64,000 bases of DNA from Sphingobium sp. (GTDB lineage Bacteria; Pseudomonadota; Alphaproteobacteria; Sphingomonadales; Sphingomonadaceae), in NCBI GenBank assembly GCA_035196065.1, contig CP136575.1, forward strand, positions 401,001 to 465,000, in the 5' to 3' direction. The notes under the pieces were generated by a model. The model made no database searches. It worked only from the letters and a program-made list of their open reading frames with translations, and was not told the DNA's origin. How positions within the stretch are numbered: position 1 is the first letter of the stretch; each line of letters starts with the position of its first letter. Shown one piece after another: positions 1-64,000 of the stretch. Both the position numbers and the translations under genes were made by a program.

Positions 1-2
1 AA

Positions 3-182
3 CAGCAAGGCACGTCTAGCAATCATCTCACAAAGCTCATCGAGCTATCCTGCCTCGCCCCGGACATTGTCACGGCGGTACTTGCAGGCAAGCAGCCAAG
101 CTCGCTGACCACAACTAAGCTGCGCACCATGGCGATGTCGGCCTCTTGGGCTGAGCAGCGAACTTTGTTCGAAATGAGCTAA
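3..182 (+). CDS. C-terminal end of a recombinase-like protein (5' end outside window)
   Basis: A frame open from the window edge ends with TAA at 180-182. Its last ~59 residues read like the C-terminal tail seen after the zinc-ribbon/coiled part of large site-specific serine recombinases in alphaproteobacteria: an APDIV motif, then an xxGxQP stretch, then a W-xEQR ending. The catalytic domain is outside the window, so the family call rests on this tail only. It lies beside a tRNA-Thr gene, a usual location for integrated elements. It could also be a decayed remnant. Confidence 0.55.
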   Translation, partial: QQGTSSNHLTKLIELSCLAPDIVTAVLAGKQPSSLTTTKLRTMAMSASWAEQRTLFEMS

Positions 183-348
183 CTCAACAAAGCGCGAGAG
201 AGGCGAATCTCGCGCTAACATCTCCAATTTATCGATGTCAAAAAGCAGCCGAAAAACCGCCACTGGAGACTGGTGCCATTCTGGATGCGCCAAGGCGGCA
301 AATAGAAGCTGTCTCCAGCGCAACATCCAACGCGTCAAAACCGCCAAA

Positions 349-372
349 AACTGCGCCCTTTCGGGCCCAGTT
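349..372 (-). terminator. Rho-independent terminator of tRNA-Thr
   Basis: The arms AACTG.GCCC and GGGC.CAGTT pair around a TTTC loop with one C/C mismatch. Read on the minus strand, the stem is followed by a T-rich stretch. It lies 42 bases after the 3' end of the tRNA-Thr gene and fits as its terminator. Confidence 0.6.
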
Positions 373-414
373 TGCGGCGTTTATCGTTGGAGATCAGCCG
401 GATAAAGGACTGTA

Positions 415-490
415 TGGTGCCGCTTACGTGACTCGAACACGTGACCCCATCATTACGAATGATGTGCTCTACCGACTGAGCTAAAGCGGC
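415..490 (-). tRNA. tRNA-Thr (anticodon CGT), CCA encoded
   Basis: The minus strand folds as a full cloverleaf: acceptor GCCGCTT/AAGCGGC, D arm GCTC/GAGC, anticodon stem CATCA/TGATG around the loop TTCGTAA, and T arm ACGTG-TTCGAGT-CACGT. The anticodon CGT reads the threonine codon ACG. The discriminator is A (418) and the terminal CCA is encoded at 417-415. Confidence 0.95.
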
Positions 491-552
491 GTTGGCGGGC
501 GCTTACCAAGGTGCGGGGCGCAAGACAAGCCCCGCGCGGTTCGCCCTTGCCT

Positions 553-1326
553 TTATTTCCCTGTCCAGTTGCCAGGCCTTTTTTCGACAAAGGCGGCCAT
601 GCCTTCCTTCTGGTCGGCGCTACCGAACAGGCCGTGGAACAGCCGCCGTTCGAAAACAACGCCTTGCTGCAACGTCGTTTCATAAGCGGCGCTGACCATT
701 TCCTTGACGGCAATTGCGGCGAGCGGAGCCATGCCCGCGATCGTCTCTGCCATCTTCAACGCCTCTGCCTGCAGATCGGCGAGCGGCACAACCTTGGCGA
801 CGAGGCCGGAGCGTTCGGCCTCTGCCGCATCCATGTTGCGACCTGTAAGGCACATTTCCATCGCCTTTGCCTTGCCGATCGCGCGCGTCAACCGCTGCGA
901 TCCGCCCATGCCCGGCGTCACCGCCAGCTTGATTTCAGGCTGACCGAATTTCGCATTGTCCGCAGCGATGATGATGTCGGCCATCATCGCAAGTTCGCAG
1001 CCACCGCCCAAGGCGTATCCCGCCACCGCGGCAATCATCGGCTTACGCGTGGCAGTGACGCGGTCATAGCCTGCGAAGAAATTGCCGCCATACATGTCGG
1101 CAAAGCTACGCGACGCCATTTCCTTGATATCCGCACCCGCAGCAAAGGCCTTTTCGCTGCCGGTCAGCACGGCGCAACGTTGGCTTTCATCGGCATCAAA
1201 GGCGGCAAAGGCAGCAATCAGGTCGGTGAGCACCTGGCTGTTGAGAGCGTTCAGCGCTTGCGGCCGGTTCAATGTGATCAGCGTCACGGCACCGCGCGTT
1301 TCCACAAGCAGCGTTTCATAAGTCAT
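553..1326 (-). CDS. Enoyl-CoA hydratase (crotonase family)
   Basis: This ~257-residue protein has the normal length for a bacterial enoyl-CoA hydratase. It shows the oxyanion-hole motif AGADIKEM and both expected acidic sites, one in [12 protein letters not shown] and one in [15 protein letters not shown], so it should hydrate trans-2-enoyl-CoA esters in the cytosol. An ATG at 1338 is also possible. I prefer 1326 because it forms an ATGA overlap with the stop of the upstream hydrolase gene, which implies translational coupling. It is the last gene of the minus-strand catabolic cluster. With the adjacent hydroxyisobutyryl-CoA-hydrolase-like gene it resembles the distal steps of valine or other branched-chain acyl-CoA breakdown, but the true substrate cannot be read from sequence. 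Confidence 0.92.
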
Positions 1327-2372
1327 AGCGGTTTCCATTCTTCATCGGTGGGAAGCGGCGCAAAGATCTCGTCGATCAAGGCTACGCTCACGGCTTCGGC
1401 GCTGGCCGGATCCCATTTGGGCTGATTGTCCTTGTCGACGATCACCGCGCGCACGCCTTCAGCAAAATCGGGGCGGATAAGCACACGGGAAGCGATGCGA
1501 TATTCCATCGCCATATTGTCGGCAAAATCCGAAAGCGCGGCGCTCTCATGCAGTTGGCGAAGCGCAACTTTGCAGGTCTGCGGGCTTTTGGTTCGCAACG
1601 TGGCGAGTTCCTTCACAGCCCAAGCGCTATCATCGCCGTCAAGGCTGGCGAGGATATCCTCATAGCGGTCAGACGCGAAATGGCGGTTGATATCAAAGAT
1701 ATTGCCAAGAATGCGTGCATCGGGCGCTGTGTCGGCAAGCGTCCCCAATATGCCGTCAATCCGTTCCACATCCTCAGTCGCGATGCGCGCCTTAGCCTCG
1801 GCCAGCGCTTCGGAAGCGAGATAATGGGTCGCCAGGCCAAGCGCGAGGCATTCCGCACCGTCGATCCGTGCACCAGTCAGCGCAAGGAATTGACCCACAC
1901 GCCCTTCAAGCCGCGAAAGGTACCAGCCGCCGCCAACATCAGGAAACAGGCCGATTCCGGTTTCGGGCATGGCGAAACGGGTGTTCGATGTCGCCACGCG
2001 GAAATGCGCCGGCTGGCTGATGCCGACACCGCCGCCCATGGTGATCCCGTCCATGAATGCGACCACCGGCTTGGGATAGGTATAGAGCAGGTGATTAAGC
2101 TGATATTCGTCATGAAAGAAGCGCAGACCCGAAACGCCATTGTCATTCAGCGCCGAGTTGCGCAGGAAAGCGATGTCGCCGCCCGCGCAAAACCCCCGAC
2201 CTTCGGCATGATCGATAATAACGCATTGCACCGCCGAGTCTGTTTTCCAGGCTTGCAGTGCGGCCGTCATAGCGTGCACCATATCGAGCGTCAGCGCGTG
2301 GATGGCTGCGGGGCGGTTAAGGCTGATTACGCCAGCATGCCCATCGATTCGAGTGAGGATGTCGTTTGTCAT
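1323..2372 (-). CDS. 3-hydroxyisobutyryl-CoA hydrolase-like (crotonase family)
   Basis: This ~349-residue protein belongs to the HIBCH branch of the crotonase superfamily. It has FCAGGDI for the oxyanion hole, [15 protein letters not shown] with the catalytic Glu/Asp region, and the longer C-terminal half typical of HIBCH relative to plain hydratases. The expected reaction is release of CoA from 3-hydroxyisobutyryl-CoA in valine breakdown. The frame stays open further upstream to 2642, but that would overlap the serine hydrolase gene, so I start at ATG 2372 (MTNDIL). Its stop overlaps the hydratase start. It may act on a different hydroxyacyl-CoA made by the local pathway. Confidence 0.88.
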
Positions 2373-2418
2373 CGCGGCCCCTATGCCGATGCTTGCCGTC
2401 CAAGTCGATAGACAGGCA

Positions 2419-3906
2419 TCAGGGTTTTGCCACTGATTGAAATGCGAGCGACTGGATTTGTGGGTCAGCGGTAGGAGCGAGCAGCAGGCTACCCTCGATC
2501 TTTCCGTTGGCGCAGTTCCAGCTGAACCGACCCGACAGGCGGCCGGTCGGCACGATCGCGGCGTCAAGGTCGCACGTCCCGCTTTTCGCGGCAGCCTCGG
2601 CGAGTATACGGCGCCAATTGGCGTCGCTACGGTCCATTGCAAAATTCATCGCCAGATTTCTACTTTCACCCTCGACGCCGCCGGCCTGCCAGATCCGCCG
2701 CGCGGTGGCATAGGCGGTACGCAGATGATCGGATATCGGCAATGCGCGCGGGCTGGCAAAGCCGGATTTGAACAATGCAGTCGCGGCATCCCAAACGGGC
2801 CCGCTTGGCCCGGCATAGGTGCGGTTGGAGAGTGCAAAGACGCCTAGGCCCGCATCGGGCACCAGCAGCATGTGGCTGCCATAACCCGGGAAACCGCCGC
2901 CATGGAACAGCACATTGCCCAGTGTACAATCGCTGGCCGCCACTAGCCCCGCACCGTAAATAGCCGACAAGCGGCAGCTATCGCCTTCTGCACCCGGGCG
3001 CCGCCGGCTATGAAGGAGACCGCCACCATATTGCATCGCGCGTATCGTCTTCGCCGATTGCGCCTCTTTGTCGATCGCAGGCCAAGCCGACAGCAGATAG
3101 CCGATCCAGCGAGCATAATCTTCGCCCGTGGTTACCAATCCGCCCATCGCGCCAAAGGCACCATGGGCCATGGTCGGCTCAAGCGACCATGCATCATTTT
3201 CCCACCGATATCCCTTAGCCAACCGGCCCTGCGGCACATCGCGAACCTCATACCGCGTCGCGGCCATGCCGAGCGGTTTCAAAACGGTCGCACCGACGCG
3301 TTCGGCATAATCCTGCCCAGAGGCATTGGTGACGATCCGGCCGAGCAGGGCATAGCCGAAATTGGAATATTCATAACGCGTATCGGGCGCGGCAGTGAAC
3401 GGCACGCCCGCTTTCAGCATCTTGGTGAATTCAGCCTCGGGCAAAGGCTGCTGCCGGTCGCCCCATGGATCATCAGTAACAAAGCCCGCGGTGTGGTGGA
3501 GCAGATCGCCGACGGTGATTGCATCGGCCCAGCCTTTTGTTTCGGCCACATATTTGCTCACCGGATCGTCAAGCCGCAGTTTGCCTTCGTCCCGCAGCCG
3601 CAAGATCGAATAGCCGGTAAAGGCCTTGGTCATCGACGCGATACGGAACGCGGTGGCGGGCGTAACGGGGGTGCGGCCATCAAGTTCCTGCACGCCCAAT
3701 GCCTTTACGTGGACAAGCTTGCCATCCTTCACGACGCCCCAGACAAGACCAGGGACGTGCGATTCCTCCATCCATTTGGCAAAGGCTGCATCCAGAACCG
3801 CAAAGTCAGCTGCTGGTGCACTGACAGTTGGCGGGCTTTGCGCCCAAAGCGGCGTGGCAAACGGAAGTGAGGCGGCAAGCGCGGCGATCAGAACAGGTTT
3901 TTTCAT
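2419..3906 (-). CDS. Secreted serine hydrolase, class C beta-lactamase family
   Basis: This ~495-residue protein starts with a clear signal peptide ending near PLWAQ, so it is exported. Family motifs are present: SMTK for the nucleophile Ser and its Lys, YSN for the Tyr triad, and HGGG in place of the KTG box. This pattern fits the broad penicillin-binding-protein/esterase EstB group rather than a true beta-lactamase. The C-terminal ~100 residues form an extra domain of unknown role. The start at 3906 is chosen for the signal peptide; upstream in-frame codons would run into the neighbouring gene. It lies inside the catabolic cluster, so it may cleave an ester or amide form of the growth substrate outside the cytosol. 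Confidence 0.88.
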   Translation of the reverse strand: MKKPVLIAALAASLPFATPLWAQSPPTVSAPAADFAVLDAAFAKWMEESHVPGLVWGVVKDGKLVHVKALGVQELDGRTPVTPATAFRIASMTKAFTGYSILRLRDEGKLRLDDPVSKYVAETKGWADAITVGDLLHHTAGFVTDDPWGDRQQPLPEAEFTKMLKAGVPFTAAPDTRYEYSNFGYALLGRIVTNASGQDYAERVGATVLKPLGMAATRYEVRDVPQGRLAKGYRWENDAWSLEPTMAHGAFGAMGGLVTTGEDYARWIGYLLSAWPAIDKEAQSAKTIRAMQYGGGLLHSRRRPGAEGDSCRLSAIYGAGLVAASDCTLGNVLFHGGGFPGYGSHMLLVPDAGLGVFALSNRTYAGPSGPVWDAATALFKSGFASPRALPISDHLRTAYATARRIWQAGGVEGESRNLAMNFAMDRSDANWRRILAEAAAKSGTCDLDAAIVPTGRLSGRFSWNCANGKIEGSLLLAPTADPQIQSLAFQSVAKP

Positions 3907-3964
3907 ATCGCCTACGCTAGCGCAGCGGCACCCATCGTCAAGCCGGTGCGAGCGCGTTGCCCCA

Positions 3965-6322
3965 TCAATCGAGGAACAGGCCCGCCATTGCATCGATCAT
4001 CGCATCGCTATCGAGCCGGTAGGCGCTGTAGAGATCCGGAAGATCACCGGTTTGTCCGAAACGGTCGAGGCCCAACCCGCTGACCCGATGCCCGCGCACT
4101 GCGCCGATCCAGCTCAACGCCCCGGGCGATCCGTCAATCGCGGTGACGATTACGGCCGACGATGACAGCGGTGCCAGTAGCTTTTCGATATGCGCAGGTT
4201 GGCGTTCGCCATTCTGCCAGCGACTTGCAGCAGCAGCAGACCAATCGCGATGCAGCAAATCGGGTGAGGTAATGTTGAGGAGGCCGAGGCCGGAAATATC
4301 CTCGCGCAGTTCATCCCATGCGGTCAGCACTTCCGGCGCAAGCGCGCCAGTAAAAGCAATTGCAGCGTTCGCGCCAGGCGCAGGGTGGCGCAGCCAATAT
4401 CCGCCCTTAAGCGCATCAGCCTCCCAACTATCATCGGTGCGCTCAACCTGCTCAATCGCGCGGGTCGTGAGCCGCAAATAGGTCGACCCGCCATCAGGGG
4501 CATCGATCCGTGCAAAGGCGCGCTGCATGAACAGCGCAAGTTCATCGGCAAAGGCGGGTTCGAAATAATCCAGGCCCGGTTGCCCCATCCCGATCAGCGG
4601 GGTGTTGATCGACTGGTGTGCGCCGCCCTCAGGGCCCAACGTCAGGCCGGAGGGCGTTGCCACCAGCAGGAAGCGCGCGTCCTGATAGCAGGCATAGTTC
4701 AACGCATCGAGGCCGCGCGAAATGAAGGGATCATAAACCGTGCCGACGGGCAAAAGCCGCTGCCCAAACAATGGCGCGGACAAGCCTAACGCGGCGAGCA
4801 TGAGAAACAGGTTGTTCTCGGCGATGCCCAGCTCGATGTGCTGGCCCGCCTCATGTCCTTCCCATTTTTGCGGGCTGGGGATTTTGTAACCGGCAAAAAT
4901 ATCCTTCAGTTCCTGCCGCCGGAAAAGCCCGCGCTGGTTCACAAAGGCACCCAAATTGGTCGAAACCGTAACGTCAGGGGATGTGGTAACGATGCGATCA
5001 GCAAACGGGTCGCCCGATTTGGCAAGATCAAGAAGGATGCGTCCGAAGGCCGCCTGGGTAGATTGTTCTTTGCCGTCCGGAACCGGAAAGCGCTTTGGTA
5101 CGGTTATCGGTCCGGGCACTGGTCGCTGCGGAATGATTGCAGGCCGGCGCGGCTCGATAAAGGCCTGCACCGCCGCTGCGCTATTGGCCCCCATGCCGGC
5201 AAAGGGTGCCCATTCCTCGCCCTCATTGATCCCCAGGCTGGTGCGGAGCGCGGCGATCTGTGTTGGGTTCATCAGGCCGGCATGATTGTCCTTATGCCCC
5301 TGAAAGGGCAGCCCATAGCCTTTGACCGTGTAGGCAATGAACATGGTAGGCCGCTCGTCATCTGCCTCGGCAAAAGCGTCGAGCAGCGTTTCGATACAAT
5401 GGCCGCCAAGGTTGAGCATCAGTGCCGACAGCTGGTCATCGTCAAAGCTCGCGATCAGTTTCAGTGCCGAACGGTTGCCCGACAGGTCCGCCGTCAGCCG
5501 CGCGCGCCATGCCGCACCACCTTGATAGGTCAGCGCCGCATATTCGGCATTAGGGCAATCGTCGATCCATTGCTCGATCGCCTTGCCGCCCGGCCGCTGA
5601 AAGACTTCCCGCTGCAATTTTCCATGCTTCAGCGTCAGCACGCGCCAGCCGCAGGTTTCAAAGATATCGTCGAAACGGCGGAACATGCGATCCGCCGTCG
5701 TGCTGTCTAGCGACTGGCGATTATAGTCGACAATCCACCAGCAGTTGCGGATGTCGTGCTTATACCCCTCGATCAGGCATTCGTAGATATTGCCTTCATC
5801 AAGTTCAGCGTCGCCCATCAGTGCGATCATCCGCCCGGCGTCACCTTCATTCATCTGGCCGTGCGCGATCAGATAATCCTGCACCAGACTGGAAAAAGCA
5901 GTAATCGCCACACCAAGACCGACCGAGCCGGTTGAAAAATCGACCGGAATGCGGTCTTTGGTCCGGCTAGGATAGCTTTGGGCGCCGCCCATGGCGCGAA
6001 ATGTCTGCAATTGTTCGAGGCTTTGATTGCCGAGCAGATAGTGGATCGCATGCAACACCGGCCCCGCGTGTGGCTTTACCGCTACCTTGTCTTGCGGGCG
6101 GAGCGCATGGAAATAAAGCGCCGACATGATCGCCGTCATCGAGGCGCAGCTTGCCTGATGTCCGCCGACCTTCAGCCCGTCGCGGCTTTCGCGGATATGA
6201 TTGGCGTTGTGGATGATCCAAGAGGAAAGCCAGCGCAGCCGCGCGTCGATCGTTTCCAGCATGCGGACAAGTTCCGCACGATCGGCAGCAGCAGCAGTTT
6301 TGGGGGCAACAGATGATTTCAT
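3965..6322 (-). CDS. Transketolase/E1-type thiamin diphosphate enzyme
   Basis: A 785-residue protein with the layout of a one-chain thiamin-diphosphate enzyme. The N-terminal PP domain holds the cofactor signature GDAELDEGN followed by DYNRQ (~residues 165-200). A pyrimidine-binding domain follows around residue 430, and then a C-terminal transketolase domain. Length lies between transketolase (~660) and homodimeric pyruvate dehydrogenase E1 (~890). The HxGPVLHAIHYLLG and KDNHAGL regions recall AceE-like E1 proteins. It should decarboxylate or cleave a keto compound; the acceptor is unknown, and no E2/E3 genes are next to it. It starts 10 bases after the isochorismatase gene and probably belongs to the same operon. 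Confidence 0.8.
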   Translation of the reverse strand: MKSSVAPKTAAAADRAELVRMLETIDARLRWLSSWIIHNANHIRESRDGLKVGGHQASCASMTAIMSALYFHALRPQDKVAVKPHAGPVLHAIHYLLGNQSLEQLQTFRAMGGAQSYPSRTKDRIPVDFSTGSVGLGVAITAFSSLVQDYLIAHGQMNEGDAGRMIALMGDAELDEGNIYECLIEGYKHDIRNCWWIVDYNRQSLDSTTADRMFRRFDDIFETCGWRVLTLKHGKLQREVFQRPGGKAIEQWIDDCPNAEYAALTYQGGAAWRARLTADLSGNRSALKLIASFDDDQLSALMLNLGGHCIETLLDAFAEADDERPTMFIAYTVKGYGLPFQGHKDNHAGLMNPTQIAALRTSLGINEGEEWAPFAGMGANSAAAVQAFIEPRRPAIIPQRPVPGPITVPKRFPVPDGKEQSTQAAFGRILLDLAKSGDPFADRIVTTSPDVTVSTNLGAFVNQRGLFRRQELKDIFAGYKIPSPQKWEGHEAGQHIELGIAENNLFLMLAALGLSAPLFGQRLLPVGTVYDPFISRGLDALNYACYQDARFLLVATPSGLTLGPEGGAHQSINTPLIGMGQPGLDYFEPAFADELALFMQRAFARIDAPDGGSTYLRLTTRAIEQVERTDDSWEADALKGGYWLRHPAPGANAAIAFTGALAPEVLTAWDELREDISGLGLLNITSPDLLHRDWSAAAASRWQNGERQPAHIEKLLAPLSSSAVIVTAIDGSPGALSWIGAVRGHRVSGLGLDRFGQTGDLPDLYSAYRLDSDAMIDAMAGLFLD

Positions 6323-6332
6323 ATGCCGCTAT

Positions 6333-6962
6333 CTAGGCGCAAGCGCGCATACGATCAATTGCATCGCTTTCAGATATCACTTCGGCATATTTGGCCTGCA
6401 GGTCGAACAGATTGGCCTCATGCGGGGCAGGGTGACGATCACCGCAGGCATCGCGCACAACAAAAGGTGCAAAACCGCTTTGCAACGCATCAAGCGCCGA
6501 TGCCCGCACGCATCCCGAGGTGGAAAGTCCGGCAATCAAAAGCGTATCGACGCCTTTGGCCTCCAGCAGAACGGCAAGGGACGTTCCAAAAAAGGCCGAG
6601 GCATATTGTTTTGATATCACCGTTTCGCCCGCGATTGGTTCAAGACTTGGAGGGAAAGCGCCAAGCGGTGAACCGGCATCGAACACTCGAAGAGCAGGGA
6701 TTTTCTGGTAAAATAGACCCCCATTGGCACCGCCAGGTTCATAGACGACATTGGTAAAAAACACTGGAATGGCCGCTCCGCGCGCGGCCGCGAGCAACCG
6801 TTCGCTGCTCGCCAATGCACCCTCGACGCCGGCATAAAGCGGCGAGGACGCGTCGAGATAGGCCATCACATAATCGACGATCAGCAACGCCGGCCGCGCA
6901 CCAAAGGGCAAATGCCCGTCAAAGGCGCCGACATAGTTAGCGTTGAGATCGTCAGCAGGCAT
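6333..6962 (-). CDS. Isochorismatase-family cysteine hydrolase (N-carbamoylsarcosine amidase-like)
   Basis: This 209-residue protein has the catalytic triad of the family: Asp in LLIVDYVMAY, Lys in VISKQYASAFFGT and Cys in LSTSGCVRAS. The long variant with LDASSPLY after the Asp motif resembles N-carbamoylsarcosine amidohydrolases, which release ammonia and CO2 from N-carbamoyl amino acids. Its start overlaps the CaiB stop as TGATG. The neighbouring HyuA/HyuB genes make a hydantoin or cyclic amide pathway attractive, since ATP-dependent hydantoinases form N-carbamoyl products for exactly this kind of enzyme. The substrate is inferred from context only. Confidence 0.85.
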   Translation of the reverse strand: MPADDLNANYVGAFDGHLPFGARPALLIVDYVMAYLDASSPLYAGVEGALASSERLLAAARGAAIPVFFTNVVYEPGGANGGLFYQKIPALRVFDAGSPLGAFPPSLEPIAGETVISKQYASAFFGTSLAVLLEAKGVDTLLIAGLSTSGCVRASALDALQSGFAPFVVRDACGDRHPAPHEANLFDLQAKYAEVISESDAIDRMRACA

Positions 6963-8152
6963 CAGATCGAACCTGCCGCGGCCAGTTCGGCAAGGTCAGC
7001 TTCGCTTAGCCCAAGATATTCGCCGTAAACCTCAGCATTATGCTGCCCGACGACCGAGGGTGCCGGACGGCGCACGCCACTGGGCGTTTCCGACAGCTTG
7101 GGAAATGCATTCTGCATCTTCAACTTGCCGAAACGCTCTGTCTCAACCTCGATGATCGCCTCGCGGGCCTTGAAGTGCGGGTCAGCGAGCATCTCTGGTG
7201 CGCGATACACACGGCCGGCGGGGATCGAATAGTGCGTCATCAACGCGTCAACCTCATCAACAGTCAGCGTCTTCGTCCAGGCGTTGATCCGTTCATCGAG
7301 TTCCAACTGGTTTTCGCCGCGCGCGAGATGGGTGGCATAGCGCGGGTCGGTGCCAAGCTCAGGTAGACCCATCGCCTCGGCGAGCCGCTGCCAAAGCGAA
7401 TCCTTATTCGCCCCGATCATATATTCGCCGTCCTTGCAGATATAGACGTTCGAAGGCGCAATGCCGGTTAGGATCGAACCCGACCTTTCGCGGATAAAGC
7501 CGGTGCGGTCATATTCGGGAACCAGCCCTTCCATCACCTGCAGCACGCTTTCATACAAGGCCGCATCGACTACCTGCCCCTTGCCAGTGTTTTTCCGCAC
7601 ATGAAGCGCCGAAAGCACGCCGATGCAACCATAGGTCGCTGTCAGCGTGTCTCCGATCGATACACCCATGCGGCTGGGCGGCCGGTCCGGCTCGCCCACA
7701 ATATAGCGCCAGCCACCCATCGCCTCACCAATGCCGCCAAAGCCAGCCCGGTCACTATAAGGGCCGGTTTGGCCATAGCCGGACATGCGCGCGATGATCA
7801 GGCCTGGATTGTCCGCATGAAGGACATCGGGACCAAGTCCCCATTTTTCCATCGTGCCAGGCTTGAAATTCTCGATCAGAACATCAGCCTTGGCAATAAG
7901 GCTGCGGACAAGCGCCTGGCCTTCGGGAACCCGCAGATTGGCGGAAACCGAACGCTTATTACGCGCGATCACTTCCCATTGCACCTTCTCGGCACCCTGG
8001 CCCCACAAACGCATTGGATCGCCCTCACCGGGGGGTTCGACCTTAATGACGTCCGCACCCATATCGCCGAGCAACTGGCCGCAGAACGGACCAGCGAGAA
8101 GCTGGCCGAGTTCAACGACCTTTATGTCAGAAAGCGCACCTGCACTTGTCAT
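6962..8152 (-). CDS. CaiB/BaiF-type CoA-transferase (class III)
   Basis: About 396 residues with the family pattern from the start: IKVVELGQLLAGPFCGQLLGD, then ADVIKVEPPGEGDPMR, the LIENFKPGTMEKWGLG block and GIGEAMGGW. Such enzymes move CoA between carboxylic acids, often to activate a catabolic intermediate. ATG 8152 is chosen because it overlaps the HyuB stop (TAATG), whereas the longer frame to 8221 lies inside HyuB. It sits between the cyclic-amide-opening HyuAB pair and an HMG-CoA-lyase-like gene in the same operon. It therefore probably converts the ring-opened acid into a CoA ester for lyase cleavage; this order of steps is inference. Confidence 0.9.
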   Translation of the reverse strand: MTSAGALSDIKVVELGQLLAGPFCGQLLGDMGADVIKVEPPGEGDPMRLWGQGAEKVQWEVIARNKRSVSANLRVPEGQALVRSLIAKADVLIENFKPGTMEKWGLGPDVLHADNPGLIIARMSGYGQTGPYSDRAGFGGIGEAMGGWRYIVGEPDRPPSRMGVSIGDTLTATYGCIGVLSALHVRKNTGKGQVVDAALYESVLQVMEGLVPEYDRTGFIRERSGSILTGIAPSNVYICKDGEYMIGANKDSLWQRLAEAMGLPELGTDPRYATHLARGENQLELDERINAWTKTLTVDEVDALMTHYSIPAGRVYRAPEMLADPHFKAREAIIEVETERFGKLKMQNAFPKLSETPSGVRRPAPSVVGQHNAEVYGEYLGLSEADLAELAAAGSI

Positions 8153-10038
8153 TATTCGGCAGCCTGCAGCGTCGTCCACACCGGCTGCGTCGGCGCGGGC
8201 AGGCCGGTTTCGTCGGCACAATTGGCGCGTAAATCGTCAATCGAGGGGCCATAGTCGAACAATTTCAGTTCACCCCGCCTGCTGCGCATCTCTGCGCGCA
8301 GTTTCTCTGTGGCAACTGCGTCAATCTCGCCATTGTCGTTCGCGATGACGCCATAGTCGAGTGCACCTTTGGCAGTAACAAGCCCCTGAACGATTTCCTT
8401 GCCGACAAGTGCAGGGTCGCGTTCGAGCGGGTCGCCCCAGCCGCCGCCGCCCCAGGTGATGAAATGCAACTGGTCGTCTTTCTCGACATGCACATCCTCC
8501 ACCTTGTTGCCGATGATCTCGACACTGCCATCAGCCTTTTCGAGCAGCTTCTTCGCACGCATCCCCGGATGCCCCCCATTGACGCCCCATGGCGGCACGA
8601 ACCAGCGATCATCATGGATCGAGATTGTTCCCGGGCTAAGGAATCGGTAGGTCATGTGAATGCCGTTGCCGCCGCGGTGCAGGCCAGCACCGCCGCTATC
8701 GGGTTCGGTTTCATACCGTTCGATCAGCAGCGGGAAATAGCGTTCGAGAAACTCGTTGGGCACATTGGTGAAACCCGGCCAGAGCGAGTGGCCATCAGGT
8801 CCGTCTCCCAGCGGCCGGCCCGGAATGCCGCCGAAGCCGATCTGGAACAGTTGGAACCATTCGCCGCCCTTGCCCGCGCGCTGATCATTACCCGAATAGA
8901 ACAAATGGGGGCTGGAGCTGAAGCCTGCGGCGTTCAGGAATTCCGGCGTCTTTTGGCCAAGCAAACCACCCAATATGTCGAAAATCCGGCCCAGCGCATG
9001 GGTACGACCCGATAGCGCGGCAGGGAATTTCGGCTTCAGCAGCGATCCTTCGGGGATGCGGACATCGATCAAATCATAGAAGCCGTCATTGAACAGGATC
9101 TGCGGATCGAAGACCATGATCATGTAGATGCCGAAGAACATCTTAAACATGTTCTCGTTGAGATAGAAGTTGATCGACGCGGCCGACTGTGGGTCGGTGC
9201 CGGCGAAATCAAGGACCACCTTTTCGCCTTCACGGCGCATGGTGCATTTGATCTTGTAAGGGCCATAGCCCATGCCATCGTCGCAGATATAATCTTCAAA
9301 ACTGACAGGCTCTTCGGCCACAGCCATGCCGATCAGTGCCTTCATCGCACGGTGGTTGCGCGCGAGCAGTTCCTGGGTTGCCGAGACATAGACATCGTCA
9401 CCGAAACGTTCGGCCATCTCGACCACGCGGCGCGCAGCAACCCGACAGGATGCGATCAGCGCGTTAAGGTCGGCCTGGCACCAGTCCGGCTTCCTCGTCT
9501 GGTGCATGACAAGCTTCATCAGATCGTCATTATATTCGCCCTTGCGCCAGATTTTCACCGGCGGGATACGCACGCCTTCCTCGAAAATCGAACGCGCGTT
9601 GATCGGCATCGAGCCTACAACCTTGCCGCCAATGTCTGACTGGTGGCCGAACATGGCAGTATAAGCGAGCAGGCGCCCGTCCTTGAACACCGGCAACAGC
9701 ACCAGCCAATCGTTCGAATGGCTAATCGCGCCTTCGCAGCTATAGGGGTCCGACAGGAAGATCATGTCGCCATCTTCCAACGTACCGTCAAAGCCGCGCA
9801 GGAAGCCGTCGATAAAGCTGCCGAACTGACCGACGATCATCTTACCACTATGGTCGGCGATCAGCGGAAAGGCATCGCCCTGTTCCCGGATACCCGGCGA
9901 CATGGCGGTCCGCACCAGCGTCGCGTCCATCTCGATACGCGCGTTGCGCAAGGCGTTTTCGATGATGTCGAGCGTTACCGGATCGATATCGATCTTTTTG
10001 AAAGGCGTGGGATTGGTTTCCACAATGGTTGCAGGCAT
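8152..10038 (-). CDS. hyuB: Hydantoinase/oxoprolinase B subunit (HyuB family)
   Basis: A 628-residue protein that starts with the typical DPVTLDIIENALRNARIEMD region and ends with the HyuB signature GGGGWGDP near residue 540. Acidic and His residues in FLSDPYSCEGAISH and FGHQSDIGG match the family's metal-site region. HyuB pairs with HyuA in ATP-dependent cleavage of five-membered lactams or hydantoins such as 5-oxoproline or N-methylhydantoin; related subunits form acetone and acetophenone carboxylases. The hyuA gene ends 11 bases upstream. Which ring or ketone is used here is not evident. Confidence 0.92.
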   Translation of the reverse strand: MPATIVETNPTPFKKIDIDPVTLDIIENALRNARIEMDATLVRTAMSPGIREQGDAFPLIADHSGKMIVGQFGSFIDGFLRGFDGTLEDGDMIFLSDPYSCEGAISHSNDWLVLLPVFKDGRLLAYTAMFGHQSDIGGKVVGSMPINARSIFEEGVRIPPVKIWRKGEYNDDLMKLVMHQTRKPDWCQADLNALIASCRVAARRVVEMAERFGDDVYVSATQELLARNHRAMKALIGMAVAEEPVSFEDYICDDGMGYGPYKIKCTMRREGEKVVLDFAGTDPQSAASINFYLNENMFKMFFGIYMIMVFDPQILFNDGFYDLIDVRIPEGSLLKPKFPAALSGRTHALGRIFDILGGLLGQKTPEFLNAAGFSSSPHLFYSGNDQRAGKGGEWFQLFQIGFGGIPGRPLGDGPDGHSLWPGFTNVPNEFLERYFPLLIERYETEPDSGGAGLHRGGNGIHMTYRFLSPGTISIHDDRWFVPPWGVNGGHPGMRAKKLLEKADGSVEIIGNKVEDVHVEKDDQLHFITWGGGGWGDPLERDPALVGKEIVQGLVTAKGALDYGVIANDNGEIDAVATEKLRAEMRSRRGELKLFDYGPSIDDLRANCADETGLPAPTQPVWTTLQAAE

Positions 10039-10049
10039 CGCGGTGCTCC

Positions 10050-12098
10050 TTAAGCCAGATTGATCAGGATGTTGCCAACGGCATCGACAGTCGCGACGCA
10101 GCCGGTTTCGATAAGCGTGGTCGAATCCATTTCGACGACGATCGCTGGGCCAGGGATGACATCGCCCTGCCGCAACTTTGCTCGGTCGTAAATGACGGCG
10201 GCCTGTTCCTTGCCATCCATCCAGAGCGTGTGATCACGCATCTTGGCGGCAGCCGGGTTTCCGTCACCCTTTGGCAGTTCCGCCGCAGGCAGATCCAGAC
10301 TGCGACCCAGCGCGACCGCGCGCAGGTTCACGATTTCATGGGGCGTATCCATGTTGAAGGTGAACAATCGCAAATGCTCTTCATCAAAGCGCTGCAATAT
10401 ACCTTCTACGCCCTTTTCGCGCAGCGCATCGGCGGTGATCGTCAATGGCACTTCAAAGGCCTGACCGGCATAACGGACGTCGACTTCGAACTCGCTGGTG
10501 ATCTCGTTTTCGGGAACGCCGTCGTTGCGTAGTTCGGAATGGGTCTGCGCCGCCATCTCCTCAAGGATCGCGATCAGTTCTTCCGCCTTGGTATCCTTTG
10601 CAAGCCGCGAGAAGCTGCGCGCGGTTTCGGTACGCATCCGCGTCGTTGCATCTCCCAACGCGCAGAGCACGCCAGGCGACACTGGTGAGATTGCCGGCCA
10701 GCTGCCCATCAACCGAGCGACCGCATTGACATGAAGCGGGCCCGCGCCGCCAAAGCCCATCAGGGCAAAGTGGCGGGGATCATAGCCCTGTTGCACAGAG
10801 ATCATCCGCAATGCGCCAAACATGTTTTCGTTGACGATATCGATAATGCCGCGCGCCGCCGCCATCAAGTCTATGCCGAGCGCGTCGGCGATTGTCTGTA
10901 CCGCCTTTTTCGCGCCTTCACGGTCGAGGTTGAAAGTGCCGCCCAACAAGTTCTCCGGCAGATAACCGAGGACGACATTGGCGTCAGTCACCGTAGGAAG
11001 CTCCCCGCCCTTGCCATAAGCCACAGGCCCGGGCACCGCGCCCGCCGATTGTGGGCCAACGCGCAGCGCACCGGTCAGTTCGGGCACATAGGCAATGGAG
11101 CCACCGCCTGCGCCAACCGTTTTCACATCCAGCGCAGATGCGCGCACCGACAAATGTCCCACCTCGGTGGTGCGTTGGCGGCGTGGTTCCAGATTTTCAA
11201 TTAGGGCAACGTCGGTCGAGGTGCCGCCGACGTCAAGCGTCAGGATGTTTTTGAACCCTGCATTTTTCGCGACCCACAATGCGCCGGTCACGCCGCCAGC
11301 CGGGCCTGACATGAGGATATTGACCGGCTGTTCCTCCGCCTTTTGCGCCGACATCAGACCTCCGTCGGAGCGCAACAACGATAGCTTGCCCGCCATGCCG
11401 GCAATGGCCAGCTTGTCCCGCAGGTTAGACACATATTTGCCGACGACCGGGCGCACCGCAGCGTTCGCAACGGTGGTGAGCGTCCGCTCATATTCCTGCA
11501 TTTCGGGGAGCACTTCATGACTGAGCGAGACAGGCACGTCCTGCATGATTTCGCGGGCGAGTTCGCCGACGCGTTTCTCGTGGCTGCCATTGGTATAGGC
11601 GTTGATGAAGCTGACGGTGATCGCCTCGACACCCTGCGCCTTCAACTGGGTCAGCGCCTCCCGCGCGCCTGCCTCGTCGAGTGGACGAATTTCAGTACCG
11701 GTGGCGTCGATCCGCCCCTTGACCGTGACCGTATCCTCCAGCGCGGCGAGCGGCTGCGGCTTGGGCCAGATGATCCATGCGGCAAGACCGCCCGGAACAA
11801 AACTACGCGCAATCTGCATGATGTGACGGTGGCCTTCGGTCGTGATCAGGCCGACGCGCGCGCCCTTGCCTTCCAGAACCGCATTTGTCGCAACGGTCGT
11901 GCCATGGAGAAAATAATCGATGTCCGATGCGCCAACGCCTGCCTTGTCGCAGATCGCGTTGACCCCGTTCAAGATGCCTTCGCTGCTGTCATACGGGGTC
12001 GAAGGCGTCTTGTGCCGCCAGAAAGACCCAGTCTCAGTGTTAAACAGTAAAAGGTCGGTGAACGTCCCCCCGACATCGACTCCTAGGCGATAGCCCAT
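10050..12098 (-). CDS. hyuA: Hydantoinase/oxoprolinase A subunit (HyuA family)
   Basis: A 682-residue protein opening with the phosphate-binding motif GVDVGGTFTDLLLF. A second ATP-domain motif, TLDVGGTSTDVALI, lies near residue 295, and GFGGAGPLH near residue 445, all standard for HyuA. It supplies the ATP-dependent activation step of the HyuAB complex in the cytosol. A clear Shine-Dalgarno sequence (GAGGAGAG) lies upstream of ATG 12098. The gap to the upstream lyase gene is 14 bases, so HMGL, HyuA, HyuB and CaiB form one tight operon. Acetone-carboxylase-type activity is an alternative, but the third small subunit was not found nearby. Confidence 0.92.
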   Translation of the reverse strand: MGYRLGVDVGGTFTDLLLFNTETGSFWRHKTPSTPYDSSEGILNGVNAICDKAGVGASDIDYFLHGTTVATNAVLEGKGARVGLITTEGHRHIMQIARSFVPGGLAAWIIWPKPQPLAALEDTVTVKGRIDATGTEIRPLDEAGAREALTQLKAQGVEAITVSFINAYTNGSHEKRVGELAREIMQDVPVSLSHEVLPEMQEYERTLTTVANAAVRPVVGKYVSNLRDKLAIAGMAGKLSLLRSDGGLMSAQKAEEQPVNILMSGPAGGVTGALWVAKNAGFKNILTLDVGGTSTDVALIENLEPRRQRTTEVGHLSVRASALDVKTVGAGGGSIAYVPELTGALRVGPQSAGAVPGPVAYGKGGELPTVTDANVVLGYLPENLLGGTFNLDREGAKKAVQTIADALGIDLMAAARGIIDIVNENMFGALRMISVQQGYDPRHFALMGFGGAGPLHVNAVARLMGSWPAISPVSPGVLCALGDATTRMRTETARSFSRLAKDTKAEELIAILEEMAAQTHSELRNDGVPENEITSEFEVDVRYAGQAFEVPLTITADALREKGVEGILQRFDEEHLRLFTFNMDTPHEIVNLRAVALGRSLDLPAAELPKGDGNPAAAKMRDHTLWMDGKEQAAVIYDRAKLRQGDVIPGPAIVVEMDSTTLIETGCVATVDAVGNILINLA

Positions 12099-12112
12099 AA
12101 CCTATTCTCTCC

Positions 12113-13021
12113 TCATCCGACCTTCGGGAAAAGCGGCGCCTGCGCCACCATTCCCGGCAGTTTGCGGTTCATGATTTGCCCGAGCCACTGGCTCGATTCG
12201 ACTAGTTTTCCAAGGTCCATGCCGGTCGCGACCCCTGCGCGCCCGAGCATATAGACCACATCCTCGCTAGCCACATTGCCAGCCGCACCGGGTGCAAACG
12301 GACAGCCTCCAATGCCGCCCAAGGCCGCATCCACTACGCTGGCCCCCGCAGTCACCGCCGACCAGACATTGGCAAGGCCGGTGCCCCGCGTATTATGGAA
12401 ATGGACCCGAACGGGCAACGGATGCACGGCCGCAGTGACTTTGCCGACAAGCCGCGCGACATGCGCGGGGTCGGCAACACCGATCGTGTCGGCCAGCGCA
12501 ATTTCAACAGGCCCGGCCTCGGCAAGCTGCCGCGCAATAACAACCACCTGATCCTCCGCCACTTCGCCTTCAAAGGGGCATCCGAACGAGGCGGCAATCG
12601 TTGCCTGCGCGCTAAGGCTTTCAGCCTTTGCGCGCAAGATAATGTCTTTTGCGACCACAACCGATTCGGCGCTTGTCTGGCCTTGGTTCGCCATCGCAAA
12701 GCGGTCGGTAGATACGACGACGGCCCCGATCTGGTTGATCCGACCGGTTGCTATGGCCCGTTCGGCACCGCGTAAATTCATGACAAGCCCAATATAGGTC
12801 ACATCATCGCGCTGCGGCAGCGCCGCACAGACGGCGTCAGCATCAGCCATTTGCGGAACCTTTTTGGGGTTAACGAAACTGGTCACCTCTATCCGGCGCG
12901 CGCCGGCATCGATTGCGCGCTCGATCAGCGCAATCTTGTCGGTTGTCGCAACCAAGGCCTTTTCATTTTGCAACCCGTCGCGCGGGCCGACTTCCACAAA
13001 TTCAACAGATGACGCACTCAT
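12113..13021 (-). CDS. Hydroxymethylglutaryl-CoA lyase-like enzyme
   Basis: This 302-residue TIM-barrel protein has all key HMG-CoA lyase motifs: VGPRDGLQN at the start, VHFHNTRG carrying the metal-binding HxH, and the catalytic Cys loop GGIGGCPFAPGAAGN. The known reaction splits HMG-CoA into acetyl-CoA and acetoacetate; related enzymes cut other 3-hydroxy-3-methylacyl-CoA esters. It is the first gene of the minus-strand operon. A near-perfect copy of the GntR-type palindrome lies 18 bases before its ATG, so the adjacent GntR regulator probably represses from this site. Because a CoA-transferase is encoded in the same operon, the substrate may be a CoA ester formed locally rather than HMG-CoA from leucine. 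Confidence 0.9.
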   Translation of the reverse strand: MSASSVEFVEVGPRDGLQNEKALVATTDKIALIERAIDAGARRIEVTSFVNPKKVPQMADADAVCAALPQRDDVTYIGLVMNLRGAERAIATGRINQIGAVVVSTDRFAMANQGQTSAESVVVAKDIILRAKAESLSAQATIAASFGCPFEGEVAEDQVVVIARQLAEAGPVEIALADTIGVADPAHVARLVGKVTAAVHPLPVRVHFHNTRGTGLANVWSAVTAGASVVDAALGGIGGCPFAPGAAGNVASEDVVYMLGRAGVATGMDLGKLVESSQWLGQIMNRKLPGMVAQAPLFPKVG

Positions 13022-13038
13022 GCAAACATTTTGGCAGA

Positions 13039-13050
13039 ATTGTATACAAA
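13039..13050. promoter_or_regulatory. Candidate GntR operator in front of the catabolic operon
   Basis: ATTGTATACAAA lies 18 bases upstream of the HMG-CoA-lyase-like start. It matches the perfect palindrome at 13765 in 11 of 12 bases and fits the TNGT/ACNA half-site pattern of FadR-type GntR regulators. Confidence 0.6.
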
Positions 13051-13061
13051 ATCAACTACAG

Positions 13062-13733
13062 CTATTCTGCTGCAGCCAGATCCTGTTCACGCAATCGGCT
13101 ATGGGCGTCAGCATAAGCATGAAAGGCGCGACGGATATGAGCCCGCATCACCGCCTCGGCCCAATTGACGTCTCCCCGGGCAAAGGCGGCCAACAGTTCA
13201 TCATGCTCCCTATGCGACCGGAGCAAATTTTCCGCATCATAATTTTGCGCCGTCCGCCAGACGACTGGCTGCTCGATCAATTGGGCAAGCGCGGCTGTAA
13301 GGCGCGGCGAGGCGGATGCATCAAGAATGATGCCGTGAAATTGCCGATTATGCTCCAGAAATGCAGGGATATCAGCGTGCACAGTTTGCACGGTGCGTCC
13401 GATCGCGGCGTTCAGCTGTTGCAATTGCTGAAGCTGATCGCGACTAATGCGCTCAGCTGCCCGCCGCGCCGCGAGCCCCTCGAGCATCTCGCGCAAGATG
13501 AAAGCTTCTTCGACGTCATCGATAGACCAGTTGGCCACAAAGCTGCGCTGCGATTCCGAACGGCGGATCAGCAATTCGCTCTCCAACCGGTTGAGGGCGT
13601 CACGCACCGGCGTGCGAGAAACGCCGCAGCTTTCGGCAAGCTGCTCTTCGCGGATTTGCGATCCGGGCGCGAGCGCGCCGGACAGGATCATCGCCCTGAT
13701 TTGGAGGTATGCGCGGTCTGAAGCCTTGGACAT
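13062..13733 (-). CDS. GntR/FCD-family transcriptional regulator
   Basis: About 223 residues. The N-terminal winged helix (residues ~5-70) shows PGSQIREEQLAESCGVSRTPVRDAL, the usual GntR recognition helix. The C-terminal half is an all-helical FCD ligand domain with the spaced His residues (HNRQFH, SHREHDELLAAF, AHIRRAF) that bind metal in this group. The frame is open to 13817, but ATG 13733 starts right at the conserved fold. Identical operator-like palindromes lie on both sides of the gene, at 13039 in front of the lyase operon and at 13765 before its own start and the TonB receptor. The simplest reading is an autoregulated, ligand-released repressor of both units. Confidence 0.92.
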   Translation of the reverse strand: MSKASDRAYLQIRAMILSGALAPGSQIREEQLAESCGVSRTPVRDALNRLESELLIRRSESQRSFVANWSIDDVEEAFILREMLEGLAARRAAERISRDQLQQLQQLNAAIGRTVQTVHADIPAFLEHNRQFHGIILDASASPRLTAALAQLIEQPVVWRTAQNYDAENLLRSHREHDELLAAFARGDVNWAEAVMRAHIRRAFHAYADAHSRLREQDLAAAE

Positions 13734-13764
13734 AGGGTTTTTACTATCTCTTGACGATGGAAAT

Positions 13765-13776
13765 ATTGTATACAAT
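13765..13776. promoter_or_regulatory. Candidate GntR operator between regulator and TonB receptor
   Basis: The perfect palindrome ATTGTATACAAT is flanked by one further T/A pair. It is 32 bases upstream of the GntR start and 82 bases upstream of the receptor start, just after a TTGACG that could be a -35 box. This would allow control of both divergent genes. Confidence 0.65.
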
Positions 13777-13857
13777 ACCCATGCTAGAGCGCAACCGTTA
13801 GCCGCGCAGAGGAGCAATTAAGGCTATCAGGTCCGCCACCGTATCAGGGAGATTGCC

Positions 13858-16389
13858 ATGTTAAAAACCCGTTCGATGCTATTTGCCTCGATTGCCATTT
13901 CAGGGCTGTTCGCCTTTCCGGCATTCGCGCAGGATGCGGCCGATGGCGCGTCCGAGGGCGAGGAAATCATTGTAACCGCGCGCCGTCAGGATGAACGCCT
14001 GCAGGATGTACCCGCGTCGGTAACCGTTCTAACCGCCGATGCGCTCCAAAAAACGGGCGCTGACAAAGCGCAGGATTTTGCTCAGCTTACCCCAGGCGTC
14101 ACAATCGTGACCGGCACGGCCGAGGCTGGCGACACCCAGATCAACATTCGCGGCATCAACGGTGCTCGCGACGCCGAAAGTTCGATCGCGCTGGTCGTCG
14201 ACGGCATTCTGAAGACCAACACAGCCCAGCTCAACCAAACGCAGGGCACACTGCGCCAGATCGAAATCCTCAAAGGCCCGCAGGGCGCGCTCTATGGTCG
14301 CAATGCCGCCGCAGGCGCAATTGTCATCCAGACGCTCAAGCCCGGAGACACGCTCGAAGGCGCGGTCCGCGCCAGCTATGCCAATGAAAATACCATTGAG
14401 GCCACCGGCCATATCTCGACACCGGTCGGAGAAGGTGCCGGCATCGTACTGTCGGGTTATTACCGTCAGACCGATGGCTTTTTCCGCAATATCTTCCTCG
14501 ACCGCAAGGTTGCGGATGACCAGAAAGTATGGAGCCTGGACGGCCGCTTCACAGCAGAACTGGGCGATTCCACCAATGTCGACGTAAAGGCCCGATATTC
14601 TGACTTGCGCGGCGCATCGATCAACTTCAACGCCGCCTTCCATCTGCCCGCGTTGGGCGGGGCGTTCAACGAGGACGTCGATGACCATCCGTTCCGTTAC
14701 TACAGCAATATACGGCCGACCAACGACCAGCAAACCTTCGATGCCTCAATCAAGCTCGAACATGACTTTGGTTCAACCGTACTGACTGCATGGGCACTCT
14801 ACTCCGATGTCGACCAGAGCCTGACGGCAGACGGAACATCGGCCGACTTTGCCCGCTACATTTCGCCTGCTTTCGGCGCACCTGCAAACCCCACCAACCT
14901 TGCAGTGCAAAATGCCTGCTTCGCGTCAACGGCAGCCAACAGGGGCTATCCGGTCAACCCGCCGGGAGTGATCGGTTCGATTCCGATACCCTTCATCTTC
15001 AATTTTTCGGGCTCGACCTTCGGTCCCTACAGCCCGACGACTTGTGACGGCACGCAGCTTCAGGTCCGCCAGCAGAAGGATATCAGCGGCGAAATCCGTC
15101 TCGCATCAAATGGTGATGGCCCGCTAAGCTGGCAGATCGGCGGCTATGCCCTCCACATCGATCGGTCGGTAGGGGTCAGCCTTGGTGCCGACCTCGGCAG
15201 CGGCATCTTGCCGACGCTTTACAACGCACCGGGCAGTTCCAACCCGACTTCGCAGCTCTATTCGGACAAGTTCAAGACCGACGTTTATGCAGCGTTCGGT
15301 TCGGCCGATTATGACGTGTCGGATGCGCTCAAGATCAGTGCGGCACTGCGCTACGATGTCGAAGACCGCAACGTTTCGAACCTGGTTCCCAATGTCAGCG
15401 ATCCGATCACCGGAGCGAAGATCAACCCGGGTCTTCCCGCTACCGGTTTGATTCCTGACAAGAACGGCACTTTCAAACAGCTTCAGCCCAAAATCAGCCT
15501 GAGCTGGAAGCCAGGTGCTGGCGACACCAACATTTATGCTAACTGGGGCATCGGTTTCAAATCCGGCGGTTTCAACAACCAGGGCGCTTCGGCAACGGTG
15601 AACCAGTTCTTCAACAACACTACTGGCGCGTTCGGCACGATCGACGCTGACGTCTTCATCAAGGACGATTATCGCAAGGAAAAATCGAGTTCGTTTGAAG
15701 CAGGCGTAAAGGGTGCCATGTTCGACGGCCGGATCACCTATGATCTTGCCGGTTATTACACCCGGATCACCGACATGCAGTTCTTCGAATTTTTCGTTGG
15801 CTCATTCGGCCTGTTGCGCGTGGTGTCGAATATCGACCGCGTCGACGTAAAGGGCGCAGAATTTAACCTGACTGGCCGTATCATCGATGGCTGGAAAGTC
15901 TTTGGCTCGGTCAACCTGACCGACAGCGAGATCAAGAAGAACAGCTCGCGCGCCTATACTGTCGGCAACAAATCGCCTTACACAGCCGACTATACCATCA
16001 ACCTTGGAACCCAGATCGACGCTCCGCTGACCGATAACATCGACCTGTTGCTGCGGGCCGACTATCGCATCACCGGCGACACATGGTTCCACACCGTGCA
16101 GGATCAAAGCAGGCCCACCGTGTTCAGCGCGCTGTTGCCAGCATCGCTGTTCGCTGCCCCGCCGGTTGCCGGCAACGGTGATTATGGCGCCGCCAAGCGT
16201 GATGCCTTTGGCGTGCTCAACCTGCGCGCCGGCCTGGAAGGCGAGAGCTGGAACCTCTCAGTCTTTGCCGACAATATGCTCAACCGCAAATATATCGCGG
16301 AAGCCATTCCGGCGATCGAATTTGGCGGATCGTTCATCTCGCCGGGCGGCCGCCGCCTGATCGGGGTAGAGGTCGGATACAAGTTCTAA
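13858..16389 (+). CDS. TonB-dependent outer membrane receptor
   Basis: An 843-residue protein with a signal peptide ending at AFAQ. Next come EEIIVTARR, the plug-domain entry typical of sphingomonad receptors, a plug of about 120 residues with GPQGALYGRNAAAGA, and a long beta-barrel. The barrel closes with VGVEVGYKF-like aromatic residues at the end (GVEVGYKF). It imports a scarce or bulky solute through the outer membrane using TonB energy. GGGAG lies at a good distance before ATG 13858. It is divergent from the GntR gene with the operator between them, which ties it to the catabolic operon. The solute is unknown. Confidence 0.95.
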   Translation: MLKTRSMLFASIAISGLFAFPAFAQDAADGASEGEEIIVTARRQDERLQDVPASVTVLTADALQKTGADKAQDFAQLTPGVTIVTGTAEAGDTQINIRGINGARDAESSIALVVDGILKTNTAQLNQTQGTLRQIEILKGPQGALYGRNAAAGAIVIQTLKPGDTLEGAVRASYANENTIEATGHISTPVGEGAGIVLSGYYRQTDGFFRNIFLDRKVADDQKVWSLDGRFTAELGDSTNVDVKARYSDLRGASINFNAAFHLPALGGAFNEDVDDHPFRYYSNIRPTNDQQTFDASIKLEHDFGSTVLTAWALYSDVDQSLTADGTSADFARYISPAFGAPANPTNLAVQNACFASTAANRGYPVNPPGVIGSIPIPFIFNFSGSTFGPYSPTTCDGTQLQVRQQKDISGEIRLASNGDGPLSWQIGGYALHIDRSVGVSLGADLGSGILPTLYNAPGSSNPTSQLYSDKFKTDVYAAFGSADYDVSDALKISAALRYDVEDRNVSNLVPNVSDPITGAKINPGLPATGLIPDKNGTFKQLQPKISLSWKPGAGDTNIYANWGIGFKSGGFNNQGASATVNQFFNNTTGAFGTIDADVFIKDDYRKEKSSSFEAGVKGAMFDGRITYDLAGYYTRITDMQFFEFFVGSFGLLRVVSNIDRVDVKGAEFNLTGRIIDGWKVFGSVNLTDSEIKKNSSRAYTVGNKSPYTADYTINLGTQIDAPLTDNIDLLLRADYRITGDTWFHTVQDQSRPTVFSALLPASLFAAPPVAGNGDYGAAKRDAFGVLNLRAGLEGESWNLSVFADNMLNRKYIAEAIPAIEFGGSFISPGGRRLIGVEVGYKF

Positions 16390-16489
16390 AGACCCGTCCT
16401 TCAGGGTCGCACACCGCGCCCGTCGCGTCCTCCATGGATGCGGCGGGCGTTGTCTTGATTAGCAAGCGGCAAAACGATAGATCGGCACG

Positions 16490-17332
16490 ATGCAAGGGGA
16501 GAGCATCTGGCGCGCACGCGCCACCAATTGGCTGCAAGAGCCATTCGTCCATTTCCTGATCGCGGGGTTGGCGCTGTTCGCGTTCTTCGCCGTCCGCGGT
16601 GAAGAGGTCGATCCCGAAAGCCGCATTATCACGATCGACGAAGCACAGGTGTCCCGGCTTGCCGCGTCTTGGCAGCAAACCTGGCAGCGGCCTCCCAGCC
16701 CAACCGAAATCGACAATCTGATCCGCGACCATATCAAAGAAGAGGTCTATTATCGCGAAGCGATCCGCCTTGGACTCGATCAGGATGATACGGTTATCCG
16801 TCGCCGGCTACGTGCGAAGATGGAATATCTGGCAACCGCACAGGCCGAAAATGCACCTGTAGACAATGCTACCTTACAGACTTGGCTCGATAAGAACCCA
16901 GCCCGCTACGCGGCAGGCGCGGCCTATAGTTTCGACCAGATCTATCTGGGAACAGGCGACCCCAAAAGCGCAGCGGCGCAAGCCCGCAGCAAGCTTTCGA
17001 CTGGTACAGACTGGGCACAGGTGGGCGTAGCAATATCCCTTCCGCGCACTCTGGATGCAGTTTCGACCGCCGATATTGCGCGCAATTTCGGAGAAGAATT
17101 TGCGGCGGGTTTGGCGAAACTCTCTCCGGGCGACTGGTCAGGCCCGTTGATGTCGGGCTTTGGCAGCCATCTTATCCGCCTGCGTGAAGTCGACCCCGGC
17201 AAGGCGGCAAGGCTTGCCGATGTCCGCCAGCAAGTCGAAAATGACTGGCGCTCGGCAACGCAAAAGGCACGCGAAGCAAAGGCCTATCAGGCGCTGCTCG
17301 ATGGCTATACAATCCAGATTGCAAAGCCGTGA
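16490..17332 (+). CDS. Membrane-anchored PpiC/parvulin-like protein
   Basis: 280 residues with an N-terminal membrane anchor (FLIAGLALFAFFAV). A SurA-N/PpiC-like helical region and a parvulin-like domain follow, containing AAAYSFDQIYLG and the ending GPLMSGFGSHLIRL, which corresponds to the usual parvulin G-P-x-S-x-G-x-H block. It is expected in the periplasm, helping fold or secrete proteins. Its stop overlaps the GTG start of the HupE/UreJ gene as GTGA; this PpiC-HupE pairing recurs in proteobacteria. The operon could also continue from the receptor gene ~100 bases upstream. Confidence 0.82.
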   Translation: MQGESIWRARATNWLQEPFVHFLIAGLALFAFFAVRGEEVDPESRIITIDEAQVSRLAASWQQTWQRPPSPTEIDNLIRDHIKEEVYYREAIRLGLDQDDTVIRRRLRAKMEYLATAQAENAPVDNATLQTWLDKNPARYAAGAAYSFDQIYLGTGDPKSAAAQARSKLSTGTDWAQVGVAISLPRTLDAVSTADIARNFGEEFAAGLAKLSPGDWSGPLMSGFGSHLIRLREVDPGKAARLADVRQQVENDWRSATQKAREAKAYQALLDGYTIQIAKP

Positions 17333-18306
17333 TCCGCTTGCTGCTCGCGCTGCTGCTGACGCTGCTCCCCGGAGCAGCCCATGCAGATGAGCTACGTCCA
17401 GGCTATTTGGAGTTCACCCAGAAGTCAGAACATGAATGGGCGCTAATCTGGAAGTCGCCGATGCGCGGAGGCTTTACACCAGCAACAAGCCCTGTCCTTC
17501 CCAAGGCGTGCGCAATCAAAAGCGTTACCAGCCGGACCATAACCGGGGCATCGGTCACAACTAACTCTATCGTGCACTGCAACGGCGATGTCGCTGGCCA
17601 GTCAATCGGTCTGGTGAAGTTCGACACTGCGCAGTCCGACGTGTTGGCGCGTGTCGCCCCGCTGGGTCGGCCGGTTCAGGCGCTGCGTCTAACACCCGCC
17701 GAACCGATGGCCGAAATCCGCATGCGGCCTGATCGATGGCAAGTCGCCTCTACCTATTTCATCATTGGCGTCGAACATATTCTCTTTGGATATGACCATC
17801 TGCTTTTCGTTGTCTGTCTGGTCCTGTTGCTCAACGGATTATGGACGATTGCCAAGGCAGCAACTGCCTTCACCCTTGCCCATTCGATTACGCTCATTGG
17901 AACGACCTTAGGCTTTCTAGGTTTACCGCAACGGCCCGTTGAGGCCATCATTGCATTGTCCATCATGTTTCTTGCGATCGAGATCGTGAAGAAAGATCCA
18001 AATAAGCCGAGGCTTTCGGAACGCCTGCCTTGGCTGGTCGCCTTTGTCTTCGGCTTGCTGCATGGCTTTGGCTTTGCAGGGGCGTTGAACGAAATCGGGC
18101 TGCCCGAAAGTGATGTTCCGACCGCCCTGCTAACCTTCAATCTCGGCGTTGAGGCTGGCCAGCTACTGGTCGTGGGCGCCAGCCTTGCGACGCTGGCCGC
18201 CCTGCAACGCATGGGCGAAGCAGGTGCGGCACGCGTCATAAAGATCGTGACTTACGCGATCGGCAGCATTTCTGCTTATTGGCTGGTTGAACGCACAATA
18301 GGCTGA
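17329..18306 (+). CDS. HupE/UreJ-family membrane protein
   Basis: 325 residues: a signal peptide (GAAHADE), a periplasmic domain of ~130 residues, then about six membrane segments. It has the family's His/Asp motifs in the membrane region: GVEHILFGYDHLLF, LAHSITLIG and GLLHGFGFAGAL. HupE and UreJ are nickel permeases in hydrogenase or urease loci, but the long N-terminal domain marks the broader subfamily without proven metal. It starts at a GTG overlapping the ppiC-like stop. A metal-transport role is inferred from family only. Confidence 0.88.
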   Translation: MIRLLLALLLTLLPGAAHADELRPGYLEFTQKSEHEWALIWKSPMRGGFTPATSPVLPKACAIKSVTSRTITGASVTTNSIVHCNGDVAGQSIGLVKFDTAQSDVLARVAPLGRPVQALRLTPAEPMAEIRMRPDRWQVASTYFIIGVEHILFGYDHLLFVVCLVLLLNGLWTIAKAATAFTLAHSITLIGTTLGFLGLPQRPVEAIIALSIMFLAIEIVKKDPNKPRLSERLPWLVAFVFGLLHGFGFAGALNEIGLPESDVPTALLTFNLGVEAGQLLVVGASLATLAALQRMGEAGAARVIKIVTYAIGSISAYWLVERTIG

Positions 18307-18314
18307 CGGCGCGA

Positions 18315-18911
18315 TCAACTGCGGGTCAGCCGCCAAGCCATGGCAGCACGTTGTAGCACGGTTACCAAGCATAGCGCTGCAAATAGCATGGCCAGCCAAG
18401 GAAAGCTGCTAGGAAACAGGCACATGACGACGAAGAAGACAATCGTCTCCCCGCCTTCCATCAGCCCTGACGTGTAGGTGAAAGCTTTTGCCGCATGGCC
18501 CATGTCGCGGCCCGCAGCGATGGCGGCAATCGCAAGGAAACTAACGGCCGTTAGCGTGAAGGATGCAACCAGCAGCAAGCCGGGAAGGGCATTGGCAGGC
18601 ACAGCCAGTGCAAAGCCGATGGGGATACCTACATAAAACAGATAATCACATAGGCTGTCGAGATAACCGCCCCAAAGCGTGGGGCCGCGGAGCCGTGCCA
18701 CCGCCCCGTCGAGACCATCGCACAAGCGGTTTCCGGCGATCAACGCCAACGCGGCCCACCACATATGGAATGACAGCGCCGCCACCAGAGGCACCACCAG
18801 AAGCGCACCAGCGATCGTCAGGACATTGGCACTGACGCCCGTTCCCGCAATTGTCCTGCCCAGTCGGTCGACGATCGGATCAACCGATTTGCGCAGGCGG
18901 GCATCGAACAT
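18315..18911 (-). CDS. CDP-alcohol phosphatidyltransferase
   Basis: 198 residues with several membrane segments and the complete catalytic motif D-G-x2-D-G-x2-A-R-x8-G-x3-D-x3-D, seen as CDGLDGAVAR followed by GGYLDSLCD. These enzymes join a CDP-activated diacylglycerol or similar donor to an alcohol to make phospholipid. The acceptor (glycerol-phosphate, serine, inositol) cannot be told from this motif. It is convergent with the HupE-like gene and lies 4 bases after the DUF177 gene, so it probably shares that transcript. Confidence 0.9.
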   Translation of the reverse strand: MFDARLRKSVDPIVDRLGRTIAGTGVSANVLTIAGALLVVPLVAALSFHMWWAALALIAGNRLCDGLDGAVARLRGPTLWGGYLDSLCDYLFYVGIPIGFALAVPANALPGLLLVASFTLTAVSFLAIAAIAAGRDMGHAAKAFTYTSGLMEGGETIVFFVVMCLFPSSFPWLAMLFAALCLVTVLQRAAMAWRLTRS

Positions 18912-18914
18912 CAG

Positions 18915-19454
18915 TCAGATCTTGCCCAATTTGTCCTTGAGCGCAGCAAGCGCACCAAATGGCCCCGCTTCACCTTCCCCCTTCACCCCGGCCGCTTTTA
19001 GCACCGCGTCAGCATTGGGGCTGCGCGGAAAGGGATCGAGCAGCAGTGCAAAGCTTTGCGCAACCGCTTCGCCAAGATCGATCGTGCGACCGTCATGGAA
19101 CAACGTGTCACATTCATCGGCATCGAGCTGGATTTCCGCCTCTTCGTCATAGCTGGCTTCTGCGGCAAAGCGGATGCGGAAATTTTCGTCGATCCGGGTC
19201 GGCACCGCCGCGCCGCTGGCGACACAGGCTTGCGAAGCTTCACCCCAGAGCCTGCCTTCCGCGATATAGCGATTCCCGTCTGGAATAAGCGCTACATCCG
19301 CCTCAAGCCGGTCAAGCGAAACCAATCCAAAGCGCTTTGCGAGCGCCGCCCTTTCAGCCTCGCTCGCCAAGATGTGCCGGGGCTTTGCCGCTGCACCTAT
19401 TTCGGAAAGCGACACTATATGGCTGAATTCAGGTGATGGCTCTGCCTTCACCAT
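18915..19454 (-). CDS. DUF177 (YceD-like) protein
   Basis: About 179 residues with the DUF177 pattern: an acidic central region (EEAEIQLDADECD), then the conserved DLGEAVAQSFALLLDPFPR block. In many bacteria YceD-like proteins are linked to 23S rRNA accumulation and sit by rpmF; in sphingomonads the gene instead follows the ubiquinol-cytochrome c chaperone, as here. ATG 19454 overlaps the stop of that chaperone gene by a few bases, and an in-frame extension to 19508 would lie inside it. Confidence 0.88.
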   Translation of the reverse strand: MVKAEPSPEFSHIVSLSEIGAAAKPRHILASEAERAALAKRFGLVSLDRLEADVALIPDGNRYIAEGRLWGEASQACVASGAAVPTRIDENFRIRFAAEASYDEEAEIQLDADECDTLFHDGRTIDLGEAVAQSFALLLDPFPRSPNADAVLKAAGVKGEGEAGPFGALAALKDKLGKI

Positions 19455-19978
19455 TGCCCGTCGCCCTTGATCAACCGAGCGGCATCTGCCGCACCCAGCT
19501 TTTCCCAAATAGCGCGAACGCCGGCAGCAACATGGCTGATCTGCCGGCCATCGGGGACTACGTCACCATAGAGATTGCGCCGCAATGTTTCAGCCAGCCG
19601 ATCAGTCTCAACGTCGGTCAAGGCATCGCGATAGACACCTAACCGGCCGCCAAAGGCACCTACCAATTTACCAACGCGCTTGCCGACGATCATGTCGCCA
19701 ACGCCGATTTCGCGCAGCTGCGCATCCATGTCGGCGACGAATATCTCAGTCAGCAATGCCATCTCGCGCCCGCTGTCGCTTTCCTGTTCAAGGCGGAGCA
19801 AGACCAGAGCGAACATTGTAGCGACCATTTCGAATCGTCCATTGACGCTGTCGGGAATGCCACCATCAAGATACCAGTGCGGCTGGCGGGCATGCGCGAC
19901 CAGCTGGTTATAGAGCGGCCGAAGCGATTCGCGCTGGTCAGCTTCGGTCGTCCCAAAAAGGCGGCGCAACAATTGCAT
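19448..19978 (-). CDS. Ubiquinol-cytochrome c chaperone family protein
   Basis: 176 residues matching the CBP3/UQCC1 domain: PLYNQLVAHARQPHWYLDGGIPDS, then NGRFEMVATMFALVLLRL and GVGDMIVGKRVGKLVGAFGGRL. Family members help assemble the cytochrome bc1 complex at the inner membrane. The gene heads the minus-strand unit chaperone-DUF177-CDP-alcohol transferase and is divergent from bamE, which fits the common alphaproteobacterial arrangement. Confidence 0.92.
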   Translation of the reverse strand: MQLLRRLFGTTEADQRESLRPLYNQLVAHARQPHWYLDGGIPDSVNGRFEMVATMFALVLLRLEQESDSGREMALLTEIFVADMDAQLREIGVGDMIVGKRVGKLVGAFGGRLGVYRDALTDVETDRLAETLRRNLYGDVVPDGRQISHVAAGVRAIWEKLGAADAARLIKGDGQW

Positions 19979-20109
19979 AAAAGGTCATTCCATTCCAGAA
20001 GAGTGGCAGCGCAGGTGGCGCTCATCACTGGTTCATTTTGCGTGGGATATTGCCATTGCGCTGCAAGGATGCAATGGCAATAGCCAACAAAATCACCGAA
20101 GGCGAGAAT

Positions 20110-20595
20110 ATGCCCACGACCCGAATTTCCACGGCCACCAAGATCATGATGCTCGCAGGGGCTGCGCTACTGGTGCAAGGCTGCACCCAGTTTCGTGGCC
20201 ATCAGGGCTATGTTGGTGACGCACAGTTGATTGCGGCAATCCAACCCGGTGTCGACAATCGGGAATCGGTTCAGGGAACACTCGGTCGACCGACTTTCAC
20301 TGGCCAATTCGGCAATAGTGACTGGTATTATTTCGCGCGCGACACCCAGCAGCTGGCTTTCCGCAATCCGCGCCCGACCGCGCAGACCGTGCTCCACATT
20401 CAGTTCGACAATGTCGGAAATGTGGTCGCGGTGAACCAGCGCGGGCTGGAAAATGTCGTGCGCATCAGCCCTGAAGGCGACAAGACGCGCACCTTGGGCC
20501 GCGAAACCAGCTTCTTCGAGGAACTGTTCGGCAATATCGGTGCGGTCGGCAGCGCGGGCGCCCCGGGTCAGGGCGGCCAAGGCGGCCGCCCCTGA
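20110..20595 (+). CDS. bamE: Outer membrane assembly lipoprotein BamE
   Basis: About 161 residues with a lipoprotein signal (LLVQGC) and the SmpA/OmlA fold: IAAIQPGVDNRESVQGTLGRP, then SDWYYFA and LHIQFDNVGNV. BamE is a small partner of the BAM complex that inserts beta-barrels. The start at 20110 puts the signal peptide at normal length; an in-frame ATG at 20071 would add a polar extension. The C-terminal ~30 residues are Gly/Gln-rich. It is convergent with maeB with two bases between stops. Confidence 0.93.
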   Translation: MPTTRISTATKIMMLAGAALLVQGCTQFRGHQGYVGDAQLIAAIQPGVDNRESVQGTLGRPTFTGQFGNSDWYYFARDTQQLAFRNPRPTAQTVLHIQFDNVGNVVAVNQRGLENVVRISPEGDKTRTLGRETSFFEELFGNIGAVGSAGAPGQGGQGGRP

Positions 20596-20597
20596 GA

Positions 20598-22862
20598 TTA
20601 TTGCGCAACGCCCGCTGAGGCGAGCACCGCAAGCGCGACAATTTCCGAAGCGCTCGACGACATGGTTGCAATCTGCACCGGCCGCTCCATGCCCACCAGC
20701 ATGGGACCAATCACCTGATCGCCGCCCAGTTCACGCAGTAGCTTCGCAGAGAGGTTTGCCGATTGCAGACCCGGCATCACGAGCACATTGGCGGGACCGG
20801 ACAACCGGCAAAAGGGGTAATTGGCCATCAACGCCGGGTTCAGCGCGACGTCGGGTGCCATTTCGCCTTCATATTCAAAACCGGCATTCCGCTGATCCAA
20901 TATGGCGACCGCATCGCGGATATTGCTCAGCCAGTTGCCCGGCGGGTTGCCGAAGGTCGAATAAGACAGGAAGGCGACACGCGGCACATGGCCCATGCGC
21001 CGGGCGACTTGCGCCGTCTGTTCGGCAATATAGGCAAGCTCTTCGGCACTGGGCCGTTCATTGACCGTTGTGTCGGCCATGAAAACCGTGTGGGTCTTTC
21101 CGACAAGAACATGAATGCCGAAGGGGATTTCACCCTTTTTGGGGTCAAGTACCCGGCGCAATTCGCGCATCGTCTGCGCAAAGGTTCGTGTGATACCGGT
21201 GATCATCGCGTCGCCCTGATCCATGGCAAGCATCAGCGCGCCGAAAATATTGCGATCACGGTTCACCATCCGCTGGACATCGCGGCGCAAATAGCCCCGA
21301 CGCTGTAGTCGCGCATACAGCCGTTCGACCATCACAGGGACAAGTGGGCTCGATACGCTATTATGAATTTCGAAGCTTTCGGGATTGGGAACGCCCATCG
21401 CCTGCAGCTTAGCCAGCACTGCAGCATCACGGCCGACAAGCACGGGGGTGCCATAGCCATCCTGCCGGAACTGCACCGCGGCGCGTAGCACGACATCTTC
21501 TTCCCCCTCGGCAAAAATCACCCGCTTCGGCTTTGCCCGTGCCGATGCATACACGCCGGCCATCACCGAGGTGGTGGGATTGAGACGCGCGCGCAGCGAT
21601 GCACGATAGGCCTCCATGTCGGTGATTGGCTTTTGCGCGACGCCCGAATCCATCGCTGCCTTGGCAACGGCCGAGGATACAACCTCCATAAGGCGTGGAT
21701 CGAAAGGCGCGGGAATTATATAGTCCGTGCCGAAACTGTGCGTCGTTCCGCCATAGGCTGCCGCGACCTCTTCGGGCACTGTCTCACGTGCCAGCTCGGC
21801 AAGAGCATTGGCAGCAGCAATCTTCATTTCCTCGTTGATCGTCGTCGCCCTGACATCAAGCGCGCCGCGGAAAATGAAAGGAAAGCCGAGCACATTATTG
21901 ACCTGGTTCGGATAATCCGAACGACCGGTGGCAATGATTGCATCGGGCCGCGCCGCACGTGCTTCGGGGGGCGAGATTTCCGGATCGGGATTGGCCATCG
22001 CAAAAATAATCGGCTGATCGGCCATAGTTTTCACCATCTCGACCGTCAGCGCGCCGCCAACCGAAAGGCCGAGGAAAACATCGGCGCCCTTCACCGCATC
22101 GGCCAGGCTGCGCGCTTCGGTCGGCACGGCATGCGCCGACTTCCATTGATCCATGCCTTCAGCGCGACCCTGATAGATCACGCCCTTGCGATCACACATG
22201 ATTACATTGCCATGCGGTACGCCCATCGCCTTGATCAATTCCGTACATGCAATCGCGGCAGCACCTGCGCCGTTACAAACAACCTTCACATCCTTAAGGT
22301 CGCGCCCGGTGAGCCTGCAGGCATTGATGAGCCCGGCCGCCGAGATGATTGCGGTGCCATGCTGGTCATCATGGAAAACCGGGATGTTCATCTTTTCGCG
22401 CAGCGCCTGCTCGATCATAAAGCAGTCAGGTGCAGCGATATCTTCCAGATTGATGCCGCCAAAGGTCGGTTCCAGAAGCTCAACCGCATCGATGAAGCGT
22501 TTCGCGTCCTCGGTCTTAACTTCAATGTCGATCGAATCGACGTCGGCAAAGCGCTTGAACAGCACCGCCTTGCCTTCCATCACCGGTTTGGAGGCAAGCG
22601 CGCCAAGATTGCCCATTCCGAGGATCGCGGTACCGTTTGAAATAACCGCGACTAGGTTGCCCTTCGCGGTATAATCATAGGCCGTTGCCGGATCATCGGC
22701 GATCGCCTGCACCGGAACCGCAACGCCGGGCGAATAGGCAAGGCTAAGGTCGCGCTGCGTTGCCATCGGTTTCGATGCGATGATTTCGATCTTACCGGGA
22801 CGTCCCTGAGCATGGAATTGCAGGGCTTCCTGCGCGGTAAACTGGACGTCTTTGTCGCTCAT
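20598..22862 (-). CDS. maeB: NADP-dependent malic enzyme with phosphotransacetylase-like domain
   Basis: 754 residues in the MaeB arrangement. The N-terminal malic enzyme part (~1-430) has AYSPGVAVP, the DDQHGTAI metal/substrate loop and VCNGAGAAAIAC for the nucleotide. A C-terminal phosphotransacetylase-like domain (~430-754) contains VIFAEGEEDVVLRAA and STFGNPP. The enzyme oxidises malate to pyruvate and CO2 with NADP; the C-terminal domain usually regulates by acetyl-CoA rather than catalysing. Stand-alone gene between convergent bamE and divergent mutS. Confidence 0.96.
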   Translation of the reverse strand: MSDKDVQFTAQEALQFHAQGRPGKIEIIASKPMATQRDLSLAYSPGVAVPVQAIADDPATAYDYTAKGNLVAVISNGTAILGMGNLGALASKPVMEGKAVLFKRFADVDSIDIEVKTEDAKRFIDAVELLEPTFGGINLEDIAAPDCFMIEQALREKMNIPVFHDDQHGTAIISAAGLINACRLTGRDLKDVKVVCNGAGAAAIACTELIKAMGVPHGNVIMCDRKGVIYQGRAEGMDQWKSAHAVPTEARSLADAVKGADVFLGLSVGGALTVEMVKTMADQPIIFAMANPDPEISPPEARAARPDAIIATGRSDYPNQVNNVLGFPFIFRGALDVRATTINEEMKIAAANALAELARETVPEEVAAAYGGTTHSFGTDYIIPAPFDPRLMEVVSSAVAKAAMDSGVAQKPITDMEAYRASLRARLNPTTSVMAGVYASARAKPKRVIFAEGEEDVVLRAAVQFRQDGYGTPVLVGRDAAVLAKLQAMGVPNPESFEIHNSVSSPLVPVMVERLYARLQRRGYLRRDVQRMVNRDRNIFGALMLAMDQGDAMITGITRTFAQTMRELRRVLDPKKGEIPFGIHVLVGKTHTVFMADTTVNERPSAEELAYIAEQTAQVARRMGHVPRVAFLSYSTFGNPPGNWLSNIRDAVAILDQRNAGFEYEGEMAPDVALNPALMANYPFCRLSGPANVLVMPGLQSANLSAKLLRELGGDQVIGPMLVGMERPVQIATMSSSASEIVALAVLASAGVAQ

Positions 22863-23103
22863 TGCGGGCCTACCCTCGATTTCTTTTGGTTAGCTGCGCC
22901 CTAGCGGTATGCAGGCAATGCGCGCAACGCCTTTGTTCCTTATTGCCATCATTGATGCGACTGGAAATTCTCCGATATGGGCCGGTCGAGCGAGCCTTGG
23001 CCGCCACCGCTATCAAGCGTGCGACGATGGCGATGCATCAGTTTCCACAGCTTCGCACAGGCGCGACATTGGCGATCCGGCACGGCGAGGCTATGCCGGA
23101 CAA

Positions 23104-25725
23104 ATGGACTCGCGCCCTGCAAAAAACGCCGTTCTGCCCGGCCTTGAAACGCCGACGCCGATGATGGCGCAATATCTGAAATTGAAGGCAAAGGCCGATG
23201 GCTGCATGCTCTTCTATCGGATGGGCGACTTTTTCGAGCTATTTTTCGACGATGCCAAGATCGCTGCCCGGGTGCTCGACATCGCGCTGACCTCGCGCGG
23301 CGAACATAGCGGCGCGCCCATCCCCATGTGCGGCGTGCCGGTGCATGCGGCAGAGGGCTATCTTGCCAGGTTGATCAAAGCAGGCCACCGCGTCGCCATT
23401 GCCGAACAAACCGAAACGCCCGAACAGGCAAAGGCGCGGGGCGGATCAAAGGCGCTGGTTGCGCGTGACATCATCCGTTTTGTGACAGCAGGCACGCTGA
23501 CCGAGGACAGCTTGCTCGATAGTTGCGCATCGAACATCCTCGTCGCACTGGCAGAGGCGGGCGGCGAAATCGGCCTGGCGGCAACCGATATCTCCACCGG
23601 TTATTTCGAAGTGACCTGCATTTCGGCAGCGGCGATTGAGGCTGAACTGGCGCGACTGGGGCCGAGCGAGCTAATCATCCCCGAAGGCTTTGCCGGCCTT
23701 CATCACGCCATTGCAAGACCGAGGGCGGATTTTGACAGCATGGTCGGCAAGGAAGCTCTGCAACGACACTGCTCTGCCGACCTTTCCTGTACCCGCGCCG
23801 AACTGGCGGCGGCGGGCGGGCTTCTCGCCTATCTGGAACATGTCGGGCAGGGGAAGATGCCCTTCCTCAAAGCCCCGGTGCGGCGCGAGGTGCAGCATTA
23901 TCTGCTGATCGATCAGGCGACACGCGACAGTCTTGAAATCACCCGCTCGGCAAATGGCGGCGGACGGGCAGGTTCGCTGCTGGCCGAGGTGGATCGCACG
24001 ATCACAGGTGCCGGAGCACGCCAGCTTGCATCGGATCTTTCCGCACCCTTGATGGACAAGGGTGCGATCGAAGCGCGGCTTGCACTGGTGCAATGGTTCC
24101 ATGATGCACCGCTGCTCCGCGAGAGCACGCGCGCTGCATTACGGCAATTGCCCGACATTGCCCGCGCGCTTGGCCGGGTTGTCGCTGGAAGGGGATCACC
24201 CCGCGATCTGGGACAAATCCGTGATGGCTTGGATGGGGCGCGCATTTTGCGCGAACGGCTTGGCACCGTGTCTGACCGGCCTGCCATGATGGAAACACTG
24301 CTGCCGGCACTTGATGGCCATGGTGCGATGGTCGATCTTTTGCAGCGGGCGCTGGTTGCAACGCCGCCAACCGAAACGAGCCAGGGCGGCTATATTGCGG
24401 AAGGTTATGATGCCGCGCTTGATGCACTGCGCGTGGCAGGGCGCGATGGCCGTGCCGCGATCGCCGCGATGGAAGCGCGCTACCGGGCATCGACCGGGAT
24501 CGCCTCGCTCAAGATTCGCCACAATGGCGTGCTTGGCTATTTTGTTGAAGTACCCGCCAAAAATGCAGATCCGCTGATGACAACGGGCAGCGGCTTTACC
24601 CATCGGCAAACGATGGCGGGAGCGGTGCGTTTCAATTCACCCGAACTGCATGAAGAGGCATTGCGGATCGGACAGGCATCGGGACATGCACTGGCGGCAG
24701 AGGCTGCGCATCTTGAGGAACTGACCGGCCATGTTCTCGCGCGGCGAGATGCGATTGCTGCCAGTGCCGATGCGCTGGCGCGGATTGATGTCGCGTCAGC
24801 ACTAGCCGAACGGGCGGCGGAGGGGCGCTGGTGCAAAGCTGAACATACAGAAGGACCTGAGCTATATATCGAAGGCGGTCGGCATCCTGTGGTGGAAAAC
24901 GCGCTGGCGAGAAATGGCGAGCGCTTCATCGCAAATGATGTGCAACTTACTGAAAACAATAGATTATGGTTGGTGAGCGGTCCCAATATGGGCGGCAAGT
25001 CAACCTTTTTGCGGCAAAATGCCCTGATCGTGATCCTGGCACAGGCCGGAAGCTATGTTCCCGCCACGTCTGCCCGGCTGGGGCTGGTCGACCGGCTGTT
25101 CAGCCGTGTCGGCGCGTCCGACAATCTGGCCCGCGGGCGATCGACCTTCATGGTCGAAATGGTCGAGACAGCGGCCATCCTCGCCCAAGCAACCGAACGC
25201 AGCTTCGTGATATTGGACGAGGTCGGGCGCGGCACATCTACCTATGATGGCCTTGCCATTGCCTGGGCGGTGGTCGAGGGCATCCACGAAACGAACCGCT
25301 GTCGCTGCCTGTTTGCGACCCATTATCACGAGCTGACCCGGCTTTCCGAAACCCTTGATGCACTATCGCTGCACCATGTCCGGGCAAAGGAATATAAGGG
25401 CGACCTTATACTCCTCCATGAAGTTTCAGAGGGGCCGGCAGACCGCAGCTATGGCATTGCCGTTGCCAAATTGGCGGGCCTGCCCCCGCCGGTATTGGCG
25501 CGTGCCACACAAGTGCTCGAGAAACTCGAAAAAGGCCGCGCCGAAACCGGCGGGCTGGCCGCAGGATTGGGAGAGATGCCGCTGTTCGGCGCCGCCTTGG
25601 ATGCAGCCGAGGCCAAGGTGGATGCCGTGCGCGAAAGCCTGTCCGGATTGGACATAGACGCGCTTTCGCCGCGACAGGCGCTGGATCTGCTTTACGAACT
25701 CAAAGGCTTGGCGGGAGGGGAATAA
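23104..25725 (+). CDS. mutS: DNA mismatch repair protein MutS
   Basis: 873 residues from ATG 23104, the usual MutS length; the open frame reaches 22909, but the extra 65 residues match nothing in the family. The mismatch-binding motif is in YRMGDFFELFFDD, the Walker A is GPNMGGKST, and DEVGRGTSTYDG is the Walker B/signature region. A helix-turn-helix tail (SPRQALDLLYELKGL) closes the protein. It recognises base mismatches and signals to MutL. Encoded alone on the plus strand, divergent from maeB and convergent with the nucleoside transporter. Confidence 0.97.
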   Translation: MDSRPAKNAVLPGLETPTPMMAQYLKLKAKADGCMLFYRMGDFFELFFDDAKIAARVLDIALTSRGEHSGAPIPMCGVPVHAAEGYLARLIKAGHRVAIAEQTETPEQAKARGGSKALVARDIIRFVTAGTLTEDSLLDSCASNILVALAEAGGEIGLAATDISTGYFEVTCISAAAIEAELARLGPSELIIPEGFAGLHHAIARPRADFDSMVGKEALQRHCSADLSCTRAELAAAGGLLAYLEHVGQGKMPFLKAPVRREVQHYLLIDQATRDSLEITRSANGGGRAGSLLAEVDRTITGAGARQLASDLSAPLMDKGAIEARLALVQWFHDAPLLRESTRAALRQLPDIARALGRVVAGRGSPRDLGQIRDGLDGARILRERLGTVSDRPAMMETLLPALDGHGAMVDLLQRALVATPPTETSQGGYIAEGYDAALDALRVAGRDGRAAIAAMEARYRASTGIASLKIRHNGVLGYFVEVPAKNADPLMTTGSGFTHRQTMAGAVRFNSPELHEEALRIGQASGHALAAEAAHLEELTGHVLARRDAIAASADALARIDVASALAERAAEGRWCKAEHTEGPELYIEGGRHPVVENALARNGERFIANDVQLTENNRLWLVSGPNMGGKSTFLRQNALIVILAQAGSYVPATSARLGLVDRLFSRVGASDNLARGRSTFMVEMVETAAILAQATERSFVILDEVGRGTSTYDGLAIAWAVVEGIHETNRCRCLFATHYHELTRLSETLDALSLHHVRAKEYKGDLILLHEVSEGPADRSYGIAVAKLAGLPPPVLARATQVLEKLEKGRAETGGLAAGLGEMPLFGAALDAAEAKVDAVRESLSGLDIDALSPRQALDLLYELKGLAGGE

Positions 25726-25729
25726 CCCC

Positions 25730-26959
25730 TCACGCCAGCGAGAGGAACAACCCCGCCAAAGCCGCACTCATCAGGTTGGACAGCGAACCTGCCGCCAATG
25801 CCTTCAGCCCCAGTTTCGCGATCATCGGGCGCTGGTTCGGGGCAAGGCCGCCGGTAACCGCCATCTGGATTGCAATCGAGCTGAAATTGGCAAAGCCGCA
25901 CAATGCAAAGGTGACAATCGCTACGCTGGTCGGCGACAAATCCTTCATCGCGCCAAGATCGATGAAGGCGACAAATTCGTTGAGCACAACCTTGGTGCCG
26001 AAAAGGCCGCCTGCAGCCGAAGCCTCATTCCATGGCACGCCGAGGAGGTACATGACGGGGGCAAAAACCTCCCCCAATATGCCCTGGAAGCTCAGACCCT
26101 TAAGGCCGACCAGATTGCCAAGCCCGCCCAAAAGGCCATTGGCCAGCGCGACCAGCGCCACAAAGGCGAGCACCATCGCGCCCACGGCCACGGCCAGCTT
26201 TACGCCGGTCTGTGCACCCTGTGCCGCAGCCATGATCAGATTGGCCGGCTTTTCCTCATCATGCATATCTGCCGCGACCGAAGGGTCATCATTGGCAGGC
26301 GCATCGGGATCGTCGGGCATGATCATCTTTGCCATGAGGATGCCGCCCGGTGCCGACATGAATGCCGCGGCCAGCAGATAATCAATCCGGATGCCCATCG
26401 AGGCATAGGCCGCCAAAATCGTTCCGGCGACGCCCGCCATGCCGACGCTCATCACGCAGAAAAGCTGCGCCGGCGTAAGCGATGCCAGATAGGGGCGGAT
26501 GACAAGCGGCGATTCGGACTGGCCGACGAAGATGTTCGACGCGGCGCACAGGCTTTCAACCTTGGAAATGCCGGTTATTTTCTGAAGGCCGCCGCCGATC
26601 CAGCGGATCACATATTGCATCAGCCCGAGATGATAGAGGATCGAGATGAACGCCGCGAAAAAGATGATCACGGGAAGCGCCTGGATCGCGAAATTCTGGC
26701 CCAGCGGATCTGTGGCGAGCGCGCCAAAAAGGAAGCGCGTACCTTCATTCGCATAGCCCAGAAGGTTCGATACGCCGGATGCGGCAGCTTGCAGCACCTG
26801 ATTGCCCCAAGGCACATACAGCACCAGAGCGGCCAACCCCGCCTGCAAAGCAAAGGCCGACAGCACGACGCGCGGCCGGATGGCGCGGCGGTTGGATGAC
26901 AGCACAAAGGCAATAAGCAGGATCAGGGCCATGCCGCCCAGGCTCAACAGGATCTGCAT
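25730..26959 (-). CDS. Concentrative nucleoside transporter (NupC/CNT family)
   Basis: 409 residues, strongly hydrophobic, with the CNT hallmark FVGQSESPLVIRPYL and a C-terminal FANFSSIAIQMAV region. A cytoplasmic hydrophilic loop (~220-245) interrupts the membrane segments. These inner-membrane carriers import nucleosides with a cation. Stand-alone gene with an inverted-repeat element upstream of its start. The specific nucleoside cannot be predicted. Confidence 0.92.
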   Translation of the reverse strand: MQILLSLGGMALILLIAFVLSSNRRAIRPRVVLSAFALQAGLAALVLYVPWGNQVLQAAASGVSNLLGYANEGTRFLFGALATDPLGQNFAIQALPVIIFFAAFISILYHLGLMQYVIRWIGGGLQKITGISKVESLCAASNIFVGQSESPLVIRPYLASLTPAQLFCVMSVGMAGVAGTILAAYASMGIRIDYLLAAAFMSAPGGILMAKMIMPDDPDAPANDDPSVAADMHDEEKPANLIMAAAQGAQTGVKLAVAVGAMVLAFVALVALANGLLGGLGNLVGLKGLSFQGILGEVFAPVMYLLGVPWNEASAAGGLFGTKVVLNEFVAFIDLGAMKDLSPTSVAIVTFALCGFANFSSIAIQMAVTGGLAPNQRPMIAKLGLKALAAGSLSNLMSAALAGLFLSLA

Positions 26960-26988
26960 TTCTTGGTCTCCCCAAACCTCTCGACCCC

Positions 26989-27077
26989 GTCATGCCGAAC
27001 TCGTTTCAGCATCTATCGCGCGGCCACTCCCTATGGTCTATGCGAAGAAATGGGCCTTGAAACAAGTTCGGGGTGAC
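26989..27077. repeat. Imperfect long inverted-repeat element (dispersed type)
   Basis: GTCATGCCGAACTCGTTTC at the left pairs with GAAACAAGTTCGGGGTGAC at the right over 19 bases with a few mismatches, around a ~50-base loop. This layout matches the short palindromic intergenic elements scattered in sphingomonad genomes (family knowledge, not checked here). It lies between the divergent nupC-like and yhhQ genes. Confidence 0.55.
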
Positions 27078-27167
27078 GAAATGCTGTGAATATTGGGCGT
27101 CGTCCGCTTGCACCGCCGGATTTTGCCGTTACCCATGGGGCAAAGCAGTAAAAGGGGGAGCAGCCAC

Positions 27168-27812
27168 ATGTCCGACAACCAGACCAGCAGCATGACCATT
27201 TCGCGGTCGCTGTTTATCTTTTCGATCTTTTATGGCGGCATGGTCTGCATCGCCGGCGTTCTTGGCAACAAGCAGGTCTCGCTCGGCCCGCTGGCGGTGG
27301 AGGCCGGGATTTTCCCATTCCTTCTGCTGGTGATCCTTTCCAGCACGATTGCCGCGCTGCATGGCAAGGAAGTCGCCGACAAGCTGGTCAAATATGGTTT
27401 CCTGCCGCTGATCGGATCGATTGTGCTGACCGCCTTGGTCTATGCCATTCCGGCATCGCCGAAAATGGATCCAAAATATCTGGACGCGTTCAACACGATG
27501 ATGGGGCAGACCCCGCGGATCTGGATTGCCGGCATTGTCGCTTATGGTACTTCGCAACTGCTCAACGTTTATCTTTTCGATCGGCTTAAGGCGAGCGTCG
27601 GCAAATATGTCGGACTGCGCGGGGGCATTGCCGCGGTGCTGTCGCAAATTGTCGACACGCTGCTGTTCGTGACCATCGCCTTTTACGGTGTCTTCCCGAT
27701 CACCGACCTGCTGCTGGGCCAAATGCTGGCCAAGGTCGTGCTCAGTGCAGTGCTGGTGCCGATATTGATCACCGCGCTCGTCCGGCTGGGCAATTCACTG
27801 GACGGGAAATAG
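27168..27812 (+). CDS. yhhQ: Queuosine precursor transporter (YhhQ/VUT family)
   Basis: 214 residues from ATG 27168, preceded by the strong ribosome site AAAGGGGGAG at 27151. It has about six membrane segments and the family motifs GPLAVEAGIFPFLLL, YGTSQLLNVYLFDRLK and QIVDTLLFVTIAFYG, the last holding the conserved Asp-Thr. Members take up queuosine precursors such as preQ0/preQ1 for tRNA modification. A short hairpin (TTTGCC/GGCAAA, 27122-27144) sits just before the ribosome site. Confidence 0.9.
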   Translation: MSDNQTSSMTISRSLFIFSIFYGGMVCIAGVLGNKQVSLGPLAVEAGIFPFLLLVILSSTIAALHGKEVADKLVKYGFLPLIGSIVLTALVYAIPASPKMDPKYLDAFNTMMGQTPRIWIAGIVAYGTSQLLNVYLFDRLKASVGKYVGLRGGIAAVLSQIVDTLLFVTIAFYGVFPITDLLLGQMLAKVVLSAVLVPILITALVRLGNSLDGK

Positions 27813-27852
27813 GATTGCACAGGGGCGGCTTGGGGGGTAACCGGCGCGCATC

Positions 27853-28764
27853 ATGACCAACCACGCACCCGATCCTGCCCAAATACAAGGGCTGCTGGCA
27901 AAAGCTGAAACGCTGACCGAGGCGCTACCTTATATGCAGCGCTATGCAGGCAAGACTTTCGTGATCAAATATGGCGGCCATGCCATGGGCGATCCAGAGG
28001 CGTCGCGCGATTTCGCCGAAGATGTCGTGCTGTTGAAGGCTGTGGGCATCAATCCCGTTGTCGTCCATGGCGGCGGCCCGCAAATCGGCGCGATGCTGAA
28101 GCAACTGGGCGTCGAAAGCCGCTTTGTCGATGGATTGCGCGTCACCGATGCCGAAACCGCCAAGGTTGCGGAAATGGTATTGTCGGGCGCGATCAACAAA
28201 GAACTGGTCAGCTGGATTGCGCAGGCGGGCGGACGGGCCGTTGGCATTTCAGGCAAGGATGGCGGCTTTGTGATCGCCGAAAAGGTCGAAGGCAGCAGCC
28301 GCGATCCCGACAGCAATATCGAACGGGTAGTTGACCTCGGCTTTGTGGGTCATCCGCGCCATATCGACCGGACGCTGCTCGACACGATTTCAAATGCCGG
28401 GATGATCCCTGTTGTTGCCCCCATTGGCGTCGATAGCGAGGGACAGACCTATAATATCAACGCCGATACCATGGCGGGTGCGATTGCCGCGGCACTGGGC
28501 GCCGCGCGATTGTTCCTGCTGACCGATGTTGCCGGCGTGCTCGACAAGGAAGGCAATCTGATGACCGACCTTGATCCGGCGCAGATTATGGCGCTGCGCG
28601 CCGACGGCACAGTGACCGGCGGGATGATCCCCAAGCTGGAAACCTGCATCGCCGCAGTTGAAGGCGGAACCGAGGCTGCCGTCATCCTCGACGGGCGGGT
28701 GCCGCATGTGTCGTTGCTGGAAATCTTCACCGCTCGCGGTGCTGGTACATTGGTGCACAAATAG
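27853..28764 (+). CDS. argB: Acetylglutamate kinase
   Basis: 303 residues with the amino-acid kinase fold. [11 protein letters not shown] near the start and VVHGGGPQI bind ATP and substrate, [14 protein letters not shown] and [10 protein letters not shown] follow, and TARGAGTLV closes. It phosphorylates N-acetylglutamate in arginine synthesis. ATG 27853 lies ~40 bases after yhhQ. No other arg gene is adjacent, which is common for argB in this group. Confidence 0.97.
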
Positions 28765-28859
28765 GCCTGACCGCAAAAAGGGTGTTATACCCTGTTGATA
28801 CAGCCTTGCCGCTCGGCTAATCGAACCTGCAAATCCTTCCTCCCCAACCGGAGACCGAC

Positions 28860-29165
28860 ATGCTTCTCGCGCTTATCCAGATCATCGGCTATCTGATCGG
28901 TATCGTCACCACGGTGGTGATCGTCCAATTTGTGCTCAGCCTCTTGATCGCATTCAACGTCGTCAATCTTTCCAACAATTTCGTCGCCTCGATCTGGCAG
29001 GCGCTGAACATGATCCTCGATCCGTTCCTGAAGCCGATCCGCCGCATCATGCCCGATACCGGCATGATCGATTTTTCGCCGATCGTGTTGATCATTGGTC
29101 TGCGCATCATCCAGATGCTGCTCGGCGGCCTGTATAATGATCTTTATATGAGTGGCCCGCTATGA
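28860..29165 (+). CDS. YggT family membrane protein
   Basis: 101 residues with two hydrophobic segments and the conserved [22 protein letters not shown] block between them. The function of YggT-family proteins is not settled; roles in membrane or division processes have been proposed. Its stop overlaps the folD start as ATGA, so the two are co-translated. Confidence 0.92.
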
Positions 29166-30058
29166 CCGACGCGACAATCATTGATGGCAAGGCATTTGCC
29201 GCAGGCTTGCGCGATCGCATTGCCCAGGCGGTTCCGGCCTTTGTCGCGGCTGCCAGCCGCAAGCCCGGCCTTGCTGTCGTCCTTGTCGGTGACGATGCGG
29301 CAAGCGCGGTCTATGTTGCATCCAAGGGCAAGGCGACTGTCGCTGCCGGCATGGCAAGCTTTGAACATCGCCTGCCCGCCGATACGCGACAGGAAGATCT
29401 GATCGCGCTGGTGCAGCAACTTAATGCAGACGATGCTGTCGACGGCATCCTCGTCCAGCTGCCGCTACCCAAGCATCTCGATGAACAGGCGGTGGTCGAT
29501 GCGATCAGCCCCGACAAGGATGTAGACGGCCTTACCCCGATCAGCACCGGCCGCCTTGCGCTGGGCCTGCCGGGGCTGGTGCCCTGCACCCCGCTGGGAT
29601 CATTGATGCTGCTGAAGGACCATATCGGCGATCTTTCGGGCAAGGATGCCATTGTGATCGGTCGGTCTATCCTCGTCGGAAAACCCATGGCGCAATTGCT
29701 GCTTGGTGAAAATTGCACTGTCACCATCGCGCACAGCCGCACCCGCGACCTGAAGGCGCGCGTGCAGCAGGCGGATATCGTGGTGGCAGCTGTCGGCCGC
29801 GCCGAGATGGTGAAGGGCGACTGGCTGAAACCCGGTGCGGTCGTGATCGATGTGGGGATCAACCGGCTTGATCCTGCCGATGGCGAAAGCAAGGGCCGTC
29901 TGGTTGGCGACGTCGATTATGCAAGCGCATTGGAACTGGCGTCGGCGATCACGCCTGTGCCTGGCGGCGTGGGGCCGATGACAATCGCCTGCCTGCTGCG
30001 CAACACGCTGGTCGCGGCGCACCGCCGGGCTGGCCTATCGGATCCCGAAGGGCTATGA
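29162..30058 (+). CDS. folD: Methylenetetrahydrofolate dehydrogenase/cyclohydrolase
   Basis: 298 residues with the FolD pattern: catalytic YVASKGKA with the active-site Lys, [26 protein letters not shown] for NADP binding and [10 protein letters not shown] at the end. It interconverts methylene-, methenyl- and formyl-tetrahydrofolate in one-carbon metabolism. Coupled to yggT by a four-base overlap and followed after 7 bases by a lipoprotein gene. Confidence 0.97.
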
Positions 30059-30065
30059 TCCGGGA

Positions 30066-30794
30066 ATGATCCGGACCAAAGCCCTTTCCGCACTCTTCCT
30101 CACCACCTTGGTTTTAGCCGGCTGTGCAGCGCAGCCGCGGATGATGATGCGGCCCGTTGCGCAAAGCGCAAATCCCAGCGCGGTGATTGCGGCCGAAATC
30201 GCCTTCAACCGGCTGGCACAGGAAAAGGGGCAGTGGACGGCCTTTCGTGAAACCGCGGCGCGTGAAGCGGTGATGTTCATGCCGCAACCTGTTCTCGCGC
30301 AGGATTGGCTGAAAGGCCGCGCCGAACCGGCCCGTGCTGTCGTCTGGCAGCCGCATAAGGTTTTCATGTCCTGCGATGGCAAGACGGGCGTCACGACCGG
30401 CGCATCCCAATGGCCCGATGGTTCGCACGGCTATTTCACCACGCTCTGGCAATGGCAGGACAAGGGCAAGTTACCGCCCGGCGCGCCAGCCAGCTATATG
30501 GGCGAAGGCGAATGGAAGTGGGCGGCCGACCATGGCGACATGCTGACCGCGCCGCGGCCAGCGCCCGAATTTATCGAAACCCGCGTCGCCAGTTGCAAAG
30601 GCGCAGCCAATGCCCCGATGGCAGCGCCAGCCGAGGGTGCGCGGATGCAGATGATCCTGTCGCGCGACCAGAGCCTCAATTTCACATGGACGGTGATGCC
30701 CGATGGCAGCCGCACGGTCGAGGTGCGGCTATGGAATGGCTCTGCTTTCGACACTGTCCTGACAGACAGGGTGATGGCACCGGGCGCGCGATAA
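30066..30794 (+). CDS. Uncharacterised lipoprotein
   Basis: 242 residues with a lipoprotein signal peptide (LVLAGC). The mature part has an FNRLAQEKGQWTAFRETAA segment and WQPHKVFMSCDGK, resembling a conserved sphingomonad lipoprotein of no known function with a faint NTF2/DUF4440-like look. It starts 7 bases after folD and ends 4 bases before marC, so the three are likely one operon. I cannot assign a role. Confidence 0.82.
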   Translation: MIRTKALSALFLTTLVLAGCAAQPRMMMRPVAQSANPSAVIAAEIAFNRLAQEKGQWTAFRETAAREAVMFMPQPVLAQDWLKGRAEPARAVVWQPHKVFMSCDGKTGVTTGASQWPDGSHGYFTTLWQWQDKGKLPPGAPASYMGEGEWKWAADHGDMLTAPRPAPEFIETRVASCKGAANAPMAAPAEGARMQMILSRDQSLNFTWTVMPDGSRTVEVRLWNGSAFDTVLTDRVMAPGAR

Positions 30795-30798
30795 GGCG

Positions 30799-31422
30799 AT
30801 GGTCGAGCTTTTCATATCCGCTTTCATCACCTTTTTCGTGGTGATCGATCCGCCTGGCTGCGCACCGATTTATGCCAGCCTGACCAAAGGGGCGACCGGG
30901 ACGCAACGCCGCGCGATGGCATTGCGCGCCAGTGCAATCGCAGCCGGCATCCTGCTGGTCTTTGCGCTGTTCGGCGAAAAGCTGCTCGGCGCGCTGCATA
31001 TCGAACTGGATAGTTTTCGCATCGCCGGCGGGATCATGCTGTTCCTGATCGCGCTCGACATGGTGTTCGAAAAACGTACCCAGCGGCGCGAGGAACGGGC
31101 GCAAAAGATCATCGAGACGCCCGAGATTGAGGATGTTTCGGTATTCCCGATGGCCATGCCGATGATTGCTGGCCCGGGTTCGATTGCGTCGGTGATGCTG
31201 TTGATGAGCCAGAATGAAGGGCTCGACCGTTCGCTGGTGGTGCTCGGCGCGCTCGCAGCGGTGCTGTTGCTGACGATGATTGCCTTGCTCGCGGCCGGCC
31301 CGATCATGCGCGCTGTCGGGCAGAAGACCGAGGCGGTGATCACCCGGCTATTGGGCGTATTGCTTGGCGCATTGGCAGCGCAGTTCGTGATCGATGGCTT
31401 GCGGGCGAGTTTCCTCGCCTAG
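30799..31422 (+). CDS. MarC-family integral membrane protein
   Basis: 207 residues with six predicted membrane segments and the family markers VIDPPGCAPIYASLT and FPMAMPMIAGPGSIA. MarC proteins are inner-membrane proteins once linked to antibiotic resistance, but their transport role is unproven. Last gene of the folD unit, convergent with the LON-domain gene 11 bases away. Confidence 0.92.
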   Translation: MVELFISAFITFFVVIDPPGCAPIYASLTKGATGTQRRAMALRASAIAAGILLVFALFGEKLLGALHIELDSFRIAGGIMLFLIALDMVFEKRTQRREERAQKIIETPEIEDVSVFPMAMPMIAGPGSIASVMLLMSQNEGLDRSLVVLGALAAVLLLTMIALLAAGPIMRAVGQKTEAVITRLLGVLLGALAAQFVIDGLRASFLA

Positions 31423-31433
31423 CCGCAAAAGAC

Positions 31434-32051
31434 CTATTGCAGCGTCACCCTGTCGCCCGAACCATCGTGGCGGCCGAAAAACTGCATCAACTGAATGATA
31501 AGTTCGCTGCGCGCGGCCAACCCCTGCGCCTCGAGCAGCGCCTGTTTTGCGGCAACATCGAACGGCGCAATCTGTGCGATGATGTTGACCAGCGAATAAT
31601 CGTCAAGCTCAACCACCGAGTTCCAGTCGACGGCATAGCCCTGCGCATCGGCAAAGCGGCGCGCCTCTTGCTCGAGCGCGGCACGTTCGCCAAGCGACAG
31701 CAGATCGCCCGATTCCTTCTCGTCCCACAATTCCGCCTCAACCTGCCGGAATGCTGTGCTGGCATCCAGTTCGCGTACAATGGTGAAGCGTTGCAGCCCT
31801 TCGAGAACGATATTGTACCGTCCGTCTTCCAGCGCCTCTACATCTTCGATCCGCCCAAGGCAGCCGACGTCAAACAAGGCAGGCTGCGGCCCGCCCCCCT
31901 TTGGCTGGACCATCCCGACCAGGCGATCACGCGCAAGCGCATCGCCGATCAGCGCCCGATAGCGCGGCTCAAAGATATGCAATGGCAACTGCATACCGGG
32001 CAGCAGGATTGCACCCGGCAGCGGGAAGATCGAGATGCGCTTGATCGCCAT
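31434..32051 (-). CDS. LON peptidase substrate-binding domain protein
   Basis: 205 residues beginning ISIFPLPGAILLPGMQLPLHIFEPRYR, the start of the LON N-terminal domain; no ATPase or protease part is present. Such stand-alone proteins probably bind substrates or act as adaptors; the true activity is unknown. ATG 32049-32051 overlaps the stop of the thioredoxin-like gene (TGATG), so an earlier in-frame start at 32099 is unlikely. Confidence 0.9.
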   Translation of the reverse strand: MAIKRISIFPLPGAILLPGMQLPLHIFEPRYRALIGDALARDRLVGMVQPKGGGPQPALFDVGCLGRIEDVEALEDGRYNIVLEGLQRFTIVRELDASTAFRQVEAELWDEKESGDLLSLGERAALEQEARRFADAQGYAVDWNSVVELDDYSLVNIIAQIAPFDVAAKQALLEAQGLAARSELIIQLMQFFGRHDGSGDRVTLQ

Positions 32052-32965
32052 CAGCCGAACAGAACCGCAGAGAGGCGGCGCCGTGTCGCGGCGACCCACG
32101 GATCTTCCAGCCCGATCAGGCCAAAAATTTCCAAAAGCCGACTGCGCGCCGCGCCGTCATTCCAGTCACGCTCGGCGGAAATGATCGCCAGCAGCGCATC
32201 GGCTGCGCCATCACGATCGCCCGCCGCCATCAGCGCATTGGCCAAATCGAAACGCGCGGCATGATTGGCCGGATCGGCATCGACAGCATTGCGCAGCGCG
32301 ACCACTTCTTCAGGATCACGGGCTTCGGCAACGATCGCAAGCAGCGTTGCGACCCTTTCAAATGCCGGATCGTCTTTCTGTTCATCCGAACGGCTGGCGT
32401 AGATCGCCTGCGCTTCGTCCTTGCGATCAAGCGCGACCAACGCCTCGATCATGCCCGCCAATGCCCCGCGATGTTCAGGGTCCACGCCCAATATCTCGGT
32501 AAAGATCGCATAGGCCTCTTCGTGCGCGCCTTCGGCAAGCGCTTCACGGCCGGCAGCGGCCACCTCGTCAAGGCTCGGGCCTTCGGCACCTTCGCCGCCG
32601 CCCTGCACCGGCAGCTTTGCCAACAGTTGGTCGAGCATCGCCGACAATTGTGTCTCGGTCCGCGCATTGGTCAGATCGGCAACCGGCTGTCCCTGAAACA
32701 TGGCATAGACTGTGGGGATCGAGCGGACCTGAAACTGGGCAGCGATAAACTTGTTCGCATCAACGTCGATCTTGGCCAGAACGACACCCTTATCGGCATA
32801 ATCGGCGGCCACCTTTTCCAACACAGGGGCCAGCTGTTTGCAAGGGCCGCACCATTCCGCCCAGAAATCCAGGATGACCAGCTTGGTCATTGACGGTTCG
32901 ACAATATCGCGCCGGAATGCCTCGACGGCCTTTTGTTCCTCGGTGGTCAAACCCATGCTGGCCAA
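32051..32965 (-). CDS. CnoX-like thioredoxin with TPR tail
   Basis: 304 residues: an N-terminal thioredoxin domain (~15-115) with the active site WCGPC and cis-Pro in RSIPTVY, then a helical tetratricopeptide-like region (~125-304). This layout matches YbbN/CnoX, a holdase chaperone that protects proteins during oxidative stress; CnoX with both cysteines, as here, can also act as a reductase. The start is probably TTG at 32965, because AAGGAG lies 7 bases before it. The ATG at 32956 is too far from that site. Confidence 0.9.
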   Translation of the reverse strand: MASMGLTTEEQKAVEAFRRDIVEPSMTKLVILDFWAEWCGPCKQLAPVLEKVAADYADKGVVLAKIDVDANKFIAAQFQVRSIPTVYAMFQGQPVADLTNARTETQLSAMLDQLLAKLPVQGGGEGAEGPSLDEVAAAGREALAEGAHEEAYAIFTEILGVDPEHRGALAGMIEALVALDRKDEAQAIYASRSDEQKDDPAFERVATLLAIVAEARDPEEVVALRNAVDADPANHAARFDLANALMAAGDRDGAADALLAIISAERDWNDGAARSRLLEIFGLIGLEDPWVAATRRRLSAVLFG

Positions 32966-33157
32966 GTTTCTGCTCCTTCAAGCCGATTCGAAAGTCGCCG
33001 CCTATGTGGGGCTGGCCTGCGGATATGCCAAGACAAAGCGTAGAGTGCGCAGGAAAAAAGCATTGTCATTTGGCATGACAAAGGGCTTGCGGGTCCTGGA
33101 ATCGCCTGCTAATGGCCCGCCTCACCCGCTGGAGATCAACTGATTCCAGCCGCCAGA

Positions 33158-33232
33158 GCGGGCGTAGCTCAGGGGTAGAGCACAACCTTGCCAAGGTTGG
33201 GGTCGAGGGTTCGAATCCCTTCGCCCGCTCCA
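33158..33232 (+). tRNA. tRNA-Gly (anticodon GCC), CCA encoded; integration target
   Basis: Cloverleaf: acceptor GCGGGCG/CGCCCGC, D arm GCTC/GAGC, anticodon stem CAACC/GGTTG around TTGCCAA, T arm GAGGG-TTCGAAT-CCCTT, discriminator T, then CCA. Anticodon GCC reads GGC and GGT. The part from the anticodon loop to the 3' end recurs three more times downstream, marking this gene as the attachment site of stacked integrative elements. Confidence 0.96.
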
Positions 33233-33238
33233 GTTTTC
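33187..33238 (+). repeat. Attachment repeat copy 1 (inside tRNA-Gly)
   Basis: CTTGCCAAGGTTGGGG through the tRNA 3' end and CCAGTTTTC. These 52 bases are identical to 53088-53139; about 46 and 56 bases are identical to copies 3 and 4. Confidence 0.93.
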
Positions 33239-33295
33239 TTCAGAAAATCAACGGTTTGCAAAACCCCCTCCCGGCGGGACGCTCGGATTTTGCTA

Positions 33296-33335
33296 TGTTC
33301 GGATCGTGTTCGGATTTTCCAGGTTGTGTTCGGAT
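33296..33335 (+). repeat. Arm-type direct repeats TGTTCGGAT (left end of element I)
   Basis: Three copies of TGTTCGGAT at 33296, 33307 and 33327. The first two are spaced 11 bases start to start, exactly as at 53013, 54802 and (one base changed) 63038. Weaker copies lie at 33476 and 33488. Placed between the tRNA and the integrase gene, they look like integrase arm-binding sites. Confidence 0.75.
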
Positions 33336-33525
33336 TTGCGCGGATCGATAGCTCTCTGGCTCCGCCGCCTCAAACCAAAGCACTACAAACAGATTCGTTC
33401 AATCGCTTTCCAACGCCAATTTCCACATCGAGAAAATTTGATCGAGACCGTTCCCCTGACAATAAAAAAATAGCATGTTCGGACTGCATTCGGATTCAGA
33501 TGGTAGATTATGTTGCCCGGGGGAA

Positions 33526-34785
33526 ATGGTGAGGGAAGGTTCTGCTAAATCAACTAAGGGGATGATTACGGCGTCCAAAACCTTCCGTGAGGGCGCAATC
33601 TATCTCTACCAGCGCTCTGACTTCAAAAAACCTACCTGGCTGTGCCGAATTAAAATTCCAAAGACTAAGGGGTATGTAACGCGCAGCACTGGCACTGGTG
33701 ATGAGCATCAAGCGTTCAAGTTTGCCGATGACCTGTACAATCAACTGTTAGTCAAATCACTCACTGGCGAAACCGTCGTTGGCAAGCGGATTGGTCCAGC
33801 AATTGACGCCTACGTCCGCAGGATAGAAGCAGACAAAGAGCGGCTATCGATCCGATACAAAATTCTGCTGATGAACAGGATTAAGCCACACTGGGCCAAG
33901 AAGATGTTTGAGGACATCTCACCCTCGATGATCTCCAAGCTGGTCGACAAGCTCATTGAGAACTCACGGAACGGTAGGCTGTCGCCAAATACTATCAAAC
34001 GGATTTACTCCGACCTTAAGCACTTCTTCCAATGGACCGTCGAAGAGGGCTATCTCGACAAAATGCCCCGCTTTCCGAAAACAAATGGCGAGGCCGCCCG
34101 TCGACCACACTTTGACCCAAGAGATTGGCAGCGGCTGACGCGACACCTTAGGGAATTCGTTAAAGTCGAAAACAAGGCAGTCCAACGCGATCGAAAAATG
34201 CTAGTCGATTACGTTCTTATACTAGCCAATACCGGCATCCGTGTTGGCGAAGCCCGAACGCTTAAATGGCGAGACATCCGCGAGGCGGGTGGCAGCCCCG
34301 ATACTCCCGCCAACATTGTGCTGACGGTTTCCGGAAAGACAGGCAAACGTGAGGTAGTTTCGGCGTCCAGCGACATCAAAAAGTATCTCAAACGCATCCA
34401 TGACCTTAGAATTGCAGAACTAACGATAGAGGGCAAACCACCGCCCAAGCTTGACCCAGAAAGCTTGGTATTCTGTCATAAGGATGGATCAGAAATAGGC
34501 ACGTTCAAAAAGTCATTTGCCGCCCTGCTCAAATCCGCAAAGGTCGAGCGTGACACCCATGGGCAGGTACGCACGTTATATTCACTGCGTCACACCTACG
34601 CGACATTCCGCCTGCAAAATGGCGTACACCAATTCACACTCGCCAAGAACATGGGGACGTCCGTCGCAATGTTGGAGCAGTATTACGGGCACACGTCGAA
34701 CGTCGCAGCGGCGGATGAACTGACCAAGCGAGTGGCGAAGAAAACAACCGGGGCTAGCTTGTCTCTGAGCTGGCTTAATAGCTAA
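33526..34785 (+). CDS. int: Tyrosine-recombinase integrase of element I
   Basis: About 419 residues. The N-terminal region holds an arm-binding part, a SAM-like core-binding domain spans ~85-190, and the catalytic domain ~205-400. Catalytic residues seen: Arg in TGIRVGEARTLKW, Lys in SGKTGKREV, Arg in SLRHTYATF, and Tyr in LEQYYGH; the second box His is replaced in the MGTS variant common in phage-type integrases. It should recombine the tRNA-Gly site with its copies. The start is uncertain: 33475, 33526 and 33562 (MITASK) are in frame. It points away from the tRNA, the usual layout for tRNA-targeting islands, and is the only full integrase in the 30-kb array. Confidence 0.9.
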   Translation: MVREGSAKSTKGMITASKTFREGAIYLYQRSDFKKPTWLCRIKIPKTKGYVTRSTGTGDEHQAFKFADDLYNQLLVKSLTGETVVGKRIGPAIDAYVRRIEADKERLSIRYKILLMNRIKPHWAKKMFEDISPSMISKLVDKLIENSRNGRLSPNTIKRIYSDLKHFFQWTVEEGYLDKMPRFPKTNGEAARRPHFDPRDWQRLTRHLREFVKVENKAVQRDRKMLVDYVLILANTGIRVGEARTLKWRDIREAGGSPDTPANIVLTVSGKTGKREVVSASSDIKKYLKRIHDLRIAELTIEGKPPPKLDPESLVFCHKDGSEIGTFKKSFAALLKSAKVERDTHGQVRTLYSLRHTYATFRLQNGVHQFTLAKNMGTSVAMLEQYYGHTSNVAAADELTKRVAKKTTGASLSLSWLNS

Positions 34786-34843
34786 AAAAGGTCACATTAG
34801 TCTAAGCCTTACAGACAAATGGACTTGCCTGTCGTTTGGGAAC

Positions 34844-35458
34844 CTAACCATCCGTTTTCTGGACGCATCTCAACGCTAATTGGCGCAGACCTATATGGTC
34901 GAGTTCGAAAATTGGCACCTGTGGCGGTGCCGAGCGCAATAGATCACACCCGCCCAGCCAACGACGCGGGTCGCGGACAGAGGCGGGTATAGGATCGGTA
35001 GCGGGGATATGGCTCGGTCCAACCAAAATAGGCTCCCAATCGAATAGATCGGCATCATTAGCGCCTGCAGTCACATTACGTGCCGTTATATCACCATGCG
35101 GAATCCCAGCAGCGTGAGCAAAAGATACAATGCGGGTGAGCTTCTCCAACGCGATGAGGCTAAGGGGGTTGTTCTGGTTCAACCGCTTAAGGGTTGGATC
35201 CGCGAAGCTGATGCGAGTCAGCAATGTGCCTTGAAGGTCAAAGCGCGTTCTGCCCGACGTGACCATCTCAATCAGCCTACACCGCTGCATTACCCGACGA
35301 CGCCAAGATGGCGTTGGAGACCAAGCGCTCAGATTATAGAGCTTAAGGAAAAAAGAGCCCTCTGAGCGGAGTAAACGCCCGCGGGCTAAATACGGGCGCT
35401 GCGGATCTGCATCGAAAACAACTCGATGTTTTGAATCGATAAGTAGTTGAAACGACAT
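34844..35458 (-). CDS. Kinase-like protein with HGD catalytic loop
   Basis: 204 residues. The segment AAGIPHGDITARNV (~residue 130) matches the HxDxxxxN catalytic loop of protein-kinase-like enzymes, and DLFDWEP ~10 residues on sits where the DFG metal motif would be. FFLKLYNLSAW (~37-47) could supply the ATP-binding Lys, but no glycine-rich loop is visible, so it is either a minimal lipopolysaccharide-kinase/RIO-like kinase or a pseudokinase. It starts 12 bases after the polyaspartate gene, so the two form an operon, and it converges on the integrase. The substrate is unknown; the partner protein is the natural candidate. Confidence 0.6.
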   Translation of the reverse strand: MSFQLLIDSKHRVVFDADPQRPYLARGRLLRSEGSFFLKLYNLSAWSPTPSWRRRVMQRCRLIEMVTSGRTRFDLQGTLLTRISFADPTLKRLNQNNPLSLIALEKLTRIVSFAHAAGIPHGDITARNVTAGANDADLFDWEPILVGPSHIPATDPIPASVRDPRRWLGGCDLLRSAPPQVPIFELDHIGLRQLALRCVQKTDG

Positions 35459-35470
35459 CGCTAACTAAGG

Positions 35471-37072
35471 CTAAAAATCATCAGCAGCATCATAGTCTTC
35501 ATCATCATCGTCATCATCGTCATCATCATCATCGTCATCATGCAATCGGAACAGCTCATGGTCACCGCTATCGACATCACCATTGCAGTAAGAGAGATAC
35601 TCACAACGGCCATTTAGAAAAAGGGCAACCGTTTCTTCTAGCGACCGACTCAGTAGTTTTGCCATTCCAGCGATAGATAGATCGATCGGGCAGGTTTCGG
35701 GAAAATCGACCAGGACGATGACACCAAGTGAAGCATTAATGATAGCATCCTCAAGATCTTCTTCATCGTGCTCAGCTTGCATTGAGATCGTCACAAGCGC
35801 CGATTCGAGTGCATAAGAAAGATCAGCTTCGCTTAGTAAAGTAGTGCGTGCGTCATCTGTCTCAAGGTAGTGATGCACTCGACCTTGCAAGTGAATCTTG
35901 ACCGGTTCGCCGCAGATTTCCTCAAAAATGTCTTCGATGCAATTTGACAGCTTTCCAGCACGAAGGCTGTCACGTGTGCTTTCTTGCCAAGTAGTTATTT
36001 GAAGGGTTATGCTTCGGCGCATCAATGCAAGGTTTTCACCGATAGCTTCTTCTACCCCAAGTGGCAGACACACAGCGCGGCGAGGGCCGTTAGCGTGAGT
36101 TCCAAGACCGAAGTTGACTGTGCTCCAATTCATTGTTGCAGCGAGGCGTCTGGCGAGCGCATAAATAGCCTTGCTCTTAAACCAGGTAGCGCCAGGGCCG
36201 ATATCTGAGATGTGATAAGTCTCGTTCGCTGTGCGCTCTATGATGGATTTGACAAGATCATCGCCCGCAACTGGAGTATCGATAAAAACGCCAGAAGAAA
36301 CGGCATCAAAAAGATAAGGACCAGACAAATTTTCTAAAAAAATGTCCAAATCATCATCAAAGCGGCTGGCCGGTATAATATCTATACGATCGCCAAAGAA
36401 GCGCAAAAACACAATTCCCGATATCGCTCCTGAAGCGATTTCACGCAAAGACGGGGTTTGAATTTTCGAAGCGCCATCAAAATCTTCAGCTTCAAAAGCG
36501 CAAACACCAATGAGCTGACCCCAGCCTAGCCCACTAATGTCGACGGGCTCATCAGATGGCAACAAGCGGGCGCCGCGTCTGTCATGGGTCAAAAGGAAGC
36601 AGGCTGGGTTGCCATCAGCGTTACGTGACCTGAGAGTGGCAAGGTCTTGCGTGAGTGTTTGAATTAGCTCTGGATCGCCTGGCAGAGAGAGACCTTCCCA
36701 AAGCGAGGGACCCAAAACTCGATGCCTGCTACGCACCAAAACGGCACCATTTAGAAGAACGCGCACGTCGAACGCCTCGGCGTCCATTACACTTATTGCC
36801 CACGTAAGCGGAAAACGGTTTTCTAGTATATCCGCCTGGTCTGGATCGGGATTTAAGCGGTCGACTATGCGAACAAGTAGTTCTGTGACGTCACTATCAC
36901 CCAGCGGAACGCTCACCAAAGAACTGTAGGGGTCTTCCATAAGTTGGGACAGCAAATCTTGAATCTGATCGTCGGACGCAGAAGATACGATTGCCCAAAA
37001 TGAGGTGAGAGCCTCTATGGGCTCAAGGCGTTCATCGTCGTCAGTTTGACGCGCAATCCACTCTTCTAACAT
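35471..37072 (-). CDS. 533-aa protein of unknown function with polyaspartate C terminus
   Basis: I do not recognise this family. It is acidic overall and mixed alpha/beta in appearance, with no membrane segment or signal peptide. The C terminus is extreme: 13 consecutive Asp residues (coding bases 35501-35539), then EDYD and AADDF. The run is built from repeated GAT/GAC codons. The kinase-like gene follows after 12 bases, giving a two-gene unit framed by the integrase and a small plus-strand gene. Possible roles include a sensor or effector controlled by phosphorylation, or a DNA-mimic/charge-based inhibitor through the acidic tail; none is shown by sequence. Confidence 0.65.
   Translation of the reverse strand: MLEEWIARQTDDDERLEPIEALTSFWAIVSSASDDQIQDLLSQLMEDPYSSLVSVPLGDSDVTELLVRIVDRLNPDPDQADILENRFPLTWAISVMDAEAFDVRVLLNGAVLVRSRHRVLGPSLWEGLSLPGDPELIQTLTQDLATLRSRNADGNPACFLLTHDRRGARLLPSDEPVDISGLGWGQLIGVCAFEAEDFDGASKIQTPSLREIASGAISGIVFLRFFGDRIDIIPASRFDDDLDIFLENLSGPYLFDAVSSGVFIDTPVAGDDLVKSIIERTANETYHISDIGPGATWFKSKAIYALARRLAATMNWSTVNFGLGTHANGPRRAVCLPLGVEEAIGENLALMRRSITLQITTWQESTRDSLRAGKLSNCIEDIFEEICGEPVKIHLQGRVHHYLETDDARTTLLSEADLSYALESALVTISMQAEHDEEDLEDAIINASLGVIVLVDFPETCPIDLSIAGMAKLLSRSLEETVALFLNGRCEYLSYCNGDVDSGDHELFRLHDDDDDDDDDDDDDEDYDAADDF
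35501..35539 (-). repeat. Trinucleotide tract encoding Asp x13
   Basis: Thirteen tandem ATC/GTC triplets on the plus strand, read as GAT/GAC on the minus strand. Ten are ATC and three GTC, so the tract is a near-perfect microsatellite inside a coding region. Confidence 0.9.
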
Positions 37073-37215
37073 AGCGAAAAATCTCCCAACAAACGCCTTA
37101 GCTTAAGTGGTTTAGTCGCCAGCACAAGCGGGCAGATCAATCGCCTACTGTTGAAGCTGTGGACCTTAATTTCGAATGGGGGGACCCGGCGGCATCAACC
37201 AAAGGAGATGTCACC

Positions 37216-37572
37216 ATGGAACTCAAATTCGCAGCCACAGCTCGCCCTAGCAAGGCAAATGCGACCGTACAGCGACGCCAGAAGCTTGTTCGCCGGATCG
37301 ATCAGCAGATTAGCTTCGTGCGACAAATGATTGATGGCAAGCAACCTCGAGCGGCTTGGGCATGGATGGATGAAGCTGGAACCTACTTCCTCCCAATCAA
37401 ATACGGGCGCCAGCCTCTTGAGTTGAAAAAGGGAATGTTTTCGATCCAGTGCGCGGATATCGATTCCGTTGAGGCAACGCTTTGCACCGTGAGAGCCATG
37501 GTGCTTCAGGGTGACTTTGACGATCAGCTTGACAAGGCATCCACCGAGATCAGGGCAAAATTTAAAGCCTGA
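37216..37572 (+). CDS. Small protein of unknown function
   Basis: 118 residues from ATG 37216, which has AAGGAG 8 bases before it; a longer frame from 37159 lacks such a site. It has a basic N-terminal third (RPSKANATVQRRQKLVRR) and a WAWMDEAGTYFLPIKYGR core. No family recognised. It is divergent from the polyaspartate gene and may share its regulatory region. Confidence 0.6.
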   Translation: MELKFAATARPSKANATVQRRQKLVRRIDQQISFVRQMIDGKQPRAAWAWMDEAGTYFLPIKYGRQPLELKKGMFSIQCADIDSVEATLCTVRAMVLQGDFDDQLDKASTEIRAKFKA

Positions 37573-37575
37573 AGC

Positions 37576-37929
37576 TCAGATTAGAGCGTAGCAAAAGGCA
37601 ACCAAGATCATAACGCACAGCAGCAGCGATGGGGAAGATACCGCGCTTGGTCGCTTGGACTCGACCTGAGCGATCATAGCAAGAAGTTGACCTTGCTGCT
37701 GGTATAGCAGCTTTAGAGCATCCTGCATTGGCGCACTGTCTATGTAGGACGCAGAATCCTCGGCAAGAACGCTAGCTTCTTCAAGCAGTTTCAGAGCCTT
37801 CTGTAGCCTTGGCAATGGATTGTGGTGAGGAGAATGTAACTGCGCAATAGCTATCTGATGCAATGACTTTGCTTCAGCGAGCATAGCTGAAACGTGTGCC
37901 TCTACAGCGCTAAAGTCGCCTCGCTCCAA
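37576..37929 (-). CDS. Small coiled protein with C-terminal membrane anchor
   Basis: 117 residues: a long helical, Leu/Gln-rich body (residues ~1-90) and a single hydrophobic segment at the very end (LLLCVMILVAFCYALI). That makes a tail-anchored topology likely. Family unknown. It starts 11 bases after the next gene upstream and is convergent with the small gene at 37216, 3 bases away. Confidence 0.5.
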   Translation of the reverse strand: MERGDFSAVEAHVSAMLAEAKSLHQIAIAQLHSPHHNPLPRLQKALKLLEEASVLAEDSASYIDSAPMQDALKLLYQQQGQLLAMIAQVESKRPSAVSSPSLLLCVMILVAFCYALI

Positions 37930-37940
37930 CTCAACTACGC

Positions 37941-38432
37941 TCAGCTGTACTCGGCTAGCGTCTTTCTGGCAGCGGCAACCACCGCGGAATCGAACACTTC
38001 TGCATACTTTACGACAACGGCTTCAAACGAAGCATCCAGGCGTCCCATGTCGCGCAACGCTTGTAGACCCGCCGTTTTGCCGCCTTTTAGAACGCTGCTC
38101 GAAACAGCAACCAGAATGTCGGTGTCCTTGATTTTCCGACGAAGGTAGGTGGCGCGTGTGGGTCTCTCATTCTCAACCGATTTGAGATATTCGTAAGCAT
38201 ACAACGCCTCCCACAGTGCACGGTCTACATCTGCACCAGCATCATGCTTCGCAGCCGATAGTTGCCAATATCGGCTCACCGCAGCATCGTGGACTGTCTG
38301 TGAAATTCCAACATCCTTGCCAGCAGCGATATTTGCCTTGGCATTTGCAATGGTGGTGCGCAGATCCTTAAGTGAAGTCGATTTTTCGACATTCGCTAAA
38401 GCATTAGAATTATTGTGCAACGTTACCCCCAA
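37941..38432 (-). CDS. Hypothetical helical protein
   Basis: 163 residues, Ala/Lys-rich and mostly helical by eye, with no motif I can name. It lies 11 bases upstream of the tail-anchored protein gene and runs in the same direction, so the two are probably co-expressed. The pair is downstream of the serine recombinase gene. Function unknown. Confidence 0.5.
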   Translation of the reverse strand: MGVTLHNNSNALANVEKSTSLKDLRTTIANAKANIAAGKDVGISQTVHDAAVSRYWQLSAAKHDAGADVDRALWEALYAYEYLKSVENERPTRATYLRRKIKDTDILVAVSSSVLKGGKTAGLQALRDMGRLDASFEAVVVKYAEVFDSAVVAAARKTLAEYS

Positions 38433-38500
38433 AGACGATGGTGATTCTACCGATCATGATATTGAAGCGCTAACGAGGCACAAGCAAGATTCAGCGTGCG

Positions 38501-39148
38501 CTATGGATATCGGCTGCTTCGAAATCGAGCCATCAGTTGGCTGATATGCTCAGCATAAAATGGTCCACCTCGGACGGCTCTGACGCCCCTAGCGTTAAGG
38601 CGGCGAGCTATCTCGCTAAGGGATAATCCCTCCTCGACCATAGGCATGATGACGGGGCGTAGTGCCTCTGCCCGCTCATCGGCAGCTTTGCGGTTTCGCT
38701 CTGCCAGCACCGACCCATTCTTGCCCAGCTGAACACCCCGCTTCTTCGCCTCAGCAAGGGCGTTGCGTGTTCGCTCTGAGATTAGACGGCGTTCCTCCTG
38801 CGCAAGGGCTGCAAAGATGTGCAGCTGGAAGTCCGTGGCGTTCGGCATCTCTGCCACCACAAGCCCGATCCCCTGCTCCATGATCGATGCAATGAAGCTG
38901 ACCTTGCGGGAGAAGCGGTCGAGCTTTGCGATTAGGAGTTTAGCGTCATTCCGCTTGGCGTGATTGATTGCCTTCCACAGCTCCACCCGCTCATCGTTCT
39001 TGCCTGATTGGACTTCGACGTACTCGGCAACAACTGCATCACCATCGGACAGGAACCGTTCGACCAGTGAGTGCTGGGCAGCCAGACCGAGACCTGACTT
39101 GCCCTGCTTCTCCGTCGAGACCCTGAAATAGACAACATATCGAGCCAT
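38501..39148 (-). CDS. Serine recombinase (resolvase/invertase family)
   Basis: About 215 residues. The N-terminal catalytic domain has the nucleophile in YFRVSTEKQG (Ser 11) and the LLIAKLDRFSRKV motif with two catalytic Arg. A linker with LISERTRNALAEAKKRG follows, then a short helix-turn-helix (GLSLSEIARRLNARGVRAVRGG). The size fits a small resolvase/invertase rather than a large integrase. ATG 39148 gives the conserved MARYVVYFRVS start. A perfect 10-bp inverted repeat lies 12 bases upstream and is a likely binding or crossover site. It could resolve element dimers or invert DNA locally. Confidence 0.9.
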   Translation of the reverse strand: MARYVVYFRVSTEKQGKSGLGLAAQHSLVERFLSDGDAVVAEYVEVQSGKNDERVELWKAINHAKRNDAKLLIAKLDRFSRKVSFIASIMEQGIGLVVAEMPNATDFQLHIFAALAQEERRLISERTRNALAEAKKRGVQLGKNGSVLAERNRKAADERAEALRPVIMPMVEEGLSLSEIARRLNARGVRAVRGGPFYAEHISQLMARFRSSRYP

Positions 39149-39159
39149 TTTCCACTTTT

Positions 39160-39193
39160 CCGTCAAACACAAACCAACGTTTATGTTTGACGG
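39160..39193. promoter_or_regulatory. Inverted repeat upstream of serine recombinase
   Basis: CCGTCAAACA (39160-39169) and TGTTTGACGG (39184-39193) are perfect inverted copies separated by 14 bases. The position, between the divergent recombinase and the small gene at 39262, fits a resolvase binding site or operator. Confidence 0.6.
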
Positions 39194-39261
39194 GCTCCGA
39201 TGGAATGGCAGTCTGGGCAACGGGAAAGCCGTGGCATCAGAAAGCTGAAAGGGAAATGTGC

Positions 39262-39510
39262 ATGGGAATGCAGGCGCTGGCGCTCTACGATCCTACCAAC
39301 AACCGCTTGGAGGTCACTCGTAAGGGAGAATCCATGAAGCGGTATATACCATGCACAAACATCAGACCGCCACATGACAAGGTGCATGGGATACAGGTCG
39401 ATGGCGATGACATATGGGTTCTGGTCGGACCTAGCACAAACCCCAGACCTAACCGCAAATTCCTTTACCGCTTCTCGACCCTATCTGGCGGCAGCAGTCG
39501 ATCTATGTGA
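39262..39510 (+). CDS. Small hypothetical protein
   Basis: About 82 residues; starts at 39256, 39262 and 39268 are all possible, with AGGG best placed for 39262. The sequence has ALYDPTNNRLEV and a TNIRPPHDKVHGI stretch, with a Pro/Asn-rich end. It is divergent from the serine recombinase gene. No family recognised; moderate confidence that it is translated. Confidence 0.4.
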   Translation: MGMQALALYDPTNNRLEVTRKGESMKRYIPCTNIRPPHDKVHGIQVDGDDIWVLVGPSTNPRPNRKFLYRFSTLSGGSSRSM

Positions 39511-39606
39511 CCCTAGCGCATCACGATCACAGTAGCCCCTTGGCGAACCAAGTCGGACTTAGTGGGTAGCTGGTTCAACTCTGAACCTTCATAGATTTCA
39601 AATGAT

Positions 39607-40866
39607 TTGATCGGTGCTGTGAATGTGAGCCGCGCCTATGCGGTGAATGGGCTCAATCAATATATCAGTGCAGGTCCTGCGACGTTCGGTTATGATGCCA
39701 ATGGCAATCTCACAAGCGATGGAGCGAACAGCTTTGTCTATGACGTGGAAAACAGGCTGGTGAGCAGGACGGGCGCGGCGACGGCGAACCTGCGCTACGA
39801 TCCGCTTGGGCGGCTGTATGAGACATCGGGCGGCTCTGCAGGGATTACGCGCTTCCTGCACGACGGTGACGAGCTGGTGGCCGAATATAATAGCGGCGGC
39901 ACGATGCTGCGCCGTTACGTTCATGGGTCGAGCATAGATGACCCGATGGCGGTGTTCGAAGGCAGTGGCGTGGCCGACAGTGCCGCTCGGCTCGTCAAGA
40001 CCAATCATCAGGGCAGCGTCGTTGCACTGACCGACTGGAACGGCAATTTACTCTCGAAAAACAGCTATGACGACTGGGGCATTCCTGGCAGCGCCAACGC
40101 AGCCGTCTCCGCAGGCGGCAGGTTCGCCTATACTGGCCAGGCATGGATCCCCGAGCTTGGCATGTACTATTATAAGGCTCGCATCTACTCGCCCACGCTG
40201 GGCAGGTTCATGCAGACTGATCCAATCGGGTATGAAGACGATATCAATCTCTATGGTTATGTCGGAAATGATCCGGTAAACAGTGTTGATCCTGATGGAA
40301 TGCGGAGAGTCGCCTGGATTGATGGCCAGAACGTCACAATTGTCGTGATCATCAAATATGAAGGGCCTGGAGCGACAAAAGAGGTAAGAGACAAGTTCAA
40401 TGGATCGATTGAATACTACTGGACTGGGAAATTTGGTAATATCAATTTGAAAACAGTCGTAATGGAACCGACTTCAAAAACAAGTAAAGATCTAATAAAC
40501 ACGGTTTACGTGCCGAAAGGAAATGGCAAGGCGTCTGTTGATCGAGATAAGCAGAGTACAGGAAATTGGCCTTCTGAACGCCCTGGTTGGACCGCCGCTC
40601 ATGAGGCTGGGCATTTTTTTGGGCTTGGAGATAATTATGGCCCCGGGTATAATAATCCGGGTATTATGGGGACAGTGGGAGATAGGCCTACATCTAGCGA
40701 AGTTTCAAAAATGGTCTATGCAACATCATTTAAGGCGGGTAACTATAATTTTGAAAAACAAAAGGACGGCAGCTATAAATACGAAGGCAATGCAACGACA
40801 GGCTCCTTGATAAAGCAGAGCGGATCCTGTGTTCAAACAGGGAGGGGCTGGTCATGTTCAAAATGA
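39607..40866 (+). CDS. Truncated RHS/YD-repeat protein with zinc-metalloprotease toxin tip
   Basis: The readable frame (~419 residues, TTG at the 5' end, stop codon just before) has lost the large N-terminal shell. It keeps the last YD repeats ([23 protein letters not shown]), the RHS core ending [20 protein letters not shown] and the usual DPDG boundary. After that comes a different ~185-residue tip with [14 protein letters not shown], the HExxHxxGxxD zinc site of metzincin-type proteases. In full RHS systems this tip is a toxin cleaved off at the core. Without the shell and a secretion signal it is probably an orphan module. The next gene overlaps its end and is a likely immunity gene. Confidence 0.8.
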
Positions 40867-41270
40867 TTTGTCTATCTCTACTTCTGGTTTTTTTGAATTT
40901 TCAGTGCTTGCATAAAAGCTACGTTTGTGGCGAAAATTTTTCTTTTCTGTCCCAAGGAAATATTAAAATTAATAAAAATACTAAAACACCAGAGGATTTT
41001 AGTATATACATGGTTTCTTATAAAAGAAAAAATTTTAGTATATATGAGGGAGATAATCCAAATATAGACGATCATTTTTTAGAAATATTTAAATTAAAGT
41101 TCCCTAATATTACTGATAAATATATAGTATACTCTTACAAAAATGATTTGATTTTGAAGTTAAGTAGATCAAAATATCCCCGTTACATTCATTTTATGAG
41201 CGTCTTAAATGATAAAGATGCTTATAATTACATAGCTAAAAGCTTTTTTTTAGGGAATAGATGCAATTGA
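40854..41270 (+). CDS. Putative immunity protein for the RHS metalloprotease tip
   Basis: 138 residues with a hydrophobic signal segment ending in NFQC, which could be a lipoprotein or plain signal peptide, followed by a Lys/Tyr-rich mature part. GGAGGGG lies 6 bases before ATG 40854. The start overlaps the toxin stop, the classic toxin-immunity layout. The gene is much more AT-rich than the RHS core, a mark of exchangeable tips. An exported inhibitor would meet a periplasm-acting protease. No family recognised, so the role rests on position. Confidence 0.55.
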
Positions 41271-41355
41271 TTATAGTCATTGTTATCTCAGCTAGCGCTA
41301 CTTTGGCATTTTTTAAATTACCGTGACAGGTGCGAAAACCCCTCAATAGGTCTGA

Positions 41356-41784
41356 ATGAGACGTGCAAACGCACCCGCACAATCACTCCCAACCCCGTTC
41401 TCCGCAAACCGCACCCGTGTCACCTACCCTGACAGCAATTACTTCCAGTTTGCCTATGACGGGCTCAACCGGATGACTTTGATGCAGCGCAATGCCGACA
41501 ATGGCATAGCGGGGTTCACTTACAACAATCGCGGTGGCCGCTTGCAGGTGGCGAGCGGCAGCTACACCAATTACGGGTATGACAATGCGGGACGGCTGAC
41601 GAGCATAGCGCAGGACATGACCGGCACGGTGAACGACGTGACCTATGGCCTCGATGCCTACAACCCCGGCAGCCAAGTGACGCAGCGCAGCACGAGTAAC
41701 GACGCTTATGTTTACACGGGCGATATGAATGTGAACCGCAATTGTGCAGTTAATGGAGGTACCCAGCTATTGCACAGGGCTTGA
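41356..41784 (+). pseudogene. Displaced RHS/YD-repeat fragment
   Basis: A frame of ~142 residues made of YD repeats (FAYDGLNRMTLMQRN, YGYDNAGRLTSIAQD) and ending YVYTGDMNVNRNCAVNGG. In intact RHS proteins this segment lies immediately before the sequence with which the fragment at 39607 begins ([14 protein letters not shown]). So this is the upstream piece of an RHS module placed downstream of the 3' piece, and its frame breaks right after the shared junction. It has no start or secretion context and is likely a relic. Confidence 0.75.
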
Positions 41785-41926
41785 TAAAATCAACGGTGTC
41801 CTACAAAGAAAGTGGGCCTAGGTTTAAAGCTCTCAATGTGCAGCATCTTTTCCACCAAAAGACCTTTAGATCCGGATGGGAAGCGCTGGAATATTAGATG
41901 CTTAGGAAATCAAATAGTTCCGAAAT

Positions 41927-42337
41927 ATGTTGAACGAAAAATCTAATAGCCATTCAGTTATTTTCATTGCAAATGCGATTGTTTGCTTACTTGCCTCTAT
42001 ATTGCTAATGTATACATTTTCATATGAAAGCAATATGGACAATTCATCTGTATTTTTTAGAGTATTATTAATATTAGTTTTAATAATTAATTCATTTATT
42101 TCATTTAATATAAATATTAAAAATATAAATGTTATCAAAATTTGCAGTTTTATATTGTTTATTTTTTCATTTGTCTACGCATTGCATGATATAATGTCAT
42201 TGGGAATAATTAAATATTTAGACATAATTTCAGAAATGTTTCTTGATGGTTATTTTTTACCTCATGCATCAATTGTTTTTGGAATTTGGAATCTATTAGT
42301 ATTTATTTTTTCCCGTAGTTTTTTATATATTAAATAA
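41927..42337 (+). CDS. Small AT-rich membrane protein, candidate immunity gene
   Basis: 136 residues with about four membrane segments, rich in Ile, Phe, Asn and Ser. It is one of the most AT-rich genes in the window. It follows the RHS fragment by ~140 bases, where a toxin tip would be expected, so it may be the immunity protein of a lost tip that acted on membranes. No family recognised. Confidence 0.5.
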   Translation: MLNEKSNSHSVIFIANAIVCLLASILLMYTFSYESNMDNSSVFFRVLLILVLIINSFISFNINIKNINVIKICSFILFIFSFVYALHDIMSLGIIKYLDIISEMFLDGYFLPHASIVFGIWNLLVFIFSRSFLYIK

Positions 42338-42474
42338 ATTGAGGTTAAATTTTTGACGTGACCCCCTGATTTTCCTCCAAGATTGATTAGAGACTGGCCT
42401 GAAGGAAGGGACGATTTCCAACATTAAGCGATAAACGTGGGCTTATCGGACACGACAACAAAGCGGACGTTAGC

Positions 42475-42906
42475 CTAACTTAAATGTTGGCCGCTTCTCA
42501 CTGCTCCATACCAAAACAATAGCGCCATCAACGCCGCAATTGGGGAAAAGAAAGCAAGCACAAGCATCCAGCCACCATCTCGTAAAGAAAATTGTTCGAA
42601 GGGAGAACTGTCGTGTGGCAATGGAGGAAGTGGACGACTTTCCATAGTCGTGAACAGGATCACGACAATGATCAAAGCCATTAAGAACCCACACACATAG
42701 TGCGCCCAACTCTGCCATCCAAACCGGCGCAGAATGAAGTGCGTCGGCAATCCCGCTACAAACATAAACCCATAGCTGCAGGCCGCTGAAACACCGACGC
42801 TAAAAACCGCATCGTTCCAGCCGAAGCTGGGTTCTACAAGCCCAATCAGGAGTAAGAGGAAGAACGGTATTGGCGCGATGAGAGCCGCCCGTATCGAGAT
42901 CGTCAT
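42475..42906 (-). CDS. Small four-helix membrane protein
   Basis: 143 residues with four hydrophobic segments (IPFFLLLLIGLV, a central pair, and MLVLAFFSPIAALMALLFWY). Base composition is closer to the chromosome than its neighbours. No family recognised; it lies in the RHS-tip region, and an immunity role is possible but unsupported. Confidence 0.5.
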   Translation of the reverse strand: MTISIRAALIAPIPFFLLLLIGLVEPSFGWNDAVFSVGVSAACSYGFMFVAGLPTHFILRRFGWQSWAHYVCGFLMALIIVVILFTTMESRPLPPLPHDSSPFEQFSLRDGGWMLVLAFFSPIAALMALLFWYGAVRSGQHLS

Positions 42907-43025
42907 GTCATACCCTTATCCATTAAGCCGAAAAACATAAATTCGGCGCAGGAAAAGTCATGAGCATTTTATGAGCATTGTCGAGGACAGCTTATTTCCG
43001 CTAGCCACAACATTGCGGACATTCT

Positions 43026-43517
43026 TCAGTGGTCGTCGTGTATGATCTGACTGGCAGCGTATGTCTCGAGTAAATCAGCCTCTCGAGCCTGACTGGCTAT
43101 GTGGAGCACTAAGGTATTAGAGAGTTCGACGGTTGAGTGGTATGCGCACTGCCCAGCAAACCACATTGCCTCGGATAGTGGTTCGTCTGTGTGCCAAGTC
43201 GTCATTACAAACCTATCCTCCGGAATGTTTCCGTCGAACTCTTCGACGTTGAGCCAATCCACGGTATCGTGCCATTTTTCGCACTCAGTGCCCCATGCGA
43301 CAACATACAGGCATCCGCTTTTTAATAGCCATTCCGTAACGCGCTTGCACCATTCTTGCGTAACCTCGGCTTCTGAAACGATAATCACCCGAAATGGTTC
43401 GTGCAACAGCTGCGGCGGAGTCTGATCAGGGGCTAAATGGAGATACAGAAGTACCATAGCATTATTGTATACGGTCCGCGCCTGTTCGCAACGAAACAAC
43501 GTCCGCTTCCCACCCAA
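43026..43517 (-). CDS. DUF7684-like hypothetical protein
   Basis: 163 residues with the pattern VVAWGTECEKWHDTVDWLN and FVMTTWHTDEPLSEAMWFA. I recall this from an uncharacterised family of small proteins (DUF7684), but the name is from memory. An ATG at codon 21 (MVLLYLHLAP) would match family starts better than 43517. Such genes often appear among immunity or defence loci; no activity is known. Confidence 0.5.
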   Translation of the reverse strand: MGGKRTLFRCEQARTVYNNAMVLLYLHLAPDQTPPQLLHEPFRVIIVSEAEVTQEWCKRVTEWLLKSGCLYVVAWGTECEKWHDTVDWLNVEEFDGNIPEDRFVMTTWHTDEPLSEAMWFAGQCAYHSTVELSNTLVLHIASQAREADLLETYAASQIIHDDH

Positions 43518-43854
43518 AAGCCGCCATTCAGGCTACTATTTCACTTCCTCGTTAGCTGCCCTTGGTTCATCGGGTAAATCATGGCAGCTTTGAGGGCATT
43601 CGCAACAAAAGCGGACCCTCAGGAAACGACAACATTGCAGACATCGTACTCGCGTCATAAGCTACGTATATGGGCGATTACAACGACTTTGACGTGCTCA
43701 CCTGACTGTTACCAATCAGAGGCAGATTCTGGCTTCTTTATGATGGTTGTTTGATGGGTTGGCGACGTGCCTGAGAGGGGCAAGTTAAATACACTTCAAG
43801 ATCGAAAAGCGGTCTGGGAGATTATTTTGCATATCCAGATACTCCCCTTATTCA
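43518..43854. other. Intergenic stretch, no feature seen
   Basis: 337 bases between two minus-strand genes. I see no gene, repeat or structural RNA that I can support. Confidence 0.5.
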
Positions 43855-44187
43855 TCACGCCTCATAAGCTCGCTGAATAACCACATCTGCGTTAGAACAA
43901 AATCTAGTGAAAATTCTATTTTCAATAAGATTATTCGTTATAATTTTATCTTTTATTTCAATGATTTCTTCAACAAAATATGTTTCAAGTATTCCTATAT
44001 ATTCCAAATTTTTTGGATTTTCGAGACTGTCAAAAATACTCTTTATGACGTCTCTTGTGTTCATAAATTCGCCGTCGGCAGCAGAAACTTTTTTGAGCAT
44101 TGATTTGTCGCGTTGAAATGATGCCAGGGCAGATGTGATATCTGCTCGTACATCCGCTTCGCTTGCATGGAATCGTCCAATTTTCAT
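43855..44187 (-). CDS. Candidate immunity protein following RHS relic
   Basis: 110 residues, Ile/Asn/Glu-rich and AT-rich in coding, with no signal peptide. It begins 10 bases after the stop of a decayed RHS toxin tip on the same strand, the position of an immunity gene. The start MKIGRF is firm, since the upstream tip stop precedes it. Family not recognised. Confidence 0.5.
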   Translation of the reverse strand: MKIGRFHASEADVRADITSALASFQRDKSMLKKVSAADGEFMNTRDVIKSIFDSLENPKNLEYIGILETYFVEEIIEIKDKIITNNLIENRIFTRFCSNADVVIQRAYEA

Positions 44188-44197
44188 GTTATCTCAC

Positions 44198-44393
44198 ACT
44201 TCCATCTGGTCATACGGATTGAGGCCATTGACCGCATAGATGCGCATGGTTGCAAAGTCGCCAGTGACCTTACTAAACACAATAAAAGCATGCCGGCACC
44301 TTCTGGTGCAGCTTTACCAGTCTCCATAAAACCGTCCGGCGACTGCGAATAGATCTAGGCCTCGTGATAATACATGCCCAGTTGGATCAATTT
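44198..44393 (-). pseudogene. Decayed RHS core and toxin-tip remnant
   Basis: On the minus strand LGMYYHEA, a stop, then IYSQSP and GFMET match the RHS core segment [19 protein letters not shown] with a stop and frame slips. Further on, HAFIVFSKVTGDF leads into RIYAVNGLNPYDQMEV and a stop at 44198. So a reversed RHS core with most of its tip deleted survives here. Its core end joins a 43-bp duplicate of integrase sequence at 44380. Confidence 0.65.
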
Positions 44394-44422
44394 CTGCTTG
44401 TCGGAACAATTCTAAGAGTGCC
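44380..44422. repeat. 43-bp duplicate of part of the short integrase gene (copy 1)
   Basis: Matches 45053-45095 at 41 of 43 bases, same orientation. Copy 2 lies inside the tyrosine recombinase gene at 44780-45364, so this copy is a displaced scrap next to the RHS relic. Confidence 0.85.
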
Positions 44423-44445
44423 TGGCTTCCGTCAGGAAAATCTCA

Positions 44446-44679
44446 TTACGCTTTCATCAAATTATGCTTTTCAATCGCTGCTTTTAGGCCCCAAATACTT
44501 GCGGGGATCGACCCTAGATAACCAAGCAAAGCTCCAGCGGTTGCAGCCATCTCCGGATTGCCCGTTGCTGCTGCAATAAATCCACCGATAAATCCAAGAA
44601 AAAGACCTAGCCCTAAACCTGCAAGTGTAGATCTCCATATAAAACTCCACCAAATCGGCAGAACTTTTTCGATAGTCAT
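44446..44679 (-). CDS. Small glycine-rich membrane protein
   Basis: About 77 residues (MTIEKVLPIWW start at 44679, with GAGGGG before it; a GTG at 44688 is in frame). Two membrane segments rich in Gly and Ala: TLAGLGLGLFLGFIGGFIAA and AGALLGYLGSIPASIWGL. No family recognised. It sits between the RHS relic and the short tyrosine recombinase. Confidence 0.45.
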   Translation of the reverse strand: MTIEKVLPIWWSFIWRSTLAGLGLGLFLGFIGGFIAAATGNPEMAATAGALLGYLGSIPASIWGLKAAIEKHNLMKA

Positions 44680-44779
44680 TTCGTCCACCCCTCACTTAAA
44701 AGACAAAAAAATTTACCGTGCAGAATATAGCTCAATGACAATATATGACGAATTTTTTAAACGCAATTCCAGCGCCTCG

Positions 44780-45364
44780 TTAAACTAAATCCACCACCCG
44801 CTTCCTCGCTTCACTATCCCCCTCGATATATCGCTGGGTCGTCTGGAGTGAAGAGTGCCCTGCCAGATGCTGAACATCCCGCAGTGATCCACCAACGGTC
44901 GATATCTTCCGAGCAGCGTTGGTAATGAAGGTCCGTCGTCCCGAGTGGGACGAGCAACCGATTAGTCCTAGGTCACGATACCAAAGCTGGAACAGGTTCA
45001 CGATAGCTTGGGCGGAAGTTCGATCTGCTCGCTCAGTGCGAATGACATGACTAGTTGGATCTATTTCTGCTTGTCGGAACAATTCTAAGAGTACCGCTTT
45101 CAGCTGCCGATTAATGGGAATGATCCGACCAGACATCCCTTTGGAGGCATTATTGGTCAGATGGATAAATTCACCAATCTCTCCGTCAGCACCGAGTACC
45201 ATCGACCATTTCAGTGCAGCAATTTCTTTTGCTCGAAGACCGGCTCTTACGGAAAGTAGAAAGACAACTTGGTTCCGCAGACCGTAACGGAGCCCGTTGA
45301 TGTAGTTGAGCACTGCGTCGACCTGTTTTGAATTGAGGACCTTTGCCTGTTTGCCGAGAGACAT
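44780..45364 (-). CDS. Short tyrosine recombinase (catalytic domain only)
   Basis: 194 residues containing a full catalytic set: Arg in RAGLRAKEIAALKW, Lys near SKGMSGR, HSGRRTFIT with His and Arg, HLAGHSS with His, and Tyr in TTQRYIEGD. The N-terminal core-binding domain of normal integrases is absent, as in FimB/FimE-type inversion recombinases. It is likely active on a small local site rather than on the tRNA. A 43-bp scrap of its own gene lies 630 bases away. Inversion of nearby DNA is possible, as the RHS relic here is in reverse orientation, but no inverted site was identified. Confidence 0.85.
   Translation of the reverse strand: MSLGKQAKVLNSKQVDAVLNYINGLRYGLRNQVVFLLSVRAGLRAKEIAALKWSMVLGADGEIGEFIHLTNNASKGMSGRIIPINRQLKAVLLELFRQAEIDPTSHVIRTERADRTSAQAIVNLFQLWYRDLGLIGCSSHSGRRTFITNAARKISTVGGSLRDVQHLAGHSSLQTTQRYIEGDSEARKRVVDLV
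45053..45095. repeat. 43-bp duplicate, copy 2 (inside short integrase gene)
   Basis: Coding part of the short tyrosine recombinase; counterpart of 44380-44422 with two differences. Confidence 0.85.
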
Positions 45365-45840
45365 ATTCTAACCCTTACTGATTAGTTTACCGTTGTACTC
45401 CATGATAAGCTCATCGTTAATTTTCAGCCACTTATCAGGTGCTGCATAAACTCTTTGGTTCTCAATAGTTTAGTGGAACTAATTATCTTTTGTAGAAAAT
45501 ATAATGGGTGAAAAATATCAGTACAATGTTCGATTTTATCTTCAAGGTTGACGGAGACAAATGTTCTTCGATTATGATGGTATGACGAAACGGGAATTTG
45601 ATGGGAAATGGATAAGGATGAAATTTTTCAAATTCACTATCATGACCGACCGAACTGGTTTCACACCACAATTGCTCCGGTTTCGGTGATTGGAACTGAT
45701 GGTAGCGACTTTATCGAAAAAACCTGATGTGATGGACGACAATTGAATTTCCATCATGGCGATGTGGTCAATCTGGGGCTGACGTTTCAAACAAGACATT
45801 GGAAAGAATAGTTTTTAATTCATATAAAAAGGTTTTGGAT
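45365..45840. other. Intergenic stretch with one doubtful small ORF
   Basis: AT-rich. ATG 45561 opens a 42-codon plus-strand frame ending at 45689 (MFFDYDGMTKREF), with ACGGAG a few bases before it. I cannot tell if it is real. Otherwise no feature seen; the promoter of the mucR-like gene should lie near the right end. Confidence 0.3.
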
Positions 45841-46266
45841 ATGGACCATAAAACTCTAGTCACATTTACCGCTGACATCGCGGCTGCATACCTAAGCAAT
45901 AATAAAGCTAACGCAGACTCGGTGGCTTCGCTTATCGGATCAGTACATATGGCTTTAGCGGCAGCAGTTGAGAGGACACCTTCGGTGACCGAACAGCAAC
46001 TGGTTCCAGCGGTCACAGTAAGAGCTTCGGTGAAGCCCGATGGGATCACGTGCTTAGAATGCGGATTCAAGGGCAAGATACTGAAACGTCATATCAGTGC
46101 AGAACATGGCATGAGCCCGCAAGACTACAAGGCTCGCTGGACACTGCCTAAGGATTACCCCTTGGTTGCGCCCGCATACACCGAAATGCGCAAGGAACTG
46201 GCCGTGAAGATTGGACTGGGGCGCAAGCCTGGGCAGAAGCGAGGTCGCAAGAAGGCTAGCGCCTAA
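45841..46266 (+). CDS. MucR/Ros-family zinc-finger transcriptional regulator
   Basis: About 141 residues from ATG 45841 (AAAGG upstream). The Ros/MucR zinc finger is seen as CLECGFKGKILKRHISAEHGM, followed by the family signature SPQDYKARWTLPKDYPLVAPAY and a basic tail (RKPGQKRGRKKA). Family members silence AT-rich or transferred DNA and control surface traits in alphaproteobacteria. Encoded here on the element, it may repress the element's own genes or interfere with chromosomal MucR targets. Confidence 0.93.
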   Translation: MDHKTLVTFTADIAAAYLSNNKANADSVASLIGSVHMALAAAVERTPSVTEQQLVPAVTVRASVKPDGITCLECGFKGKILKRHISAEHGMSPQDYKARWTLPKDYPLVAPAYTEMRKELAVKIGLGRKPGQKRGRKKASA

Positions 46267-46285
46267 TTGCAGATATAGAGACTGA

Positions 46286-46450
46286 TCACCTTAAAACGAT
46301 AACCGATGCCTTCTGGCGGATGAGATCGGATTTTGATGGTATTAGATTTAAGTCCGATCCTTCGTAAACGGTGATCGATTGGACCGAGGCTGATTGCAGA
46401 GCTTTGATCAGCTCCTGTTTCGTTTTCGGTTTCTGGATTTTGGACAGCAT
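46286..46450 (-). CDS. 54-aa small protein coupled to the RHH gene
   Basis: A short frame: ATG at 46450, or 46456 with MVMLSK. It runs KIQKPKTKQELIKAL, ends KASVIVLR and stops at 46286. The start overlaps the stop of the ribbon-helix-helix gene (TGATG), which argues for coupled translation. Composition is Lys/Ser-rich. No family recognised; it could be a partner of the RHH protein. Confidence 0.45.
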   Translation of the reverse strand: MLSKIQKPKTKQELIKALQSASVQSITVYEGSDLNLIPSKSDLIRQKASVIVLR

Positions 46451-46776
46451 CACCATTCCTCCTGACCATCGGAAACAAGGAATTCAGGTAGGTCGAACTC
46501 CTGATTTGCATGGGCATGAGACTGGTATCGGTAAGAACGAGCCTGATTGCTCAATGACGATCGACAGCCGCTAGAAACCGAGTTTTCTCCGAGCAATTCA
46601 TCGACCATCTGGAACTGGTGGTTTCTAGTGGCAAGAAGCTGGGACTGATGGAGGATATAATTGGCCATCAGCTCAACGAGGACTGACGTCCTCGTTCTGC
46701 CACTGGCGTGGCAGATTGCGTCGAACCTCTGGCGAACTGTGTCAGGGGCGTTAAAGTTTGTCAGCGATTTGGGCAT
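46450..46776 (-). CDS. Ribbon-helix-helix-like small DNA-binding protein
   Basis: 108 residues. The N-terminal ~45 residues (NFNAPDTVRQRFDAICHASGRTR then TSVLVELMANYI) fit a ribbon-helix-helix fold: a short beta strand, then two helices. The C-terminal part is polar and probably flexible. It is divergent from the primase-helicase gene with a perfect 19-bp palindrome between them, so it likely represses that gene and itself, as copy-control RHH proteins do. Confidence 0.65.
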   Translation of the reverse strand: MPKSLTNFNAPDTVRQRFDAICHASGRTRTSVLVELMANYILHQSQLLATRNHQFQMVDELLGENSVSSGCRSSLSNQARSYRYQSHAHANQEFDLPEFLVSDGQEEW

Positions 46777-46803
46777 TGGATACTCCTCTGAAAGCCAAAA
46801 TCC

Positions 46804-46822
46804 ATAAATATGACATATTTAT
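46804..46822. promoter_or_regulatory. Perfect 9-1-9 palindrome between RHH and replication genes
   Basis: ATAAATATG, A, CATATTTAT. It is 28 bases upstream of the RHH start and 25 bases upstream of the primase-helicase start. Suitable as RHH operator or as part of a replication origin. Confidence 0.65.
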
Positions 46823-46846
46823 CAGATCTATATTTTCAGGGACTTC

Positions 46847-49714
46847 ATGCGGCGGGACACATTAAAAATCGGGTTGAACTGCCAGTTCACAGGCAAACCA
46901 GCCAAGACCGCATCGATTAATTATGCCGTTGATTGGGAGCCAAGTGAGATCACGGCGGCAGCACTCATTGACCATATTCGCCAAGGCTTCGCGTTCACTG
47001 CCCAATTCCGTGATAGCTACCGCAAGACCACCAACTTCATTTGCTCAGATTTCGTGGCGGCAGATTTCGACGGCACAATGACGCTGGAAGAGGCGCAGGC
47101 GCTGCCGTTTGTTCGAGTGCATTGCTCTTTTTTGTACGCAACGCCCTCACACACCGCTCACCACCATAGGTTTCGGGCGGTGTTCCTGCTCGATGAGACG
47201 ATCACGGACGCTAGGGCTTGGGCGGATTGCCTTTATGGCTTGGCAATAAGGTTGGGCTCCGATCGCTCTATCAAGGATGCAGGCAGGATGTTCTTCGGAA
47301 GCCCCGACTGCGAGGTGATCGAAATCGGCGGTCGCCTGTCTGCTGATGAAGTCGATAAATTGATCACACTGGCGCAAGATGAACGTCGCCGTTCACGACA
47401 CCCTGCGGCGATGGGAGCAGCTATCGCTTCAACGTTGAAGCTGGGTGCAGACTTGATCGTTCAGTTGAAGGATGGGAGCGCTGCCGAGCTGGCACGGCTG
47501 GCACCGAATACCAGCGTTGCCTGCCCCTACCACGCTGACGAACACCCCAGCGCCTTTGTCGTTCGATCCAATAGAGGGGCGAACGGCATTCACTGTATGG
47601 CGTGCAATGCTACGTTCTGGACGGACGGCGGCAGTCCCTATGATTTCTCTACGTTCGACAAGCTGGTGGAAGAACGCAGCACCAAAGACAGCGCCGAGCG
47701 ACAGGTAATCGAAGGGGACGATAATCCATTTGTTGCGTTCTTTCCCCCAGACCCCAGTGTGTTCGTTCATCAAACGAAATTTTTGCCGCCGCTCGATTAC
47801 AGGGCGGGGATAACGGCGATCAAAAGCCCCAAGGGCTCAGGAAAGACCGAGGCGCTGGCGGCGCTGATTGAGCAAATCAGGGAAGAGCGCTTTCCCCCTG
47901 CGATTGCGAAAGGGGAGCGCCCGAAGTCGGTCTTGCTGATTGGGCATCGCCAATCGCTGATCAAGGAGGCTGCTAATCGCCTCGGGCTGGATTGCTACCT
48001 TGATGATGAGGACAAGGGCACACACCGAAAGAAGCGGTTTGGCTATGCCATTTGCCTCGACAGTCTGCACAAGATTGCCATGGGCGCAGGCAAAGGCACT
48101 GCCCCTTCTCAATATGACGTCATCATCCTTGATGAGAGCGAACAGGTCATAAGCCACCTGTTATCCGAGACGTTGCGGGAAAGGGTTGGGATGCCTGCGG
48201 CGTTTGCTAGCCTTGAATTCATGATCCGCAGAGCTAAGGCAGTTTATGCGTTGGATGCTGACCTTGGCTTGATCACCCTCCATGCGATGAAGAACCTGCG
48301 CCCCACCGATTGGGATAAGGCGCTGCGGATTATTCACAACAAGCCGTTGGCGGTCACGGATCGCAGGACCATGCAGGTCTACCAATCGAAGAAGGACCTA
48401 CAAAATCGGATGCTGGACGCCATTCGTGCGGGCAAACGCTGCTTCATCGCCAGCAATTCCAAAGCGACCGTGGAGGTGCTGGAACAGCTGATCCGCAAGG
48501 AATTTGGCTCTTCATTGAAGATGGTGGCAATCACCTCGGACAATAGCCGTGGGAAGTTTGAGACACATTTCGTCCAGAACATCCAAACGGAATTTCTCAA
48601 GGTTCAGGTGCTGATCTGCTCTCCTTCGCTTGGTACGGGCATAGACATTTCCTTCCCTGAAGGGCGGTGTGAGGTCTACGAGGTATTCGGATTTTTCTCC
48701 CCTCACGTGAACAAACACACCGATATTGACCAACAGCTGGCTCGGGTTCGCAATCCTGGGGCTGTGTCAGTGTGGTTCGACGCGGGTGGATCGAACTACG
48801 AGACCAGCCTTGATGTAGTAAGGCGGCAGCTGGCGCTAGCGAACTATGTGCCCACGACGATGTATGGGTTGCTAGATGATGACGGGAATCCATCGTTCAA
48901 TGAAGCCGATCCGCTGCTCAACATCGCCGCTCATGTCATGGTGGCACAGCGATCATCGCAAAACAAAATAGTCTCGCTCTTCGAGCGGCTTCGCCAATCC
49001 AACGGTTGGGAGATCGTGAAGGTCGAGAAACTGCCCAAGGTGACGTCTGATCGTAAGTGGAAGGATGCCCAACAGGACCTGAAGGAACGGAGAATCCTTG
49101 GAATCCTTGAAGCTCGGGAGCTGGACGACAGCGAATACATCGAGCTAGCGGCTGACAGAGACAGGGGAGCAAAACTGCCTAAGGCTGATAAGTTTGCCTT
49201 GGAGCGCCATGAGCTCGAAAAGGCATATAATCGCCCAGTGGACCGCCGCCTGATCGAAATGGACAAAGGTGGGGCGCTGAGGGATCAGATTGCTGTATTT
49301 CGTAAGCTGTTTGGGGAGCAGCGATTTGCCGAGCCGTTGTTTGATCAAATTGCGGATACCATCGAGGCTAGGAAACCGCTGATCAAACAACCCCTGTGGA
49401 CTTTGGTTGCCACAATGATGGTAGCGGCTGGGTTGGTGAAGGATGCCGCATTGGTGGCGACGAAGAAGATCAGGGCTGAGGACCTCGGTCGGTTGAAGCA
49501 GCTGCTCACCGACAATCGAGTGATGATCGAGGAAGCGATCAAATCGCCACTCAGGGCAGATTATCTCAAAAACCCTGTGAGACAGCTCAACGTCTTTCTG
49601 GGATTTGCGGGCTTGAAACTGGTGGCGACCAAGCGGAGACAACAAGCAGGTCAGGCGAATATCGAATACAAACTCGATCCATCCACCGTGATGGCCATGA
49701 ACTCGTTTTCATGA
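46847..49714 (+). CDS. Primase-helicase-like replication protein (CyRepA1-like)
   Basis: 955 residues. The N-terminal part has SDFVAADFDGTMTLEEA and SFLYATPSHT, in the style of plasmid primase/Rep domains. A CHC2-like zinc knuckle follows (CPYHADEHPSAFV ... HCMAC, ~235-265). A helicase domain has Walker A SPKGSGKTEAL (~330) and Walker B DVIILDESEQV (~435), and a second RecA-like lobe follows (~535-640). The order zinc finger then origin-binding helicase resembles CyRepA1-type plasmid replication proteins. It probably opens and primes an origin while the element is excised. Regulated from the palindrome shared with the RHH gene. Confidence 0.78.
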   Translation: MRRDTLKIGLNCQFTGKPAKTASINYAVDWEPSEITAAALIDHIRQGFAFTAQFRDSYRKTTNFICSDFVAADFDGTMTLEEAQALPFVRVHCSFLYATPSHTAHHHRFRAVFLLDETITDARAWADCLYGLAIRLGSDRSIKDAGRMFFGSPDCEVIEIGGRLSADEVDKLITLAQDERRRSRHPAAMGAAIASTLKLGADLIVQLKDGSAAELARLAPNTSVACPYHADEHPSAFVVRSNRGANGIHCMACNATFWTDGGSPYDFSTFDKLVEERSTKDSAERQVIEGDDNPFVAFFPPDPSVFVHQTKFLPPLDYRAGITAIKSPKGSGKTEALAALIEQIREERFPPAIAKGERPKSVLLIGHRQSLIKEAANRLGLDCYLDDEDKGTHRKKRFGYAICLDSLHKIAMGAGKGTAPSQYDVIILDESEQVISHLLSETLRERVGMPAAFASLEFMIRRAKAVYALDADLGLITLHAMKNLRPTDWDKALRIIHNKPLAVTDRRTMQVYQSKKDLQNRMLDAIRAGKRCFIASNSKATVEVLEQLIRKEFGSSLKMVAITSDNSRGKFETHFVQNIQTEFLKVQVLICSPSLGTGIDISFPEGRCEVYEVFGFFSPHVNKHTDIDQQLARVRNPGAVSVWFDAGGSNYETSLDVVRRQLALANYVPTTMYGLLDDDGNPSFNEADPLLNIAAHVMVAQRSSQNKIVSLFERLRQSNGWEIVKVEKLPKVTSDRKWKDAQQDLKERRILGILEARELDDSEYIELAADRDRGAKLPKADKFALERHELEKAYNRPVDRRLIEMDKGGALRDQIAVFRKLFGEQRFAEPLFDQIADTIEARKPLIKQPLWTLVATMMVAAGLVKDAALVATKKIRAEDLGRLKQLLTDNRVMIEEAIKSPLRADYLKNPVRQLNVFLGFAGLKLVATKRRQQAGQANIEYKLDPSTVMAMNSFS

Positions 49715-50282
49715 AAATGAAAGTGGATAGTAGAAAACTATTTTTTACATTAATCTCTATATAAAAGATATTGGGTTTCTAATAACCCCTCATTTTAATT
49801 AATATAACTATGACAATTATCAATACAATTAGCAATCATAAACTATGTAATTAACATTTAAGATAAGAAAATCATGGAACTGAAATAGATCCTATACACA
49901 TAATTGGACAACATCTCATCGACTACATTCAAGCTATCAACACTGGTATCTCTCTTCATCAGGTCGCAAAGCTCGACCTCTTCGAGCGTTTTTTGGGTCG
50001 AATGACCCGGCTGCTAAGGCTCGCTGAGTGATTTCGAGCCTTGATCATGTCAGTGATTTCGAACGTGATCGATGGTGTCGAGGATGCCGAATACATCGCC
50101 CTGTCTGTTGGCATCGCCAATTGTGCTGACATTTTCGTTGGATTGGCGAGTGGGCAGCATAGCTAAGCCACATCAGGACAAATCTGCCGAGCCACCTCTG
50201 TCCTAAATTTAAACATCGCTTTGGGGCATATTCAAAACATGGGCAGAGGGAGTGTTTCTCTTTGACATTCAGAGGAATTTTT
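49715..50282. other. Non-coding stretch after replication gene, possible origin
   Basis: The first ~170 bases are strongly AT-rich. A short hairpin (GGGTC-GAAT-GACCC, 49995-50008) and a direct repeat GTGATTTCGA (near 50028 and 50053) lie in the GC-richer right half. The position next to a Rep-like gene fits an origin, but no iteron set was found. Confidence 0.35.
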
Positions 50283-50531
50283 ATGTTCGATTACATGATT
50301 AAGAAAGGCTGTAGCTTGGAATTAGAGATATATGGAGTTTATAATCACAGTGATGAACCATCCCGCATAATGTGTATGCACGACAGGCACTTTTATGAAA
50401 ATCAGCTGACAGACGAATTTGAGGAAGATGGGGAACAGTTTATCGTATTTTCTGTCACAGCATTAGAGTGCCCCAGCATACCTTGCGGGATCGGAATGAT
50501 CGTAAATAAGAGAGATGTGATTAAGCTATAG
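50283..50531 (+). CDS. Small hypothetical protein
   Basis: 82 residues starting MFDYMIKKG at 50283 with AGAGGA before it. Acidic middle (DEFEEDGEQFIVF) and several Cys/Met residues; no motif recognised. Stands alone on the plus strand, convergent with the pair at 50544-51790. Confidence 0.5.
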   Translation: MFDYMIKKGCSLELEIYGVYNHSDEPSRIMCMHDRHFYENQLTDEFEEDGEQFIVFSVTALECPSIPCGIGMIVNKRDVIKL

Positions 50532-50543
50532 TGCGCTTGGTAG

Positions 50544-51224
50544 TCATGGAAATCTGCCTTTCGAAACCGCAAAGCAGACATCCTGAGCCTTTCTGATAGA
50601 CCTCCGCATTTGCCTAATTTGCTCTTCAGCGAAGCGGAGGTTGCCCTTCCGATCAGCCTGAGCTTCTCGCAACAGGAAACTCGGTAGCCATTTAGCCTTC
50701 GGGCGGTTTAGCAGCCTATCCCTGACTGCCTGCAAGAAGTCCGAATTGATGGTCGGCTTCCCCATCTCCAGCCAAATACAATAAATCACATGAGCTTCGT
50801 GGAGCGGTCGCCCACGGAGCTCTTTTGCGTCGATCTCGTAGGTGCCGAACCCAGCTGTCAGCGACTTCACCCCTTTGGTGTCCAGCCCTAGCTCCTGCAA
50901 CCGTTCCCTCTGTTTCGCTTCAATTAGCGCTTTGATCTCTGGCAGCGTTTTCGTGACGGGCAGGTTCAGCGGAATTGATACGTTCAGGACGTTTGGAGCC
51001 TTCGACACCTTGGTTGCTTCCTCAACCTGAGTGACACCGAATAGGTAGCCATGGTCCTTCCACCACACACGGAAGTCTAGCCCACGGGGATCGCCCCACG
51101 GCTCATAGAAGTCACGGACCTTGGCGAGGTTGTCCTGCAAGGCAGGGTCATCAAGAGCGAGTTTGTAGAACTCGAACCATAGCCGGATGTGCTGACGGCG
51201 GGATTTGATCTGCGGCTGGGTCAT
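50544..51224 (-). CDS. Hypothetical protein, second of a coupled pair
   Basis: 226 residues, family not recognised. It starts with SRRQHIRLWFEFYKLAL, contains a WWKDHGYLFGV stretch and ends in a basic helical region. The ATG overlaps the stop of the upstream gene as ATGA. A decayed copy of its first ~24 codons sits upstream at 51842-51910, so the unit was once duplicated. Confidence 0.6.
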   Translation of the reverse strand: MTQPQIKSRRQHIRLWFEFYKLALDDPALQDNLAKVRDFYEPWGDPRGLDFRVWWKDHGYLFGVTQVEEATKVSKAPNVLNVSIPLNLPVTKTLPEIKALIEAKQRERLQELGLDTKGVKSLTAGFGTYEIDAKELRGRPLHEAHVIYCIWLEMGKPTINSDFLQAVRDRLLNRPKAKWLPSFLLREAQADRKGNLRFAEEQIRQMRRSIRKAQDVCFAVSKGRFP

Positions 51225-51790
51225 CCGCCCGTTCCGGTATTCAGTTCGGTCGGACGCAGCCGCTCTCGTAGTCGGATCATATCCACAATTTCTCTGCCGA
51301 TGCTTGAGGTGCCCAACGTCTCCTTCATCGCCAAAATATCATCGATCACAGCATTGATGGCTATCGTCCGAACCCCGCACTGCCGGATCATTTCAAGCTC
51401 TTCAGGGTAGTTGGCGGCGCCGTGCACAAACACGTACTCCCATTCCCCCCCAGGAAGACACTTATCTCGCATAGCTATTCGGATAGGGTGTCGAAACTTC
51501 TTCTCCACCCACGCCTCAACCGACTGCCTCAAGATGGGTTCGGACCGTTTAGCTGCTGATCCAGAGTTGTTGACACCGAGTTCCGCCTGATCCGCTCTCG
51601 TCAGACTTGTGATGTAGCCCACCGGGTTCATCGAAACTGATACTTCGTAGTGGTGACGCTGTATCCGATCTCCATCCAAACGGATCGCAAGAAGGTCCAT
51701 CTCGTGGACGCCTTGTTTAAGTCCTCGGATCGTAAAATAGAATTTTCGGTTGAGCCACTCTTCAACCAATTCTTCTGCAATCAAAGCCAT
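51221..51790 (-). CDS. Hypothetical protein with nuclease-like N-terminal pattern
   Basis: 189 residues. The N-terminal ~60 residues have the order helix, KQGVHEMDLLAIRLDG, then HHYEVSVSM, which recalls the D...E-x-[KS] layout of restriction-endonuclease-like folds, though the usual Lys is missing. The middle has WVEKKFRHPIRIAMR and YVFVHGAANYPEELEMI. Translationally coupled to the 226-aa gene. A nuclease or a non-catalytic fold relative are both possible. Confidence 0.5.
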   Translation of the reverse strand: MALIAEELVEEWLNRKFYFTIRGLKQGVHEMDLLAIRLDGDRIQRHHYEVSVSMNPVGYITSLTRADQAELGVNNSGSAAKRSEPILRQSVEAWVEKKFRHPIRIAMRDKCLPGGEWEYVFVHGAANYPEELEMIRQCGVRTIAINAVIDDILAMKETLGTSSIGREIVDMIRLRERLRPTELNTGTGG

Positions 51791-51841
51791 TCCGAATCCC
51801 GTCCTGTTACAAGAGGTTGGCGATTATGATCGGTTCAGGCA

Positions 51842-51910
51842 AGGGCGAGTTCGTAAAATTCGAACGACAGGCAAATGTGCTGTCGCCGAGATTGATCTGC
51901 GGCTGGATCA
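51842..51910 (-). pseudogene. Decayed duplicate of the 5' end of the gene at 51224
   Basis: About 70 bases similar to 51154-51224. A GTG overlaps the stop of the 85-aa gene (GTGA), then VIQPQI matches MTQPQI. A one-base deletion then shifts the frame, while the other frame still reads SRRQHICLSFEFYELAL. Confidence 0.7.
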
Positions 51911-52165
51911 CTGCCTCGTGTCTTTCCGCCGGGATTTAGGACAGTACCAATCTTGGCGACCGGTATCTTCAATAGCCAATACCCAGGCATGATCGAACGC
52001 AGCTTTAGAAAATCGACCAAGTTCGGAAAATGCCAACAAGCGATACTGCTCCTTGGTGAAGGCTTTGGGCTTTCCGCCTTTCATATGCGGCAGTAGCCAA
52101 TCCCGTATCCGCTTTCGTTCAGCAACGGCGTTGTCCATCATGGCTTGTCGAGATGGATGGATCAT
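51908..52165 (-). CDS. Small hypothetical protein upstream of the pair
   Basis: 85 residues (starts at 52165, 52141 or 52138 possible). Basic N terminus (AERKRIRDWLLPHMKGGKPK), then FTKEQYRLLAFSELGRFSKAAFDHAWVLAIEDTG, which looks helical and well kept. It is followed directly by the decayed gene copy with a GTGA overlap, so it was once the first gene of a coupled unit. Function unknown. Confidence 0.5.
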   Translation of the reverse strand: MIHPSRQAMMDNAVAERKRIRDWLLPHMKGGKPKAFTKEQYRLLAFSELGRFSKAAFDHAWVLAIEDTGRQDWYCPKSRRKDTRQ

Positions 52166-52207
52166 AAAATATTCGTCAGTTTAGTATTTTTGCTTCGCAG
52201 GGATCAC

Positions 52208-52398
52208 TCACCGAACACCGCCCCTTGGCTCTTCAACGTCACCTTTGCGGCGAGGGATGAGATGCATGTGGCAATGGAAAACAGTCTGCCCCGCAGCAGC
52301 GCCAGCATTTATACCGATGTTGAAGCCAGTGCGACGGCTCAGTTTGGATTTTACTGTCAGAAAACAATAATCACTTTGGTCCCAAACTTATGGGGACC
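52208..52398 (-). pseudogene. Remnant of a HIT-family hydrolase
   Basis: The minus strand reads SDYCFLTVKSKLS, then TGFNIGINAGAAAGQTVFHCHMH followed by LIPRRKGDVEEPRGGVR and a stop at 52208. This is the C-terminal half of a histidine-triad nucleotide-binding protein, including the HCHMH active site. The N-terminal half is lost after a frame slip near 52390 and part of the helix region is deleted. Confidence 0.75.
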
Positions 52399-52498
52399 AG
52401 CACGATGCAGGACGCTTGCGGTTGGCTTTTGTTGCAGAAATCAAGCCCGGCACCAGGTCATTTGGTTCTTTTGAGCCGTGACGCAGTTTGAATGGAAG

Positions 52499-52744
52499 CT
52501 ATCTACGGGCCATGCGCTCTTCAAGCATCACCACAGCAATGTCATGAGTTTCGCGCCGATCATATTCATCGCCATTGTCGAGGATTGAGCCAAGGCGTCC
52601 CATGCTGATGGCAGCTAATTGAGGATCGCCGGAATAAGCGGTCCAGACTGCACCCGTCGGTCCGTGGGTGACTTTATCGCAGTCCAGTTGAAACTGCTCA
52701 CGCATAGCTTTGACCTGCGGCATATGACCCCCGTCTGGCTGCAA
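52499..52744 (-). CDS. Small hypothetical protein
   Basis: 81 residues; ATG 52744 or 52723 (MPQVKAM). It has AAISMGRLGSILDNGDEYDRRETHDIAVVMLEER, a compact helical pattern without a known family. Last gene of element I before its right end. Confidence 0.4.
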   Translation of the reverse strand: MQPDGGHMPQVKAMREQFQLDCDKVTHGPTGAVWTAYSGDPQLAAISMGRLGSILDNGDEYDRRETHDIAVVMLEERMARR

Positions 52745-53012
52745 GATACTACAAATTACGTATGCAATGTAACACCAGCTAATACTATAGAAATACAGAA
52801 TTATGACGTACGTCTCGATCAGTTAAGTCGGCAGTGCACATTTGTTCGATGATACTAGTGAGCAACGCCTTATTGAGAGCGTCTTCAGACTGTGCTGAAC
52901 GGTCCACAGGACATCTGCCTTGATACGCTCATTGCGAAGTTACTTGGCTGACCCCAGTTACAAGTTCCTACCGTTACTTAGGCAGCGAGCTGTCGGCTTG
53001 CCAATTTAAATA
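52745..53012. other. Right-end non-coding region of element I
   Basis: No gene seen. The stretch leads into the arm repeats and the second attachment copy. Confidence 0.5.
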
Positions 53013-53032
53013 TGTTCGGATCGTGTTCGGAT
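53013..53032 (+). repeat. Arm-type repeats TGTTCGGAT, right end of element I
   Basis: Two copies at 53013 and 53024. The 23-base block from 53013 is identical to that at 33296. It lies 75 bases before attachment copy 2. Confidence 0.75.
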
Positions 53033-53087
53033 TTTTATAAGGTTCAATAACAATATGATCTAAAAGTTGAATTTTATCGATGCGAAT

Positions 53088-53139
53088 CTTGCCAAGGTTG
53101 GGGTCGAGGGTTCGAATCCCTTCGCCCGCTCCAGTTTTC
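53088..53139 (+). repeat. Attachment repeat copy 2
   Basis: Identical over 52 bases to 33187-33238. Similarity continues past the core (TCAGAAAATCAACG), so elements I and II share a left end. Confidence 0.93.
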
Positions 53140-53140
53140 C

Positions 53141-53366
53141 TCAGAAAATCAACGATTTAGAAAATAACTTCCCTACGGGAGGTGTCAATTTTGCTGTGCT
53201 CGTGTTCTTGTGATCGGCCTCGCTGTCAAAGGCGGCCATTTCTGCGGGGCTATATTCCTTGGTCGTGAAAACGGTCCAGCTCACGCAGAGCAACATGGCA
53301 GCACCGCCAACCCAAAAGCTATAGCGCACCGTATCGGGGATTGTACCTGCAGGTGCGGTGTCGACG
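53141..53366 (-). pseudogene. C-terminal stump of an MFS sugar transporter
   Basis: The minus strand reads GTIPDTVRYSFWVGGAAMLL, then WTVFTTKEYSPAEMAAF, the region before the last membrane helices of sucrose/H+ symporter-like MFS proteins. Only ~70 residues remain. It is truncated at the same point as the divergent esterase stump. Confidence 0.6.
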
Positions 53367-53373
53367 CATTTGC

Positions 53374-53675
53374 CATTAAGCGATCCCAATTGGTCAGAAG
53401 CAGAGCGGCAGGATATTTTTGCGGCATGGCGGAAATTTGCGGAGCTGGAGCTCGGTAAACCAAATGGCAGACGCATCTGGTTCGATCACGGCACCGAAAC
53501 GTTGGACGCCTTTTACCCGCCTTATCAAGAAAATCTTGATGCGGCCTTGGTCACGAACGGATGGAAAAAGGGCCGCGATTTTCAAACGACCGTTTATCCC
53601 GGCACGCCGCATGAGGAAAACGCGTGGGCGGCGCGTATGGATGATATCTTTGGCTGGATGCTTCGGAAACGGTAA
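53374..53675 (+). pseudogene. C-terminal stump of a putative esterase (alpha/beta hydrolase)
   Basis: About 95 residues match the end of enterochelin-esterase-like hydrolases: RIWFDHGTETLDAFYPPYQ with an acidic residue, and YPGTPHEENAWAARMDD with the catalytic His. The nucleophile Ser half is missing. The in-frame ATG at 53358 is fortuitous. Confidence 0.7.
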
Positions 53676-53771
53676 TGGGCTACACCGCTCGCACCACGAA
53701 TTATCGATATACCCCGCGGGTTACCACCCCGATAGGTGAAGGCGTAAAGCAGCCGTGCGACATAGTAACAT

Positions 53772-53792
53772 ACGTATACTTATGACGTATAC
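53772..53792. promoter_or_regulatory. Direct repeat ACGTATAC upstream of SGNH gene
   Basis: ACGTATAC occurs at 53772 and 53785, 13 bases apart, about 60 bases before the SGNH hydrolase start. Could be an operator; no matching regulator seen nearby. Confidence 0.3.
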
Positions 53793-53852
53793 TCATCATG
53801 AGTTGCACTTTGTGATATCGTTCCACCCCAACGCAAGGAATGGAGGGTAACT

Positions 53853-54659
53853 ATGACACATCGCAGACTTTGGGTTTTCGGCGTGATGCTGGGCATGGGA
53901 ATCGCAACACCTGCTTTTTCAAACCCAGTGGCATTGGCACCGACTCACTTTAACTCCGAAGTTCCGACTGCAAGGGTCGACTACTGGCAAAAGCGCGCGG
54001 CAGAAATCGATCAGCAACTGGCTAGCAAGCAGAGCTTGAAGCCAGTCCGGCTGGTGTTCGTTGGAGATTCGATTACCGATTTCTGGCACCTCGATGCCAA
54101 TCCGTGGTTTCCTGGGAAATATTGTGGACAAGCGATCTGGAATGAGAGCTTCGGTGGAGCGGTGTCGGCGCAGACGGCTCTCAATCTAGGTGTTTCGGGA
54201 GACCGCATCGAGCACGTCCTCCACCGGCTATTGCCTGTCGCTCAAGGCGGCGAAGGATGGCTGGACAGGCGGGATTTGCAGCCAGACACGATTTTCGTAA
54301 TGCTTGGCATCAATAACTCGTTTGATAGCGAAGATCCGGCCACTGAGAGTCTCTACAAAGGCGTCTTGGCAGTGGTAGCGCGCATTCACGAACGAAAGCC
54401 AAAATCGCGGATCGTCATTCAGTCTTTGCTACCGACCGATGACGATATAAAAAACCGCAATCTGGTTATTCCCGTGAACGACCTGCTACGTAGCTTTGCG
54501 GCAAATGCCGAGGGGACCGAATACCTCGACCTCTATCCCTCGTTCGTCGATGATCACGGCGCGCAGCGGCGCAACCTTTTCAACGATAGCTTACACCCAA
54601 GTGTTGAGGGCTATCGAATCTGGCGTGATCGCTTGCTTGAGGTCCTTCACGCCGGCTGA
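53853..54659 (+). CDS. Secreted SGNH/GDSL hydrolase
   Basis: 268 residues with a signal peptide ending ATPAFS. SGNH blocks: FVGDSITDFW (Ser), FGGAVSAQTALNLGVSGD (Gly region), MLGINNSF (Asn) and FNDSLHPSVEGY with Asp and His. It fits the acetylhydrolase/lipase branch that removes acyl or acetyl groups from sugars or lipids. GGAGGG precedes ATG 53853. It is the only intact gene of element II; the flanking sugar-transporter and esterase stumps hint that the segment came from a carbohydrate-use cluster. Confidence 0.92.
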   Translation: MTHRRLWVFGVMLGMGIATPAFSNPVALAPTHFNSEVPTARVDYWQKRAAEIDQQLASKQSLKPVRLVFVGDSITDFWHLDANPWFPGKYCGQAIWNESFGGAVSAQTALNLGVSGDRIEHVLHRLLPVAQGGEGWLDRRDLQPDTIFVMLGINNSFDSEDPATESLYKGVLAVVARIHERKPKSRIVIQSLLPTDDDIKNRNLVIPVNDLLRSFAANAEGTEYLDLYPSFVDDHGAQRRNLFNDSLHPSVEGYRIWRDRLLEVLHAG

Positions 54660-54737
54660 CAAGAGACCAGGCTGCCGCTCTCTTTTGCGCATCGCATCTA
54701 CTTTCAGAAAATTGTCGGATACTTGAGAATGTCTGGC

Positions 54738-54876
54738 ATTGGGCGCAAAACGGCCGCTAAAACATTGAACACAAAGCTCTCTGAGCAAGTGGCGTGGAAA
54801 ATGTTCGGATCGTGTTCGGATTTTTCAGGAGCTTTATAAATATCTGATTTATATTGGAAATTTCATAGATCCGAAT
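54738..54876 (+). repeat. Right-end block of element II (matches right end of element III)
   Basis: Starts ATTGGGCGCAAAA and contains AACATTGAACACAAAG, the arm repeats TGTTCGGAT at 54802 and 54813, and ATTTCATAGA.CCGAAT just before the attachment core. The same order occurs at 62973-63112 with moderate divergence on the left and near identity on the right. Confidence 0.75.
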
Positions 54877-54922
54877 CTTGCCAAGGTTGGGGTCGAGGGT
54901 TCGAATCCCTTCGCCCGCTCCA
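54877..54922 (+). repeat. Attachment repeat copy 3
   Basis: 46 bases identical to the other copies; it diverges right after the encoded CCA, so element III has a different left end. Confidence 0.93.
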
Positions 54923-55600
54923 ATGATTTCAATGACTTAGGTGATAACGCCTTTGCTGCCCAAAGCGGGGTTGCAGCCTGCGTTTTTATGATCGTTCTAA
55001 TTGGAACGCCCAAGAAAAAATCGTGGAAATTCAGTGTTTAAGTAGGCCTTGGATGGGGCATTGCCGGTTTACGTGATTGGCACTGCGCTCATCTTTGTGT
55101 TCGGCTCGCTCCTAAAAACGGATGAGCGACGATCATCCGTAACGCTTTGGGACCAGTCCGCGCAATACCAAACCCCACAAAAGTCACATTTGCCCAGGAA
55201 CAGCCGTTGGTGTCGAACACCGTTCGCCAGCGTTCCAATTGGAACAGCTTGCCCTGTCGGAAAGCCTAATCGGCCGTCGTCCTTGATCAGGTGTCATGGC
55301 AACTTCTGGGCCGGCAGCAGACTGTCCGCTTTTGGATAGATGAGTGCGCAAAGCGGACAGACTGCTCACGACCCAATTGCTGACGTTCGCAGCGAAGCCC
55401 TTCTCCTGACCGCTTTGCGCCCAATAACGGTCATCCAAGTTTTTCAGACAGCCCCTAAAAGCAGACGCCCATCACCGTATCATTTGGTAGCAAAAATAGG
55501 TGGGGGCCGGATAGGTAGCTTGCGACTCAATGTCCGCAAAAGCAGGTGCCGTGAACAGAGCAACACAGGCAGAATTATGATTTTCTAAACAAACCGCCTT
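54923..55600. other. Non-coding left part of element III
   Basis: No gene that I can support. It contains one copy (55372-55423) of a 52-base repeat also found at 57436, and several short AAGCGGAC motifs in both orientations near 55318-55360. Confidence 0.45.
55372..55423 (+). repeat. 52-bp direct repeat flanking the M28 gene, copy 1
   Basis: CCCAATTGCTGACGTTCGCA... to GCGCCCA; about 45 of 52 bases match 57436-57487. Confidence 0.7.
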
Positions 55601-57274
55601 TTACTGCTTTCTATCAGAATAAACGGCTCGGGTCGCAGCAGGCGCGTCAAGTAGGACCCAAAGCGAAACGGATGCTGCACCCAGCAAGGTGGCAACGGCT
55701 ATCGCCCGTGCCTTTCGAACCTCCATGCCGGGCCAGAGCGGTAGTGTCGATAGAACCGCCAACGCCAGTGGCAGCGCTGCGACGAAGGGCAGCGTCGGGC
55801 CAACCCCTTGCATCAACTGATGACCCAGCGCCAACATGAAGCCTCCGACTAGTGCTGCAATACCAATCCGTACGGCAGAATACCGCACCCAGAGGGTAAA
55901 GGTGACGAGCACCATCGGTAGAACAACCACATAGGCCGCCGTCGGCGCCGATGCTTGCGCGGCAAGGCTGATGATGAACAGTGGTAGCGCCGCTCCTACG
56001 ACACCAGCGCGACTTGGCTGCCAGGCAGCAAAAGCCGGGAGAAACGCCGCCAGCGAGCCCAACGCCGCCATAACCTCTAGCCGGGGGATCGCGGCCAAGC
56101 GATCATAATAATTGGCAGGCTCAAGCCCAAGGGATAAGCGGTTAAGCGAGAAGAGTATCGCTGCACTTGCCACGATCAGCGCTAACATACGTCCAGCGCC
56201 CGCCGCTAAACCGTCTGCTCCGTCTTGCCGCACGGCAAGGACCATTCCGCCCGCCGCAATGATTATCATTCCCCAACCCAGCCAAGAGGGATAAATCGCA
56301 GTGAACAACCCGAATACGTCAAAGAACACGGCATCAGCCGCCCTTTGGGGAAGTCTGTCTGCATTAACGAGCGCCTGGGTAAGGTCTAGAACCTGCCCAC
56401 CCATGTCCTGTAATGACCGTTGATCAAGGTTGTCCGGCGTTGCCAATGGTGAGTGGTAAAGGCCGGATCGGCCGATGAAGGCAAAATTATAAGCTGCGTA
56501 ATCATGCTCGATCACAGGTGTCAGATCGGAATCATTGGTCAGGAGCGCGTAAATGAACGCTGCAAGTGAAGATGCACCAGGGCGATTGACCGCATCGGCG
56601 TAAACCTGCATTGCTTCACCGTTCTGGTGTGACGTCTGGAACAGGGTGGTCCGCCCTCCGCTTCCGCGTGCTTCCATATTGATAACGGCGCCAACGCGTT
56701 TGCGCAAAGGATGGTTCGCCCAGAATTGACGCGCACCCTGCAGGCGAAGTTCTTCGCCATCGGTGACCAGCATGACCAGATCGCGTTGCTGCTGCCCCGT
56801 GGCGCGGATTGCGCGCACGACTTCCAAGCTTGCAGCAACCCCTGATGCATCGTCTGCGGCACCGGGCGAGCCCCAAACCGTATCGTGGTGCGACATCAGA
56901 ACAACTGACGAAGCGTTGCGATTTTTTCCCGGCAGAATGCCGATCAAATTGACAAATGTGGCCGGTGGATCGTTGCGTCCGCTCCAGTGATTGAGCCGCT
57001 TTACCCCCTTGGCGTCGATTCGGCCCGTGCTGGTCGAAACTTCCATCCCGAGAGCTTTCATGCGGCGAATGATGTGCTCGCGCACGACTGCGTTCTCGGG
57101 GGAGCCGGTGACATGCGGATGTTTCGCCATTGTTATCACGTCCGCCATAGCCCGGATTGCGGAGAAGCTTAGTGCCGAGGCATTACCCGGCATTGCTCTT
57201 GGCGGAGTAGTTGCAAAAAGCGCCAACATGAACGCGACAATCAGCGCCACCAAAAACGGGCCAAATCTCTTCAT
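55601..57274 (-). CDS. Membrane-bound M28 family metallopeptidase
   Basis: About 557 residues from ATG 57274, which has AAGGGGGA before it; upstream frame to 57373 is ignored. After an N-terminal membrane anchor comes an M28 zinc peptidase domain with SHHDTVWGSPGAADDASG (His and bridging Asp), DGEELRLQGA (Glu-Glu) and a terminal His in LYHSPLATPDNLDQ. The C-terminal ~230 residues form several membrane helices. This layout resembles ER-type Fxna peptidases and their bacterial relatives; it should trim peptides with the active site outside the cytosol. Confidence 0.9.
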   Translation of the reverse strand: MKRFGPFLVALIVAFMLALFATTPPRAMPGNASALSFSAIRAMADVITMAKHPHVTGSPENAVVREHIIRRMKALGMEVSTSTGRIDAKGVKRLNHWSGRNDPPATFVNLIGILPGKNRNASSVVLMSHHDTVWGSPGAADDASGVAASLEVVRAIRATGQQQRDLVMLVTDGEELRLQGARQFWANHPLRKRVGAVINMEARGSGGRTTLFQTSHQNGEAMQVYADAVNRPGASSLAAFIYALLTNDSDLTPVIEHDYAAYNFAFIGRSGLYHSPLATPDNLDQRSLQDMGGQVLDLTQALVNADRLPQRAADAVFFDVFGLFTAIYPSWLGWGMIIIAAGGMVLAVRQDGADGLAAGAGRMLALIVASAAILFSLNRLSLGLEPANYYDRLAAIPRLEVMAALGSLAAFLPAFAAWQPSRAGVVGAALPLFIISLAAQASAPTAAYVVVLPMVLVTFTLWVRYSAVRIGIAALVGGFMLALGHQLMQGVGPTLPFVAALPLALAVLSTLPLWPGMEVRKARAIAVATLLGAASVSLWVLLDAPAATRAVYSDRKQ

Positions 57275-57933
57275 GCGCTTCCCCCTTGATCGGGCAGCCT
57301 GTTGCCCGCCCCACGAAGTCAGGTCAATATCTGCGTAACAAAGCTCTAACTTGCTTGTCCAGTGCGACCCCAACCCAAAGGAGAGCCGCGCGCTGAAGTA
57401 TCGAACGGCGCTTAGGCTTCAGGATCCGCTAGCGGCCCAATTCCTGGTGCTCGCAGCAAAGCCCTTCTCGTGACCGTTTTGCGCCCATTTGCTGACAGGC
57501 TGCTTTTGGTAGCTCTCCCTCCAAAGCTGCCCGTCCGTTGATGAGTGTCTCGCGGTCGCTTCCCAAGGTCCGATTGTGGGTGGGAAGCGGACATGCAGAT
57601 GAGCTTCGTTTTCCGGCTTATTCTGAGCCGGAGGCGGACTGTCTGCTTCTATGCGCGGATCGATGAATAGCTGCCGTTTATGCAAGTCAGAAAGCCTAGC
57701 TTTTATCTCTAATTTTGCAGACGTTCGATAAGCCTCTCGCGTTTTGCAAAACCTGCCGTTCGTTCAGCTCACACTTTTCCGTTACTTATTGCTGCTTTTG
57801 TGGATCAGCTTGATCAATGCTAGTGTCTTGAATATTGTGAGAAGCAGACGTTACGCTGGTCCCAATCCGACCCACGCTTCTCAACTGGAGCGAGTGCGAT
57901 CAAGAACAAGGCATTACGAGCCGAGCAATTAGA
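57275..57933. other. Non-coding stretch with second repeat copy
   Basis: No convincing gene. It holds repeat copy 2 (57436-57487) and further short pieces resembling the 55.3-kb region (GGCGGACTGTCTGCTT near 57632). Confidence 0.45.
57436..57487 (+). repeat. 52-bp direct repeat flanking the M28 gene, copy 2
   Basis: Counterpart of 55372-55423, same orientation, on the other side of the M28 peptidase gene. Confidence 0.7.
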
Positions 57934-59151
57934 TCATGGTCGGACAACCGTGATGACGATGTCGCCAAGGAAGTTCGAACGATGACGCACCACATCGTTT
58001 GGCTGCAGGAAATGGCCGCCAGCGAGTTCGTTGGCGATAAATTTCCGGCGCGCGATATCCATCATTGATTGGCTCGCCATTGGACCGCCCTCAATTGCAT
58101 AAGCGAACGCCGCATCGATCAGGTCTCTGCGCGTTGGTGGTGTGAAGATCGTGCCCTCAGCTGTTCCAGACATCAGTGTGGCGGTCGGTGGAATCGCGCC
58201 ATCGGGCATGAGCTTGGAATAGTTGCCGCGATAGAGAAAACGCGCTTCGGTCATATCGGAGAAGGCCTTCTGCGAGAGCGCTCGGAAGTCGAGCGTCATC
58301 TCTCTGCCGCGCGCGTCTTGGCGCGGCGCGCCGTTGATTGCGGTCGTCATGCGGATGTTGGCAACAAACGTCTTCCAGTCTCTGGGAATAACGAGAAAAG
58401 GCCCCGTTGGAAAGAAATCGGGCCCGCTCTTGGCATCGCTAAAGCCGCTGCCTGAATCGAGATTATCCGGATCGGCCAGGTTGATAAGTGCGTTGCGATT
58501 GGTGAAATCGCCGCACAGGAAGAATGCCTTTACCGCTTGATCAAAGTCCTCGGCAGTTCGCAATGTCCGGTCGAAACGGACGCAGATTTCGACCTCGTAA
58601 TCGAGCAGGATGCCCTCGCGTGCCTGCACTTGGGTGCGTGCGGGAGAGGCGGGACCGAACTTGGGAAACTGGAACACGGCGCCGCTCTCGGCCTCTTCGG
58701 CGTGCTCGGGGAAATTAGTTCCTGTACCGATCTGGCGGGTGCCAGCTGGGCCTGACGGCAGCAGATCACCAATTGCAATCGTGACCTTCCGTATCGTGCC
58801 AGCGCGCCCGGCTAATACCGGGGCCAGGTTCACGGCAGCCAGCGCCGCAAACGGATCGGCTGTCGCTGGGGCACCGAGTTCGGCTAGGTCGATGCCGGTA
58901 ACGCTCTCCCCTTCCCGGGCGAGCACCAGCAATGTGTGCGTGTCGCCATTCGGCGCACGGAGCTGCGCAAGCGTGATAGCCTGCTCAAGCGGGGCGATGC
59001 CCTGAACAAGTGGCTTGTCCTCAAAGCTTGCCGGATTGAACCGTGGATCGGGCGATGTCGCCCAAGCCGTGAACACGATTACCGCCATCGCGATCATCGA
59101 CCAGCCAAACCACTTGGCGACCTTTCTTAAGGTCATTCGATTTTGCGGCAT
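57934..59151 (-). CDS. FAH-family hydrolase with N-terminal membrane anchor
   Basis: About 405 residues from ATG 59151 (GGGAGG upstream). A membrane segment near the start (WSMIAMAVIVFTAWA) is unusual for this family and suggests attachment to the inner membrane. The C-terminal fumarylacetoacetate-hydrolase fold shows NFPEHAEEAE, GILLDYEVEICVRF (metal Glu) and FLCGDFTNRNAL. Members break C-C bonds of beta-diketone-like acids or decarboxylate them. It is divergent from the TetR gene; with the DAPG-hydrolase-like enzyme it suggests stepwise C-C hydrolysis of an acylated ring. Confidence 0.82.
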   Translation of the reverse strand: MPQNRMTLRKVAKWFGWSMIAMAVIVFTAWATSPDPRFNPASFEDKPLVQGIAPLEQAITLAQLRAPNGDTHTLLVLAREGESVTGIDLAELGAPATADPFAALAAVNLAPVLAGRAGTIRKVTIAIGDLLPSGPAGTRQIGTGTNFPEHAEEAESGAVFQFPKFGPASPARTQVQAREGILLDYEVEICVRFDRTLRTAEDFDQAVKAFFLCGDFTNRNALINLADPDNLDSGSGFSDAKSGPDFFPTGPFLVIPRDWKTFVANIRMTTAINGAPRQDARGREMTLDFRALSQKAFSDMTEARFLYRGNYSKLMPDGAIPPTATLMSGTAEGTIFTPPTRRDLIDAAFAYAIEGGPMASQSMMDIARRKFIANELAGGHFLQPNDVVRHRSNFLGDIVITVVRP

Positions 59152-59203
59152 CGGCTGCAATCCTCCCTTTTGACGTCCACACAACTTCAGACGCAAAACA
59201 TTA

Positions 59204-59219
59204 TTGACACATGTTATAA
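59204..59219. promoter_or_regulatory. Candidate TetR operator
   Basis: TTGACACATGTTATAA is centred on ACATGT, with 10 of 16 positions symmetric. It lies between the divergent FAH and TetR genes, 20 bases before the TetR start. Confidence 0.4.
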
Positions 59220-59238
59220 AAATATTCAAGTCGACAGC

Positions 59239-59880
59239 ATGTCAAGACGCGAAGAAGCCAAAACATTCAACCGAGCGCGCATTTGTGCGGCGGCGGAATC
59301 GATTATTCGCAGCGAAGGTATGGACAATCTCACCATGCGTCGCTTGGCCGTGGTGGCTGGTGTCAGCCTGCGTACGCCCTACAACCTATTCGGATCGAAG
59401 ACCGATGTGCTGATCGCACTGCTCGATGAGGCAGTTTTCAAATTCACCCAATTGGGTTCGGCCCACGCTGACGGTGCGGCGATAGCGCGCATGTTGCGCG
59501 CGCTTGGGCAGATTGAGACGTTTTTCGACAGCGATGAAACCTATTACCGCGGCATTTATGCCGCGATCATGACCTCCGATCATCCAGAGGTTCGCAGCAC
59601 AAGCGTCGACCGCGCAATCGCATCGGCGCGCGTGTTAATGGCGCAAGCTATCTCCAATGGCGAACTGCGTGCGGACACCGATGCCCAGTCGTTGGGCCGC
59701 CACCTCGCGATCACGCTCCTCGCGGTGCTTGGCATGTGGGGTTCGGGGTTCTTTTCGAACCGCGAAAGCATGGCGCAGGCGCGGCGCGCGTGGCTCGCGG
59801 TCATGCTACAGCATTGCAGCGAGACATCGCGCTCCATGCTTGCAGCGGCCTATGAAAACCCCAGTGACATTGGAGACTAA
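59239..59880 (+). CDS. TetR-family transcriptional regulator
   Basis: 213 residues from ATG 59239 (MSRREEAK). The N-terminal HTH is clear: ICAAAESIIRSEGMDNLTMRRLAVVAGVS, then RTPYNLFGSKTDVLIALL. The C-terminal ligand domain is helical and less conserved. It heads an operon with the DAPG-hydrolase-like and FAD oxidase genes and is divergent from the FAH gene, so it probably controls all of them from the shared 87-base gap. Confidence 0.92.
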   Translation: MSRREEAKTFNRARICAAAESIIRSEGMDNLTMRRLAVVAGVSLRTPYNLFGSKTDVLIALLDEAVFKFTQLGSAHADGAAIARMLRALGQIETFFDSDETYYRGIYAAIMTSDHPEVRSTSVDRAIASARVLMAQAISNGELRADTDAQSLGRHLAITLLAVLGMWGSGFFSNRESMAQARRAWLAVMLQHCSETSRSMLAAAYENPSDIGD

Positions 59881-59884
59881 TACC

Positions 59885-60706
59885 ATGAACCAACGGCTCC
59901 TTGGATACCTACCGGACGAGCTTGCGCAAAGCCCCTATGCCAGCTTCTTCAATCCCGAGCTCGCACCGCTTCAGCCACAAGTCGCTGAAGCTTTGCTCAT
60001 CGGACCGCAGGCGCAAGAATTGTTTGCACCTGCTAGCGCGGCTGCAAGCATGGCTGAACCGGGCTACTGGCCGGTTGAGACCGGCTATACCTGTCCGACC
60101 GACGGCTCGATCCGGGTGTTCTGCCTGACCGAGATGCCGGGCGTGACGCCAAGGATGTGGGACTGGTGGTTCGGCTGGCACGGCTGCGAGGCGCAGCGCT
60201 ATAAGCTGTGGCACCCAAAGGCCCATATCGACGCGCGCTGGGCCGACGGGCGCAACGACGAAAACTATATCGGGCGGACATCGCTGATCACCGAGTATCT
60301 TGGCCCGAGCGTCTTGAAAGGGGCCATCGGCTTTGTGCCGCCTGCTGTTATGGGCTTTAACCAAGATCGGCTGGCCGCGCAGGGTGAAGTAGTAATCTGC
60401 GCGCGCGTCGGTGTGCCCGGGACTGCGCTAAAGGGCGGGTGGCTTCTACACCAGTTACGCCCAGTTGCAGGCGGCAGCGAAATGCGCTCGCGGATGTGGA
60501 TGGGTGGGGAAAATACCGCGCTGGGCGATAATCCCGGTGCCATAAGACGAGGATTGGCGAGAGCCATTCGTCCGGTTGCAAGCAAACTTCTTCCCGCACC
60601 CGCAGACCTGCTTGTCCATAATGCGCAAGAAATGGCGCATCTGGCGGGCTTCCTCCCACAATTGTTCGATGAATTTGGCGCTGCCTATCGCGAGCAGCAG
60701 GCATGA
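59885..60706 (+). CDS. DAPG hydrolase (PhlG)-family protein
   Basis: 273 residues from ATG 59885, with GGAG upstream and 4 bases after the TetR stop. It has the PhlG-type motifs WWFGWHGCEAQRYKLWHPKAH with metal His/Glu and, near the end, HNAQEMAHLAGFLPQL with the His-x3-Glu pair. PhlG removes an acetyl group from 2,4-diacetylphloroglucinol by zinc-dependent C-C hydrolysis. This homolog probably deacylates a similar polyketide-like aromatic. Its stop overlaps the oxidase start as ATGA. Confidence 0.85.
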   Translation: MNQRLLGYLPDELAQSPYASFFNPELAPLQPQVAEALLIGPQAQELFAPASAAASMAEPGYWPVETGYTCPTDGSIRVFCLTEMPGVTPRMWDWWFGWHGCEAQRYKLWHPKAHIDARWADGRNDENYIGRTSLITEYLGPSVLKGAIGFVPPAVMGFNQDRLAAQGEVVICARVGVPGTALKGGWLLHQLRPVAGGSEMRSRMWMGGENTALGDNPGAIRRGLARAIRPVASKLLPAPADLLVHNAQEMAHLAGFLPQLFDEFGAAYREQQA

Positions 60707-62049
60707 AACGTCCCTCGGGCCGGGGCCGCGTCTGGCGACGCGGCGATGCCGGCTTCGACAAGGCTGTGCTCGCAACCAGCTTTAACGCCCGCGACCCGGG
60801 CGTGCGGCCAGAGCTTCTGGTCGAGGCCAATGATGCAGGTGATGTGCAGGCCGCCTTGCAACTGGCGCGCGACAACCTTTGGCAGGTCAGCATCGTTTCG
60901 GGCGGTCATAGCTGGGCGCAGAACCACATCCGCGACGGCGGACTGCTGCTGAGCATGGCCCGGTTCAACCAGATTACCATTGATCCAGTGACCAGAATTG
61001 CACTGGTTGGTCCCGGATGCTGGGGGCTCGACCTAGATAATGCGCTGCGAAAGCACGGGCTGTTCTTCCCCATCGCCCATGCACCCGATGTCGCGATGGG
61101 TGGGTTTCTGCTGCAAGGCGGTTTCGGCTGGGGCAGCCGCGAACTAGGACTGGCGACCGAGAGTTTGATAGGCATTGATCTGGTGCTGGCCGATGGCCGT
61201 CAGGTCCATGCCAGCGCCAGCGAGAATGCAGACTTGTTCTGGGCCGCGCGCGGATCGGGGCCGGGCTTCTTTGCGGTAGTGCTGCGCTATCACCTAAAGC
61301 TTCACCCCCGCAAAAAGGTCACTGCGTTGAAGCTGCAGGTCTTTCGCCAACGGCATCTGGAGCAGGTCTTTCGTTGGGCCGATGACATCGGCAGCGCCGT
61401 TCCCCAATCCATCGAATTTCAGATACTCATCACCCCTAAGGCGCTGGGTATCTTCCAGCCCGGCATTGAAGTCATCGCGCCGGTTCTTGCCGACAGCTGG
61501 GCCGAAGCGCGTGAAGCGGTGCGTTTTATCTCCGATAGCCCAATCCGGAAGCTGACGAGCTTCACCACCCCGCTTGTGCCCATGAGTACGAGTTTGATGT
61601 CTCGGGCCGCCAATATCACCCATTTCCCACCAGACGTGCGCTGGTGTACCGATAACATTTGGACCGACGCGCCGATCGACAACCTACTGCCCGGCCTGCA
61701 AGCGATTGCCGCCACGATGCCACCTGCGCCGAGCCACAGCCTGTGGCTGAACTGGCATCCACAGCGGCAGCGGCCTGACATGGCGTTCTCGTTAGAGGCG
61801 AAGCGTTATCTTGCGGTCTATGGCGAATGGACGCGTGGGGAGGACGACCATCTGTATGCCAATTGGGCGACTGAACGGATGGCCGCGATGCAGGCGCATG
61901 CTGTGGGCATCCAGTTGGCAGATGAAAACCTGGGAAAAAGGCCGGCTCTCTTCATGAAAGATGAGAATTTGGCGCGGCTGGACCGTTTACGTTGCAAATA
62001 TGATTCCGGGGGGCTTTTCCGAGCATGGATGGGGCGGCCGGGGCTTTGA
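60703..62049 (+). CDS. FAD-linked oxidoreductase (PCMH/BBE type)
   Basis: 448 residues. The FAD-binding PCMH domain has VSGGHSWAQNHI with the His that carries flavin covalently in this family, then GCWGLDLDNALRKHG and GGFLLQGGFGWGSRELGL. The second Cys of bicovalent members is not in the expected place. A BBE-like C terminus (DRLRCKYDSGGLFR in place of KYDPxNxF) closes it. It likely oxidises a phenol or alcohol made in the same pathway. Translationally coupled to the DAPG-hydrolase-like gene. Confidence 0.88.
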   Translation: MKRPSGRGRVWRRGDAGFDKAVLATSFNARDPGVRPELLVEANDAGDVQAALQLARDNLWQVSIVSGGHSWAQNHIRDGGLLLSMARFNQITIDPVTRIALVGPGCWGLDLDNALRKHGLFFPIAHAPDVAMGGFLLQGGFGWGSRELGLATESLIGIDLVLADGRQVHASASENADLFWAARGSGPGFFAVVLRYHLKLHPRKKVTALKLQVFRQRHLEQVFRWADDIGSAVPQSIEFQILITPKALGIFQPGIEVIAPVLADSWAEAREAVRFISDSPIRKLTSFTTPLVPMSTSLMSRAANITHFPPDVRWCTDNIWTDAPIDNLLPGLQAIAATMPPAPSHSLWLNWHPQRQRPDMAFSLEAKRYLAVYGEWTRGEDDHLYANWATERMAAMQAHAVGIQLADENLGKRPALFMKDENLARLDRLRCKYDSGGLFRAWMGRPGL

Positions 62050-62163
62050 TACCGCCCCGTAGCACCGACATGATGTTGCAAAAAAGGTCAGGGCCGGGTC
62101 GCAACCAGAATGGTGCGTTGGATATGATTATCGGAGAAATAGTCCGGGCTATTTGCGTTTGCC

Positions 62164-62784
62164 TTACAGCCCCATAACAATTGCCTTGGCAAAGGCGGGG
62201 CGCTCGCTGATGCGCTGTACATAGGCTCTCAAATTGGTCATTTCTTCTGGAATGCAGACAAGCCGATTGCTCATGAAAGCGGCATGGCCGAGCATAATAT
62301 CTGCACCTGAGAAATCGCCGATCAGATAATCCTTGCCGGCAAGCGTTTCATCGACCGGCTGCCATGCCCGGGTCAGCAATTTGCGTGCCTGCTCCAGGAC
62401 GGTTTCGTCGCGGCGCTCGGGCGGGAGAAGTAGCGTGTGGACGACAATAGTGTTGACGGGAGGCATCACCATGCCTTCGCAATAATGAAACCATTGGAGA
62501 TAGGGGGCAAAGTGAGGTCCATCGACAGCGGGCTTCAACCCGCCATTTTTGTGCCGCTCCAGGATATAGTCGACAATGGCACCGGATTCGAAAATCGATA
62601 TTTCACCGTCGTCGAGAACCGGGACACGGCCTAACGGATGACGGGCACGATGTTCGTCGGATTTGAGATCCTTGGGATGAAACGCCATCAGGTTCAACTC
62701 GTAGGGCAATTCAAGCTCCTCAAGCAACCAACTGATGCGGCTTGCGCGGCTATTCGGTGCAAAGTGTAGCTTCAGACTCATCAT
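62164..62784 (-). CDS. Glutathione S-transferase
   Basis: 206 residues: thioredoxin-like N-terminal domain with APNSRASRISWLLEEL, RVPVLDDG and the ESGAIVDYI glutathione-binding motif, then an all-helical domain with LIGDFSGADIMLGHA. The active-site residue is probably Ser in the first motif. It may conjugate or isomerise products of the adjacent oxidase/hydrolase cassette, as GST-type isomerases partner FAH enzymes elsewhere; here that link is inference. Start at 62784 or the next Met at 62781. Confidence 0.92.
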   Translation of the reverse strand: MMSLKLHFAPNSRASRISWLLEELELPYELNLMAFHPKDLKSDEHRARHPLGRVPVLDDGEISIFESGAIVDYILERHKNGGLKPAVDGPHFAPYLQWFHYCEGMVMPPVNTIVVHTLLLPPERRDETVLEQARKLLTRAWQPVDETLAGKDYLIGDFSGADIMLGHAAFMSNRLVCIPEEMTNLRAYVQRISERPAFAKAIVMGL

Positions 62785-62972
62785 TCCGTCTCCCGGTTAC
62801 ATTTTTTCGACGCCAGGATGTGCAACGTCGAATCCGTCAGTTTTACTTGCATGGGCGCCGTATTGGGCGGCCAGCGAGCACAATGTCAATCAGGCACAAA
62901 GTTCGATTGCGGTAATTGGCAAGTGGGAATGACAGGTTTCGGGCTTGGCATTTGTTCTGCACTGCGACCGCA
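62785..62972. other. Non-coding right part of element III
   Basis: No gene seen between the GST start and the right-end block. Confidence 0.5.
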
Positions 62973-63112
62973 ATTGGGCGCAAAGCTGACACAAAAACAT
63001 TAAGTACAAAGCATTCTAGGCGCACTGCTTTTAAAAATGTTCGGATCGCGTTCGGATTTTTCAGGCGCTCTATAAAAAGCTGATTTAGAACGGAAATTTC
63101 ATAGAGCCGAAT
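62973..63112 (+). repeat. Right-end block of element III
   Basis: Matches the block at 54738-54876: ATTGGGCGCAAA, AACATTAAGTACAAAG, arm repeats at 63038 and 63049 (CGTTCGGAT, one base changed) and ATTTCATAGAGCCGAAT before the core. Confidence 0.75.
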
Positions 63113-63168
63113 CTTGCCAAGGTTGGGGTCGAGGGTTCGAATCCCTTCGCCCGCTCCAGTTTTCTTCA
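63113..63168 (+). repeat. Attachment repeat copy 4 (right end of array)
   Basis: 56 bases identical to the tRNA-Gly 3' end plus CCAGTTTTCTTCA. The sequence beyond should be the original chromosomal DNA downstream of tRNA-Gly. Confidence 0.93.
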
Positions 63169-63306
63169 AAATCTCCAGATTTTCGCCTTCCACCCCGAAC
63201 GGTGCGATCGCGCCTATGCGTCGGGCCGTGGCTGGGGCTGTATGTGGAATATGGGCGCGGCCAGATCTGCTTCCTTCGGCCAAGCGGCGTTTTGATCGGC
63301 GCTTTG

Positions 63307-64000
63307 CTACCCTTGCCTGCCTTGTGTGGAGATCATGCCGATAAGGGCGTTGACGAGCGGGTCCTGCGGAACATTGGCGAGGCTGATCGCGCTGATCGAA
63401 TAACGCGCACCATCTGCCAACGGCATGGGCAGGATGACTAGGTCGCGCGCGGCGGATTGCGCCCGGACATATGGTTCCGGCAGGAGCGTGATCAACGATC
63501 CTTCTGCAGCAAGCGACAGGCAGGTGCTGAGGCTAAGAATCCGGTAATGGGGAAAACTGGCGCGGCGGTATCGTTCCTCCATCTCGACGGGAATCGCCGA
63601 TCGATAGAGCGGATCATAGCCGGGTATAGCCCATTGCTGCTTGAGCAGGATTTCCGGCGAACAATCGGTTTGCAGCACAGGGTGGTCGGCATGCAGCACC
63701 GCGACATATGGCTCATCGATAATCTGCGTTATGCGAAATGACTGCCGGTCCGGCAATGTGCCGATCAGATTGGAATGGTATAGCAACAGTTCTACCTCGC
63801 GCCGCCGCAAACGGGCAAAGGCAAGATCCGGGGGCATTGTTTCTGCGGTAACCCGCACGTCGGGATGGGCCTTGTGGAACATGGCCAACGCAGATGCCAA
63901 GGATGCCTCGATCACTGCGGGCCCTGCGATCAACCGGATATGCCGGGCACCTGAGGAAATATCCTCGCTGACCTGCCCCGCAAAGGCGAGCAGTTCCGCC
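63307..64000 (-). CDS. LysR-type regulator, effector domain (5' end outside window)
   Basis: The frame is open through the right window edge (AELLAFAGQVSEDISSGARHIRLIAGPAV), so the DNA-binding HTH is not visible. About 230 residues of the LysR effector domain are seen: IRLIAGPAVIEASLASALAMF-type start, ELLLYHSNLIGTLP, EPYVAVLHADHPVLQ and SLAAEGSLITLLPE. It lies beyond the last attachment copy, so it is probably native chromosome. Confidence 0.85.
   Translation of the reverse strand, partial: AELLAFAGQVSEDISSGARHIRLIAGPAVIEASLASALAMFHKAHPDVRVTAETMPPDLAFARLRRREVELLLYHSNLIGTLPDRQSFRITQIIDEPYVAVLHADHPVLQTDCSPEILLKQQWAIPGYDPLYRSAIPVEMEERYRRASFPHYRILSLSTCLSLAAEGSLITLLPEPYVRAQSAARDLVILPMPLADGARYSISAISLANVPQDPLVNALIGMISTQGRQG

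What the first reader, a model, noticed from the sequence alone, without database searches (positions are those of the whole stretch)
33158..63168. Three integrative elements stacked behind one tRNA-Gly, with four exact attachment copies
The 3' end of tRNA-Gly(GCC) recurs exactly at 33187, 53088, 54877 and 63113 (46-56 bp). It divides ~30 kb into units of ~19.9, 1.8 and 8.2 kb. Only the first unit has a full integrase, so the other two look like passengers captured by site-specific accretion. This is a clean natural example of an array growing at one tRNA.
Basis: partly seen in the sequence, partly recalled or inferred. Interest (0 to 1): 0.75.

Follow-up and report, generated by a model that had tools for sequence, protein, structure and literature searches.

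The report
tRNA-anchored cassette array with helper integrase
Behind one glycine tRNA gene this sphingomonad-group bacterium stacks three mobile DNA blocks, and comparison with relatives suggests a genus-wide pool of metabolic-gene cassettes without integrases of their own that may depend on a rarer helper element to move.

Summary
In detail: four exact 46-bp copies of the tRNA-Gly(GCC) 3' end bound units of 19,901, 1,789 and 8,236 bp, and only unit 1 has a full tyrosine integrase. Accretion is supported and can be sharpened. In 21 of 27 complete units an integrase arm-type repeat (two GTTCGGAT, 11-bp period) lies exactly 82 bp before the att core; the arm sequence changes with integrase clade. 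Of 72 att-bounded left ends read in the genus, 32 share a non-coding left end (LE-A, up to ~430 bp, palindromes GTTCYRATTRGAAC). None of the 18 complete LE-A units has a PF00589 match; window unit 3 is one. LE-A shares 175 bp with the mobility/cargo boundary of a 31-kb integrase + B-family-polymerase element, which has four such palindromes. Units cross species: 92.6-99.5% identity against 70-79% in the tRNA flank for five pairs. Neighbours of homologous units differed in 17 of 17 usable comparisons. A same-species draft shares flanks but, as far as assembled, no unit. Att decay concentrates tRNA-distally. Closest known kinds are CIME/ICE accretion and Dehalococcoides ssrA islands; unusual is a dedicated integrase-less cassette family with helper-like sites. 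Mobilisation in trans is inferred, not shown.

The parts
33158..33232 (+). tRNA-Gly(GCC), intact; its 3' 46 bp (33187-33232) is att copy 1
   Evidence: ARAGORN
33233..53133 (+). Unit 1, 19,901 bp, integrase-bearing, counted to the end of att copy 2
33297..33335 (+). Left-end arm-type repeats GTTCGGAT at 33297, 33308 and 33328; first two at the same offsets as in the seven other integrase elements compared
33475..34785 (+). Tyrosine integrase, 436 aa (catalytic-motif reading from recall)
   Evidence: PF00589 E 3.4e-11; phrog_1; alignment
38501..39220 (-). Serine resolvase-like gene in unit 1; a resolvase also lies in the PolB helper
   Evidence: PF00239
44780..45364 (-). Second, N-terminally truncated tyrosine recombinase (194 aa) in unit 1
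   Evidence: PF00589
45799..46266 (+). Ros/MucR-type regulator in unit 1
   Evidence: PF05443
46847..49714 (+). Replication protein, 955 aa, helicase (origin-binding-protein-like), with weak primase matches in its N-terminal part
   Evidence: PF02399; phrog_4913 and others
53014..53032 (+). Right-end arm repeat of unit 1, at -82 from the 38-mer att core
53088..53133 (+). att copy 2, exact 46 bp
53134..54922 (+). Unit 2, 1,789 bp; starts with 69 bp like the integrase-type left end (91% to G003), no integrase found
53853..54659 (+). GDSL lipase/acylhydrolase, cargo of unit 2
   Evidence: PF13472
54803..54821 (+). Right-end arm repeat of unit 2
54877..54922 (+). att copy 3, exact 46 bp
54923..63158 (+). 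Unit 3, 8,236 bp, LE-A cassette without integrase
54923..55350 (.). LE-A conserved non-coding left end (right limit approximate); palindromes at 54994 and 55232 are the only two in the 64-kb window
55601..57373 (-). M28-family peptidase, cargo
   Evidence: PF04389
57934..59229 (-). FAA-hydrolase-family protein, cargo
   Evidence: PF01557
59657..60706 (+). DAPG-hydrolase-family protein, cargo; lies in the stretch shared with a G003 unit
   Evidence: PF18089
60703..62049 (+). FAD-binding oxidoreductase-like protein, cargo
   Evidence: PF01565
62164..62784 (-). Glutathione S-transferase-like, cargo
   Evidence: PF02798
63039..63057 (+). Right-end arm repeat of unit 3 (one mismatch)
63113..63158 (+). 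att copy 4, exact 46 bp, last copy before the flank shared with G044

Best explanation
The stretch is a site-specific accretion array at tRNA-Gly(GCC). A lambda-type tyrosine integrase of the family encoded in unit 1 recombines the 46-bp 3' end of the tRNA with att sites of incoming circles. It recognises arm-type repeats (their position and covariation with integrase clade are shown; binding is inferred): on the right end of most units (fixed at -82), and on the left end of integrase elements (starting 65 and 76 bases, mostly also 96, after the core). Two kinds of unit use the site. Helpers carry integrase, a replication module and, in the one read to its end, cargo; some have a B-family DNA polymerase, while window unit 1 has a helicase-type replication protein. 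Non-autonomous cassettes such as unit 3 carry cargo between the same right end and the conserved non-coding LE-A. They probably arose when a helper mobility module was lost or replaced, and are probably moved by helper integrase acting in trans (both inferred). New units most likely enter at the tRNA end while old ones decay at the far end (inferred from att decay). Homologous recombination through LE copies probably reshuffles cargo too (inferred from one pair).
For: Att copies and arms. Arms at the same offsets with clade-specific sequence. Arrays across the genus. LE-A in 32 of 72 genus left ends: (counts). No PF00589 match in the 18 complete LE-A units. LE-A/helper shared 175 bp (82.9%) and shared palindrome. 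Exact palindromes: 33 in the first 430 bp of the 32 LE-A units, 1 in the other 288,965 bp of them, 0 in 175,254 bp of chromosomal left flank. Transfer: G003_0/G023a_0 99.5% over 29.9 kb against flank 79.1%; unit 3/G003_1 92.6% over 5.0 kb against 69.8%; G019_1/G023c_0 95.4 against 78.8; G019_2/G045_1 95.2 against 77.5; G019_2/G007a_1 94.6 against 77.3. Neighbours different in 17 of 17 unit-to-unit comparisons. Att decay polarity, permutation p 0.002-0.003. Same-species turnover.
Against: No excision, circle or transfer was observed. LE-A lacks GTTCGGAT repeats at the helper offsets, so recognition of cassettes by this integrase rests on the right end alone. 10 of 15 genomes with LE-A show no integrase of at least 50% identity (its first look is heuristic and several genomes are incomplete). 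In G044 the right 2.5 kb of the copper helper lies on a contig away from the tRNA, so the newest-at-tRNA rule may not be strict. Flank identity uses only 2-8 kb. Three other shared pairs are little more similar than their flanks: G019_1/G058a_3 89.1 against 85.1, G045_1/G007a_1 95.2 against 94.0, G023a_1/G046b_0 97.2 against 93.3. Array order is partly kept in one case: G045_1 and its right neighbour G045_2 match G019_2 and G019_4, with G019_3 between the latter. The decay test rests on 6 mismatched copies in 5 arrays.
Confidence: 0.8

Rival explanations
1. Ordinary CIME accretion: units 2 and 3 are simply decayed former integrase elements that keep att ends and ride in cis with unit 1; no dedicated cassette class or trans mobilisation.
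For: Unit 2 keeps a remnant of the integrase-type left end. LE-A matches a helper's internal boundary, as a deletion product would. CIMEs are defined this way in the literature (PMC5704250 passages).
Against: 32 left ends in 15 genomes share LE-A (5 of them over only 34-54 bp) rather than many different deletion scars. LE-A units occur with different neighbours in different species, 17 of 17 usable comparisons, so they seem to move or be exchanged singly.
Confidence: 0.4
2. Cassettes spread mainly by RecA-dependent exchange: LE-A and the right end act as homology arms after DNA uptake, and the integrase is needed only rarely.
For: In G023a_1 against G046b_0 the left end is about 80-93% identical per 100 bp and the adjoining cargo about 100%, a sharp step at the LE/cargo border. 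Many cassette-bearing genomes lack a close integrase. Fused units seem to exist (G058a_3).
Against: Does not explain the att core and arm geometry, units shared between species with 70-79% identical flanks, or LE-A right after tRNA-Gly in another genus.
Confidence: 0.3
3. Assembly artefact or tRNA-fragment duplication without mobile elements.
For: Short direct repeats can mislead assemblers; some relatives are drafts with Ns beside the tRNA (G003, G013).
Against: The window genome is one 3.02-Mb contig. The same arm-att geometry recurs in independent assemblies and other genera.
Confidence: 0.02

Closest known systems
ICE/CIME site-specific accretion (ICESt1-type; reviewed in PMC5704250, passages seen)
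   Same: Tandem units with shared att sites in a gene 3' end; some units keep only attL/attR.
   Different: Here most integrase-less units form one recognisable family with a conserved non-coding left end in 15 genomes. No conjugation gene was recognised among the proteins scanned (not all were scanned).
Dehalococcoides ssrA genomic islands (PMC3146451, passages seen)
   Same: Several islands stacked behind one RNA gene, 15 of 31 without an integration module, metabolic cargo, a short motif beside the repeat.
   Different: Serine recombinase and tmRNA there; tyrosine integrase and tRNA-Gly here. A helper-like control region in the cassette ends was not mentioned in the passages seen.
Additive flexible genomic islands and tycheposons in aquatic bacteria (PMC10872708, passages seen; the original tycheposon paper is recalled only)
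   Same: Repeats of a tRNA 3' end marking variable islands in aquatic bacteria (tRNA-Lys, 20 bp); tycheposons with tyrosine recombinase and nutrient cargo.
   Different: Different tRNAs; arm sites and a two-class helper/cassette structure were resolved here.
Integrons and CALINs (PMC11389934, passages seen)
   Same: Works like: arrays of cassettes without their own recombinase, attachment sites between them, an integrase possibly acting in trans.
   Different: tRNA-core sites with arm repeats instead of attC, multi-gene cassettes (complete LE-A units 3.4-41 kb), no integron integrase recognised.
Pipolins (PMC7385651, passages seen)
   Same: The 31-kb helper has a B-family polymerase, tyrosine integrase and att repeats at a tRNA.
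   Different: Membership in the primer-independent polymerase clade was not established. Window unit 1 has no relative of that polymerase.

Membership tests
Site-specific accretion array (ICE/CIME type) | Direct att repeats from one target gene bounding tandem units | tested here: met
   Four exact 46-bp copies, one orientation
Site-specific accretion array (ICE/CIME type) | Units without integrase that keep both att ends (CIMEs) | tested here: met
   18 complete LE-A units without PF00589 match at E up to 0.001; window unit 2 likewise
Site-specific accretion array (ICE/CIME type) | Demonstrated cis co-mobilisation with a conjugative element | not testable with these tools
   Needs excision and transfer assays; no conjugation gene recognised among proteins scanned, not all ORFs scanned
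Integron/CALIN | attC sites and IntI-type integrase | tested here: not met
   Sites are a tRNA core with arm repeats; the integrase matches PF00589 and phage-type phrog_1. No dedicated attC or IntI search was run
Pipolin (for the G003/G023 helper) | Tyrosine recombinase and att-like repeats at a tRNA | tested here: met
Pipolin (for the G003/G023 helper) | Primer-independent PolB clade | tested here: inconclusive
   PF03175 E 4.1e-11 and phage DNA polymerase families; no relevant PDB sequence match (58, 72); model unusable, pLDDT 30 (85); no tree built
Phage satellite | Relation to phage genomes or packaging genes | tested here: inconclusive
   No confirmed relative in IMG/VR for arm, integrase or PolB; one 20-mer hit without att, arm or palindrome (80, 83); packaging genes not searched for

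The most novel reading that the evidence does not exclude
Sphingorhabdus-group bacteria keep an integron-like system built on a tRNA: a pool of multi-gene metabolic cassettes, each with a dedicated control end (LE-A) and an arm-bearing right end, is inserted in order at tRNA-Gly by integrases supplied in trans by occasional self-replicating helpers whose regulator sites the cassettes also carry.
Probability: 0.35. Interest if true: 0.75.

Novelty: new variant of a known kind. Interest (0 to 1): 0.6.

Why it matters
It makes a long-standing question testable: how islands with no mobility genes spread. The cassettes have defined ends, a candidate integrase, candidate control sites and a natural same-species pair of arrays, so excision in trans, insertion order and cassette exchange can be measured directly. 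It would also explain how these sphingomonads swap copper resistance, TonB receptors, sulphate uptake or hydrolase/oxidoreductase genes as ready blocks.

Tried and rejected
LE-A as a coding gene: rejected. A recurrent ORF of about 94 aa is broken by single-base indels between copies. LE-A as a known RNA: no Rfam match in window 53,000-64,000 at E up to 1. As a structured RNA: RNAalifold on 19 aligned LE-A gave only 4 of 89 (+) and 4 of 82 (-) pairs with double changes, so not supported. LE-A on plasmids: no match for unit 3's left end in distant blastn. Integrase on plasmids: none at E up to 1e-20. Viral contigs: arm pattern 0, PolB and integrase no relative confirmed, LE-A 20-mer one contig without att, arms or palindromes, taken as chance.

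Structure prediction of the helper polymerase failed (pLDDT 30), so no fold search was made. PADLOC gave two weak hits in 10 proteins. A clean empty site for the window's own species was not found: the stretch 0.8-6.8 kb beyond att copy 4 matches relatives at places away from their tRNA-Gly. G052, first taken as empty, has chromosomal-type flank for about 41 bp after the tRNA and then about 2.7 kb of other DNA before the flank resumes. G042 and G021 do have the tRNA joined to the flank that follows a lone att copy in G018.

Five of the 32 LE-A assignments rest on matches of 34-54 bp (G003_2, G045_2, G058a_3, G013_0, G007a_1). In one search, 35 rows were aligned, of which G023a_9 is a contig-start artefact, so 34 are real. 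The first neighbour count (27 of 27 different) was tightened: 17 comparisons between pieces of at least 2 kb, all different; 4 of a unit with a flank and 6 with a piece under 2 kb were set aside. Which left ends count as flank (28) was my own assignment. An N-flanked second tRNA copy in G003 was dropped from unit counts.
Full report
OBSERVATION. The four 46-bp copies are exact and in one orientation (33187, 53088, 54877, 63113); only the first belongs to a full tRNA gene. Unit sizes are 19,901, 1,789 and 8,236 bp. Unit 1 has an intact 436-aa tyrosine integrase directly behind the tRNA and a truncated second one. A PF00589 search of the genome found none in units 2 and 3. The window lies in one 3.02-Mb contig.

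WHO. Integrases 86% identical to unit 1's also sit at tRNA-Gly in MAGs labelled Novosphingobium LE17-10A and Porphyrobacter LE19-388.1B.

GENUS-WIDE ARRAYS. The core (up to 3 mismatches) is in 37 of 45 genomes, with up to 6 copies in one, against none for the reversed control. From the loci fetched (not every hit), 72 left ends in the genus were classified: 32 are LE-A, in 15 genomes; the rest are integrase-type, a second integrase type, flank or unassigned. A LE-A query over 397 family genomes, with two candidates scored per genome, matched 8, in 2 of 96 genera. The match outside the genus, G401, has LE-A directly after a tRNA-Gly sequence.

ATT ANATOMY. Of 27 complete units (26 genus, 1 Novosphingobium), 21 have GTTCGGATCGTGTTCGGAT (up to 3 mismatches) and all 21 have it at -82 from the 38-mer core; 3 have a second-type repeat AAACGGAT-like at -72; 3 have neither. 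In the genus search the repeat occurs at 38 places in 18 of 45 genomes, against 1 for the reversed control. By my reading of the coordinates 33 lie before an att core, 4 in integrase-type left ends, and 1 (G013) has no core beside it. Left ends of eight integrase elements show repeats at the same first two offsets; the sequence is GTTCGGAT or near it in six, ATACGGAT in one (integrase 60% identical) and AAACGGAT in one (53%). A ninth, G013, also shows AAACGGAT by eye, and its integrase is 66% identical to the latter. This covariation is what arm-binding sites would show; binding was not tested.

THE LE-A FAMILY. LE-A is up to about 430 bp, non-coding, with palindromes GTTCYRATTRGAAC at about 72 and 309. 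Exact palindromes: 33 in the first 430 bp of the 32 units (24 of 32 units have at least one), 1 in the remaining 288,965 bp, 0 in 175,254 bp of chromosomal left flank, and in the window only the two of unit 3. Three units (G003_1, G005a_0, G045_2) lack the part between the palindromes. A PF00589 search of 14 genomes found no integrase inside the 18 complete LE-A units listed.

HELPER. G003_0 and G023a_0 (31 kb, 99.5% identical over 29.9 kb) carry integrase, an 894-aa B-family DNA polymerase, and copper and metal resistance cargo; the G003 copy also gave a G2P-type replication protein and a serine resolvase. LE-A 236-410 of window unit 3 matches this element at 82.9% over 175 bp, between its last mobility-side gene and the cargo. 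The palindrome lies just before PolB, twice before a 196-aa gene, and in the matching boundary segment; exact or one-mismatch sites lie in the Novosphingobium and Porphyrobacter elements. PolB relatives are in 4 of 45 genus genomes; the other two (G046 on a 4.8-kb contig, G008) show no such palindromes. Window unit 1 has neither PolB nor the palindrome, but a helicase-type replication protein. The left half of LE-A has no match in the helpers beyond short pieces and stays unexplained.

TRANSFER. Unit identity against tRNA-left-flank identity: 99.5/79.1, 95.4/78.8, 95.2/77.5, 94.6/77.3 and, for unit 3 with G003_1, 92.6 (5.0 kb)/69.8. Less decisive: 89.1/85.1, 95.2/94.0, 97.2/93.3. One pair, G019_4/G051_0 (85.6), had no flank. 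A 2,492-bp contig end in G044 is 100% identical to the end of the copper helper of G003 and G023. Of 60 non-flank units or pieces, 26 have a homologue of at least 1.5 kb in another genome (25 pairs). Between pieces of at least 2 kb, 17 neighbour comparisons were possible and none was homologous over 500 bp or more; 4 unit-to-flank and 6 short ones were set aside. One partial exception in order: G045_1-G045_2 match G019_2 and G019_4, with G019_3 between. G044, same species as the window (78% complete), shares both flanks at 98.2% and, as far as assembled, no stretch of 500 bp or more within the units; LE-A itself is shared.

POLARITY. Att mismatches concentrate at the tRNA-distal end: mean relative position 0.93 on 13 arrays or pieces, permutation p about 0.003, and 0.0016 by copies, resting on 6 mismatched copies in 5 arrays; lone copies on other contigs were not used. 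Integrase genes of this family, where seen at tRNA-Gly, are tRNA-proximal (G000, G003, G058, G013, five elements of other records; G023 begins at a contig end); G044 may be an exception. Growth at the tRNA end is an inference.

CARGO. Forty proteins, chosen mostly by size, from window units 2 and 3 with flank (10) and relatives' units (30) gave TonB receptors, multicopper oxidase/CopD, cytochrome bd, sulphate permease, GH3 with MFS and tryptophan halogenase, hydantoinase, RND efflux, AMP-binding and FAA-hydrolase families among others. Not all cargo genes were scanned.

RECOMBINATION THROUGH ENDS. G023a_1 and G046b_0 have left ends about 80-93% identical per 100 bp but neighbouring cargo near 100%, so ends and cargo seem to have been reassorted at least there. 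The other pairs examined show no such clear step.

COMPARISON. CIME accretion and the Dehalococcoides ssrA islands are the nearest known systems (passages); repeated tRNA ends in Methylophilaceae islands are another parallel. Searches for Sphingorhabdus islands or tandem tRNA-Gly islands (listings only) showed no title or abstract start describing this array; that covers only the held open library.

Neighbour and unit counts were recomputed, and the count of proteins scanned, integrase identity and right-flank distances corrected.

Noticed in passing
window 44372-44422 and 45045-45095: A 51-bp direct repeat (92%) at and beside the truncated tyrosine recombinase in unit 1, perhaps a relic of a nested insertion.
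   Followed up: no
window 39607-41784: ORFs with RHS-repeat matches in unit 1, looking like fragments of a larger RHS gene.
   Followed up: no
window 43026-43517: DUF7684 protein (E 1e-56) in unit 1, function unknown.
   Followed up: no
G058, G016, G017 loci (L052, L057, L063, L075): A second integrase type with AAACGGAT arms seems to have its own small units (2,450, 752 and 2,449 bp) at the same tRNA; the session's integrase HMM found none in them.
   Followed up: partly
L052-L055 (G058 C2:16.6-78.6 kb): Units of 41 and 21 kb; the second contains most of a cassette that is separate in G019, so att loss seems to fuse cassettes.
   Followed up: partly
LE-A positions about 195-260: Inverted repeats ACGGATGA-TCATCCGT and TTTGGGA-TCCCAAA in the middle of LE-A; could be an oriT- or origin-like site, but the part is missing in shortened LE-A copies.
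   Followed up: partly
L058 (G000:C1:465001-475000): The chromosome right of the array matches relatives at places away from their tRNA-Gly, pointing to a rearrangement in this species.
   Followed up: no
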